From the NCBI GenBank assembly GCA_963457665.1, contig OY735211.1, positions 65,656,985 through 65,720,984 on the forward strand: a stretch of DNA of 64,000 nucleotides. Direction: 5' to 3'. Source of the DNA: Thysanoteuthis rhombus. Taxonomy: Eukaryota; Mollusca; Cephalopoda; Oegopsida; Thysanoteuthidae. Shown one piece after another: positions 1 through 64,000 of this stretch (the first letter of the stretch is position 1; the number at the start of each line of letters is the position of its first letter). Below the pieces are notes generated by a model. That model was not told where the DNA came from, did no database searches, and was given only the letters and a program-made list of their open reading frames with translations. The position numbers and the translations under genes are program-made.

Positions 1-1515
1 TGGAAGTGCCTTCTCGACCAATAGCGGCTATTTCCATCAAATTGGGCATAATCGAAAAAAACATCAAATCCACCCGATCCAATGGTACCGTTGCAATCAG
101 CATGTCAAACTACGCCAGAGAAAGCCATAAAATCGATAGGTAAATATGACATTTAAAAGATCATTTTTGACGGCTCACTTATGTATGCGGTAAAAATGCA
201 TTTTCGGTCAATATTGGCTATTTCCATCAAATTGGGCTGATTTGAAAAATACATCAAATCCACCGGATCCAATGGTACCGTTGCAATCAGCACGTCAAAC
301 TACGCCAGAAAAAGCCATAAAATCCATAGGTAAAAATGACATTCAAAACACCATTTTTGACGGCTCACTTATGTATGCGGTAAAAATGCATTTTTGGTCA
401 ATATTGGCTATTTCCATCAAATTTGGCTGAATGGAAAAATACATCAAATCCACCCGATCCAATGGTACCGTTGCAATCAGCACGTCAAACTACGCCAGAA
501 AAAGCCATAAAATCGATAGGTAAAAATGACATTCAAAAGACCATTTGTGATGGCTCACCTATGTATGCGGTAAAAATGCATTTTTGGTCAATATTGGCTA
601 TCCCAATCAAATTGGGCTGAATCGAAAAATACATCAAATCCACCGGATCCAATGGTACCGTTGCAATCAGCACGTCAAACTACGCCAGAAAAAGCCATAA
701 AATCGATAGGTTTAAATGACATTCAAAAGACCATTTTTGATGGCTCACTTATGTATGCGGTAAAAATGCATTTTCGGTCAATATTGGCTATTTCCATCAA
801 ATTGGGCTGAATGGAAAAATACATCAAATCCACCCGATCCAATGGTACCGTTGCAATCAGCACGTCAAACTACGCCAGAAAAAGCCATAAAATCGATAGG
901 CGAAAATGACATTCAAAAGACCATTTTTGACAGCTCACTTATGTATGCGTTCAAAATGCATTTTCAGTCAATATTGGCTATTTCCATCAAATTGGGCTGA
1001 ATCGAAAAATACATCAAATCAACCCGATCCAATGGTACTGTTGCAATCAGCATGTCAAACTACGCCAGAAAAAGCCATAAAATCGATAGGTAAAAATGAC
1101 ATTCAAAAGACCATTTGTGACAGCTCACCTATGTATGCGGTAAAAATGCATTTTCAGTCAATATTGGCTATTTCCATCAAATTGTGCTGAATCGAAAAAT
1201 ACATCAAATCCACCTGATCCAATGGTACCGTTGCAATCAGCACTTAAAATTACGCTAGAAAAAGCCATAAAATCGATAGGTAAAAATGACATTCAAAAGA
1301 CCATTTTTGACGGCTCACTTATGTATGTGGTAAAAATGCATTTTTGGTCAATATTGGCTATTTCCATCAAATTGGGCTTAATTGAAAAATACATCAAATC
1401 CACCCGATCCAATGGTACCGTTGCAATCAGCACGTCAAAATACGCCAGGAAAAGCCATAAAACGATAGGTAAAAATGACATTCAAAAGACCATTTTTGAT
1501 GGCTCACTTATGTAT
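1..1515 (+). repeat. 190-bp satellite array, distal end (about 8 monomers)
   Basis: About eight head-to-tail copies of the same 190-bp monomer that fills 19894-60527. Most are type A (GGTAAAAATGC... variant block); the first partial unit is type B (GGAAGTGCCTTCTCGACC). The array is cut off by the window start, so its full length is unknown. It stops inside a monomer at CTTATGTAT, where the sequence passes directly into CATATATGTGTG. Exactly this junction recurs at 60527/60528. Confidence 0.95.
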
Positions 1516-1518
1516 CAT

Positions 1519-1606
1519 ATATGTGTGTGTGTATGTGTGTGTGTGTGACTCTATCTGTTCATATATGTATGTTTATATTTATCACTTCTTCTCTCTTTCT
1601 TTTCAA

Positions 1607-1640
<34 letters not shown>
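1519..1640. repeat. TG and AT microsatellites
   Basis: A (TG)n run with one TA interruption lies at about 1521-1548 and an (AT)n run at about 1608-1640, separated by pyrimidine-rich DNA. Both are present with different lengths or interruptions in the right copy near 60531-60657. Confidence 0.9.
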
Positions 1641-1642
<2 letters not shown>

Positions 1643-2689
1643 AATTTATCTCCAGTCTGCTCACTATCAATCTATCTTCAGTCTGCCCGTGTCTGTCTTT
1701 CTATTCAGTATTCATGTATTTATCTCTCTGTCTTTTCATGCTTCTGACTTCACTTTGTTCCCTTTACATCAATTCCTCTTCTTTTTCTCCCTTCTCCTCC
1801 TTTTCCCTCTCCATCTTTATTTTTCTCTCTTTCTAAAAAAATATCTCTAAATGGATGAATAATAAGAACCATGACGATGATAATGATTATCACAGAAACA
1901 TCTAATAAAAGAATTCTCTGAAATTCACTCAAAGTTTATCCTTTTTTTTTCTCTTGTTGAACACTAATTAAAGTCTGGAGTTGACTTAGTTTGTTTTTAC
2001 TATAACAGGACAAAAACGATCCCATCAAATTTAAGCGAGTAAAAACGAACATACCTATACGATATGAATGTTGCACCTACTGATTGGTAGGCTGATCTGA
2101 ATCGACATATCTACGACATTTATCAAACAGATATGCATGACTTCCTATCATTCTAATAAATAAATACAGTTATACTAAAAAAATATGATCATAATTTTTC
2201 ATTTATACTATACAAAATTTACAACAATAATCTCCAGTCGTAAGAATAATTGGAGTTGACTTGTACCCTGCAGGAGTCAGGTTTTTTTCACTTTACTTTA
2301 TCTTGTTTGCTCATTTCTAGGTTCACACAAATAGTGTGACTTACATTAGGGATCGAGTGATAGTAAGTATCATCAATATCCAGCAATTGCATCAGTTATT
2401 ATAAGAAATTGTCAACCAAAACTGTCAACATAGGCTTTTAAAAGATTTAAAAAATATCTTGCTATGTACGTGAGTAACAAGCGAATAGGCAAGATCAAGG
2501 AAACCAGATAGCTGAAATTTTAAATTTCCACGCATAATTATGTGTGAAGAAGTATTCGTTTCTTAAACCCCGCCATGTGAACCATGTAAGTTCATGCTAA
2601 ATTGGTCCCTCAGTTCATATTAGGCCACACTTATGCTTTTTTTCTTAAATTTGTGACACTATGGTAATGAAAGGTTTATTTGAAAAATC
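1641..2689. other. AT-rich DNA, no gene seen
   Basis: A T/C-rich stretch (about 1660-1835) is followed by ordinary AT-rich sequence. Open frames here are short, include microsatellite-derived residues, and are disrupted or length-shifted in the duplicate at 60660-61735. No recognisable protein or RNA gene. Confidence 0.7.
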
Positions 2690-4216
2690 AGCGAGTGGAA
2701 AGAAAATAACTTTGTACCTCGGAAAACCAAATTATTGGAAAATATAGGTTATCTCGGAAAGTACATCAAATATAGGGAAACCAATGATTTCATCGCATTC
2801 AGCAAATAAAACTCCATCAGAAACGACCAAACAATTGAAATGTAAAAATGACTATCAAAAACCTCATTTTTGGCCATTATAGGCTATCTCGTAAAACCAG
2901 CCTATAATGAAACTCAGGTTTTCTCAAAAAGTACATTAAATATATGAGAACCAATGGTTTCATTGATTTCAAAAATCGAAATGTAAAAATGACTTTCAAA
3001 AACCTGTTTTTTGGCAATTATATGCTATTTTATGAAACTAGATTATACAAAAAAGTATATTGAACATAGGAAAACCAATGGTCTCATTGATTTCAGTACA
3101 TCAAACTACATTAGGAACAACCATGAAATTGAAATGTAAAAATGACTTTCAAAAACCTCATTTTTGGCATTTATAGGTAATGTCATAAAACTACATTATA
3201 GGGAAATATAGATGATCATAGAAAGTCAATTGAATATAGGAAAACCGATGGTTTCATTGATTTTAGTGCATCAAACTACATCAGAAAGGAACATGATATT
3301 GAAATGTAAAAATGACTTTCAAATACCTCATTTTTGGCAATTATAGGCTTTCTTAGAAAATTGGATTAGAGGGAAATATAGGTTATCTAGGAAAGTACAT
3401 TGAATATTGGAAAAAATATGATGTCATCGAATTCAACACATCAAACTACATCAGAAACAACCATAAAATCGAGATGTAAAAATGACTTTCAAAAACCTCA
3501 TTTTTGGCAATTATAGGCTTTCTTGGAAAATTGTATATTGAAGATAGGAAAACCAAAGTTTTTATTGATTTCAGTGCATAAAATACAGAAATGACCATAA
3601 AATTGAAATGTAAAAATGACTTTCTAAAACCTAATTTTTTGATATCATCGAATACGTCATGAAAAAAAGTCATGTCTAAAAGTTCATTGGATATAGGAAA
3701 GCCAAAGATTTCATTGAATCCGGCACATCAAACTACATCAGAAATGACCATAAAATTGAAATGTAAAAATGACTTTCAAAACCCTCATATTTTGCAATTA
3801 TGGGATATCTCATAAAACTAAAGTAAAAGGAAATATAGGTGATCTTGAGAAGTACAATTATTATACGAAAACCAATGAATTCATTCAATCAAGGGCATCA
3901 AACTACATCGAAAATGATTATAAAATCAAAATGTAAAATTGACTTTCAAAAAACTCATTTTTGGCAATTTTGTAAAACTGGCTTTTAGGGAAATATAGGT
4001 TATCTCGAAAAATACATTGAATGTAGGAAAAACGATGGTTTTATCGAGTTCAGTGCATCAAACTACATCAGAAACAACCATGAAATTGACCTGTAAAAAT
4101 GAATATCAAAAACCAGATTTTTGGCAATTATAGGCTATATCGTACAACTAAATTATAGGGACATATAGGTGATCTCAAAAAAGACAATTATTATATGAGA
4201 ACCAATTTCATTTATG
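2690..4216 (+). repeat. Degenerate tandem repeat related to the 190-bp satellite
   Basis: About nine diverged units. The anchor TGTAAAAATGACT (or a close variant) recurs near 2841, 2982, 3135, 3305, 3475, 3609, 3762, 3932 and 4092, giving spacings of 134-170 bp. Each unit has the order: TACATTGAATATAGG, ACCAATGG, a CATCAAACTACATCAGAAA block, CCATAAAATTGAAATG, then CTCATTTTTGGC. The main satellite has the same order with TACATCAAATCC, CCAATGG, CGTCAAACTACGCCAGAAA, CCATAAAATCGATAGG and CCATTTTTGAC. I infer common descent, with this array older and shorter per unit. Confidence 0.85.
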
Positions 4217-4233
4217 TACACACACACACACAC

Positions 4234-4273
<40 letters not shown>
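4217..4273. repeat. CA and TA microsatellites
   Basis: (CA)n at about 4217-4234 followed by (TA)n to about 4273. The equivalent tract in the right copy (63239-63333) is much longer, which accounts for most of the change in offset between the two flank copies. Confidence 0.9.
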
Positions 4274-4277
<4 letters not shown>

Positions 4278-4401
4278 GAACTGTAGAGAGTGAGACATAA
4301 TCGGGAGTAAAGTGTATGGAAGTTAGGTTTATTCATCTGTAAATGGTTCTATTAATGGTCTGGACATGTTTTGAGATGTATTCCAATTTCGGTAGTGCGA
4401 G

Positions 4402-4443
<42 letters not shown>

Positions 4444-4764
4444 TTAGAGGTATAAGAACATGAGTCTACCACCACGAGCTTTGCTTTGTGAGCAAAAAAT
4501 GATACCTCATCAGCTGGGGGCATCCTGTTGTGTGAGAGAAAGCTAGCCAGTGATGAAGTCTATGGTTTAGCAGTGGGCCTGGGAGATGACAGAAGATGTC
4601 AGGGTAGGAAGGAAGTGATGTGGTGTTAGATTGTGTTGGTATGTTAGGGATTGTGTAAATGGAGGGTTGATGAGATTAAGGAACTTCCATAGGAATAGAG
4701 CACCCTAGTGGATGGGGAATTCAAGAAGCTAGATAAATATATCGCTTAAATTCAGCCTTACTGA
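4274..4764. other. No gene seen; contains a GT microsatellite
   Basis: Unique-looking DNA with a (GT)n run at about 4404-4438. The open frame read on the minus strand through this run encodes only a Thr-His repeat and is not credible as a gene. Conserved with the right copy at 63334-63823. Confidence 0.7.
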
Positions 4765-4928
4765 CCGTCCAGTTCCGTGCCTGAGCGGTAGTATACCGGC
4801 CTCCGGGTCTGAAGCGAAGGCTTGAATCCTGCCTCGTCGTACCGGATGGGATAATGTATTTTCTATAGCCACGCTGAAGAGTTGTGATACAACGAAACAG
4901 CTGTCTGTGGATGACAATAATTATATAC

Positions 4929-4931
<3 letters not shown>
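4765..4931 (+). repeat. tRNA-derived SINE candidate
   Basis: A pol III A-box-like sequence, TGCCTGAGCGG (4778-4788), is followed 30 bp later by a B-box-like GGCTTGAATCC (4819-4829; consensus GGTTCGANTCC). That is normal tRNA spacing. The body then carries a short hairpin, GTTGTGATACAAC (4882-4894), and the unit ends in a long TA repeat that could serve as tail. The same element sits at the same place in the right flank copy (about 63824-63990), so it was present before the duplication. Family not identified; a decayed tRNA-like sequence is the alternative. Confidence 0.55.

Positions 4932-4999
<68 letters not shown>
4932..4999. repeat. TA microsatellite
   Basis: About 34 TA dinucleotides directly after the SINE body. 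The right copy is entering the same run when the window ends. Confidence 0.95.
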
Positions 5000-5000
<1 letters not shown>

Positions 5001-5149
5001 GTAGGTAGGTTAATAAGTATCTGATTCACCAAAATAACTCGTGTCTTTGTTTCACATCTTAAATTAAGAGCTACATGACGATATACACGGCGTGGTCCTT
5101 CAGACATGAAAATATAAACGAAGAAAAAATAGCTGTCAATTCCATTTCA

Positions 5150-5625
5150 GTGATTCTATAGTACTATACTGCATTCGACTTTTATGAACGACTGAGTGTT
5201 CAAGGTTAGTGAGTTTAGCCAATGCAAGACTTTCTCATATACAGCGTCTACACCTTGTTGTATAATAGCACTAACAAATATTACAGCAAGAGGCATTTTA
5301 TCTTCTGTTCCGTTTTCTTTTGGTTGATTTACCGAAAGGAGATAGTCAATGATTGTGTAACTTTTTCTGACTCCAGCCCATTTCTGTGCTCGGTTTTTAT
5401 CTATCGTTTTGGTGATTTGGTTGGTTTTCACTTTGCTAAAACGTTTGTAGATGCAGTTGATTAAGTTTGTTGGCTTGTAGCTGTTTAGATATCTGCGTCC
5501 CTTTTCTTGTTATAGCATTACGATTGCTGTATTCCTACCTTCTGGGATTACACTTTGACCAAGATATAAGTTGAATAGAATAGCTAGTTTCCTGGTGATG
5601 ACTTCACCAGATTTAAGAAGATAAT
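5150..5625 (-). mobile_element. RTE-type LINE fragment (reverse transcriptase part)
   Basis: Read on the minus strand this encodes the N-terminal part of an RTE-clade reverse transcriptase. Recognisable stretches, in order, are ITRKLAILFNLYLGQSVIPE, NSYKPTNLINCIYKRFSKV, and RAQKWAGVRKSYTIIDYL, which correspond to the family's conserved NYRPISLL, YK and QAGFRKGYSTIDHL blocks. The catalytic FIDFEKAFDSVE block is replaced by AVIFVSAIIQQGVD, showing an internal deletion. At least one in-frame stop lies near 5511. Both ends are missing. It lies 3' of, and separate from, the antisense RTE tail at 5930-6290, so it is an independent insertion or a rearranged piece. Not functional. Confidence 0.8.
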
Positions 5626-5929
5626 CTTATTGTTAGTAAAGTATTATCGTTATGTCTCTAACATAGCATAATATAAAACAAATAACATTAGGGTTAGGGT
5701 TTATGTAATTATATTAGTTTAATTTCTTAAATGGTTTCTAGTATCTACCTTTGGATTATTTTCTAATTTTTTAAAATCTCATTTAGGACTTTTGATTCAT
5801 TCATCTAAACAATAACTTTTACTAAATGATAACTACACAGTTATGATTTACCTCTTAAAAAAAGAGAATTCAATGCAAGAGAAATCAATTAATACCACAG
5901 TAACGGATCATATTTCCAAGTTTTATCCT
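5626..5929. other. AT-rich spacer, no gene seen
   Basis: Plain AT-rich DNA. Two telomere-like TTAGGG units occur at 5688-5699, too few to mean anything on their own. Confidence 0.6.
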
Positions 5930-6290
5930 ATCATCATCATCATCATCGTCGTCGTCGTCGTCGTCGTCATCATCATCATCATCATCATCAGTTTTTTAAC
6001 GTCCGTCGTTGGATATAGACCTTCCCCAGGATTTGACACACTTCTCTATGATGGGCGTCGCGGAGCCAGTACTTTCTCAACTTGTCTAGTTTGTCTCTCC
6101 ATCTAATATTCTGCCGGCCTCGGTTGTGCATGTGATCTCGGGGGATCCGTGTCGTGAGTCGTGATGTCCATCGGTTGTCTGCAATTCTTGCAACATGGCC
6201 AGCCCACCGCCATTTGAGATTTTTAATGGATTCTATGATGTCCCTTACTCTTGTCTTTTCTCAGATGTACTGTGATGTCTTGTGGTTTCT
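5930..6290 (-). mobile_element. RTE LINE 3' end, 5'-truncated
   Basis: On the minus strand this closely matches the 3' end of the plus-strand RTE copy at about 13262-13575. It encodes the C-terminal block that includes NLKWRWAGHVARIADNRW and a GRQN/RWRDKLDKL-like segment, then CGACGGACG, then a (TGA)n-type tail seen here as CAT/CGT repeats at 5932-5990. The tail mixes TGA and CGA triplets. It is 5'-truncated, as is usual for LINEs, and holds no catalytic domain. Confidence 0.88.
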
Positions 6291-6299
6291 TCATGTGAG

Positions 6300-6380
6300 T
6301 CCTTGCATAATTCTTTCTTTCAGATAGAGGGATTAAAGGGGAGGGATTAGAGAGAGAGAGCACAAGGGAGAGACACAGAC

Positions 6381-6424
<44 letters not shown>

Positions 6425-6970
6425 AGGAATAGAGAAAGAGTGGAAAGAGATAATAAAAAAAGAGATTGTATGAGGAAGAGCAAAAGACAGACAGACGGAG
6501 AGAGTTAGGGATAAAGACAGATTGAAAATCGGGAGGGATGGAGGAAAAGAAGGGAAGAAAAAGAGACAGGGAAAAAAAGAGACGGAGAGAGAAGGGGACA
6601 GGGGGATAAACAAATAGACTGAGGATGGGAAATAAAGGGAGAGAAGGAAAAATGCATGAGAGAGAGAGAGAGGGGGATAAAGGCAAGATAGGCTGTGCGA
6701 GTGAGGGATAGAGAGAGAGTGAGAGAGAAAGGGAGAGAGGAAATAAAGAGAGGGGAAGAGCTAAGATGACAGAGAGTGAGAGTAAAAAAAGAGAGTGAAG
6801 GGTAAAGGGGTATATATATTCAGTTAGAAATAGGGAGGAAAAGAAAAGGAGGAAGATAAACGGTGAAAATGAGAGAATGTGAGTAAATATTGGGAGAGGG
6901 GAAGTTGGAGAGCAAGGGAGTGATAGTGAGAGATGGGTGGAGAAAAGGGGAGAAAGAATAGGTCGGTGAA
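6300..6970 (+). repeat. Long purine-rich (GA) tract
   Basis: About 650 bp in which the plus strand is overwhelmingly A and G. It includes a pure (GA)n run at about 6387-6421 and many AGAG and GGGA clusters. The minus-strand open frames here are Ser/Leu/Pro low-complexity and follow from the base composition. Pyrimidine interruptions are scattered and short. Confidence 0.9.
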
Positions 6971-7403
6971 ACAGTCACATTGAGAGTCAAAATTGGAAAA
7001 AAATACAAATTTTAAGATTTTAATCTTCAAATCATAATCTTGAAATTAAGAAAAAATCCAATGCTGATAAAATACTTTCTACAGAATAAAAATTAAAAAT
7101 TTACGAATGCATATTGGGCACTTCATAAAGAGTCAGTAGTCTAGTCTCATGAACTATTACCACTGGAAAGAGTTTCATTCTCATCAGGTGTCTCATATTT
7201 GTGACCTTATGCCAAACTGAGGACAGTAAACATAAAAAAAGGACGCCCCATCATGCAGCCATAGTCAACAAGCAACCCATACCGACGAGTACGGCTGTTT
7301 GATTTTCAGTGGTTATACTTGGCCCATAGTCGTGTAACCCTTCCACATCGTTGGGTCCAACATCACAGGAGAGATGGATTGACAGAACCTACCCGTCTAT
7401 AGC
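6971..7403. other. No gene seen
   Basis: AT-rich up to about 7100, then mixed sequence. The 7250-7380 part looks like part of a dispersed repeat, but I cannot name it. Confidence 0.5.
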
Positions 7404-7601
7404 AGGCGTAGGTAACTTTTTTGATTTAGTGGGCCACATAGGTAATTTTGCATCTTTATTCAGGTCACGCATTCATTTCAAAATATCGATCATATTCTGG
7501 AAGAAATTATATGATATTTTGAATGAATACCTAATTTGGCCACTGGCCACAAGAAATGTTGCTGTGGGCCGAATCTGGCCCTCGTGCCTGTAGTTACCTG
7601 T
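7404..7601. mobile_element. Non-autonomous hAT-like element candidate
   Basis: The left end reads CAGGCGTAGGTAACTTTTTT and is followed by GTGGGCCACAT. Toward the right end are GGGCCGAATCTGGCCC and GTTACCTG, so the reverse complement of the right end begins CAGGTAACTACAGGC. This resembles short hAT-derived elements that start CAGGGGTCACCAAC and carry GGGCC blocks near both ends. I do not see a convincing 8-bp target duplication, and the terminal repeats match only partly. Confidence 0.45.
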
Positions 7602-8960
7602 CAGTGTTCTCCAGCACTCTACCACTGGGTGACGGTGATTGGTAGTAAGTGTACTAAACTTAGCAAATACCTATAAGAGTAAATTGCCATCGAGCAATCG
7701 CAAGCTAGTCTCGCAGACCCTTACTACTGTAGTTAGTTCGGTCTTCAAGAAGCGCTGAATTGCTGTAGACCTGAGCAATACCAAGCTATGCTGGGTAAGC
7801 AAAAGGCAACGCTGACAGACTACACATTGCTTAAAGTAGGTGAATTGGCCGTTCAAACAACCCGATACGTAAGGACGAATACCAGCTTGGAAAAACAGTT
7901 TTCCCAGAGAACTATCTTACCACTGAGCAGTTTATAGTCGTTGGTAATATCCATTAAACCACCACTTCGATTATAGCCAGGCATACTGTGAGGATACTTC
8001 GTGTAGACGTATTTTCCAAGACTGTAGAAAAAAAAAAAAGGAAAAGGAATGCGAAATAAAAATGAGTGTAGATATTAGCTATATATATATACAAAAAATG
8101 GTGCATTTTTGTTTGCTCAAATAAATGCAAATAAAGAAGATCAAGGGAAGTTCGGCAACTAAGCTGTTATTATCTTACGGAGACAATAAGTGAGGTTTAG
8201 GGATTAGGGTTAGATAATCAGTAAGGGTAAATATTATTTTGTATTGAAGCTTCTGAGTTTGTTTTTTTTTTCATTTAGCAAAATTTTATATTTAAGTACA
8301 CAACACACAACCGAAACTTTGTGCAAAACAAAACAACGAAATCAAGGAAATATTATGGAAAGTGAGAATACTGCTTGAGGTTTGGTACTCACTCTAAAAA
8401 AAAAAAAAGATTTAATACTAGTGTTAAACAACACTTCTTTGCGAGTCGCGTTGTAAACCCACAAAACATCCCCATCGCTCCAAACATCCAAGCTTGGCAA
8501 ACACTAAACTAGATTCACCTGTGTATATTAGAAGTGATGAGCAAAGATCAAAAGATTAGACCAAATGCCATCGGCCTAAACTAATCTGACATGATACTTT
8601 ATTCTATGGTATAAATTACATTTCACCAATACATGCAATAGTTCGTACACTTCGTCTAACTAAATTCAGTCAAGAACCGTGGTTTTGTTAGAGAATTAGT
8701 TTCTACCATGAAAGCATACATAATTATTGGTTGTTGACAAGGAATATTAAGTGTTATCTCCAATAATCTGGCCTTTTGTGGTAGGGTTTCGATGATTAGA
8801 AAATGCACGTATATTTTATTTGCTGGAAGCAATGTTTGTATATAAATAAGGAAAAGTAATAACTCGTCTGTCTCGCCTTTTGTTAGGCATTGATCACTCA
8901 TAGGAAGTCAGAATATCAAAAAAAAGAAAAACAAAAACAAGCGTGAATGCTGCCGGATAC
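7602..8960. other. No gene seen
   Basis: Mixed AT-rich DNA with poly-A runs. On the minus strand at about 7608-7625, CCAGTGGTAGAGTGCTGG resembles a tRNA A box, and may be a SINE head interrupted by the element at 7404-7601. No paired B box is clear. Frames at 7671-7856 and 8656-8901 on the minus strand match nothing I recognise. Confidence 0.5.
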
Positions 8961-8967
8961 AAACTAA

Positions 8968-9007
8968 GGGGTCAATTTACTAGAAATTCACTTAGCCAAT
9001 TGACCCC
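8968..9007. repeat. Short inverted repeat
   Basis: GGGGTCAATT (8968-8977) and its exact complement AATTGACCCC (8998-9007) enclose 20 bases, giving a 10-bp stem. The surrounding sequence (ACTAAGG... and a C-rich run after it) looks like part of a dispersed repeat; the family is not certain. Confidence 0.6.
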
Positions 9008-9341
9008 ACCCCCAACTAAAAGAACTTTTTGTTGAGGGTAATTTTCAAAAGAAAAGAAAAGTTTTTTGAAGACATAATAAGGACAGAATGTTTATATTAG
9101 CTCCACTGGTGCGTCTTGTATGTGTGACACACCCATAGGTATATAGAGAGCTAGACAAGCAGCCAGACCAACTTGAAACTGAAGAAACCTATGCTGACAG
9201 TAATAGCCATAGTTTTGGTTGATGGTATCTAATTACCAAAACATCCCACTAAACTAAATTAAAGCAATTCCTCTGAGAATATGATATCTAAAATGAGGAA
9301 ATATCGATCACGAGATTTCAGCCTTGCACCTCTTAAAAGTC
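9008..9341. other. No gene seen
   Basis: AT-rich DNA without a recognisable gene or repeat. Confidence 0.5.
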
Positions 9342-9562
9342 AGTGTTGCCAACTTGAAAATATTCTGCGCTAGTTCGACTAGGTAAAAGCGTTATTTTTT
9401 AAAAAATAGCTGAAGATAGCATAAATTTGCCAAACACCGAATTCTCAAAATGATCAAAAAATTTTTTTAAATGGTTTAAAATAGCCAAATATGGCCAAAA
9501 TGCTTGCGCTGGTATAGCGTTTTTTATCCCTGCCAAGAAAACGTACTAAAGTTGGCACGAAA
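9342..9562. mobile_element. Small DNA-transposon-like element (MITE) candidate
   Basis: The left end is CAGTGTTGCCAACTT; near the right end is AAAGTTGGCAC, the approximate reverse complement. The interior is AT-rich and full of TAGC/AGCCAAA motifs without coding capacity. CAGTGTTGCCA-type ends are common in hAT-related miniature elements. Target duplications are not clear. Confidence 0.45.
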
Positions 9563-10124
9563 AGTGCTAAATTAACAATCATAAAGGTATTACTACCTGA
9601 GACAATGATATAAAAAAAATTAAATTAATTTTGTCACCTCACCTGTTATACTACGTTGCCCTTATTTTGAGGATGCCTACATATAATGATTATCAACGAG
9701 CAGATGTCTCCTGTCATGCTAAAGGATGCAACTTACGTGATAAAATCAAATTTCATTCATGCAGCTCATGTCGTAAAATAGAATTTCATTCATCTTCTTG
9801 GTGTAATAAGAACAAAAACAAAAAAAAATGAAAATTTGTTTGTGGTAAACAAAACGTTTTCACCAAGGTCATTGCAACGCAAACCTCTATCATCCACGAA
9901 CATGAGATGTAATGCGTATCCGTATATTTCATATATGTATTTCATATATATTGTCATCTTTCACAGCACGGATAACCGTTATCCTTAACGGCAAATTATA
10001 CTTTTTTGTCATTACTCTGATAATATGGCATCAAAAAGTAGGTCTCGTTTTCAAGATACATTTTTCTCGGTACCTTGGTAGCATTAAACGCTAGTTATTT
10101 TCTATCAGATATCAAATTACTTAC
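9563..10124. other. Probable intron or intergenic DNA
   Basis: Lies downstream, in transcriptional sense, of the transglutaminase exon at 10125-10290. The next transglutaminase exon, expected to encode an IGxxISTKxVG-like segment, was not found here or down to position 5000 by eye. The plus-strand frames at 9631-9831 and 9912-10094 match nothing I know. Confidence 0.5.
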
Positions 10125-10290
10125 GCATCTTTTTCAACGTGCACAATCTCCCATCTGCCGCTCTGCGGGTTTCTCAGCCAATAAACGCGGTCGGAGTTTA
10201 ATTCCGGGAAGATGAAGTTAGTGTCAAATACTTGGTTGACTTCTCCATTCTTGATAGCTTTCAACGGAGCTGGTCCACAGCAGAAGAACC
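10125..10290 (-). CDS. Transglutaminase family exon (after the catalytic Asp exon)
   Basis: A 166-nt internal exon on the minus strand. It is bounded by a TTTCCAG acceptor (AG at 10292-10291) and a perfect GTAAGT donor (10124-10119). It encodes about 54 residues starting FFCCGPAPLKAIKNGEV and continuing through DTNFIFPELNSDRVYW. In animal transglutaminases (protein-glutamine gamma-glutamyltransferases, calcium-dependent enzymes that cross-link Gln to Lys) this is the core segment CCGPxPVxAIKEGxL...YDAPFVFAEVNADVVxW, just after the catalytic Asp. The exon enters after 1 nt of a codon and ends after 2 nt. The upstream exon at 11477-11580 ends with exactly 1 nt, so the two splice in frame to read ASDGFFCCGP, the normal family junction. 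This exon itself is intact. The 1186-bp intron between them holds a MITE and a retroelement-like fragment. Confidence 0.88.
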
Positions 10291-10448
10291 CTGGAAACAA
10301 GCGAATTGGAACGATTACCATCCAAATCTCTTGGACCACTGATTTTGAAATTTTAAAAACTCGAGTATCTCTCCTATAAAGGAAATATTTTAGCAAACCC
10401 TCAGTTTTAGCATTTAGTTTCAGTAATTAATTATAACTATTACATTAT

Positions 10449-10621
10449 TAAGAATAAGCAACTTTTGACTCCTGAAAATTATTTCTATTTTAAATGGATT
10501 ATTTTCATTTGAATTATAATATATGGTATTATATTTTTAACATAATATAACTGGATTACAGCTAACGTAATCCGTTTTAAAGAGGAAATTATTTTTAAAA
10601 GTCAGAAGTTGCTTATTCTTA
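10449..10621. mobile_element. MITE with about 53-bp terminal inverted repeats
   Basis: The left terminus TAAGAATAAGCAACTTTTGA and the reverse complement of the right terminus TAAGAATAAGCAACTTCTGA match over roughly 53 bp with a few differences. The element is 173 bp, AT-rich and non-coding. It is flanked by a perfect 7-bp direct repeat, ACATTAT (10442-10448 and 10622-10628), which I take as the target duplication. It sits within the transglutaminase intron. Seven bp does not settle the superfamily. Confidence 0.85.
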
Positions 10622-10759
10622 ACATTATCTCAAAGAATTAAAGATGGGGTTGAAAATTATCAGTATTCGTAGATAGATATCGATGGGGTAGTAGGACTAT
10701 ATTGATAATGTATCCGTGGCACATAGGTATCAATTCGTAGGTGTCTAGGTGACTATGAG

Positions 10760-11060
10760 TTTATACCCAATTATCCATATATATGAAAGAAAAGTAAAGT
10801 ATTAATATAATGTTGGGTCTCTTAGGAGCGAAAGTGTTGAGTTTATTAATCCAAATATCCTCATGTAGTTCAAGACTTTTTGTCGTGTCGGGGCCTGTAT
10901 TTTCTATCTTTTCAATGACAGTTAATCTAGCATCTATGCTAAAGCTTTGTCCAAGGGGACGGGAGTTCTGTTCTACTGGGAGTAGGTTGTAATGATTAGT
11001 TGATTTAATCTTGTGCCTATAGTTATCAAGTATATCATTCAATTACCATTCTGATTTACC
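10760..11060 (-). mobile_element. GIY-YIG-like C-terminal fragment of a retroelement (tentative)
   Basis: The minus-strand reading holds KCKVQCIGK, then a YRHKIKS stretch, then ARLTVIEKIEN and LHEDIWINKLNTFAPKRPN. The order resembles the GIY-YIG domain attached to some Penelope-type reverse transcriptases: CxxQYIGxT, then NHRxxI, then a distal EDxWIxKLxTxxPxGLN block. The match is by motif only and the fragment is short. It lies in the intron between the two transglutaminase exons. The adjacent 11062-11340 stretch may be an upstream part of the same element. Confidence 0.35.
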
Positions 11061-11476
11061 TATGCATTGCACTTTACATTTAATTCATTTTAGGAAATTG
11101 ATGACTTTTTTGGCTTCTGCAGTTGGAATTATGGCAGATGTAGAAAGTTCAATAGTAGTAGCGTCAGAAAAGTTGTTGGTGTATTTAATGAGGTTACAGC
11201 ATTCATTTATTATCACCGGGTTGGCCAAATTTGACAGTATTAGGGATGATATTATTGTGGGAGCCCTGGTTGTCCATTATGGTATTACTACTTATCGCAT
11301 ACTTAACATTTTGGGGTCTACGGTAGGCAATAACACATGATTTTGGAATATTTCTATGAATTCTATATCCTAAAAAGAGGTAATAGTTTGGAAAGGGATG
11401 ATAGTGCGAAAAAGTATGGGAATACTGGGTTTAATAGTCTTGTTGATTTTTTATTGTTTGAATGACATGATATTAC

Positions 11477-11580
11477 CATCACTGGCCTCTTCTGGGGTCG
11501 GGTCAATGGTTTGTCAGCCACAGTAGCCGACAGGGAGATCAGGACGTCCCATCCAAACATTATTCCAAACGTGGAAGCTC
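11477..11580 (-). pseudogene. Transglutaminase catalytic His/Asp exon with in-frame stop
   Basis: A 104-nt exon on the minus strand with a TTTCCAG acceptor (AG at 11582-11581) and a GTAATA donor starting at 11476. It encodes SFHVWNNVWMGRPDLPVGYC, then G, a stop, then QTIDPTPEEASD. This is the family's NFHxWxExWMxRPDLxPGYxGWQxxDPTPQExSxG segment. It carries the catalytic His (in FHVW) and Asp (in IDPTP), 23 residues apart as in vertebrate TG2 (His335, Asp358). The Trp that normally follows GYxG is a TGA stop at 11516-11514, one base from TGG. The splice sites, frame and both catalytic residues are otherwise kept. This suggests a recently lost gene, a polymorphic null allele or a base error. 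The exon with the catalytic Cys (YGQCWVF) was not found upstream before other repeats take over at about 11940. Confidence 0.87.
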
Positions 11581-11939
11581 CTGGAAAGAATATTAGACGA
11601 GCATTTTTATAATTTCTATAAAATTTAAATCAAATTCTCAAGATTTTTAATGATCAAGTTAAGAGACAAAGTAGCAGAGAATCCGTCCCTACGGGCGTCA
11701 CTGAGTGACTGAAAAGTGCCTTATAGAGATGGTTGGATCCATCCAGAAAAATAGCAATGTTTGTCCTCGAATCAAACTATTCTCACAGACAAATGCTGAG
11801 CCCCTGAGCTCTAAGCATTTGGCAGGCCAGATATTAGACGAATACACAGAAAAAATCGCCAGCTTCATAGGAATAGATGTTTAAACTTCATCTGTGTTCT
11901 TTTAGCCTTCTGTAGGCATCAAATGTTCATTTTTCCTCA
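11581..11939. other. Intron or intergenic DNA, no gene seen
   Basis: No transglutaminase exon or other coding match. A short phrase ATATTAGACGA occurs at about 11590 and 11830 (first A varies), hinting at a small repeat that I cannot identify. Confidence 0.5.
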
Positions 11940-12270
11940 CTTGGTGTAATTCACAAATTTATAAAATCCGGTAGATTTTGACCAGAAATAAATGACTGAT
12001 TGATTTTCAAACACTTTTTTGATGTGATCTTTGCTCATCAGAATGATTTTGCAAACACTTAAACAAAAGATAGTCAGTTGGAGCAAGGGCATGAGAGTAT
12101 AGTGCATAAATCATTTTTTCCAACCAAATACGTCGAGCGGTATGAGGACATGCATTATCTTGATGAAGAATGTCCCCCTTTCAGATCACTAAGAATGAAT
12201 ATTTTCTTTCCAATGCCCTTTTCAAAATATAAAATCGTTAGTGGTAAACTTCAGTTGTGACTGTTTGACT
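11940..12270 (-). mobile_element. mariner (Tc1/mariner) transposase remnant
   Basis: The minus strand encodes ILHQDNACPHTARR, then LAPTDYLLFKCLQNH. These are the second and third catalytic-Asp regions of mariner transposase (family: LHxDNARPH and SPDLAPSDYHLF). Only 27 residues separate the two Asp residues, against 34 in intact mariner, so about seven codons are deleted. Downstream, in a shifted frame, SKSTGFYKF matches the FxSKpxxFYxxGI tail. Terminal inverted repeats were not found. This is an old, inactive copy. Confidence 0.82.
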
Positions 12271-12299
12271 TTTGTTTAAAAGATTGTGATTAAAAACAA

Positions 12300-13575
12300 A
12301 GGGGAGACAGAAGAAGATACACGACGGCAGTCATCGAATGGAATTTCACAAAAATCATCACCAACCGAATCACGAAAACACTCGATTAAAACAAGCCATG
12401 TGAACAAGCTGGCTTTAGAAGAAGCTACTCCACCATCGACCACCTACATCCGATAAATCAACAATGAAAAAAAAGGCAGCTGAGAATAACTAACACTCGC
12501 CGTAGCATTTATCGACTTCAAAAAGGCGTTCGACTCAGTAGAAATCCCTACGGTCATGGAGGCCATCAGTCGATAAGGTGTAGATCCAGTATATGTTGAA
12601 GTGCTGAAACATATATACAATCACTGCAGCTCCTTTATTAGGTTACATAAAGACTCAGACCCCTTTCATCACCAGAAAGGAATAAGACAAGATGATACCA
12701 GCTCACCTAAACTCTTCACAGCCTGCCTTGAAATGATCTTCAGAAGGCTAGACTGGGAGAATAAAGGAATTAAAATAGACGGCGAGTATCTGAGTAACGT
12801 CAGATTTGCAGAGAACCTACCCGACCTCCAACAAATGATAGATGAACTAAATGAAGAGAGCAAGAAAGTAGGCCAACACATAAACTTCAGCAAGACGAAG
12901 ATCATGTGCAACAACCACATTGGAGATAAAAACACTAAGATCAAAATCGAGGACACTGAACTGGAGGAAGTAGATCACTACATCTACCTAGGACAACGAA
13001 TCTTCATGAGACCCTCAAAAGAAGAAGAAATCAAGCGAAGAATCACACTAGGATAGCAAGCCTTTGGTAGAGCAAGCTCGACCTTTAAGAATCCCATTAA
13101 TCCTAAAGAGAAGGGTGTATAACCAATGCATCCTCCCAAAAGTCACTTATGGAGCTGAAACATGGAACTTAACCAAGAGACAGATCCGTAAATTGAGAAC
13201 CATGCATCACGCACATGAAAGAATTATGCTAGGGACTCACATCACATGGAGAGACCACAAGACAGCACAGTACATCTGAGAAAAGACAAGAGTTAGGGAC
13301 ATCAAAGAATCCATTAGAAATCTCAAATGGCGGTGGGCTGGCCATGTTGCAAGAATGGCAGACAATCGATGGACATCGCTACTCACAACATGGATCCCCC
13401 GAGACCATATACGCAACCGAGGCCGACAAAGTGTTAGATGGAGAGACGAACTAGACAAGTTCAGGAAATACTGGCTCCGTGACGCCCATGATAGGGAAGT
13501 GTGGCAAAACTTTTGGAAGGTCTATGTCCAACGACGGACGCTAAAAGACTGATGATGATGATGATGATGATGATT
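12300..13575 (+). mobile_element. RTE-clade LINE, 5'-truncated, decayed
   Basis: Contains most of the reverse transcriptase and the C-terminal region. Blocks in order: QAGFRRSYSTIDHL (about 12405-12450), the catalytic AFIDFKKAFDSV (12505-12540), GIRQDDTSSPKLFTACLEMI (from about 12680), VRFAEN in place of the catalytic FADD (about 12800), KVGQHINFSKTKIMCNN, VDHYIYLGQ, then YGAETWNLT and LKWRWAGHVARMADNRW. It ends CGACGGACGCTAAAAGACTG followed by (ATG)n at about 13552-13574. At least two frame changes, an internal deletion around the FADD box and stops (for example 13277-13279) make it inactive. The same family supplies the antisense pieces at 5150-5625 and 5930-6290. Confidence 0.92.
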
Positions 13576-15000
13576 GTAAGAAAATGTTGGAAACACTGGT
13601 TTCAATGCCAAAAACGCTCTCGTCACATGCTTTTTCAGCATGCTTTTCACACATATTCACATGTTATTACTACATTCGAGAAAATTACAGAAGAAAACAT
13701 TTTAAACATTGCTTTCCACGCCCAAAAGTCTCTTTTTTATCCTTTCAAGCTGGCTTTTGACATTTACTTATATATGAATACTACCTTCGATTAGATTGTT
13801 TTTAATTTCAGCTTTGAAAAGCATCTTTGAAAGGTTATTACCTTTAAAAACTAGGTTTCAAAGCTGAAAAGTCCCTTTTATTACCCTTTTAGGCTAGGTT
13901 GTGACATGCTGAAAATTCAACCGTATATCATTTACACATTGACAAAAAATCATCGAAAAACCATGATGACATTGCTTACAGAGCTGAAAAGACCTTTTCG
14001 GGCTCGGTTTTGACATTTAAAGGCGTACTCAAATATCATAACTTCATTCAAGAAATTGTTGAAAAACCTTGAAAACATTTCTCTTATAAGCTAAAAAGGC
14101 TCTGTTGATGCCCTTTTCGGCATTCTTTAGACATTCAGAAGATAAAATCACGTATTATATTACATTACAGAAAACATGTTCATATATATTCAAGGAAATT
14201 GCTTGAAACTATTGAAAACGTTACTTTCAAAGCGAAAAAAAGGCTTCCCTATAGCTTTTTAGGCTTGGTCTTAACACTTACATGTATAGTATTTGTACAT
14301 ACGTATAAATTGTTAAAAACCTCTAAAACATTGATTCCAAAGCTAAAAACACTCTTTTCACAGCCTTTTCGGCTTGGTTTTAACACTTTACAAATTCAAT
14401 CATTTATCATTGATACATTGGAGAAAATTTGAAAACACTTGTTTCCGGGCTAGAAAGTCTCTGTTTATACTCTTTCGGGCTTTATTTTGAGCTTCTCACT
14501 CCTATATGATTACTTTTTTCAAGATAATCAATGAAAATCTTGAAAACATTGCTTTCAATGCTATAAAATCTCTGTTCCTGCTTCCTTAGGGCTTAGTTTT
14601 GATATTCGGAAATGAAATCATGTATCATTGCTATATTAGGTAAAATTGTTGAAAAGCCATGAGAATGTGACTTTTCCCAAGCTGAAAAGGCTTCCCTTCA
14701 TACCTTTATAGGTTTGGTGTCAACAGTCTGAAAATTGGATCCTATATTATTAGTGCATTCAAGAAAATTATCGAAAAACTTTGAAAACATTGATTTCGAA
14801 GCTGAAAAAGGCTATGTTCGTACTATTTCAGGGTAGATTTTCAAACTTTCGAAATTCAATCATGTATTATTATAGTTAGATTTAAAGAAGATTGCTCAAA
14901 AACATTAGAAACATTGGTTTCCAAAGCTGGAAACGATTTTCCGGTCGTTTTGTTTCACATTTAACACTCCTGTTATTACTACATTCAATAAAATTGTTTG
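13576..15000 (+). repeat. Second degenerate tandem repeat, about 120-bp units
   Basis: About a dozen diverged units. Each has the order: GAAAACATTG, CTTTCAAAGCTGAAAAG, a pyrimidine-rich CTTTT-CC block, GGCTTGGTTTTGACA, CAATCATGTATTATTACTA, CATTCAAGAAAATTG. Clear anchors at 14621, 14741 and 14862 give a 120-bp spacing; other units vary in length. It starts directly after the RTE tail and ends where the G+C-richer island begins. I see no similarity to the 190-bp satellite. No coding potential. Confidence 0.8.
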
Positions 15001-15240
15001 GGACATGCTCCCCGAGCCGTAAGTAGCGTCACTCCGTACACGCTGTAAGTAGCAGAGAACCGGGGAAAGTCTGTCAGATTGACCAAGCTTTCAACTCACT
15101 ATTCTCTATAACCCTTCTTCTACACCTTGTGGAAGTCTCCAATTACAAAACTTGCTGCTCCCCGACCCGTGTGCGGAACGGGGGCGTCCACGGTACATGT
15201 GCCAACCGCCCCCCGTCTCCCGGCTGCCTACCGGCCCCAA
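15001..15240 (+). repeat. Island module 1, copy 1
   Basis: Begins CATGCTCCCCGA(G)CCGTAAG, continues CTCAGATTGACCAAGC-like sequence, CAACTCACTATTCTCT, CTTGTGGAAGTCTCCAATTA, GCTCCCCGACCCGTGTGCGG and a GTCTCCCG end. Repeated at 15468-15720 and 17793-18040, and in inverse orientation near 19080-19262. Confidence 0.8.
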
Positions 15241-15467
15241 ACGCGTGCGACGTCGGCTAGAGATCGAGCAACAGTTATCAGGGTCTTCTGCAGCCCACAC
15301 AGCCGACATCCCCGCCCTGACTTGGGACGGCACAATAGTCAAATGGTCGGCTGCCAGTCCTGCTTGGAGGAGCAGGCGGAGGTGTCTGGCGCACACGGCT
15401 CGCGTGTCCCTCTTGCTACTCGACATCCAGGCAAAACGACTTCCCTCCCGGCTAACCGTCCGAGCCA

Positions 15468-15720
15468 TGCTTCCCGACCCGTAAGCAGCGTCACTCCGCA
15501 CACGCTGCACGCACCAGAGAACAGGGGAAAGACTCTCAGATCGACTTAGCTTTTCAACTCACTATTCTCTCTAACCCTTCTTCTACAGCTTGTGGAAGTC
15601 TCCAATTAAAAACTTGCTGCTCCCCGACCCGTTTGCGGAACGAAGCCGTCGACGGTACGAGTAACGACGACCCTCCCTCTCCTGACTGCCTACCGGCCCC
15701 GAACGCGTTCGATCACAGGT
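15468..15720 (+). repeat. Island module 1, copy 2
   Basis: Close match to 15001-15240, with the same order of blocks including CTTGTGGAAGTCTCCAATTA and CTGCTCCCCGACCCGT. The intervening 15270-15467 is itself similar to 18050-18140 (shared GCCGACATCC and CCATGCT blocks). Confidence 0.8.
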
Positions 15721-15885
15721 TTGTTGTGGTGTGGCTTGTGTTGCCTGCCCAGTCTGAGCCCCGCACGATCAGAGTCTTAGAGAAAATGAGATGCGTGTAG
15801 CAGCCCCAAGGCTAGCCTATCCTCCTTCCTGAATATGGTCCCCTGCCAGTTGTTGTTTGGAACGGGCAGCGGTGGCTGGTGCACC

Positions 15886-16870
15886 TGGTTTGCCTATCCC
15901 CTTTCCTAATTTTTCAAAGTTTTTCTTCGTCCCGTAGTCGTAGTCAGAAACAGTCTCTGCCAAGGCCTGCAGACCCTCGAGTCCGTCAGTCGGTTAGCGT
16001 GGAAAGCAACTCGGTTCGCCTGAACGCGGACTTCGATGTTCGTAGGGCTTTTTGAGGATCGAACTAAAGCCATTTTCTATGGGTCAGAATGCCGACAGCG
16101 CGCTCTAACCGGTATGGCAGCATCGGCCAGAGGTGGGCAGACGTGATGAATGCGATAACTGGCTCTTGGAGCTAATTTTTAAAAAAATTCCAAAAGTTGT
16201 TACACGAATTTGATGTTTTGACAATGTTAGAGGGAGCACCTTCACGGAAAGGCTTATCGTGAAGGAACGAGTGTCCGCCCCGGAAAGTGAGTCGGCAGTC
16301 TGCCGTTGTCGGCACCATGTCGTCTTTGATGTCGGCTTCGCGGGGCTAAGGGACGATCATTGTAACCATTTTATAATTGTCGCGTCGTGACCGTCGAACA
16401 CCGTAGAGAGGGGAACGCTGGCAGTCGCTGCTGGCTTGCCTATCCCCTTTCCTAATTTTTCAAATTTTTCCTTCGTCCCGTAGTCGTAGACAGAAACAGT
16501 CTCTGCCCAGGCCTGCAGACCCTCCAGTCCGTCAGTCGGTTAGCGTGGAAAGCGACTCGGTTTGCCTGAACGCAGACTTCGATGTTCGTAGGGCTTTTTG
16601 AGGATCGAACTAAAGCCATTTTCTATAGGTCAGAATGCCGACAGCGCGCTCTAACCGGTATGGCAGCATCGGCCAGAGGTGGGCAGACGTGATGAATGCG
16701 ATATCTGGCTCTTGGAGCGTATTTTTAAAAAAATTCCAAAAGTTGTTACACGAATTCGATGTTTTGACAATGTTAGAGGGAGCACCTTCACGGAAAGGCT
16801 TATCGTGAAGTAACGTTTGTCCGCCCCGGGAGGGTAGTCGGCCGTTGTCGGCACCGTGTCGTGTTTGATG
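15886..16870 (+). repeat. Island module 2, tandem pair
   Basis: About 440 bp at 15886-16330 is repeated at 16432-16870, a period of 546 bp. Shared landmarks include TTGCCTATCCCCTTTCCTAA, CTTCGTCCCGTAGTCGTAG, CCTGCAGACCCTC and AGGGAGCACCTTCACGG. A few percent divergence by eye. Confidence 0.9.
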
Positions 16871-16984
16871 TCCGCTTCGCGCGGTTCGGGTGGCAAACGT
16901 AATTGTAAACAAAAGGATAACTACGATCTCTTCGTCCTTTTCGTCCTCGTCGTCCGCTCGTTGTCTCTCTGTGTCGTTCCATCC

Positions 16985-17200
16985 CAAACGGTGACTCTGT
17001 TGATTTCGAACGTAAACATCGACTGGTACTTGTGCGAGCTAGCGGTCCCGGCGTGTAGGTAGCCAACCGCTGCCCTCTCTTCGCGTCCATCCTTACGCTC
17101 TGCTGGGCTACGAGAGAGAGAGAGAGAGAGAGAGAGATCACTGGATATCGTGACTCGTTTAACATAATCATTGTTTCGGGTAGCAAACGTAATTATAAAC
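16985..17200 (+). repeat. Island module 3, copy 1
   Basis: Contains GTTGATTTCGAACGTAAACA, GACTGGTACTTGTG, GCGTGTAGGTAGCCAACC, a (GA)n run at about 17109-17136, and ATCACTGGATATCGTGACT. Repeated in the same orientation at 19512-19680, and partly at 19370-19420. Confidence 0.85.
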
Positions 17201-17282
17201 AAATGTATACCTAGGATCTCTTCGTCGTCGTCGTCGGCTCGCCGTCTCCTCGTGTCTGTGCTCCCGATCGTGATCCTGTTGC

Positions 17283-17720
17283 ACCTGCTCTCTTCTCAGG
17301 TTTAAGACTAGGGCGTAAGCTGAGTCTTCCTCTTCTCGTCACGCCTCTGTTCGCCGTCTGTCCCGTGTCAGTCCTCGCCTGGCGTGTTGGAGCTTCAACC
17401 AAAAGTGTCCCAAGTTTTCTTCTATGTTTACAGGTCCCCAGCGTCGTATGTTGACCCGTGAACAGGTTGATGGTCACCCAGCACAAACTGTTGGTCGTAG
17501 CACTGATATATACTATTGCTCCGTCACTTGCTGGCAGCCGGTCCCAGGATGCCGCCGCTGTCCTCGTGATCCTCTGGTTTGCCTTTGCGTCATTATCTTC
17601 CACTTTCGCCCGTCGTACGGTTCTCCAATCATCCCAGTGGGGTGGTTAGCCCTCTCACCGAGTCTGGGGCCTCTTAAGCCGGCTAGCTTGCTACTCACCT
17701 TGACTGATTGCTGTTCGCCG
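17283..17720 (+). repeat. Island module 4, copy 1
   Basis: Starts ACCTGCTCTCTTCTCAGGTT and runs through GACTAGGGCGTAAGCT, TGGAGCTTCAACCAAAAGTG, CCCAGCGTCGTA, CACTTGCTGGCAGC and GGTTCTCCAATCA. Repeated at 18511-18960 in the same orientation and partly at 18353-18508 inverted. Confidence 0.9.
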
Positions 17721-17792
17721 CTCCCATCTCTATATTGCGTATCGTTCACTTGCGGCGCATCCAGACTAGTCTGAAAATATTTAGTCAAACCC

Positions 17793-18040
17793 ATGCCATG
17801 CTCCCCGACCCGTAAGAAGCGTCACTCCACACGCTGTGTGGACCAAAAAATAGAGAAAATCACTCAGATTAACCTAGCCTTCCAACTCACTTTTTTCTAT
17901 AACCATTCTTATGGACCTTTTGGAATTCTCCAATCCAGAAACTCCGTGCTCCCCGACATCTTGCACAGCGGAGGCATGCACCAGAAGAGTGCCACCACCC
18001 TCCGTGTCCCGACTGCATACCCATCCCAAACGCCAACCAA
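17793..18040 (+). repeat. Island module 1, copy 3
   Basis: A more diverged copy starting CATGCTCCCCGACCCGTAAG. It keeps CCAACTCAC, TCTATAACC, TTCTCCAATCCAG and GTGCTCCCCGACA. Confidence 0.75.
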
Positions 18041-18149
18041 GTGGGCCAGAGATCCACTCACACTTATCAGGCTGTCCTAAGGCCACCCACAAAGCCGACA
18101 TCCACGCCCTGGGACGGACACCCCTCACCAATAACCGTCCCAGCCATGC

Positions 18150-18350
18150 TACGTGGGCCTTACAAAAACCTAATAACACCAGCTCCATCGATCGATCGAG
18201 CGAGCGACCGATCTCTGCCTCACGTGCTACGCGTTTCGGGCCGCCGCTACGCAGTCGGGAGACAGACGGACGGATGGTGGTGGCACTCCAACCGTGGATG
18301 CCTTCTTCGTTCCGCACACGGATCTGGGAGCATCGAGTCTCTTGATCGGG
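18150..18350 (+). repeat. Island module 5, copy 1
   Basis: Contains CCTAATAACACCAGCT, a (CGAT)n tract, GGGAGACAGACGGACGGATG, and CCTTCTTCGTTCCGCACACG. Repeated in the same orientation at 18962-19185. Its distal part is module 1 read in reverse. Confidence 0.8.
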
Positions 18351-18352
18351 GC

Positions 18353-18668
18353 AACCTACGACGCTGGGGACCTGTAAACATAGAAGAAAACTTGGGACAC
18401 TTTTGGTTGAAGCTCCAACACGCCAGGCGAGGACTGACACGGGACAGACGGCGAACAGAGGCGGGACGAGAAGAGGAAGACTCAGCTTACGCCCTAGTCT
18501 TGAACCTGGGGCACCTGCTCTCTTCTCAGGTTCAAGACTAGGGCGTAAGCTAAGTCTTCCTCTTCTCGTCACTCCTCTTTTCGCCGTCTTCCCCGTGTCA
18601 GTCTTGGAGCTTCAACCAAAAGTGTCCCAAGTTTTCTTCTATGTTTACATGTCCCCAGCGTCGTACGT
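18353..18668. repeat. Long hairpin (inverted repeat, arms about 150 bp)
   Basis: The left arm (18353-18508) and right arm (18527-18668) are reverse complements around an 18-base loop (18509-18526). The inner 40 bp of stem is near perfect, for example GACTAGGGCGTAAGCT on the right against AGCTTACGCCCTAGTC on the left. The right arm lacks a short CGCCTGGCGTG-like piece that the left arm keeps. As RNA or single-stranded DNA this would fold strongly. Confidence 0.92.
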
Positions 18669-18960
18669 TGACCCGTGTACAGGTTGATGACCACCCAGCA
18701 CAAACTGCTGGTCGTAGCACTGATATAGTATACTATTTCTCCGTCACTTGCTGGCAGCTAGTCCAAGGTTGCCAATGCCACCGCCGCCGTCGCCGCCGCC
18801 GCCGCTGTCGTCGTTGTCCTCTGGTTTTCCTTTCCGTCTTTATCCTCCACTTTCGTCCGTCGTATGGTTCTCCAATCACCCAGGGGGGTGGCTAGCCCTC
18901 TGACTAACTAACTCAGGGGCCACTTGAGCTGGCGAGCTTGCTGCTCACCTGGGTGGACTG
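18511..18960 (+). repeat. Island module 4, copy 2
   Basis: Matches 17283-17720 in order. It includes a local (CCG)n expansion at about 18778-18808 absent from copy 1, and a deletion after CCCGTGTCAGTC. Its start overlaps the hairpin at 18353-18668. Confidence 0.9.
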
Positions 18961-18961
18961 C

Positions 18962-19262
18962 TGTGTGAGCCTCACAACAACCTGATAACACAAGCTTATT
19001 CGATCGATCGATCGATCGATCGATCGATCGACCGATCACTGCCTAACGTTTTACGCATCTCGGGCGGCCGCCACGCTGTCGGGAGACGGACAGACGGACG
19101 GACGGTGGTGGCACACGTACCGTAGATGCCTTCTTCGTTCCGCACACGGGTCGGGCAGGATCGAGTCTCTTGATTGGACCATTCCACAAGGTCTAAAGGA
19201 AGCTTTCTACACAATAATAGTCAGTTGAAAAGCTAACTTGATCTGACTGATATTTTTTTCAC
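18962..19262 (-). repeat. Island module 5 copy 2 with inverted module 1
   Basis: Direct repeat of 18150-18350 with a longer (CGAT)n run at about 18997-19031. From about 19080 to 19262, the reverse complement matches module 1: AGTTAGCTTTTCAACTGACT, then CTTGTGGAA, then CCCGACCCGTGTGCGGAACG. This shows module 1 exists in both orientations in the island. Confidence 0.8.
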
Positions 19263-19414
19263 ACAAGTCAGGTGGCCACGCAGGTCAGCGATACGTAGTC
19301 GGAAAGTTGGAGCGGTCAACAGCAGTCCATTCAGGTGAGCAGCGAGCTGGCCGAATTGAGCTGTGATTTTGTTGATTTCAACGTAAACATCGACAGCAGC
19401 CGTCTCTTACGCTG

Positions 19415-19419
19415 GGCTA

Positions 19420-19501
<82 letters not shown>

Positions 19502-19505
19502 GCAG
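19415..19505. repeat. GA and CAGA microsatellites
   Basis: (GA)n at about 19420-19457 followed by (CAGA)n to about 19502. They sit between two partial copies of island module 3. Confidence 0.95.
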
Positions 19506-19511
19506 AGAAAA

Positions 19512-19680
19512 AACGGTGACTGTTGATTTCGAAGGTAAACATCGACTGGTACTTGTGTAGGCTAGCGGTCCCAGCGTGTAGGTAGCCAACCACAGCCATC
19601 TCTTCGCGTCCGGCCTCACGCTCCGTCGCATTACGAGACAGAGAGAGAGATCACTGGATATCGTGACTTGTTTAACATAG
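19512..19680 (+). repeat. Island module 3, copy 2
   Basis: Matches 16985-17160: GTTGATTTCGAAGGTAAACA, GACTGGTACTTGTG, AGCGTGTAGGTAGCC and ATCACTGGATATCGTGACT. The GA run is shorter here. Confidence 0.85.
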
Positions 19681-19690
19681 CCCAGTTTAG

Positions 19691-19893
19691 GAACACCAGG
19701 AACAGTGAACAAGATAAACCTTTTTTTTTTCACCCCCACCGTCCAGTTCTCAACCAGATTCTTTAAACGTTGTGAAACCGATATAAGCCCCTGAGTTCAG
19801 CACTTGCTTACATTCAAATCACAATGGGAGTACCAGTTCTTGTTCGATCAGCAATGTTCAGCAGCTTCGAGCCTGATCCGTACTTAAATGTTA
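19691..19893 (+). other. Unique spacer before the main array
   Basis: About 200 bp of apparently single-copy DNA between the mosaic island and the array. An ATG at 19824 in a good context (ACAATGG) opens 24 unique codons (MGVPVLVRSAMFSSFEPDPY and four more) and then runs into satellite sequence. I do not call it a gene. Confidence 0.6.
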
Positions 19894-22800
19894 GAAATGC
19901 ATTTTCGGCCAATAGCAGCTATTTCCATCAAATTAGGCTGAATCGAAAAATACATCAAATCCACCCGATCCAATGGTACCGTTGCAATCAGCACGTCAAA
20001 CTACGCCAAAAGTAGCCATAAAATCGATAGGTAAAAATGACATTCAAAAGACAATTGTTGACGGCTCACTTATGTATGTGCTGGAAGTGCCTTCTCAACA
20101 TATAGCGGCTATTTCCTTCAAATTGGGCTGAATCGAAAAATACATCAAATCTACCCGATCCAATGATACCGTTGCAATCGGCACGTCAAACTACGACAGA
20201 AAAAGCCATAAAATCGATAGGGAAAAATGACATTCAAAAGACCATTTTTGACGGCTCACTTATGTATGTGGTAAAAATGAATTTTCAGTCAATATTGACT
20301 ATTTCCAACAAATTGGGCTGAATCAAAAAATACATCAAATCCACCCGATCTAATGGTACTGTTGCAATCAGCACGTCAAAATACGCCAGAAAAAGCCATA
20401 AAATCGATAGGTAAAAATGACATTCAAAAGACCATTTTTGACGGATCACTTATGTATGCAGTAAAAATGCATTTTCGGTCGATATTGACTATTTCCAACA
20501 AATTGGCTGAATCAAAAAATACATCAAATCCACCCGATCTAATGGTACCGTTGCAATCAGCACGTCAAAATACGCCAGAAAAAGCCATAAAATCGATAGG
20601 TAAAAATGACATTCAAAAGACCATTTTTGACGGCTCAATCATGTATGTGCCGGAAGTGCATTTTCGACCAATAGCGGCTATTTCCATCAAATTGGGCTGA
20701 ATCAAAAAATACATCAAATCCACCCGATCCAATGGTACCGTTGCAATCAGCACGTCAATCTACGCCAGAAAAAGCCATAAAATCGATAGGTAAAAATGAC
20801 ATTCAAAAGACCATTTGTGACGGCTCACTTATGTATGCGGTAAAAATGCATTTTTGGTCAATATTGGCTATTTCCATCAAATTGGGCTGAATCGAAAATT
20901 CAACAAATCCACCCGATCCAATGGTACCATTGCAATCAGCACGTCAAACTACGCCAGAAAAAGCCATAAAATCGATAGGTAAAAATGACATTCAAAAGAC
21001 CATTTTTGACGGCTCACTTATGTATGCAGTAAAAATGCATTTTCGGTCAATATTGGCTATTTCCATCAAATTGGGCTGAATCGAAAAATACATCAAATCC
21101 ACCCGATCCAATGGTACCGTTGCAATCAGCACGTCAATCTACGCCAGAAAAAGCCATAAAATCAATAGGTAAAAATGACATTCAAAAGACCATTTTTGAC
21201 GGCTCAATTATGTATGCAGTAAAAATGCATTTTCGGTCGATATTGACTATTTCCAACAAATTGGCTGAATCAAAAAATACATCAAATCCACCCGATCTAA
21301 TGGTACCGTTGCAATAAGCACGTCAAACTACGCCAGAAAAAGCCATAAAATCGATAGGTAAAAATGACATTCAAAAGACCATTTGTGACGGCTCACTTAT
21401 GTATGCGATAAAAATGCATTTTTGGTTAATATTGGCTATTTCCATAAAATTGGGCTGAATCGAAAATACATCAAATCCACCCGATCCAATGGTACCGTTG
21501 CAATCAGCACGTCAATCTACGCCAGAAAAAGCCATAAAATCGATAGGTAAAAATGACATTCAAAAGACCATTTTTGATGGCTCACTTATGTATGTGCCGG
21601 AAGTGTATTCTCGACCAATAGCGGCTATTTTCATCAAATTGGGTTGAATCGAAAAATACATATTATCCACCCGATCCAATGGTACCGTTGCAATCAGCAC
21701 GTCAAACTACGCCAGAAAAAGCCATAAAATCGATAGGTAAAAATGACATTCAAAAGACCATTTTTGACGGCTCACTTATGTAGTCAGTAAAAATGCATTT
21801 TTGGTCAATATTGGCTATTTCCATCAAATTGGGCTGAATCAAAAAATACATCAAATCCACCCGATCCAATGGTACCGTTGCAATCCGCACATCAATCTAC
21901 GCCAGGAAAAGCCATAAAATCGATAGGTAAAAATGACATTCAAAGAACCATTTTTGACAGCTCACTTATGTGTGCAGTAAAAATGCATTTTTGATCGATA
22001 TTGACTATTTCCAACAAATTGGGCTGAATCAAAAAATACATCAAATCCACCCGATCTAATGGTACCGTTGCAATCAGCACGTCAAACTACGCCAGAAAAA
22101 GCCATAAAATTGATAGGTAAAAATGACATTCAAAAGACCATTTTTGACGGCTCAATCATGTATGTGCCTGAATTGCATTTTCGACCAATAGCAGCTATTT
22201 CCATCAAATTGGGCTGAATCAAAAAATACATCAAATCCACCCGATCCAATGGTACCGTTGCAATCAGCACGTCAATCTACGCCAGAAAAAGCCATAAAAT
22301 CGATAGGTAAAAATGACATTCAAAAGACCATTTGTGACGGCTCAATCATGTATGTGCCGGAAGTGCATTTTCGACCAATAGCAGCTATTTCCATCAAATT
22401 GGGCTGAATCGAAAATACATCAAATCCACCCGATCCAATGGTACCGTTGCAATCAGCACGTCAATCTACGACAGAAAAAGCCATAAAATCGATAGGTAAA
22501 AATGACATTCAAAAGACCATTTTTGATGGCTCACTTATGTATGTGCCGGAAATGTATTCTCGACCAATAGCGGCTATTTTAATCAAATTGGGTTGAATCG
22601 AAAAATACATCAAATCCACCCGATCCAATGGTACCGTTGCAATCAGCACGTCAAACTACGCCAGAAAAAGCCATAAAATCGATAGGTAAAAATGACATTC
22701 AAAAGACCATTTTTGACGGCTCACTTATGTAGTCAGTAAAAATGCATTTTTGGTCAATATTGGCTATTTCCATCAAATTGGGCTGAATCAAAAAATACAT

Positions 22801-25800
22801 CAAATCCACCCGATCCAATGGTACCGTTGCAATCCGCACATCAATCTACGCCAGAAAAAGCCATAAAATCGATAGGTAAAAATGACATTCAAAGAACCAT
22901 TTTTGACGGCTCACTTATGTGTGCAGTAAAAATGCATTTTTGATCGATATTGACTATTTCCAACAAATTGGGCTGAATCAAAAAATACATCAAATCCACC
23001 CGATCTAATGGTACCGTTGCAATCAGCACGTCAAACTACGCCAGAAAAAGCCATAAAATTGATAGGTAAAAATGACATTCAAAAGACCATTTTTGACGGC
23101 TCAATCATGTATGTGCCTGAATTGCATTTTCGACCAATAGCAGCTATTTCCATCAAATTGGGCTGAATCAAAAAATACATCAAATCCACCCGATCCAATG
23201 GTACCGTTGCAATCAGCACGTCAATCTACGCCAGAAAAAGCCATAAAATCGATAGGTAAAAATGACATTCAAAAGACCATTTGTGACGGCTCAATCATGT
23301 ATGTGCCGGAAGTGCATTTTCGACCAATAGCAGCTATTTCCATCAAATTGGGCTGAATCGAAAATACATCAAATCCACCCGATCCAATGGTACCGTTGCA
23401 ATCAGCACGTCAATCTACGCCAGAAAAAGCCATAAAATCGATAGGTAAAAATGACATTCAAAAGACCATTTTTGATGGCTCACTTATGTATGTGCCGGAA
23501 ATGTATTCTCGACCAATAGCGGCTATTTTCATCAAATTGGGTTGAATCGAAAAATACATCAAATCCACCCGATCCAATGGTACCGTTGCAATCCGCACAT
23601 CAATCTACGCCAGGAAAAGCCATAAAATCGATAGGTAAAAATGACATTCAAAGAACCATTTTTGACGGCTCACTTATGTAGTCAGTAAAAATGCATTTTT
23701 GGTCAATATTGGCTATTTCCATCAAATTGGGCTGAATCAAAAAATACATCAAATCCACCCAATCCAATGGTACCGTTGCAATCCGCACATCAATCTACGC
23801 CAGGAAAAGCCATAAAATCGATAGGTAAAAATGACATTCAAAGAACCATTTTTGACGGCTCACTTATGTGTGCAGTAAAAATGCATTTTTGATCGATATT
23901 GACTATTTCCAACAAATTGGGCTGAATCAAAAAATACATCAAATCCACCCGATCTAATGGTACCGTTGCAATCAGCACGTCAAACTACGCCAGAAAAAGC
24001 CATAAAATTGATAGGTAAAAATGACATTCAAAAGACCATTTTTGGAGGCTCAATCATGTATGTGCTGGAAGTGCATTCTCGACAAAAAGCGGCTATTTCA
24101 TCAAATTGGGCTGAATCGAAAACTACATCAAATCCACCCAATCCAATGGTACAGTTGCAATCAGCACGTCAAAATACGCCAGAAAAAGCCATAAAATCGA
24201 TAGGGAAAAATGACATTCAAAAGACCATTTTTGACGGCTCACTTATGTATGTGGTAAAAATGAATTTTCAGTCAATATTGACTATTTCCAACAAATTGGG
24301 CTGAATCAAAAAATACATCAAATCCACCCGATCTAATGGTACTGTTGCAATCAGCACGTCAAAATACGCCAGAAAAAGCCATAAAATCGATAGGTAAAAA
24401 TGACATTCAAAAGACCATTTTTGACGGATCACTTATGTATGCAGTAAAAATGCATTTTCGGTCGATATTGACTATTTCCAACAAATTGGCTGAATCAAAA
24501 AATACATCAAATCCACCCGATCTAATGGTACCGTTGCAATCAGCACGTCAAAATACGCCAGAAAAAGCCATAAAATCGATAGGTAAAAATGACATTCAAA
24601 AGACCATTTTTGACGGCTCAATCATGTATGTGCCGGAAGTGCATTTTCGACCAATAGCGGCTATTTCCATCAAATTGGGCTGAATCAAAAAATACATCAA
24701 ATCCACCCGATCCAATGGTACCGTTCCAATCAGCACGTCAATCTACGCCAGAAAAAGCCATAAAATCGATAGGTAAAAATGACATTCAAAAGACCATTTT
24801 TGACGGCTCACTTATGTAGTCAGTAAAAATGCATTGTTGGTCAATATTGGCTATTTCCATCAAATTGGGCTGAATCGAAAATACAACAAATCCACCCGAT
24901 CCAATGGTACCGTTGCAATTAGCACGTCAAACTACGCCAGAAAAAGCCATAAAATCGATAGGTAAAAATGACATTCAAAAGACCATTTTTGACAGCTCAC
25001 TTATGTATGCAGTAAAAATGCATTTCCGGTCAATATTGGCTATTTCCATCAAATTGGGCTGAATCGAAAAATACATCAAATCCACCCGATCCAATGGTAC
25101 CGTTGCAATCAGCACGTCAATCTACGCCAGAAAAAGCCATAAAATCGATAGGTAAAAATGACATTCAAAAGACCATTTTTGACGGCTCAATTATGTATGC
25201 AGTAAAAATGCATTTTCGGTCGATATTGACTATTTCCAACAAATTGGCTGAATCAAAAAATACATCAAATCCACCCGATCTAATGGTACCGTTGAAATGA
25301 GCACGTCAAACTACGCCAGAAAAAGCCATAAAATCGATAGGTAAAAATGACATTCAAAAGACCATTTGTGACGGCTCACTTATGTATGCGATAAAAATGC
25401 ATTTTTGGTTAATATTGGCTATTTCCATAAAATTGGGCTGAATCGAAAATACATCAAATCCACCTGATCCAATGGTACCGTTGCAATCAGCACGTCAATC
25501 TACGCCAGAAAAAGCCATAAAATCGATAGGTAAAAATGACATTCAAAAGACCATTTTTGACGGCTCAATCATGTATGTGCCGGAAGTGCATTTTTGACCA
25601 ATAGCAGCTATTTCCATCAAATTGGGCTGAATAAAAAATACATCAAATCCACCCGATCCAATGGTACCGTTGCAATCAGCACGTCAATCTACGCCAGAAA
25701 AAGCCATAAAATCGATAGGTAAAAATGACATTCAAAAGACCATTTGTGACAGCTCAATCATGTATGTGCCGGAAGTGCATTTTCGACCAATAGCAGCTAT

Positions 25801-27640
25801 TTCCATCAAATTGGGCTGAATCGAAAATACATCAAATCCACCCGATCCAATGGTACCGTTGCAATCAGCACGTCAATCTACGCCAGAAAAAGCCATAAAA
25901 TCGATAGGTAAAAATGACATTCAAAAGACCATTTTTGATGGCTCACTTATGTATGTGCCGGAAGTGTATTCTCGACCAATAGCGGCTATTTTCATCAAAT
26001 TGGGTTGAATCGAAAAATACATCAAATCCACCCGATCCAATGGTACCGTTGCAATCAGCACGTCAAACTACGCCAGAAAAAGCCATAAAATCGATAGGTA
26101 AAAATGACATTCAAAAGACCATTTTTGACGGCTCACTTATGTAGTCAGTAAAAATGCATTTTTGGTCAATATTGGCTATTTCCATCAAATTGGGCTGAAT
26201 CAAAAAATACATCAAATCCACCCGATCCAATGGTACCGTTGCAATCTGCACATCAATCTACGCCAGAAAAAGCCATAAAATCGATAGGTAAAAATGACAT
26301 TCAAAGAACCATTTTTGACGGCTCACTTATGTGTGCAGTAAAAATGCATTTTTGATCGATATTGACTATTTCCAACAAATTGGGCTGAATCAAAAAATAC
26401 ATCAAATCCACCCGATCTAATGGTGCCGTTGCAATCAGCACGTCAAACTACGCCAGAAAAAGCCATAAAATTGATAGGTAAAAATGACATTCAAAAGACC
26501 ATTTTTGAAGGCTCAATCATGTATGTGCTGGAAGTGCATTCTCGACAAAAAGCGGCTATTTAATCAAATTGGGCTGAATCGAAAAATACATCAAATCCAC
26601 CCGATCCAATGGTACAGTTGCAATCAGCACGTCAAAATACGCCAGAAAAAGCCATAAAATCGATAGAAAAAATGACATTCAAATGACCATTTTTGACGGC
26701 TCACTTATGTATGCGGTAAAAATGCATTTTTGGTCAATATTGGCTATTTCCATCAAATTGGGCTGAATCGAAAAATACATCAAATCCACCCGATCTAATG
26801 GTACCGTTGCGATTAGCACGTCAAACTACGCCAGAAAATGCCATAAAATCGATAGGTAAAAATGACATTCAAAAGACCATTTTTGACGGCTCACTTATGT
26901 ATGCGGTAAAAATGCATTTTCGGTCAATATTGGCTATTCTCATCAAATTGGGCTGAATCGAAAAATACATCAAATCTACCCGATCCAATGGTACCGTTGC
27001 AATCAGCACGTCAAACTACGCCAGAAAAAGCCATAAAATCGATAGGTAAAAATGACATTCAAAAGACCATTTTTGACGGCTCACTTATGTAGTCAGTAAA
27101 AATGCATTTTTGGTCAATATTGGCTATTTCCATCAAATTGGGCTGAATCAAAAAATACATCAAATCCACCCGATCCAATGGTACCGTTGCAATCCGCACA
27201 TCAATCTACGCCAGAAAAAGCCATAAAATCGATAAGTAAAAATGACATTCAAAAGACCATTTTTGACGGCTCACTTATGTGTGCAGTAAAAATGCATTTT
27301 TGATCGATATTGACTATTTCCAACAAATTGGGCTGAATCAAAAAATACATCAAATCCACCCGATCTAATGGTGCCGTTGCAATCAGCACGTCAAACTACG
27401 CCAGAAAAAGCCATAAAATTGATAGGTAAAAATGACATTCAAAAGACCATTTTTGAAGGCTCAATCATGTATGTGCTGGAAGTGCATTCTCGACAAAAAG
27501 CGGCTATTTAATCAAATTGGGCTGAATCGAAAAATACATCAAATCCACCCGATCCAATGGTACAGTTGCAATCAGCACGTCAAAATACGCCAGAAAAAGC
27601 CATAAAATCGATAGGGAAAAATGACATTCAAATGACCATT
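19894..27640 (+). repeat. Array sector 1: distinct monomer subfamily
   Basis: This sector is marked by variants rare elsewhere: AATCAAAAAATACATC, GATCTAATGG, CGTCAATCTACGCC, GGCTCAATCATGTATGTGCC, and TATGTAGTCAGTAAAAATG. A block from about 20211 to 21500 recurs near-identically at 24194-25480 (offset 3983 bp, 21 monomers minus 7 bp). From about 27640 onward, type-B monomers with CGGCTATTTTCATC become common. Confidence 0.85.
21580..24050 (+). repeat. Five-monomer higher-order repeat, period about 949 bp
   Basis: The sequence of variant blocks GTGCCGGAAGTGTATTCTCG, TAGTCAGTAAAAATGC, TGTGCAGTAAAAATGC, TGCCTGAATTGCATTTTCG, TGCCGGAAGTGCATTTTCG appears in order. It starts near 21594, 22541 and 23490 (the last copy is incomplete), with shorter versions near 25953 and 27093. 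The TGCCTGAATTGC marker at about 22160 and 23109 gives a 949-bp period. Confidence 0.88.
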
Positions 27641-30600
27641 TTTGACGGCTCACTTATGTGTGTGCTGGGAGTGCCTTCTCAACCAATAGCGGCTATTTTC
27701 ATCAAATTGAGCTGAATCGAAAAATACATCAAATCCACCCGATCCAATGGTACCGTTGCAATCAGCACGTCAAACTACGCCAGAAAAAGCCAGAAAATCG
27801 ATAGGTAAAAATGACATTCAAAAGACCATTTTTGACGGCTCACTTATGTATGTGCTGGAAGTGACTTCTCGACCAATAGCGGCTATTTTCATCAAATTGG
27901 GCTGAATCGAAAAATACATCAAATCCACCCAATCCAATTGTACCGTTGCAATAAGCACGTCAAACTACGCCAGAAAAAGCCATAAAATCGATAGGTAAAA
28001 ATGACATTCAAAAGACCATTTGTGACGGCTCACTTATGTATGTGCTGGAAGTGCCTTCTCGACCAATAGCGGCTATTTTCATCAAATTCGGCTTAATCGA
28101 AAAATACATGATATCTACTCGATCCAATGGTACCGTTGCAATCAGCACGTCAAACTACGCCAGAAAAAACCATAAAAGCGATAGGTAAAAATGACATTCA
28201 AAAGACCATTTCTGACAGCTCACTCATGTATGCGGTAAAAATGCCTTTTTGGTCAATATTGGCTATTTCCATCAAATTGGGTTGAATCGAAGAATACATC
28301 AAATCCACCCGATCCAATGGTACCGTTGCAATCGGCTCGTCAAACTACGCCAGAAGAAGCCATAAAATCGATAGGTAAAAATGACATTCAAAAGACCATT
28401 TTTGACGGATCACTTATGTGTGCAGTAGAAATGCATTTTTGGTCAATATTGGCTATTTCCATCAAATTGGGCTGAATCGAAAAATACATCAAATCCACCC
28501 GATCCAATGGTACCGTTGCAATCAGCATGTCAAACTACGCCAGAAAAAGCCATAAAATCGATAGGTAAAAATGACATTCAAAAGACCATTTTTGACGGCT
28601 CACTTATGTATGTGCTGGAAGTGCCTTCTCGACCAATAGCGGCTATTTTCATCAAATTGGGCTGAATCGAAAAATACATCAAATCCACCCGATCCAATGG
28701 TACCGTTGCAATCAGCACGTCAAACTACGCCAGAAAAAGCGTTAAAATCGATAGGTAAAAATGACATTCAAAAGATCATTTGTGACGGCTCACTTATGTA
28801 TGTGCTGGAAGTGCTTTCTCGACCAATAGCGGCTATTTTCATCAAATTTGACTGAATCGAAAAATACATCAAATCCATCCGATCCAATGGTACCGTTGTA
28901 ATCAGTACGTCAATCTACGCCAGAAAAAGCCATAAAATCGATATGTAAAAATGACATTCAAAAGACCATTTTTGACGGCTCACTTATGTATGAGCTGGAA
29001 GTGCCTTCTCGACCAATAGCGGCTATTTTAATCAAATTGGGCTGAATCGAAAAATACATCAAATCCACCCGATCCAATAATACCGTTGCAATCAGCACGT
29101 CAAACTACGCCAGAAAAAGCCATAAAATCGATGGGTAAAAATGACATTCAAAAGACCATTTTTGACGGCTCACTTATATATGCAGTGAAAATGCATTTTC
29201 AGTCAATATTGGCTATTTCCATCAAATTGGGCTGAATTGAAAAATACATCAAATCCACCCGATCCAATGGTACCGTTGCAATCAGCACGTCAAACTACAC
29301 CAGAAAAAGCCATAAAATCGATAGATAAAAAAAAATGACATTCAAAAGACCATTTTTGACGGCTCACTTATGTATGTGCTGGAAGTGCCTTCTCGACCAA
29401 TAGCAGCTATTTTCATCAAATTTGACTGAATCGAAAAATACATCAAATCCACCCGATCCAATGGTACCGTTGCAATCAGCACGTCAAACAACGCCAAAAA
29501 AAGCCATAAAATCGATAGGTAAAAATGACATTCAAAAGACCATTTGTGACGGCTCACTTATGTATGTGCTGGAAGTGCCTTCTCGACCAATAGCGGCTAT
29601 TTTCATCAAATTGGGCTGAATCGAAAAATACATCAAATCCACCCGATCCAATGGTACTATTGCACTCAGCACGTCAAACTACGCCAGAAAAAGCCATAAA
29701 ATCGATAGGTAAAAATGACATTCAAAAGACCATTTTTGACAGCTCACTTATGTATGCGGTAAAAATGCATTTCCGGTCAATATTGGCTATTTCCATCAAA
29801 TTGGGCTGAATCGAAAAATACATCAAATCCACCCTATCCAATGGTACCGTTGCAATCAGCACGTCAAACTACGCCAGAAAAAGCCATAAAATCGATAGGT
29901 CAAAATTACATTCAAAAGACCATTTGTGACGGCTCACTTATGTATGCGGTAAAAATGCATTTTTGGTCAATATTGGCTATTTTCATCAAATTGGGCTGAA
30001 TCGAAAAATACATCAAATCCACCCGATCCAATGGTACCGTTGCAATCAGCACGTCAAACTACGCCAGAAAAAGCCATAAAATCGACAGGTAAAAATGTTA
30101 TTCAAGAGACCATTTGTGACAGCTCACTTATGTATGTGCTGGAAGTGCCTTCTCGACGAATAGCGGTTATTTTCATCAAATTAGGCTGAATCGAAAAATA
30201 CATCAAATCCAACCGATCCAACGGTACCGTTGCAATCAGCACGTCAAACTACGCCAGAAAAAGCCATAAAATCGATAGGTAAAAATGACATTCAAAAGAC
30301 CATTTTTGAGGGCTTACTGATGTGTGCGGTGAAAATGCATTTTCGGTCAATATTGGCTATTTCCATCAAATTGGGCTTAATCAAAAAATACATCAAATCC
30401 ACCCGATCCAATGGTACCGTTGCAATCAGCACGTCAAACTACGCCAGAAAAAGCCATAAAATCGATTGGTAAAAATGACATTCAAAAGACCATTTTTGAC
30501 GGCTCACTTATGTATGCGGTAAAAATGCATTTCCGGTCAATATTGGCTATTTCCATCAAATTGGGTTGAATCGAAAAATACATCAAATCCACCCGATCCA

Positions 30601-33600
30601 ATGGTACCGTTGCAATCAGCACGTCAAACTACGCCAGAAAAAGCCATAAAATCGATAGGTAAAAATGACATTCAAAAGACCATTTGTGACGGCTCACTTA
30701 TGTATGTGCTGGAAGTGCCTTCTTGACCAATAGCAGCTATTTTCATCAAATTGGGCTGAATCGAAAAATACATCAAATCCACCCGATCCAATGGTACCGT
30801 TGCAATCAGCACGTAAAACTACGCCAGAAAAAGACATAAAATCGATAGGTAAAAATGACATTCAAAAGACCATTTGTGACGGCTCACTTATATATGCGGT
30901 AAAATGCATTTTCAGTCAATATTGGCTATTTCCATCAAATTGGGCTGAATCGAAAAATACATCAAATCCACCCGATCCAATGGTACCGTTGCAATCAGCA
31001 CGTCAAACTACGCCAGAAAAGCCATAAAATCGATAGGTAAAAATGACATTCAAAAGACCATTGGGAAGGGTCATTTATGCGTGCGGTAAAAATGCATTTT
31101 CGGTCAATATTGGCTATTTCCATCAAATTCGGCTGAATCAAAAAATACATCAAATCCATCCGGTCCAATGGTACTGTTGCAATCAGCACGTCAAACTACG
31201 CCAGAAAAAGCCAAAAAATCGACAGGTAAAAATGACATTCAAAAGACCATTTTTGACGGCTCACTTATATATGCGGTAAAAATGCATTTTCAGTCAATAT
31301 TGGCTATTTCCATCAAATTGGGCTTAATCGAAAAAATACATCAATCCATCCAATCCAATGGTACCGTTGCAATCAGCACGTTAAACTACCTCAGAAAAAG
31401 CCAAAAAATCGATAGGTAAAAATGACATTCAAAAGACCATTTTTGACGGCTCACTTATGTATGTGCTGGAAGTGCCTTCTTGACCAATAGTGGCTATTTT
31501 CATCAAATTCGGCTGAATCGAAAATTACATCAAATCCACCCGATCCAATGGTTCCGTTGCAATCAGCACGTCAAACTACGCCAGAAAAAGCCATAAAATC
31601 GATAGGTAAAAATGACATTCAAAAGACCATTCGTGACAGCTCACTTATGTATGCGGTAAAAATGCATTTTCGGTCAATATTAGCTACTTCCATCAAATTG
31701 GGCTGAATTGAAAAATACATCAAATCCACCCGATCCAATGGTACCGTTGCAATCAGCACGTCAAACTACGCCAGAAGAAGCCATAAAATCGATAGGTAAA
31801 AATGACATTCAAAAGACCATTTTTGACGGCTCACTTATGTGTGCAGTAGAAATGCATTTTTGGTCAATATTGGCTATTTCCATCAAATTGGGCTGAATCG
31901 AAAATTACATCAAATCCACCCGATCCAATAGTACCGTTGCAATCAGCACGTCAAACTACGCCAGAAAAAGCCATAAAATCGATAGGTAAAAATGACATTC
32001 AAAAGACCATTTTTGACGGCTCACTTATGTATGTGCTGGAAGTGCCTTCTCGACCAATAGCGGCTATTTTCATCAAATTGGGCTGAATCGAAAAATACAT
32101 CAAATCCACCCGATCCAATGGTACCGTTGCAATCAGCACGTCAAACTACGCCAGAAAAAGCCATAAAATTGATAGGTAAAAATGACATTCAAAAGACCAT
32201 TTTTGACGGCTCACTTATGTATGCGGTAAAAATGCATTTTCGGTCAATATTGGCTATTTCAATCAAATTGGGTTGAATCGAAAAATACATCAAATCCACC
32301 CGATCCAATGGTACCGTTGCAATCGGCTCGTCAAACTAAGCCAGAAAAAGCCATGAAATCGATGGGTAAAAATGACATTCAAAAGACCATTTTTGACGGC
32401 TCACTTATGTATGCAGTAAAAATGCATTTTCGGTCGATATTGACTATTTCCAACAAATTGGGCTGAATCAAAAAAAAAATCAAATCCACCCGATCTAATG
32501 GTACCGTTGAATCAGCACGTCAAACTACGCCAGAAAAAGCCATAAAATTGATAGGTAAAAATGACATTCAAAAGACCATTTTTGACGGCTCAATCATGTA
32601 TGTGCTGGAAGTGCATTCTCGACAAAAAGTGGCTATTTCATCAAATTGGGCTGAATCGAAAAATACATCAAATCCACCCGATCCAATGGTACAGTTGCAA
32701 TCGGCACGTCAAACTACGCCAGAAAAAGCCATAAAATCGATAGGGAAAAATGACATTCAAATGACCATTTTTGACGGCTCACTTATGTATGCAGTAAAAA
32801 TGCATTTTCGGTCAATATTGGCTATTTCCATCAAATTGGGCTGAATCGAAAAATACATCAAATCCACCCGATCCAATGGTACCATTGCAATCAGCACGTC
32901 AAACTACGCCAGAAAAAGCCATAAATTCGATAGGTAAAAATGACATTCAAAAGACCATTTTTGACGGCTCACTTATGTATGTGCTGGAAGTGCCTTCTCG
33001 ACCAATAGCGGCTATTTTCATCAAATTCGGCTGAATCGAAAAATACATCAAATCCACCCGATCCAATGATACCGTTGCAATCAGCACGTCAAACTACGCC
33101 AGAAAAAGCCATAAAATCGATAGGTAAAAATGACATTCAAAAGACCATTTTTGAGGGCGTACTGATGTGTGCGGTGAAAATGCATTTTCGGTCAATATTG
33201 GCTATTTCCATCAAATTGGGCTGAATCGAAAAAATACATCAAATCCACCCTATCCAATGGTACCGTTGCAATCAGCACGTCAAACTACGCCAGAAAAAGC
33301 CATAAAATCGATTGGTAAAAATGACATTCAAAAGACCATTTTTGACGGCTCACTCATGTGTGTGCTGGGAGTGCCTTCTCAACCAATAGCGGCTATTTTC
33401 ATCAAATTGAGCTGTATCGAATAATACATCAAATCCACCCGATCCAATGGTACCGTTGCAATCAGCACGTCAAACTACGCCAGAAAAAGCCATAAAATCG
33501 ATAGGTAAAAATGACATTCAAAAGACCATTTTTGACGGCTCACTTATGTATGTGCTGGAAGTGCCTTCTTGACCAATAGCGGCTATTTTCACCAAATTGG

Positions 33601-36359
33601 GCTGAATCGAAAAATACATCAAATCCACCCGATCCAATGGTACCGTTGCAATCAGCACGTCAAACTACGCCAGAAAAAGCCATAAAATCGATAGGTAAAA
33701 ATGACATTCAAAAGACCATTTTTGACGGCTCACTTATGTGTGTTCTGGGAGTGCTTTCTCAACCAATAGCGGCTATTTTCATCAAATTGAGCTGAATCGA
33801 AAAATACATCAAATCCACCCAATCCAATGGTACCGTTGCAATCAGCACGTCAAACTACGCCAGAAAAAGCCATGAAATCGATAGGTAAAAATGACATTCA
33901 AAAGACCATTTTTGACGGCTCACTTATGTATGTACTGGAAGTGCCTTCTTGACCAATAGCGGCTATTTTAACCAAATTGGGCTGAATTGAAAAATACATC
34001 AAATCCACCCGATCCAATGGTACCGTTGCAATCAGCACGTCAAACTACGCCAGAAAAAGCCATAAAATCGATAGGTAAAAATGACATTCAAAAGATCATT
34101 TTTGACAGCTCAGTTATGTATGTGCTGGAAGTGCCTTTTCGACCAATAGCGGCTATTTTCATCAAATTGGGCTGAATCGAAAAATACATCAAATCCACCC
34201 GATCCAATGGTACCGTTGCAATCGGCACGTCAAACTACGCCAGAAAAAGCCATAAAATCGATAGGTAAAAATGACATTCAAAAGACCATTTTTGACGGCT
34301 CACTTATGTATGTGCTGGAAGTGCCTTCTTGACCAATAGCGGCTATTTTCATCAAATTGGGCTGAATCGAAAAATACATCAAATCCACCCAATCCAATGG
34401 TACCGTTGCAATCAGCACGTCAAACTACGCCAGAAAAAGCCATAAAATCGATAGGTAAAAATGACATTAAAAAGAACATTTGTGATGGCTCACTTATGTT
34501 CGGTAAAAATGCATTTTTGGTCAATAGTGGCTATTTCCATAAAATTGGGCTGAATCGAAAAAAATACATCAAATCTACCCGATCCAATGGTACTGTTGCA
34601 ATCAGCACGTTAAACTACGTCAGAAAAAGCCATAAAATCGATAGGTAAAAATGACATTCAAAAGACCATTTGTGACAGCTCACTTATATGCGGTAAAAAT
34701 GCATTTTCGGTCAATATTGGCTATTTCCATCAAATTGGGCTGAATCGAAAAATACATCAAATCCCCCCGATCCAATGGTACCGTTGCAATCAGCACGTCA
34801 AACTACGCCAGAAAAAGCCATAAAATCGATAGGTAAAAATGACATTCAAAAGACCATTTTTGACGGCTCACTTATATATGCGGTAAAAATGCATTTTCAG
34901 TCAATATTGGCTATTTCCATCAAAATGGGCTGAATGGAAAAATACATCCAATCCACCTGATCCAATGGCACTGTTGCAATCAGCACGTCAAACTACGCCA
35001 GAAAAAGCCATAAAATCGATAGGTAAAAATGACATTCTAAAGACCATTTTTAACGGCTCACTTATGTATGAGGTAAAAATGCATTTCCGGTCAATATTGG
35101 CTATTTACATCGAATTGGGCTGAATCGAAAAATACATCAAATCCACCCGATCCAATGGTACCGTTGCAATCAGCACGTCAAACAACGCCAGAAAAAGCCA
35201 TAAAATCGATGGGTAAAAATGACATTCAAAAGACCATTTGTGACAGCTCACTTATGTATTGCTGGAAGTGCCTTCTCGACCAATAGTGGCTATTTCCTTC
35301 AAATTGGGTTGAATCGAAAAATACATCAAATCCACCCGATCCAATGGTACCGTTGCAATCAGCACGTCAAACTACGCCAGAAAAAGCCATTAAATCGTTT
35401 GGGTAAAAATGACATTCAAAAGACCATTTTTGACAGCTCACTTATGTATGCGGTAAAGATGCTTTTTCGGTCAATATTGGCTATTTCCATCAAATTGGGC
35501 TGAATCGAAAAATACATTTAATCCACCCGATCCAATGGTACCGTTGCAATCAGCACGTCAAACTACGCCAGAAAAAGCCATAAAATCGATCGATAGAAAT
35601 GACATCCAAAAGACCATTTTTGACGGCTCACTTATGTATGTGCTGGAAGTGCCTTCTCGACCAATCGCGGCTTTTTTAATCAAATTGGGCTGAATCGAAA
35701 AATACATCAAATCCACCCAATCCAATGGTACCGTTGCAATCAGCACGTCAAACTACGCCAGAAAAAGCCATAAAATCGATAGATAGAAATGACATTCAAA
35801 AGATCATTTTTGACGGCTCACTTATGTATGTGCTGGAAGTGCCTTCTCGACCAAGAGCGGCTATTTTAATCAAATTGGACTGAATTGAAAAATACATCAA
35901 ATCCACCCGATCCAATGGTACCGTTGCAATCAGCACGTCAAACTACGCCAGAAAAAGCCATAAAATCGATAGGTAAAAATGACATTCAAAAGACCATTTT
36001 TGATGGCTCACTTATGTATGCGGTAAAAATGCATTTTCGGTCAATATTGGCTATTTCAATCAAATTGGGCTGAATCGAAAAATACATCAAATCTCCCCGA
36101 TCCAATGGTACCGTTGCAATAAGCACGTCAAACTACGCCAGAAAAAGCCATAAAATCGATAGGTAAAAATGACATTCAAAAGACTATTTTTGACGGCTCA
36201 CTTATATATGCGGTAAAAATGCATTTTCAGTCAATATTGGCTATTTCCATCAAAATGGGCTGAATCCATAAATACATCAAATCCACCGGATCCAATGGCA
36301 CTGTTGCAATCAGCACGTCAAACTACGCCAGAAAAAGCCATAAAATCGATGGGTAAAAA

Positions 36360-39300
36360 TGACATTCAAAAGACCATTTTTGTCAGCTCACTTATGTATG
36401 CAGTAAAGATGCTTTTTCGGTCAATATTGGCTATTTCCATCAAATTGGGCTGAATCGAAAAATACATCTAATCCACCCGATCCAATGGTACCGTTGCAGT
36501 CAGCACGTCACACTACGCCAGAAAAAGCCATAAAATCGATAAGTAGAAATGACATTCAAAAGATCATTCGTGACAGCTCACTTATGTATGTGCTGGAAGT
36601 GCGTCTTCGACGAATAGCGGCTATTTTCATCAAATTGGGCTGAATTGAAAAATACATCAAATCCACCCGATCCAATGGTACCGTTGCAATCAGCACGTTA
36701 AACTACGCCAGAAAAAGCCATAAAATCGATAGATAGAAATGACATTCAAAAGACCATTTGTGACAGCTCACTTATGTATTGCTGGAAGTGCCTTCTCGAC
36801 CAATAGTGGCTATTTCCTTCAAATTGGGTTGAATCGAAAAATACATCAAATCCACCCGATCCAATGGTACCGTTGCAATCAGCACGTCAAACTATGCCAG
36901 AAAAAGCCATAAAATCGATGGGTAAAAATGACATTTAAAAGACCATTTTTGACAGCTCACTTATGTATGCGGTAAAGATGCTTTTTCGGTCAATATTGGC
37001 TATTTCCATCAAATTGGGCTGAATCGAAAAATACATCTAATCCACCCGATCCAATGGTACCGTTGCAATCAGCACGTCAAACTACGCCAGAAAAAGCCAT
37101 AAAATCGATAGATAGAAATGACATCCAAAAGACCATTTTTGACGGCTCACTTATGTATGTGCTGGAAGTGCCTTCTCGACCAATATCTGCTATTTTAATC
37201 AAATTGGGCTGAATCGAAAAATACATCAAATCCACCCGATCCAATGGTACCGTTGCAATCAGCACGTCAAACTACGCCAGAAAAAGCCATAAAATCGATA
37301 GGTAAAAATGACATTCAAAAGACCATTTTTGATGGCTCACTTATGTATGCGGTAAAAATGCATTTTCGGTCAATATTGGCTATTTCAATCAAATTGGGCT
37401 GAATCGAAAAATACATCAAATCTCCCCAATCCAATGGTACCGTTGCAATAAGCACGTCAAACTACGCCAGAAAAAGCCATAAAATCGATAGGTAAAAATG
37501 ACATTCAAAAGACCATTTTTGACGGCTCACTTATATATGCGGTAAAAATGCATTTTCAGTCAATATTGGCTATTTCCATCAAAATGGGCTGAATCCATAA
37601 ATACATCAAATCCACCGGATCCAATGGCACTGTTGCAATCAGCACGTCAAACTACGCCAGAAAAAGCCATAAAATCGATGGGTAAAAATGACATTCAAAA
37701 GACCATTTTTGTCAGCTCACTTATGTATGCGGTAAAGATGCTTTTTCGGTCAATATTGGCTATTTCCATCAAATTGGGCTGAATCGAAAAATACATCTAA
37801 TCCACCCGATCCAATGGTACCGTTGCAGTCAGCACGTCACACTACGCCAGAAAAAGCCATAAAATCGATAAGTAGAAATGACATTCAAAAGATCATTCGT
37901 GACAGCTCACTTATGTATGTGCTGGAAGTGCGTCTTCGACGAATAGCGGCTATTTTCATCAAATTGGGCTGAATTGAAAAATACATCAAATCCACCCGAT
38001 CCAATGGTACCGTTGCAATCAGCACGTTAAACTACGCCAGAAAAAGCCATAAAATCGATAGATAGAAATGACATTCAAAAGACCATTTTTGACGGCTCAC
38101 TTATGTATGTGCTGGAAGTGCCTTCTCGACCAATAGCGACTATTTTCATCAAGAATTGGGCTGAATCGAAAAATACATTAAATCCACCCGATCCAATGGT
38201 ACCGTTGCAATCAGCACGTCAAACTACGCCAGAAAAAGCCATAAAATCGATAGATAGAAATGACATTCAAAAGACCATTTTTGACGGCTCACTTATGTAT
38301 ATGCTGGAAGTGCTTTCTCGACCAATATCGGTTATTTTCATCAAATTGGGCTGAATCGAAAAATACATCAAATCCACCCGATCCAATGGTACCGTTGCAA
38401 TCAGCACGTCAAACTACGCCAGAAAAAGCCATAAAATCGATAGGTAAAAATGACATTCAAAAGATCATTTTTGACGGCTCACTTATGTATGTGCTGGAAG
38501 TGCCTTCTCGACCAATATCGGCTATTTCCATCAAATTGGGCTGAATTGAAAAATACATCAAATCCACCCGATGCAATGGTACCGTTGCAATCAGCACGTC
38601 AAACTACGCCAGAAAAAGCCATAAAATCGATAGGTAAAAATGACATTCAAAAGACCATTTTTGATGGCTCACTTATGTATGCGGTAAAAATGCATTTTCG
38701 GTCAATATTGGCTATTTCAATCAAATTGGGCTGAATCGAAAAATACATCAAATCTCCCCGATCCAATGGTACCGTTGCAATAAGCACGTCAAACTACGCC
38801 AGAAAAAGCCATAAAATCGATAGGTAAAAATGACATTCAAAAGACCATTTTTGACGGCTCACTTATATATGCGGTAAAAATGCATTTTCAGTCAATATTG
38901 GCTATTTCCATCAAAATGGGCTGAATCCATAAATACATCAAATCCACCGGATCCAATGGCACTGTTGCAATCAGCACGTCAAACTACGCCAGAAAAAGCC
39001 ATAAAATCGATGGGTAAAAATGACATTCAAAAGACCATTTTTGTCAGCTCACTTATGTATGCGGTAAAGATGCTTTTTCGGTCAATATTGGCTATTTCCA
39101 TCAAATTGGGCTGAATCGAAAAATACATCTAATCCACCCGATCCAATGGTACCGTTGCAGTCAGCACGTCACACTACGCCAGAAAAAGCCATAAAATCGA
39201 TAAGTAGAAATGACATTCAAAAGATCATTCGTGACAGCTCACTTATGTATGTGCTGGAAGTGCGTCTTCGACGAATAGCGGCTATTTTCATCAAATTGGG

Positions 39301-42300
39301 CTGAATTGAAAAATACATCAAATCCACCCGATCCAATGGTACCGTTGCAATCAGCACGTTAAACTACGCCAGAAAAAGCCATAAAATCGATAGATAGAAA
39401 TGACATTCAAAAGACCATTTTTGACGGCTCACTTATGTATGTGCTGGAAGTGCCTTCTCGACCAATAGCGACTATTTTCATCAAGAATTGGGCTGAATCG
39501 AAAAATACATTAAATCCACCCGATCCAATGGTACCGTTGCAATCAGCACGTCAAACTACGCCAGAAAAAGCCATAAAATCGATGGATAGAAATGACATTC
39601 AAAAGACCATTTTTGACGGCTCACTTATGTATGTGCTGGAAGTGCCTTCTCGACCAATATCGGTTATTTTCATCAAATTGGGCTGAATCGAAAAATACAT
39701 CAAATCCACCCGATGCAATGGTACCGTTGCAATCAGCACGTCAAACTACGCCAGAAAAAGCCATAAAATCGATAGGTAAAAATGACATTCAAAAGATCAT
39801 TTTTGACGGCTCACTTATGTATGTGCTGGAAGTGCCTTCTCGACCAATATCGGCTATTTCCATCAAATTGGGCTGAATCGAAAAATACATCAAATCCCCC
39901 CGATCCAATGGTACCGTTGCAATCAGCACGTCAAACTACGCCAGAAAAAGCCATAAAATCGATAGGTAAAAATGACATTCAAAAGACCATTTTTGACGGC
40001 TCACTTATATATGCGGTAAAAATGCATTTTCAGTCAATATTGGCTATTTCCATCAAAATGGGCTGAATGGAAAAATACATCAAATCCACCTGATCCAATG
40101 GCACTGTTGCAATCAGCACGTCAAACTACGCCAGAAAAAGCCATAAAATCGATAGGTAAAAATGACATTCTAAAGACCATTTTTAACGGCTCACTTATGT
40201 ATGAGGTAAAAATGCATTTCCGGTCAATATTGGCTATTTACATCGAATTGGGCTGAATCGAAAAATACATCAAATCCACCCGATCCAATGGTACCGTTGC
40301 AATCAGCACGTCAAACAACGCCAGAAAAAGCCATAAAATCGATGGGTAAAAATGACATTCAAAAGACCATTTGTGACAGCTCACTTATGTATTGCTGGAA
40401 GTGCCTTCTCGACCAAGAGCGGCTATTTTAATCAAATTGGACTGAATTGAAAAATACATCAAATCCACCCGATCCAATGGTACCGTTGCAATCAGCACGT
40501 CAAACTACGCCAGAAAAAACCATAAAATCGATAGGTAAAAATGACATTCAAAAGACCATTTTTGATGGCTCACTTATGTATGCGGTAAAAATGCATTTTC
40601 GGTCAATATTGGCTATTTCAATCAAATTGGGCTGAATCGAAAAATACATCAAATCTCCCCGATCCAATGGTACCGTTGCAATAAGCACGTCAAACTACGC
40701 CAGAAAAAGCCATAAAATCGATAGGTAAAAATGACATTCAAAAGACCATTTTTGACGGCTCACTTATATATGCGGTAAAAATGCATTTTCAGTCAATATT
40801 GGCGCTTTCCATCAAAATGGGCTGAATCCATAAATACGTCAAATCCACTGGATCCAATGGCACTGTTGCAATCAGCACGTCAAACTACGCCAGAAAAAGC
40901 CATAAAATCGATGGGTAAAAATGACATTCAAAAGACCATTTTTGTCAGCTCACTTATGTATGCGGTAAAGATGCTTTTTCGGTCAATATTGGCTATTTCC
41001 ATCAAATTGGGCTGAATCTAAAAATACATCTAATCCACCCGATCCAATGGTACCGTTGCAGTCAGCACGTCACACTACGCCAGAAAAAGCCATAAAATCG
41101 ATAAGTAGAAATGACATTCAAAAGATCATTCGTGACAGCTCACTTATGTATGTGCTGGAAGTGCGTCTTCGACGAATAGCGGCTATTTTCATCAAATTGG
41201 GCTGAATTGAAAAATACATCAAATCCACCCGATCCAATGGTACCGTTGCAATCAGCACGTTAAACTACGCCAGAAAAAGCCATAAAATCGATAGATAGAA
41301 ATGACATTCAAAAGACCATTTTTGACGGCTCACTTATGTATGTGCTGGAAGTGCCTTCTCGACCAATAGCAACTATTTTCATCAAGAATTGGGCTGAATC
41401 GAAAAATACATTAAATCCACCCGATCCAATGGTACCGTTGCAATCAGCACATCAAACTACGCCAGAAAAAGCCATAAAATCGATAGATAGAAATGACATT
41501 CAAAAGACCATTTTTGACGGCTCACTTATGTATGTGCTGGAAGTGCCTTCTCGACCAATATCGGTTATTTTCATCAAATTGGGCTGAATCGAAAAATACA
41601 TCAAATCCACCCGATGCAATGGTACCGTTGCAATCAGCACGTCAAACTACGCCAGAAAAAGCCATAAAATCGATAGGTAAAAATGACATTCAAAAGATCA
41701 TTTTTGACGGCTCACTTATGTATGTGCTGGAAGTGCCTTCTCGACCAATATCGGCTATTTCCATCAAATTGGGCTGAATCGAAAAATACATCAAATCCCC
41801 CCGATCCAATGGTACCGTTGCAATCAGCACGTCAAACTACGTCAGAAAAAGCCATAAAATCGATAGGTAAAAATGACATTCTAAAGACCATTTTTAACGG
41901 CTCACTTATGTATGAGGTAAAAATGCATTTCCGGTCAATATTGGCTATTTACATCGAATTGGGCTGAATCGAAAAATACATCAAATCCACCCGATCCAAT
42001 GGTACCGTTGCAATCAGCACGTCAAACAACGCCAGAAAAAGCCATAAAATCGATGGGTAAAAATGACATTCAAAAGACCATTTGTGACAGCTCACTTATG
42101 TATTGCTGGAAGTGCCTTCTCGACCAATAGTGGCTATTTCCTTCAAATTGGGTTGAATCGAAAAATACATCAAATCCACCCGATCCAATTGTACCGTTGC
42201 AATCAGCACGTTAAACTACGCCAGAAAAAGCCATAAAATCGATGGGTAAAAATGACATTCAAAAGACCATTTTTGACAGCTCACTTATGTATGCGGTAAA

Positions 42301-44620
42301 GATGCTTTTTCGGTCAATATTGGCTATTTCCATCAAATTGGGCTGAATCGAAAAATACATCTAATCCACCCGATCCAATGGTACCGTTGCAATCAGCACG
42401 TCAAACTACACCAGAAAAAGCCATAAAATCGATAGATAGAAATGACATCCAAAAGACCATTTTTGACGGCTCACTTATGTATGTGCTGGAAGTGCCTTCT
42501 CGACCAATATCGGCTATTTAAATCAAATTGGGCTGAATCGAAAAATACATCAAATCCACCCGATCCAATGGTACCGTTGCAATCAGCACGTCAAACTACG
42601 CCAGAAAAAGCCATAAAATCGATAGGTAAAAATGACATTCAAAAGACCATTTTTGATGGCTCACTTATGTATGCGGTAAAAATGCATTTTCGGTCAATAT
42701 TGGCTATTTCAATCAAATTGGGCTGAATCGAAAAATACATCAAACCTCCCCGATCCAATGGTACCGTTGCAATAAGCACGTCAAACTACGCCAGAAAAAG
42801 CCATAAAATCGATAGGTAAAAATGACATTCAAAAGACCATTTTTGACGGCTCACTTATATATGCGGTAAAAATGCATTTTCAGTCAATATTGGCTATTTC
42901 CATCAAAATGGGCTGAATCCATAAATACGTCAAATCCACTGGATCCAATGGCACTGTTGCAATCAGCACGTCAAACTACGCCAGAAAAAGCCATAAAATC
43001 GATGGGTAAAAATGACATTCAAAAGACCATTTTTGACAGCTCACTTATGTATGCGGTAAAGATGCTTTTTCGGTCAATATTGGCTATTTCCATCAAATTG
43101 GGCTGAATCGAAAAATACATCTAATCCACCCGATCCAATGGTACCGTTGCAGTCAGCACGTCACACTACGCCAGAAAAAGCCATAAAATCGATAAGTAGA
43201 AATGACATTCAAAAGATCATTCGTGACAGCTCACTTATGTATGTGCTGGAAGTGCGTCTTCGACGAATAGCGGCTATTTTCATCAAATTGGGCTGAATTG
43301 AAAAATACATCAAATCCACCCGATCCAATGGTACCGTTGCAATCAGCACGTTAAACTACGCCAGAAAAAGCCATAAAATCGATAGATAGAAATGACATTC
43401 AAAAGACCATTTTTGACGGCTCACTTATGTATGTGCTGGAAGTGCCTTCTCGACCAATAGCGACTATTTTCATCAAGAATTGGGCTGAATCGAAAAATAC
43501 ATTAAATCCACCCGATCCAATGGTACCGTTGCAATCAGCACGTCAAACTACGCCAGAAAAAGCCATAAAATCGATAGGTAAAAATGACATTCAAAAGATC
43601 ATTTTTGACAGCTCACTTATGTATGTGCTGGAAGTGCCTTCTCGACCAATATCGGCTATTTCCATCAAATTGGGCTGAATCGAAAAATACATCAAATCCC
43701 CCCGATCAAATGGTACCGTTGCAATCAGCACGTCAAACTACACCAGAAAAAGCCATAAAATCGATAGGTAAAAATGACATTCAAAAGACCATTTTTGACG
43801 GCTCACTTATATATGCGGTAAAAATGCATTTTCAGTCAATATTGGCTATTTCCATCAAAATGGGCTGAATCGAAAAATATATCAAATCCACCTGATCCAA
43901 TGGCACTGTTGCAATCAGCACGTCAAACTACGCCAGAAAAAGCCATAAAATCGATAGGTAAAAATGACATTCTAAAGACCATTTTTAACGGCTCACTTAT
44001 GTATGAGGTAAAAATGCATTTTCGGTCAATATTGGCTATTTACATCAAATTGGGCTGAATCGAAAAATACATCAAATCCACCCGATCCAATGGTACCGTT
44101 GCAATCAGCAGGTCAAACAACGCCAGAAAAAGCCATAAAATCGATAGGTAAAAATGACATTCAAAAGACCATTTGTGACGGCTCACTTATGTATGTGCTG
44201 GAAGTGCCTTCTCGACCAATAGCGGCTATTTTCATCAAATTGGGTTGAATCGAAAAATACATCAAATCCAGCCGATCCAATGGTACTGTTGCAATCAGCA
44301 CGTCAAACTACGCCAGAAAAAGCCATAAAATCGATGGGTAAAAATGACATTCAAAAGACCATTTTTGACAGCTCACTTATGTATGCGGTAAAGATGCTTT
44401 TTCGGTCAATATTGGCTATTTCCATCAAATTGGGCTGAATCGAAAAATACATCTAATCCACCCGATCCAATGGTACTGTTGCAATCAGCACGTCAAACTA
44501 CGCCAGAAAAAGCCATAAAATCGATAGATAGAAATGACATCCAAAAGACCATTTTTGACGGCTCACTTATGCATGTGCTGGAAGTGCCTTCTCGACCAAT
44601 ATCGGCTATTTTCATCAAGA
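36360..44620 (+). repeat. Higher-order repeats of 7, 7, 10 and 11 monomers
   Basis: The rare block GCGTCTTCGACGAATAGC recurs at 36601, 37930, 39262, 41163 and 43254. The intervals are 1329, 1332, 1901 and 2091 bp, that is 7, 7, 10 and 11 monomers within 1-2 bp. The same monomer order follows each time, including a 192-bp variant with CATCAAGAATTGGG (near 38148, 39480, 41382 and 43473). The differing interval lengths indicate unequal exchange that added or removed whole monomers. Confidence 0.9.
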
Positions 44621-47600
44621 ATTGGGCTGAATCGAAAAATACATTAAATCCACCCGATCCAATGGTACCGTTGCAATCAGCACGTCAAACTACGCCAGAA
44701 AAAGCCATAAAATCGATAGGTAAAAATGACATTCAAAAGATCATTTTTGACGGCTCACTTATGTATATGCTGGAAGTGCCTTCTCGACCAAGAGCGGCTA
44801 TTTTCATCAAATTGGGCTGAATCGAAAAATACATCAAATCCACCCGATCCAATGGTACCGTTGCAATCAGCACGTCAAACTACGCCAGAAAAAGCCATAA
44901 AATCGATAGGTAAAAATGACATTCAAAAGACCATTTTTGACGGCTCACTTATGTATGCGGTAAAAATGCATTTTCGGTCAATATTGGCTATTTCAATCAA
45001 ATTGGGCTGAATCGAAAAATACATCAAATCCACCCGATCCAATGGTACCGTGTCAATCAGCACGTCAAACTACGCCAGAAAAAGCCATAAAATCGATATG
45101 TAAAAATGACATTCAAAAGACCATTTGTGACAGCTCACTTATGTATGCGGTAAAACTGCCTTTTTGGTCAATCTTGGCTATTTCCATCAAATTGGGCTGA
45201 ATCGAAAAATACATCAAATCTCCCCGATCCAATGGTACCGTTGCAATAAGCACGTCAAACTACGCCAGAAAAAGCCATAAAATCGATAGGTAAAAATGAC
45301 ATTCAAAAGACAATTTTTGACGGCTCACTTATATATGCGGTAAAAATGCATTTTCAGTCAATATTGGCTATTTCCATCAAATTGGGCTGAATCGAAAAAT
45401 ACATCAAATCCACCTGATCCAATGGCACTGTTGCAATCAGCACGTTAAACTACGCCAGAAAAAGCCATAAAATCGATAGGTAAAAATGACATTCAAAAGA
45501 CCATTGGTGACGGCTCACTTATGTATGAGGTAAAAATGCATTTTCGGTCAATATTGGCTATTTCCATCGAATTGGGCTGAATCGAAAAATACATCAAATC
45601 CACCCGATCCAATGGTACCGTTGCAATCAGCACGTCAAACAACGCCAGAAAAAGCCATAAAATCGATAGGTAAAAATGACATTCAAAAGACCATTTGTGA
45701 CAGCTCACTTATGTATGTGCTGGAAGTGCCTTCTCGACCAATAGTGGGTATTTCCTTCAAATTGGGTTGAATCGAAAAATACATCAAATCCACCCGGTCC
45801 AATGGTACCGTTGCAATCAGCAGGTCAAACTACGTCAGAAAAAGCCATAAAATCGATGGGTAAAAATGACATTCAAAAGACCATTTTTGACAGCTCACTT
45901 ATGTATGCGGTAAAGATGCTTTTTCGGTCAATATTGGCTATTTCCATCAAATTGGGCTGAATCGAAAAATACATCAAATCCACCCGATCCAATGGTACCG
46001 TTGCAGTCAGCACGTCAAACTACGCCAGAAAAAGCCATAAAATCTATAGATAGAAATGACATTCAAAAGACCATTTTTGACGGCTCACTTATGTATGTGC
46101 TGGAAGTGCCTTCTCGACCAATATTGGCTATTTTCACCAAATTGGGCTGAATCGAAAAATACATCAAATCCACCTGATCCAATGGTACTGTTGCAATCAG
46201 CACGTCAAACTACGCCAGAAAGAGCCATAAAATCGATAGGTAAAAATGACATTCAAAAGACCATTTTTGATGGCTCACTTATGTATGCAGTAAAAATGCA
46301 TTTTCGGTCAATATTGGCTATTTCAATCAAATTGGGCTGAATCGAAAAATACATCAAATCCACCCGATCCAATGGTACCGTTGCAATCAGCACGTCAAAC
46401 TACGCCAGAAAAAGCCATAAAATCGCTAGGTAAAAATGACATTCAAAAGACCATTTGTGACAGGTCACTTATGCATGCGGTAAAACTGCATTTTCGCTCA
46501 ATATTGGCTATTTCCATTAAATTGGGCTGAATCGAAAAATACATCAAATCTCCCCGATCCAATGGTACCGTTGCAATCAGCACGTCAAACTACGCCAGAA
46601 AAAGCCATAAAATCGATAGGTAAAAATGACATTCAAAAGACCATTTTTGACGGCTCACTTATATATGCGGTAAAAATGCTTTTTCAGTCAATATTGGCTA
46701 TTTCCATCAAATTTGGCTGAATCGAAAAATACATCGAATCCACCCGATCCAATGGTACCGTTGATATCAGCACGTCAAACAACGCCAGAAAAAGCCATAA
46801 AATCGATAGGTAAAAATGACATTCAAAAGACCATTTGTGACTCTCATTTATGTATCCAGTAAAAATGCATTTTTGGTCAATATTGGCTATTTCCATCAAA
46901 TTGGGCTTAATCGAAAAATACATCAAATCCACCCGATCAAATGGTACCGTTGCAATCAGCACGTCAAACTACGCCAGAAAAAGCCATAAAATCGATAGGT
47001 AAAAATGACATTCAAAAGACCATTTTTGACGGCTCACTTATGTATGCCGTAAAAATGCATTTTCGGTCAATATTGGCTATTTCAATCAAATTGGGCTGAA
47101 TCGAAAAATACATCAAATCCACCCGATCCAATGGTACCGTTGCAATCAGCACGTCAAACTACGCCAGAAAAAGCCATAAAATCGATAGGTAAAAATGACA
47201 TTAAAAAGAACATTTGTGACGGCTCACTTATGTATGCGGTAAAAATGCATTTTTTGTCAATATTGGCTATTTCCATCAAATTGGGCTGAATCGAAAAATA
47301 CATCAAATCTACCCGATCCAATGGTACCGTTGCAATCAGCACGTCAAACTACGCCAGAAAAAGCCATAAAATCGATAGGTAAAAATGACATTCAAAAGAC
47401 CATTGGTGACGGCTCACTTATGTATGAGGTAAAAATGCATTTTCGGTCAATATTGGCTATTTCTATCGAATTGGGCTGAATCGAAAAATACATCAAATCC
47501 ACCCGATCCAATGGTACCGTGTCAATCAGCACGTCAAACAACGCCAGAAAAAGCCATAAAATCGATAGGTAAAAATGACATTCAAAAGACCATTTGTGAC

Positions 47601-48549
47601 GGCTCACTTATGTATGTGCTGGAAGTGCCTTCTCGACCAATAGTGGCTATTTCCTTCAAATTAGGTTGAATCGAAAAATACATCAAATCCACCCGGTCCA
47701 ATGGTACCGTTGCAATCAGAACGTCAAACTACGCCAGAAAAAGCCATAAAATCGATGGGTAAAAATGACATTCAAAAGACCATTTTTGACAGCTCACTTA
47801 TGTATGCGGTAAAGATGCTTTTTCGGTCAATATTGGCTATTTCAATCAAATTGGGCTGAATCGAAAAATACATCAAATCCACCCGATCCAATGGTACCGT
47901 TGCAATCAGCACGTCAAACTACGCCAAAAAAAGCCATAAAATCGATAAGTAGAAATGACATTCAAAAGATCATTCGTGACGGCTCACTTATGTATGTGCT
48001 GGAAGTGCCTCTTCGACGAATAGCAGCTATTTTATTCAAATTGGGCTGAATTGAAAAATACATCAAATCCACCCGATCCAATGGTACCGTTGCAATCAGC
48101 ACGTCAAACTACGCCAGAAAAAGCCATAAAATCGATAGGTAAAAATGACATTCAAAAGACCATTTTTGACGGCTCACTTATATATGCGGTAAAAATGCTT
48201 TTTCAGTCAATATTGGCTATTTCCATCAAATTTGGCTGAATCGAAAAATACATCGAATCCACCCGATCCAATGGTACCGTTGCAATCAGCACGTCAAACA
48301 ACGCCAGAAAAAGCCATAAAATCGATAGGTAAAAATGACATTCAAAAGACCATTGGTGACGGCTCACTTATGTATCCAGTAAAAATGCATTTTTGGTCAA
48401 TATTGGCTATTTCCATCAAATTGGGCTTAATCGAAAAATATATCAAATCCACCCGATCAAATGGTACTGTTGCAATCAGCACGTCAAACTACGCCAGAAA
48501 AAGCCATAAAATCGATAGGTAAAAATGACATTCAAAAGACCATTTTTGA

Positions 48550-49689
48550 CGGCTCACTTATGTATGCGGTAAAAATGCATTTTCGGTCAATATTGGCTAT
48601 TTCAATCAAATTGGGCTGAATCGAAAAATACATCAAATCCACCCGATCCAATGGTACCGTTGCAATCAGCACGTCAAACTACGCCAGAAAAAGCCATAAA
48701 ATCGATTGGTAAAAATGACATTAAAAAGAACATTTGTGACGGCTCACTTATGTATGCGGTAAAAATGCATTTTTTGTCAATATTGGCTATTTCCATCGAA
48801 TTGGGCTGAATCGAAAAATACATCAAATCTACCCGATCCAATGGTACCGTTGCAATCAGCACGTCAAACTACGCCACAAAAAGCCATAAAATCCATAGGT
48901 AAAAATGACATTCAAAAGACCATTGGTGACGGCTCACTTATGTATGAGGTAAAAATGCATTTTCGGTCAATATTGGCTATTTCTATCGAATTGGGCTGAA
49001 TCGAAAAATACATCAAATCCACCCGATCCAATGGTACCGTTGCAATCAGCACGTCAAACTACGCCAGAAAAAGCCATAAAATCGATAGGTAAAAATGACA
49101 TTCAAAAGACCATTTTTGACAGCTCACTTATGTATGCGGTAAAAATGCATTTTCGGTCAATATTGGCTATTTCAATCAAATTGGGCTGAATCGAAAAATA
49201 CATCAAATCCACCCGATCCAATGGTACCGTTGCAATCAGCACGTCAAACTACGCCAGAAAAAGCCATAAAATCGATTGGTAAAAATGACATTAAAAAGAA
49301 CATTTGTGACGGCTCACTTATGTATGCGGTAAAAATGCATTTTTTGTCAATATTGGCTATTTCCATCGAATTGGGCTGAATCGAAAAATACATCAAATCT
49401 ACCCGATCCAATGGTACCGTTGCAATCAGCACGTCAAACTACGCCACAAAAAGCCATAAAATCCATAGGTAAAAATGACATTCAAAAGACCATTGGTGAC
49501 GGCTCACTTATGTATGAGGTAAAAATGCATTTTCGGTCAATATTGGCTATTTCTATCGAATTGGGCTGAATCGAAAAATACATCAAATCCACCCGATCCA
49601 ATGGTACCGTTGCAATCAGCACGTCAAACAACGCCAGAAAAAGCCATAAAATCGATAGGTAAAAATGACATTCAAAAGACCATTTTTGA
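48550..49689 (+). repeat. Three-monomer duplication, period 570 bp
   Basis: 48550-49119 and 49120-49689 are nearly identical. Both contain the rare variants ATTAAAAAGAACATTTGTG, CATTTTTTGTCAATATTGG, GCCACAAAAAGCC and ATTTCTATCGAATTGGG. Only a few substitutions separate them. A related but not identical three-monomer group lies 1520 bp (8 monomers) upstream at about 47190. Confidence 0.9.
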
Positions 49690-52329
49690 CGGCTCACTTA
49701 TGTATGCAGTAAAAATGCATTTTCGGTCAATATTGGCTATTTCAATCAAATTGGGCTGAATCGAAAAATACATCAAATCCACCCGATCCAATGGTACCGT
49801 TGCAATCAGCACGTCAAACTATGCAAGAAAAAGCCATAAAATCGATAGGTAAAAATGACATTCAAAAGACCATTTTTGACGGCTCACTTATGTATGTGCT
49901 GGAAGTGCCTTCTCGACCAATAGCGACTATTTTCATCAAGAATTGGGCTGAATCGAAAAATACATCAAATCCACCCGATCCAATGGTACCGTTGCAATCA
50001 GCACGTCAAACTACGCCAGAAAAAGCCATAAAAGCGATAGATAGAAATGACATTCAAAAGACCATTTTTGACGGCTCACTTATGTATGTGCTGGAAGTGC
50101 CTTCTCGACCAATATCGGCTATTTTCATCAAATTGGGCTGAATCGAAGAATACATCAAATCCACCCGATCCAATGGTACTGTTGCAATCAGCACGTCAAA
50201 CTACGCCAGAAAAAGCCATAAAATCGATAGGTAAAAATGACATTCAAAAGATCATTTTTGACGGCTCACTTATGTATGTGCTTGACGTGCCTTCTCGACC
50301 ATGAGCAGCTATTTTCATCAAATTGGGCTGAATCGAAAAATACATCTAATCCACCCGATCCAATGGTACCGTTGCAATCAGCACGTCAAACTACGCCAGA
50401 AAAAGCCATAAAATCGATAGGTAAAAATGACATTCAAAAGATCATTTGTGACAGCTCACTAATGTATGCGGTTAAAATGCATTCTCGGTCAATATTGGCT
50501 ATTTCCATCAAATTAGGCTGAATCGAAAAATACATCAAATCCACCCGATCCAATGGTACTGTTGCAATTAGCACGTCAAACTACGCCAAAAAAAGCCATA
50601 AAATCGATAGGTAAAAATGACATTCTAAAGACCATTTTTAAGGGCTCACTTATGTATTTTTTGGAAGTGCCTTCTCGACGAATAGCGGCTATTTTCATCA
50701 AATTGGGCTGAATCGAAAAATACATCAAATCCACCCGATCCAATGGTACAGTTGCAATCAGCACGTCAAACTACGCCAGAAAAAGCCATAAAATTGATAG
50801 GTAAAAATGACATTCAAAAGAACATTTTTGACGGCTCACTTATGTATGTGCTGGAAGAGCCTTCTCGACCAATAGCGGCTTTTTTCATCATTTTGGGCTG
50901 AATCGAAAAATACATCAAATCCACCCGATCCAATGGTACCGTTGCAATCAGCACGTCAAACTACGCCAGAAAAAGCCATAAAATCTATATGTAAAAATGT
51001 CATTCAAAAGAACATTTTGACGGCTCACTTATGTATGTGCTGGAAGTGCCTTCTCGACCAATAGCGGCTTTTTTCATTGCATTGGGCTGAATCGAAAAAT
51101 ACATCAAATCCACCCGATCCAATGGTACCGTTGCAATCAGCACGTCAAACTACGCCAGAAAAAGCCATAAAATCGATTGGTAAAAATGACATTCAAAAGA
51201 TCATTTTTGACGGCTCACTTATGTATGTGCTGGAAGTGCCTTCTCGACCATGAGCGGCTATTTTCATCAAATTGGGCTGAATCGAAAAATACATCAAATC
51301 CACCCGATCCAATGGTACTGTTGCAATCAGCACGTCAAACTACGCCAAAAAAGCCATAAAATCGATAGGTAAAAATGACATTCAAAAGACCATTTTTGAC
51401 GGCTCACTTATGTATGTTTCGGAAGTTTCTTCTCGACGAATAGCGGCTATTTTTATCAAATTGGGCTGAATCGAAAAATACATCAAATCCACAGGATCCA
51501 ACGGTATCGTTTCAATCAGCACGTCAAACTACGCCAGAAAAAGCCATAAAATCGATAGGTAAAAATGACATTCAAAAGACCATTTTTGATGGCTCACTTA
51601 TGTAGGTGCTGGAAGTGCAATCTCGACCAATAGCGGCTATTTTCATCAAATTGGGCTGAATTCAAAAATACATCAAATCCACCCGATCCAATGGTACCGT
51701 TGCAATCAGCACGTCAAACTACGCCAGAAAAAGCCATAAAATCGATAGGTAAAAATGACATTCAAAAGATCATTTGTGACAGCTCACTGATGTATGCGGT
51801 AAAAATGCATTCTCGGTCAATATTGACTATTTCCATCAAATTGGGCTGAATCGAAATATACATCAAATCCACCCGATCCAATGGTACCGTTGCAATTAGC
51901 ACGTCAAACTATGCCAGAAAAGGCCATAAAATCGATAGGTAAAGATGACATTCTAAAGACCATTTTTAATGGCTCACTTATGTATGTTTTGGAAGTGCCT
52001 TCTCGACGAATAGCGGCTATTTTCATCAAATTGGGCTGAATCGAAAAATACATCAAATCCAACCGATCCAATGGTACCGTTGCAATCAGCACGTCAAACT
52101 ACGCCAGAAAAAGCCATAAAATCGATAGGTAAAAATGACATTCAAAAGACCATTTGTGACGGCTCACTTATGTATGTGCTGGAAGTGCCTTCTCGACCAA
52201 TAGCGGCTATTTTCATCAAATTGGGCTGAATCGAAAAATACATCAAATCCACCCGATCCGATGGTACCGTTGCAATCAGCACGTCAAACTACACCAGAAA
52301 AAGCCATAAAATCGATAGGTAAAAATGAC

Positions 52330-55300
52330 ATTCAAAAGACCATTTGTGACGGCTCACTTATGTATGCGGTAAAGATGCATTTTCGGTCAATATTGGCTAT
52401 TTCCATCAAATTGGGCTTAATAGAAAAATACATCAAATCCACCCGATCAAATGGTACCGTCGCAATCAGCATGTCAAACTATGCAAAAAAGGCATAAAAT
52501 CGATAGGTAAAAATGACATTCAAAAGACCATTTTTGATGGCACACTTATGTATGTGCTGGAAGTGCCATCTCGACCAATAGCGGCTATTTTATCAAATTG
52601 GGCTGAATCGAAAAATACATCAAATCCACCCGATCCAATGGTACCGTTGCAATCAGCACGTCAAACTACGCCAGAAAAAGCCATAAAATCGATAGGTAAA
52701 AATGACATTCAAAAGACCATTTTTGACGGCTCACTTATGTATGCGGTAAAAATGCATTTTCGGTCAATATTGGCTATTTCAGTCAAAATGGGCTGAATCG
52801 AAAAATACATCAAATCCACCCGATCCAATGGTACTTGCAATCAGCACGTCAAACTACGCCAGAAAAAGCCATAAAATCGATAGGTAAAAATGACATTCAA
52901 AAGACCATTTTTGACAGCTCACTTATGTATGTGCTGGAAGTGCCTTCTCGACGAATAGCTGCTATTTTAATCAAATTGGGCTGAATCGAAAAATACATCA
53001 AATCCACCCGATCCAATGGTACCGTTGCAATCAGCACGTCAAACAACGCCAGAAAAAGCCATAAAATCGATAGGTAAAAATGACATTCAAAAGACCATTG
53101 GTGATGGCTCACTTATGTATGTGCTGGAAGTGCCTTCTCGACCAATAGCGGCTATTTCCATCAAATTGGGCTGAATCGAAAAATACATCAAATCCACCCG
53201 GTTCAATAGTACAGTTGCAATCAGCACGTCAAACTACACCAGAAAAAGCCATAAAATCGATAGGTAAAAATGACATTCAAAAGACCATTTTTGACGGCTC
53301 ACTGATGTATGCAGTGAAAATGCATTTTCGGTCAATATTGGCTATTTCAATCAAATTGGGTTGAATCAAAAAATACATCAAATCCACCCGATCCAATGGT
53401 ACCGTTGCAATCAGCACGTCAAACAACGCCAGAAAAAGCCATGAAATCGATAGGTAAAAATGACATTCAAAAGACCATTTTTGACGGCTCACTTATGTAT
53501 GTGCTGGAAGTGCTTTCTCGACCAATAGCGGCTATTTTCATCAAATTGGGCTGAATCGAAAAATTCATCAAATCTACCCGATCCAAAGGTACTGTTGCAA
53601 TCAGCACGTCAAACTACGCCAGAAAAAGCCATGAAATCGATAGGTAAAAATGACATTCAAAAGACCATTTTTGACGGCTCACTGATGTATGCAGTGAAAA
53701 TGCATTTTCGGTCAATATTGGCTATTTCAATCAAATTGGGTTGAATCAAAAAATACATCAAATCCACCCGATCCAATGGTACCGTTGCAATCAGCACGTC
53801 AAACTACGCCAGAAAAAGCCATAAAATCGATAGGTAAAAATGACATTCAAAAGACCATTTTTGACGGCTCACTTATGTATGTGCTGGAAGTGCCTTCTCG
53901 ACCAATATTGGCTATTTGCATCAAATTGGGCTGAATCAAAAATAAATCAAATCCACCGGATCTAATGGTACCGTTGCAATCAGCAAGTCAATTTACGCGA
54001 GAAAAAGCCATAAAATCGATAGGTAAAAATGACATTCAAAAGACCATTTGTGACGGCTCACTTATGTATGCGGTAAAAATGCATTTTCGGTCAATATTGG
54101 CTATTTCCATCAAATTGGGCTGAATCGAAAAATACATCAAATCCACCCAATCCAATGGTACCGTTGAAATCAGCACGTCAAACTACGCCAGAAAAAGACA
54201 TAAAATCGACAGGTAAAAATGACATTCAAAAGACCATTTTTGACGGCTCACTTATGTATGTGCTGGAATTGCCTTCTTGACCAATAGCAGCTATTTTCAT
54301 CAAATAGGGCTGAATCGAAAAATACATAAAATCCACCCGGTCCAACGGTACCGTTGCAATCAGCACGTCAAACTACGCCAGAAAAAGCCATAAAATCGAT
54401 AGGTAAAAATGACATTCAAAAGACCATTGGTGACGGCTCACTTATGTATGCGGTAAAAATGCATTTCCGGTCAATATTGGCTATTTCCATCATATTGGGC
54501 TGAATCGAAAAATACATCAAATCCATCCGGTCCAATGGTACCGTTGTAATCAGCACGTCAAACTACGCCAGAAAAAGCCATAAAATCGATGGGTAAAAAT
54601 GACATTCAAAAGACCATTTTTGATGGCTCTCTTATATATGCAGTAAAAATGCTTTTTTGGTCAATATTGGCTATTTCAATCAAATTGGGCTGAATCGAAA
54701 AATACATCAAATCCACCCGATCCAATGGTACCGTTGCAATCAGCACGTCAAACTACGCCAGAAAAAGCCATAAAATCGATATGTAAAAATGACATTCAAA
54801 AGACCATTTTTGACGGCTCACTTATGTATGTGCTGGAAGTGCCTTCTCTACCAATAGCGGCTATTTCCATCAAGTTGGGCTGAATCGAAAAATACATCAA
54901 ATCCACCCGGTCCAATGGCACCGTTGCAATCAGCACGTCAAACTACGCCAGAAGAAGCCATAAAATCGATGGGTAAAAATGACATTCAAAAGACCATTTG
55001 TGACGGCTCACTTATGTATGCGGTAAAGATGCATTTTCGGTCAATATTGGCTATTTCCATCAAATTGGGCTGAATAGAAAAATACATCAAATCCACCCGA
55101 TCAAATGGTACCGTCGCAATCAGCATGTCAAACTATGCAAAAAAGGCATAAAATCGATAGGTAAAAATGACATTCAAAGACCATTTTTGATGGCACACTT
55201 ATGTATGTGCTGGAAGTGCCATCTCGACCAATAGCGGCTATTTTATCAAATTGGGCTGAATCGAAAAATACATCAAATCCACCCGATCCAATGGTACCGT

Positions 55301-55350
55301 TGCAATCAGCACGTCAAACTACGCCAGAAAAAGCCATAAAATCGATAGGT
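52330..55350 (+). repeat. Paired block about 2653 bp apart in the array
   Basis: Rare linked variants (CGATCAAATGGTACCGTCGC, ACTATGCAAAAAAGGCATAA, GATGGCACACTTATG, CTATTTTATCAAATTGGG) occur together at 52440-52600 and again at 55095-55250. That is 14 monomers minus 7 bp, showing a segment duplication or exchange at this scale. Confidence 0.85.
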
Positions 55351-58300
55351 AAAAATGACATTCAAAAGACCATTTTTGACAGCTCACTTATGTATGTTTT
55401 GGAAGTGCCTTCTCGACCAATAGCGGCTATTTTCATCAAATTGGGCTGAATCGAAAAATACATCAAATCCACCAGATCCAATGGTACTGTTGCAATCAGC
55501 ACGTCAAACTACGCCAGAAAAAGCCATAAAATCGATAGGTAAAAATGACATTCAAAAGACCATTTTTGATGGCTCACTTTTTTATGTATGCCATTAAAAT
55601 GCATTTTTGGTCAATATTGGCTATTTCAGTCAAATTGGGCTGAATCAAAAAATTCATCAAATCCACCCGATCCAATGGTACCGTTGCAATCAGCACGTCA
55701 AACTACGCCAGAAAAAGCCATAAAATCGATAGGTAAAAATGACATTCAAAAGAACATTTTTGACGGCCCACTTATGTATGTGCTGGAAGTGCCTTCTCGA
55801 CGAATAGCGGCTATTTTCATCAAATTGGGCTGAATTGAAAAATACATCAAATCCACCCAATCCAATGGTACTGTTGCAATCAGCACGTCAAACAACGCCA
55901 GAAAAAGCCATAAAATCGATATGTAAAAAATGACATTCAAAAGACGATTTTTGATGGCTCACTTATGTATGTGCTGGAAGTGCCTTCTCGACCAATAGCA
56001 GCTCTTTCCATCAAATTGGGCTGAATCGAAAAATACATCAAATCAACCCGGTCCAATGGTACCGTTGCAATCAGCACGTCAAAATACGCCACAAAAAGCC
56101 ATAAAATCGATCGGTAAAAATGACATTCAAAAGACCATTTTTGACGGCTCACTTATGTATGCGGTAAAGATGCATTTTTGGTCAATATTGGCTATTTCCA
56201 TCAAATTGGGCTGAATCGAAAAATACATCAAATCCACCCGATCCAATGGGACCGTTGCAATCAGCACGTCAAACTACGCCAGAAAAAGCCATAAAATCGA
56301 TAGGTAAAAATGACATTCAAAAGACCATTTGTAACTCTCACTTATGTATGCAGTAAAAATGCATTTTTGGTCAATATTGGCTATTTCCATCAAATTGGGC
56401 TGAATCGAAAAATACATCAGATCCACCTGATCCAATGGTACCGTTGCAATCAGCACGTCAAACTACGCCAGAAAAAGCCATAAAATCGATAGGTAAAAAT
56501 GACATTCAAAAGATCATTTTTGACGGCTCACTTATGTATGTGCTGGAAGTGCCTTCTCGACCAAGAGCGGCTATTTTAATCAAATTGGACTGAATTGAAA
56601 AATACATCAAATCCACCCGATCCAATGGTACCGTTGCAATCAGCACGTCAAACTACGCCAGGAAAAGCCAAAAAATCGATAGGTAAAAATGACATTCAAA
56701 AGACCATTTGTGACGGCTCACTTATGTATGTGCTGGAAGTGCCTTCTCGAGGAATAGCGACTATTTTCTTCAAATTGGACTGAAATGAAAAATACATCAA
56801 ATCCACCCGATCCAATGGTACCGTTGCAATCAGCACGTCAAACTACGCTCGAAAAAGCCATAAAATCGATAGGTAAAAATGACATTCAAAAGACCATTTG
56901 TGACTCTCATTTATGTATGTTTTGGAAGTGCCTTCTCGACGAATAGCGGCTATTCTCATCAAATTAGGCTGAATCTAAAAATTCATCAAATCCACCCTAA
57001 CCAATGGTACTGTTGCAATCAGCACGTCAAACTACGCCAGAAAAAGCCATAAAATCGATAGGTAAAAATGACATTCAAAAGACCATTGGTGACGGCTCAC
57101 TTATGTATGAGGTAAAAATGCATTTTTGGTCAATATTGGCTATTTCCATCAAATTGGGCTAAATCGAAGAATACATCAAATCCACCTGATCCAATGGTAC
57201 CGTTGCAATCAGCACGTCAAACTACGCCAGAAAAAGCCATAAAATCGATAGGTAAAAATGACATTAAAAGACCATTGGTGACGGCTCACTTATGTATGAG
57301 GTAAAAATGCATTTTTGGTCAATATTGGCTATTTCCATCAAATTGGGCTAAATCGAAGAATACATCAAATCCACCTGATCCAATGGTACCGTTGCAATCA
57401 GCACGTTAAACTACGCCAGATATAGCCATAAAATCGATAGGTAAAAATGACAGTCAAAAGACCATTGGTGACGGCTCACTTATGTATGAGGTAAAAATGC
57501 ATTTTTGGTCAATATTGTCTATTTCCATCAAGTTGGGCTTAATCGAAAAATACATCAAATCCACCCGATCCAATGGTACCGTTGCAATCAGCACGTCAAA
57601 CTACGCCAGGAAAAGCCAAAAAATCGATAGGTAAAAATGACAATTAAAAGACCCTTTTTGACGGCTGACTTATGTGTGTTCTGGAAATGCCTTCTCGACC
57701 AATAGCGGCTATTTCCATCAAATTGGGCTGAATCGAAAAATACATCAAATCCACCCGGTCCAATGGTACCGTTGCAATCAGCACGTCAAACTACGCCACA
57801 AAAAGCCATAAAATCGATCGGTAAAAATGACATTCAAAAGACCATTTTTGACGGCTCACTTATGTATGCGGTAAAGATGCATTTTTGGTCAATATTGGCT
57901 ATTTCCATCAAATTGGGCTGAATCGAAAAATACATCAAATCCACCCGATGCAATGTGACCGTTGCAATCAGCACGTCAAACTACGCCAGAAGAAGCCATA
58001 AAATCGATAGGTAAAAATGACATTCAAAAGACCATTTTTGACGGCTCACTTATGTATGCAGTAAAAATGCCTTTTTGGTCAATATTGGCTATTTCCATCA
58101 AATTGGGCTGAATCGAAAAATACATCAGATCCACCTGATCCAATGGTACAGTTGCAATCAGCACGTCAAACTACGCCAGAAAAAGCCATAAAATCGATAG
58201 GTAAAAATGACATTCAAAAGACCATTTGTGACGGCTCACTTATGTATTTGCTGGAAGTGCCTTCTCGAGGAATAGCGACTATTTTCTTCAAATTGGACTG

Positions 58301-58694
58301 AATTGAAAAATACATCAAATCCACCCGATCCAATGGTACCGTTGCAATCAGCACGTCAAACTACGCCAGAAAAAGCCATAAAATCGATAGGTAAAAATGA
58401 CATTCAAAAGACCATTTGTGACGGCTCACTTATTTATGTTTTAGAAGTGCCTTCTCGACCAATAGCGGCTATTTCCATCAAATTGGGCTGAATCGAAAAA
58501 TACATCAAATCCACCCGATCCAGTGGTACTGTTGCAATCAGCACGTCAAACTACGCCAGAAAAAGCCATAAAATCGATAGGTAAAAATGACATTCAAAAG
58601 ACCATTTTTGACGGCTCACTTATGTATGCGGTAAAGATGCATTTTCGGTCAATATTGGCTATTTCCATCAAATTGGGCTGAATCGAAAAATACA

Positions 58695-60214
58695 TCAAAT
58701 CCACCCGATCCAATTGTACTGTTGCAATCAGTACGTCAAACTACGCCAGAAAAAGCCATAAAATCGATAGGTAAAAATGACATTCAAAAGACCATTTTTG
58801 ACGGCTCACTTATGTATGTGCTGGAAGTGCCTTCTCGACCAATAGCAGCTATTTTCATCAAATTGGGCTGAATCGAAAAATACATCAAATCTACCCGATC
58901 CAATGGTACCGTTGCAATCAGCACGTCAAACTCCGCCAGAAAAAGCCATAAAATCGATAGGTAAAAATAACATTCAAAAGATCATTTTTGACAGCTCGCT
59001 TATGTATGTGCTGGAAGTGCCTTCTCGACCAATATTGGCTATTTTCATCAAATTGGGCTGAATCGAAAAATACATCAAATCCACCCGGTCCAATGGTACC
59101 GTTGCAATCAGCAAGTCAAACCACGCCAGAAAAAGCCATAAAATCGATAGGTAAAAATGACATTCAAAAGACCATTTTTGACAGCTCACTTATGTATGTG
59201 CTGGAAGTGCCTTTTCGACCAATAGCGGCTATTTTCATCAAATTTGGCTGAATCGAAAAATACATCGAATCCACCCGATCCAATGGTACCGTTGCAATCA
59301 GCACGTCAAACTACGCCAGAAAAAGCCATAAAATCGATAGGTAAAAATGACATTCAAAAGACCATTTTTGATGGCTCACTTATGTATGCGGTAAAAATGC
59401 ATTTTCGGTCAATATTGGCTATTTCCATCAAATTGGGCTGAATCGAAAAATACATCAAATCCACCCGATCCAATTGTACTGTTGCAATCAGTACGTCAAA
59501 CTACGCCAGAAAAAGCCATAAAATCGATAGGTAAAAATGACATTCAAAAGACCATTTTTGACGGCTCACTTATGTATGTGCTGGAAGTGCCTTCTCGACC
59601 AATAGCAGCTATTTTCATCAAATTGGGCTGAATCGAAAAATACATCAAATCTACCCGATCCAATGGTACCGTTGCAATCAGCACGTCAAACTCTGCCAGA
59701 AAAAGCCATAAAATCGATAGGTAAAAATAACATTCAAAAGATCATTTTTGACAGCTCGCTTATGTATGTGCTGGAAGTGCCTTCTCGACCAATATTGGCT
59801 ATTTTCATCAAATTGGGCTGAATCGAAAAATACATCAAATCCACCCGGTCCAATGGTACCGTTGCAATCAGCAAGTCAAACCACGCCAGAAAAAGCCATA
59901 AAATCGATAGGTAAAAATGACATTCAAAAGACCATTTTTGACAGCTCACTTATGTATGTGCTGGAAGTGCCTTTTCGACCAATAGCGGCTATTTTCATCA
60001 AATTTGGCTGAATCGAAAAATACATCAAATCCACCCGATCCAATGGTACCGTTGCAATCAGCACGTCAAACTACGCCAGAAAAAGCCATAAAATCGATAG
60101 GTAAAAATGACATTCAAAAGACCATTTTTGATGGCTCACTTATGTATGCGGTAAAAATGCATTTTCGGTCAATATTGGCTATTCCCATCAAATTGGGCTG
60201 AATCGAAAAATACA
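58695..60214 (+). repeat. Four-monomer duplication, period 760 bp, at array edge
   Basis: 58695-59454 and 59455-60214 differ by only about three or four substitutions (for example CTCCGCC versus CTCTGCC, and TACATCGAATCC versus TACATCAAATCC). Shared rare variants include CAATTGTACTGTTGC, AATAACATTCAAAAG and CAAGTCAAACCACGCC. This is among the most recent events visible, about 300 bp from the array end. Confidence 0.93.
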
Positions 60215-60530
60215 TCAAATCCACCCGATCCAATGGTACCATTGCAATCAGCACGTCAAACTACGCCAGAAAAAGCCATAAAATCGATAGGTAATAATGA
60301 CATTCAAAAGACCATTTTTGACGGCTCACTTATGTATGCGGTAAAAATGCATTTTCGGTCAATATTGGCTATTTCCATCAAATTGGGCTGAATCGAAAAA
60401 TACATCAAATCCACCCGATCCAATGGTACCGTCGCAATCAGCATGTCAAACTACGCCAGGAAAAGCCATAAAATCGATAGGTAAAAATGACATTCAAAAG
60501 ACTATTTTTGATGGCTGACTTATGTATCAT

Positions 60531-60617
60531 ATATGTGTGTGTATGTGTGTGTGTTGGACTCTATCTGTTCATATATGTATGTTTATATTTATCACTTCTA
60601 CTCTCTTTCTCTTCAAG

Positions 60618-60654
<37 letters not shown>

Positions 60655-60657
60655 TTA
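60531..60657. repeat. TG and TA microsatellites (right copy)
   Basis: (TG)n with a TA interruption near 60534-60553 and an interrupted (TA)n at about 60620-60655. Length and interruptions differ from the left copy at 1519-1640. Confidence 0.9.
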
Positions 60658-61735
60658 TCAAATTTATCTCCAGTCTGCTCATTATCAATCTATCTTCAGT
60701 CTGTGCGTGTCCGTCTTTCTATTCAGTATTCATGTATTTATCTCTCTGTCTTTTCATGCTTCTGACTTCACTTTGTTCCCTTTACATCAATTTCTCTTCT
60801 TTTTCTCCCTTCTTCTCCTCCCTTTCCCTCTCCATCTTTATTTTTCTCTCTTTTTAAAAAAAATATCTCTAAATGGATGAATAATAAGAACCATGATGAT
60901 GATAATTATTTTCACAGAAACATCTAATAAAAGAATTCTCTGAAATTCACTCAAAGTTTTTCCTTTTTTTTTCTCTTGTTGAACACCAATTAAAGTCTGG
61001 AGTTGACTTTGTTCGTTTTTACTATAACTGGACAAAAATGATCCCATCAAATTTAAGCGAGTAAAAACGAACATACCTATACGATATGAATCTTGCACCT
61101 ACTGATTGGTAGGCTGATCTGAATTGACATATCTACGACATTTATCAAACAGATATGCATGACCTCCTATCATTCTAAAAAATAAATACAGTTATACTAA
61201 AAAAATATAATTATAATTTTTCATTTATACAATACAAAATTTACAACAATAATCTCCAGTCGTAAGAATAATTGGAGTTGACTTGTACCCTGCAGGAGTC
61301 AGGTTTTTTTCACTTTACTTTATCTTGTTTGCTCATTTCTAGGTTCACACAAATAGTGTGACTTACATTAGGGATCGAGTGATAGTAAGTATCATCAATA
61401 TCCAGCAATTGCATCAGTTATTATAAGAAATTGTCAACCAAAACTGTCAACATAGGCTTTTAAAAGATTTAAAAAATATCTTGCTATGTACGTGAGTAAC
61501 AAGCGAATAGGCAAGATCAAGGAAACCAGATAGCTGAAATTTTAAATTTCCATGCATAATTATGTGTGAAGATGTATTTGTTTCTTAAACCCCGCCATGT
61601 GAACCATGTAAGTTCATGCTAAATTGCTCCCTTAGTTTATATTAGGCCACACTTATGCTTTTTTTCTTAAATTTGTGACACTATGGCAATGAAAGGTTTA
61701 TTTGAAAAATCAGCGAGTGGAAAGAAAATGACTTT
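60658..61735. other. AT-rich DNA, no gene seen (right copy)
   Basis: Equivalent of 1641-2689. Small frames do not keep their length between the two copies, which argues against coding. Confidence 0.7.
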
Positions 61736-63238
61736 GTACCTCGGAAAACCAAATTATTGGAAAATATAGGTTATCTCGGAAAGTACATCAAATATAGGAA
61801 AACCAATGATTTCATTGCATTCAGCAAATAAAACTACATCAGAAACGACCAAACAATTGAAATGTAAAAATGACTATCAAAAACCTCATTTTTGGCCATT
61901 ATAGGCTATCTTGTAAAACCAGCCTATAATGAAACTCAGGTTTTCTCAAAAAGTACATTGAATATATGAGAACCAATGGTTTCATTGATTTCAAAAATCG
62001 AAATGTAAAAATGACTTTCAAAAACCTGTTTTTTGGCAATTATATGCTATTTTATGAAACTAGATTATACAAAAAAGTATATTGAACATAGGAAAACCAA
62101 TGGTCTCATTGATTTCAGTACATCAAACTACATTAGGAACAACCATGAAATTGAAATGTAAAAATGACTTTCAAAAACCTCATTTTTGGCATTTATAGGT
62201 AATGTCATAAAACTACATTATAGGGAAATATAGATGATCATAGAAAGTCAATTGAATATAGGAAAACCAATGGTTTCATTGATTTTAGTGCATCAAACTA
62301 CATCAAAAAGGAACATGATATTGAAATGTAAAAATGACTTTCAAATACCTCATTTTTGGCAATTATAGGCTTTCTTAGAAAATTGGATTATAGGGAAATA
62401 TAGGTTATCTCGGAAAGTACATTGAATATTGGAAAAAATATGATGTCATCGAATTCAACACATCAAACTACATCAGAAACAACCATAAAATCGAGATGTA
62501 AAAATGACTTTCAAAAATCTCATTTTTGGCAATTATAGGCTTTCTTGGAAAAATTGTATATTGAAGATAGGAAAACCAAAGTTTTTATTGATTTCAGTGC
62601 ATAAAATACAGAAATGACCATAAAATTGAAATGTAAAAATGACTTTCTAAAACCTAATTGTTTGATATCATCGAATACGTCATGAAAAAAAGTCATGTCT
62701 AAAAGTTCATTGGATATAGGAAAACCAAAGATTTCATTGAATTCGGCACATCAAACTACATCAGAAATGACCATAAAATTGAAATGTAAAAATGACTTTC
62801 AAAACCCTCATATTTTGCAATTATGGGATATCTCATAAAACTAAAGTAAAAGGAAATATAGGTGATCTTGAGAAGTACAATTATTATACGAAAACCAATG
62901 AATTCATTCAATCAAGGGCATCAAACTACATCGAAAATGATTATAAAATCAAAATGTAAAATTGACTTTCAAAAAACTCATTTTTGGCAATTTTGTAAAA
63001 CTGGCTTTTAGGGAAATATAGGTTATCTCGAAAAATACATTGAATGTAGGAAAAACGATGGTTTTATCGAGTTCAGTGCATCAAACTACATCAGAAACAA
63101 CCATGAAATTGACCTGTAAAAATGAATATCAAAAACCAGATTTTTGGCAATTATAGGCTATATCGTACAACTAAATTATAGGGACATATAGGTGATCTCA
63201 AAAAAGACAATTATTATATGAGAACCAATTTTATTTAT
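61736..63238 (+). repeat. Degenerate satellite relative (right copy)
   Basis: Copy of 2690-4216 with the same irregular unit lengths. The degeneration therefore predates the duplication. The TGTAAAAATGACT-type anchor recurs in the same pattern. Confidence 0.88.
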
Positions 63239-63262
63239 GTACACACACACACACGCACACAC

Positions 63263-63333
<71 letters not shown>
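63239..63333. repeat. CA and TA microsatellites (right copy)
   Basis: (CA)n with one CG interruption at about 63241-63262, then a (TA)n run to about 63333, roughly twice the length of the left copy. Confidence 0.92.
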
Positions 63334-63338
<5 letters not shown>

Positions 63339-63462
63339 GAACTGTAGAGAGTGAGACATAATCGGGAGTAAAGTGTATGGAAGTTAGGTTTATTCATCTG
63401 TAAATGGTTCTATTAATGGTCTGGACATGTTTTGAGATGTATTCCAATTTCGGTAGTGCGAG

Positions 63463-63502
<40 letters not shown>

Positions 63503-63823
63503 TTAGAGGTATAAGAACATGAGTCTACCACCAGGAGCTTTGCTTTGTGAGCAAAAAATGATACCTCATCAGCTGGGGGCATCCTGTTGTGTGAGAGAAA
63601 GCTAGCCAGTGATGAAGTCTATGGTTTAGCAGTGGGCCTGGGAGATGACAGAAGATATCAGGGTAGGAAGGAAGTGATGTGGTGTTAGATTGTGTTGGTA
63701 TGTTAGGGATTGTGTAAATGGAGGGTTGATGAGATTAAGGAACTTCCATAGGAATAGAGCACCCTAGTGGATGGGGAATTCAAGAAGCTAGATAAATATA
63801 TCGCTTAAATTCAGCCTTACTGA
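63334..63823. other. No gene seen; GT microsatellite (right copy)
   Basis: Equivalent of 4274-4764, with a (GT)n run at about 63465-63498. No gene recognised. Confidence 0.7.
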
Positions 63824-63990
63824 CCGTCCAGTTCCTTGCCTGAGCGGTAGTATACCGGCCTCCGGGTCTGAAGCGAAGGCTTGAATCCTGCCTCGTCGTA
63901 CCGGATGGGATAATGTATTTTCTATAGCCACGCTGAAGAGTTGTGATACAACAAAACAGCTGTCTGTGGATGACAATAATTATATACATG
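63824..63990 (+). repeat. tRNA-derived SINE candidate (right copy)
   Basis: A-box-like TGCCTGAGCGG at 63837-63847 and B-box-like GGCTTGAATCC at 63878-63888. It differs by isolated substitutions from the left copy at 4765-4931, including TTCCTTGCC for TTCCGTGCC just before or in the A box. It shares the flanking sequence of the left copy, so it is the same insertion duplicated. Confidence 0.55.
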
Positions 63991-64000
63991 TATATATATA

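What the first reader, a model, noticed from the sequence alone, without database searches (positions are those of the whole stretch)
19894..60527. A 40.6-kb pure satellite array with alpha-satellite-like organisation
Seen: about 214 head-to-tail 190-bp monomers without any foreign insertion, organised into local higher-order repeats of 3, 4, 5, 7, 10 and 11 monomers. Established: large homogeneous arrays with higher-order repeats are typical of centromeric satellites in several lineages. Inference: this may be a centromeric or pericentromeric satellite of the species. The monomer resembles no named family I can recall.
Basis: partly seen in the sequence, partly recalled or inferred. Interest (0 to 1): 0.8.

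Follow-up and report, generated by a model that had tools for sequence, protein, structure and literature searches.

The report
Squid chromosome-end satellite with two-state box
The window holds a long, pure DNA repeat block near the end of a squid-like chromosome; its 190-bp units come in two kinds that differ almost only in one 37-bp box, much as the units of primate centromere DNA do, although the block's location speaks for chromosome tips rather than for centromeres.

Summary
The array is real: 213 consecutive complete 190-bp monomers, no foreign insert, local multi-monomer duplications above a permutation null. The genome (2.73 Gb; 46 chromosome-size contigs; molluscan hemocyanin) looks decapodiform. 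In the places listed, the satellite lies at 28 of 92 chromosome ends, on 25 of 46 chromosomes, within 1.15 Mb of an end, none internal, mostly with one polarity towards the telomere. Three chromosomes carry it at both ends, as random ends would give (P(<=3)=0.33), and five published decapodiform karyotypes are mostly (sub)metacentric. I read it as a subtelomeric satellite; the centromere reading is weakened, not excluded. Unexpectedly, monomers fall into two classes that differ almost only in a 37-bp box: between-class Fst 0.55 inside, 0.02 outside; of 860 monomers 432 and 400 are in the two states, 28 between. Both states occur in 11 of 13 other contigs sampled. This repeats the AB-box logic of primate alpha satellite, without a CENP-B box. 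Whether the box binds proteins or is kept two-state by conversion mechanics is open; boxes are not more conserved than the rest.

The parts
19889..60527 (+). Main satellite array: 213 complete head-to-tail monomers of modal length 190 bp, 112 with box 1 and 101 with box 2
1..1515 (+). Right end of the preceding array of the same satellite (whole array 39.5 kb, C14:65619017-65658499)
20079..20115 (+). Example of box 2 (consensus columns 50-86) in the first complete monomer, which starts at 20030
20269..20305 (+). Example of box 1 (consensus columns 50-86) in the second monomer, which starts at 20220; the consensus box 1 (not this copy) holds the palindrome AAAATGCATTTT
1516..19888 (.). Spacer between two arrays: a mosaic of segments duplicated nearby, mostly at 91-98%, with a degenerate reverse transcriptase fragment at 12577-13053 (+)
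60528..64000 (.). Start of the next spacer; 60401-64000 matches 1390-4941 at 96.8%; the junction piece 60528-61300 recurs near ends of C15, C29, C42 and C45
2723..4206 (+). Degenerate ~170-bp tandem family, a distant relative of the 190-bp monomer (up to 84% over 74 bp)
61745..63229 (+). Second copy of the degenerate ~170-bp family (61745-63229 by the matches, 62074-62552 by Tandem Repeats Finder)

Best explanation
This is one block of a subtelomeric satellite of a decapodiform cephalopod. Shown: arrays of a 190-bp monomer lie in clusters spread over up to about 0.9 Mb just inside many chromosome ends, set among recently duplicated spacers; monomers on different chromosomes are about as alike as monomers on one chromosome; polarity relative to the telomere is mostly constant; and the monomers exist in two states that differ almost only in a 37-bp box. 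Inferred: chromosome ends exchange terminal pieces by unequal crossing over, conversion or break-induced copying directed towards the telomere. That would spread and homogenise the satellite between non-homologous ends, keep its polarity and build the local higher-order repeats. The arrays would act as constitutive heterochromatin that caps or buffers the ends. Exchange reshuffles everything outside the box, while the two box states are kept apart. I think it most likely (about 50:50 against a purely mechanical cause) that they are alternative sites for one or two satellite-binding proteins, as the A and B boxes of alpha satellite are.
For: Location: every satellite place listed in eight genome searches lies in a small contig or within 1.15 Mb of an end of a chromosome-size contig (tally): 28 ends on 25 of 46 chromosomes. 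Three pattern lists were complete (55, 28 and 97 places). Both ends on C17 (51-56 kb and 16-30 kb from the ends), C44 (47-99 kb and 35-38 kb) and C29 (1.13-1.15 Mb and 0.27-0.72 Mb); expected for random ends 4.15, P(<=3)=0.33. Telomere repeats stand at the array-bearing contig ends of C14 and C28, C15 and C22, degenerate ones at C4. Polarity, tallied by eye from those listings: 22 ends uniform (C5, C41 and C43 from one place each), 1 opposite, 5 mixed; sign test on 22 of 23, 5.7e-6. Mean identity outside the box is 0.88-0.98 between contigs and 0.88-0.99 within. Spacer pieces recur near other ends, including the C45 end where no satellite place was listed. Box.
Against: There is no chromatin or cytological evidence. 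At telocentric chromosomes a centromeric satellite would also lie beside a telomere. Most chromosomes with the satellite (22 of 25) show it at one end only, although the count of both-ended ones fits chance. Most lists are partial: searches scored 40 candidates of 4743, 2671 and 4028; one search listed 100 of 2295 places; one search listed 100 of 170. So internal copies of other variants are not excluded. Some both-ended cases could be scaffolding errors, and C29's left site is 1.13 Mb inside. Not everything is shared freely: C30 is a distinct homogeneous variant, and C45 and C497 are alike and more homogeneous (0.97-0.98). Against protein binding: the boxes diverge slightly more from their class consensus than the rest does (window 0.050 and 0.064 against 0.037 and 0.033), so no purifying constraint is visible.
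Confidence: 0.6

Rival explanations
1. The satellite is the centromere of telocentric or acrocentric chromosomes: CENP-A nucleosomes sit on the terminal arrays, as on mouse minor satellite (recalled).
For: 190-bp A+T-rich monomers, tens of kilobases without inserts, local higher-order repeats, a two-state box like the alpha-satellite AB box (PMC9549924 passages), one end only on 22 of 25 chromosomes, five contig ends lying inside the satellite (C30; C9, C12, C21, C29), polarity mostly constant towards the telomere.
Against: C17, C29 and C44 carry it at both ends, as many as chance gives. It was not listed on 21 of 46 chromosomes (lists partial). Five decapodiform species have 77.8% metacentric plus submetacentric chromosomes (PMC5646656 passages), so about 10 of 46 chromosomes, not 25, should have terminal centromeres; none of the five is an oegopsid and the source species here is unknown. 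No CENP-B box.
Confidence: 0.22
2. On the separate question of the box: the two states are a by-product of recombination mechanics. Two old monomer lineages exchanged freely except where they differed by about 30%, because heteroduplexes over the box are rejected; no protein is involved and the frequencies drift.
For: Boxes are not more conserved than the rest. State frequencies vary widely between arrays: C4 20 box 1 and 5 intermediate of 25, C30 26 of 26 box 2, C15 25 to 3. In the main array the order of states is random (103 switches, 106 expected).
Against: Both states persist in 11 of 13 other contigs sampled, box divergence is about six times the diversity outside, and over 13 arrays or samples neighbours alternate more than chance (382 switches, 336 expected, z 3.7), though local duplications make that z too large.
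Confidence: 0.45
3. Assembly artefact: collapsed or misjoined satellite reads.
For: Five contig ends lie inside the satellite, so arrays are incompletely assembled.
Against: 213 ordered monomers with local duplications, a junction to spacer repeated at a second place at 96.8%, and telomere repeats at both ends of C14. Both box classes recur in 11 of 13 other contigs sampled.
Confidence: 0.03

Closest known systems
Primate alpha satellite (171-bp monomers, AB-box; PMC9549924, passages)
   Same: Head-to-tail monomers of nucleosomal length, local multi-monomer repeats, and two monomer types that mostly differ in one narrow region: 17 bp there, 37 bp here. Two older flanking arrays are more diverged and skewed to one type here.
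   Different: No CENP-B box above chance. Chromosome-end location with both ends on three chromosomes. No general chromosome-specific subfamilies, no array-wide higher-order repeat. Different phylum.
Subtelomeric satellites in general (class recalled, no family matched)
   Same: Terminal location beside (TTAGGG)n, presence on many non-homologous ends, polarity mostly towards the telomere, duplicated spacer pieces shared between ends.
   Different: A two-state box with free exchange around it is not something I can recall for this class; not checked against a repeat library, which is not on hand.
Mouse minor satellite on telocentric chromosomes (recalled)
   Same: Terminal block with uniform orientation beside a telomere.
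   Different: The mouse block is at one end of each chromosome and binds CENP-A; here three chromosomes have both ends and CENP-A is untested.

Membership tests
Subtelomeric satellite | Arrays lie just inside chromosome ends, near telomere repeats | tested here: met
   All satellite places listed (several of these lists partial) are in small contigs or within 1.15 Mb of an end; telomere repeats at array-bearing contig ends of C14, C28, C15, C22, degenerate at C4
Subtelomeric satellite | Occurs at many ends without a one-per-chromosome rule | tested here: met
   28 ends, 25 chromosomes, 3 both-ended; expected 4.15 at random, P(<=3)=0.33
Centromeric satellite | One locus per chromosome | tested here: not met
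   Both ends on C17, C29, C44; none listed on 21 of 46 chromosomes, with partial lists
Centromeric satellite | CENP-A or CENP-C chromatin on the array | not testable with these tools
   No chromatin data; a CENP-C_C family search found 0 matches in the genome and is uninformative
Primate alpha satellite | Two monomer types that differ mainly in one narrow box | tested here: met
   Fst 0.555 in box and 0.018 outside in the main array; 432, 28, 400 of 860 monomers with 0-2, 3-7, 8-12 class-2 letters at 12 sites
Primate alpha satellite | CENP-B box in one monomer type | tested here: not met
   Best 7 of 9 core letters in the mixed consensus (441 of 2000 shuffles reach 7), 7 in class 1 (258 of 1000) and 6 in class 2 (929 of 1000); 0 exact cores on either strand of the array
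Primate alpha satellite | Chromosome-specific, array-wide higher-order repeats | tested here: not met
   Flat identity by lag; between-contig identity about equal to within-contig identity, C30 excepted
Primate alpha satellite | Sequence homology to the 171-bp alphoid monomer | not tested
   No alphoid sequence or repeat library on hand

The most novel reading that the evidence does not exclude
A mollusc has evolved its own AB-box system: a satellite whose monomers carry one of two mutually exclusive 37-bp binding sites, kept apart by selection while everything around them is homogenised between chromosomes. This would be an independent counterpart of the CENP-B/pJalpha box of primate alpha satellite, working at terminal heterochromatin or at the centromeres of some chromosomes.
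Probability: 0.3. Interest if true: 0.8.

Novelty: new variant of a known kind. Interest (0 to 1): 0.52.

Why it matters
The two-type monomer with one switching box is a known feature of alpha satellite, where the box is the binding site of CENP-B or, presumably, pJalpha (PMC9549924, passages). A second, unrelated case in a mollusc would show whether a protein-binding site can steer satellite evolution in general, and here it can be tested directly with two 37-bp probes. It also gives a candidate end-of-chromosome marker for decapodiform cephalopods, for which my searches of the open-access library listed no described satellite.

Tried and rejected
Ribosomal DNA spacer: no Rfam match in window 1-20500, the part searched. 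CENP-B box: chance level. Uniform one-end placement as proof of a centromere: held with the first 20 contigs counted, fell when C17, C29 and C44 proved both-ended and when two contigs counted there (C23, C24) proved to be small. The notebook entry still holds the older count of 24 chromosomes. Strictly uniform polarity: rejected, 5 of 28 ends are mixed and 1 opposite. Array-wide higher-order repeat: rejected. Purifying constraint on the boxes: not seen. Todarodes pacificus as the source: its genome size (2.74 Gb, scaffold N50 62.62 Mb; PMC13076209 passages) is near ours (2.73 Gb, N50 60.6 Mb), but the best hemocyanin match is 92%, not identical; the species of the PDB chain is recalled. Telomere pattern search: listing filled by the start of C1, no use. 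CENP-C family: 0 of 1, uninformative; its controls rang in 4 of 14, none over the cut-off. Pfam scan of 8 spacer ORFs: one reverse transcriptase match below the curated cut-off (23.4 against 29.6 bits) and one weak ENTH match (17.8 against 24). Rows left out: loci L004, L005, L006 and L008 (C497) were not used, and C497 was represented by L002 and L007; L001 and L003 lie in the C14 region already used. One search used L002-L008. The switch test left out C4, C30, the three smaller C14 arrays and intermediate monomers.
Full report
OBSERVATION. The array at 19894-60527 is there as described. Tandem Repeats Finder reports 214.0 copies of period 190. An anchor scan cuts it into 213 complete monomers, all spaced 187-194 bp, with no gap. 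Mean pairwise identity is 0.902. Runs of consecutive monomers repeat at lags 3, 4, 5, 7, 10, 11 and others; the longest run is 8, while 300 permutations of monomer order never exceeded 4. These are local duplications: identity by lag is nearly flat and only four runs are truly tandem, so it is not an array-wide higher-order repeat.

WHERE IT LIES. The window is G000:C14:65656985-65720984 of a 2.73-Gb genome in 514 contigs. C14 is 66.38 Mb long and carries telomere repeats at both ends. Contig lengths, seen, show 46 contigs of 30.5-94.6 Mb (C1-C22 and C25-C48) that hold 99.0% of the assembly; C23, C24 and C49-C51 are under 1 Mb. A molluscan hemocyanin domain gives 52 matches, with 0 of 14 control genomes ringing. 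A fragment of a PDB hemocyanin chain (6r83; species recalled as the squid Todarodes pacificus) finds 92% identity at best. Decapodiforms have about 46 chromosomes (PMC13076209 and PMC12682272, passages). I conclude a decapodiform cephalopod, species unknown.

SURROUNDINGS. The 264 kb read around and including the window hold arrays of the same satellite at C14:65.557-65.562 (+, cut at the left by the stretch read), 65.619-65.658 (+), 65.677-65.718 (+, the finding), 65.751-65.756 (-) and 65.773-65.784 (-). Between them lie mosaics of segments duplicated at 77-99%, mostly above 90%. The two short arrays at 65.557 and 65.751 are older: their monomers differ from the class consensus by about 11% outside the box, against 3-4% in the two long arrays. 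Spacers also hold a degenerate 170-bp relative of the monomer.

GENOME-WIDE DISTRIBUTION. An exact 118-mer of the consensus occurs 2295 times (100 listed); the exact class-2 190-mer 170 times (100 listed); three rarer variants 55, 28 and 97 times, all listed; three DNA searches score the best 40 candidates each. Every listed satellite place is in a small contig or within 1.15 Mb of an end of a chromosome-size contig; none listed is internal, but most lists are partial. The tally is 28 ends on 25 of 46 chromosomes (positions typed from those listings). C17, C29 and C44 have both ends. Random placement of 28 ends would give 4.15 both-ended chromosomes, P(<=3)=0.33, P(0)=0.0024; without the C29 left site, which is 1.13 Mb inside, 2 against 3.86, P(<=2)=0.17. 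Orientation is '-' at left and '+' at right ends in 22 ends, opposite in 1 (C29 left), mixed in 5 (C13, C14, C21, C29 right, C45 left), by my reading of the listings. Copy number is only bracketed: 11 exact 118-mers per 513 monomers in the C14 region and 23 per 313 in twelve loci mostly chosen at hits extrapolate to roughly 107,000 and 31,000 monomers, 20 and 6 Mb.

THE BOX. A scan of columns whose second letter exceeds 20% in the 213 monomers found 13, of which 12 lie in columns 50-86; linkage among these is strong (r2 0.38-1.00) and absent with the thirteenth, column 29. The main array has 112 box-1 and 101 box-2 monomers. Between-class Fst is 0.555 in columns 50-87 and 0.018 outside; between-class divergence is 0.36 in the box and 0.064 outside. 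Over 860 monomers from C14, twelve other large contigs and C497, 432 carry 0-2, 28 carry 3-7 and 400 carry 8-12 of the twelve class-2 letters; shuffled columns give one hump centred on 5. Both states occur in 11 of the 13 other contigs; the C4 sample has box 1 and intermediates only, the C30 sample only box 2 in a homogeneous 181-bp variant. In the main array, at a distance of 11-36 bp and minor-letter frequency of 0.1 or more, mean r2 is 0.44 inside the box (61 pairs) and 0.018 across its edge (24 pairs); only one pair lies wholly outside (0.001), so that control is thin. Consensus box 1 holds a perfect 12-bp palindrome (P 0.012 by shuffling, not corrected for looking at two boxes; box 2 has none).

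READING THE BOX. Exchange outside the box is thorough enough to erase linkage over tens of bases, yet the more divergent box difference stays whole. A recent origin of one box is unlikely, as both states are shared by many contigs and occur, with intermediates, in the two older arrays (16 box 2, 2 box 1 and 5 intermediate of 23; 17, 2 and 5 of 24). Two causes remain: selection for two alternative sites, or rejection of heteroduplexes across 30% divergence. Against selection, the boxes vary slightly more than the rest, and state frequencies differ strongly between arrays. For selection, alternation of states exceeds chance when 13 arrays or samples are pooled (z 3.7), though not in the main array, and local duplications inflate that z. 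I leave it at about even.

CENTROMERE OR CHROMOSOME TIP. [quoted passage not shown] But location speaks for tips: both-ended chromosomes at the rate chance gives, telomere repeats at five array-bearing contig ends (one degenerate), the spacer junction piece also near both ends of C42 and near the C45 end where no satellite was listed, and (sub)metacentric chromosomes making up 77.8% in five decapodiform species, none of them an oegopsid squid (PMC5646656, passage). I give the subtelomeric reading 0.6 and the centromere reading 0.22; the box question is scored apart.

LITERATURE. Passages were seen in PMC13218726, PMC13076209, PMC12682272, PMC9549924, PMC5646656 and PMC6160780 (C-bands in three octopods mostly centromeric, some terminal). 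Term look-ups in PMC9068888 and PMC12407938 for centromer, telomer, metacentric and satellite gave 0 (metacentric and the rest in both). All other papers were seen as listings only. I found no description of this satellite or of a decapodiform centromere satellite in these searches; most subscription papers are not held.

Noticed in passing
window 15000-19800: G+C-rich stretch (49-57%) with internal inverted repeats (17297-17458 against 18347-18508 at 97.5%, and a partly self-complementary 18347-18675) and (TCGA)n, without Rfam match and without Pfam match in the four of its ORFs tested; perhaps a mobile element.
   Followed up: partly
G000:C30:1-5000 (L058): A homogeneous 181-bp variant of the satellite: 26 of 26 monomers box 2, a 9-bp deletion across the left edge of the box, mean identity 0.99 outside the box.
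   Followed up: partly
G000:C25:56607734-56625492: Nine hemocyanin beta-sandwich domains with equal scores, spaced about 2.18 kb: a recent tandem expansion of one hemocyanin functional unit.
   Followed up: no
C14:65.731-65.746 Mb and the start of C32 (L038): A second, A+T-rich tandem repeat of about 97 bp near the satellite cluster of C14, matched at 80-86% by the first bases of C32: another possible end-of-chromosome repeat.
   Followed up: no
window 12577-13053 (+): Degenerate reverse transcriptase fragment (PF00078, E 5.6e-5, below the curated cut-off).
   Followed up: no
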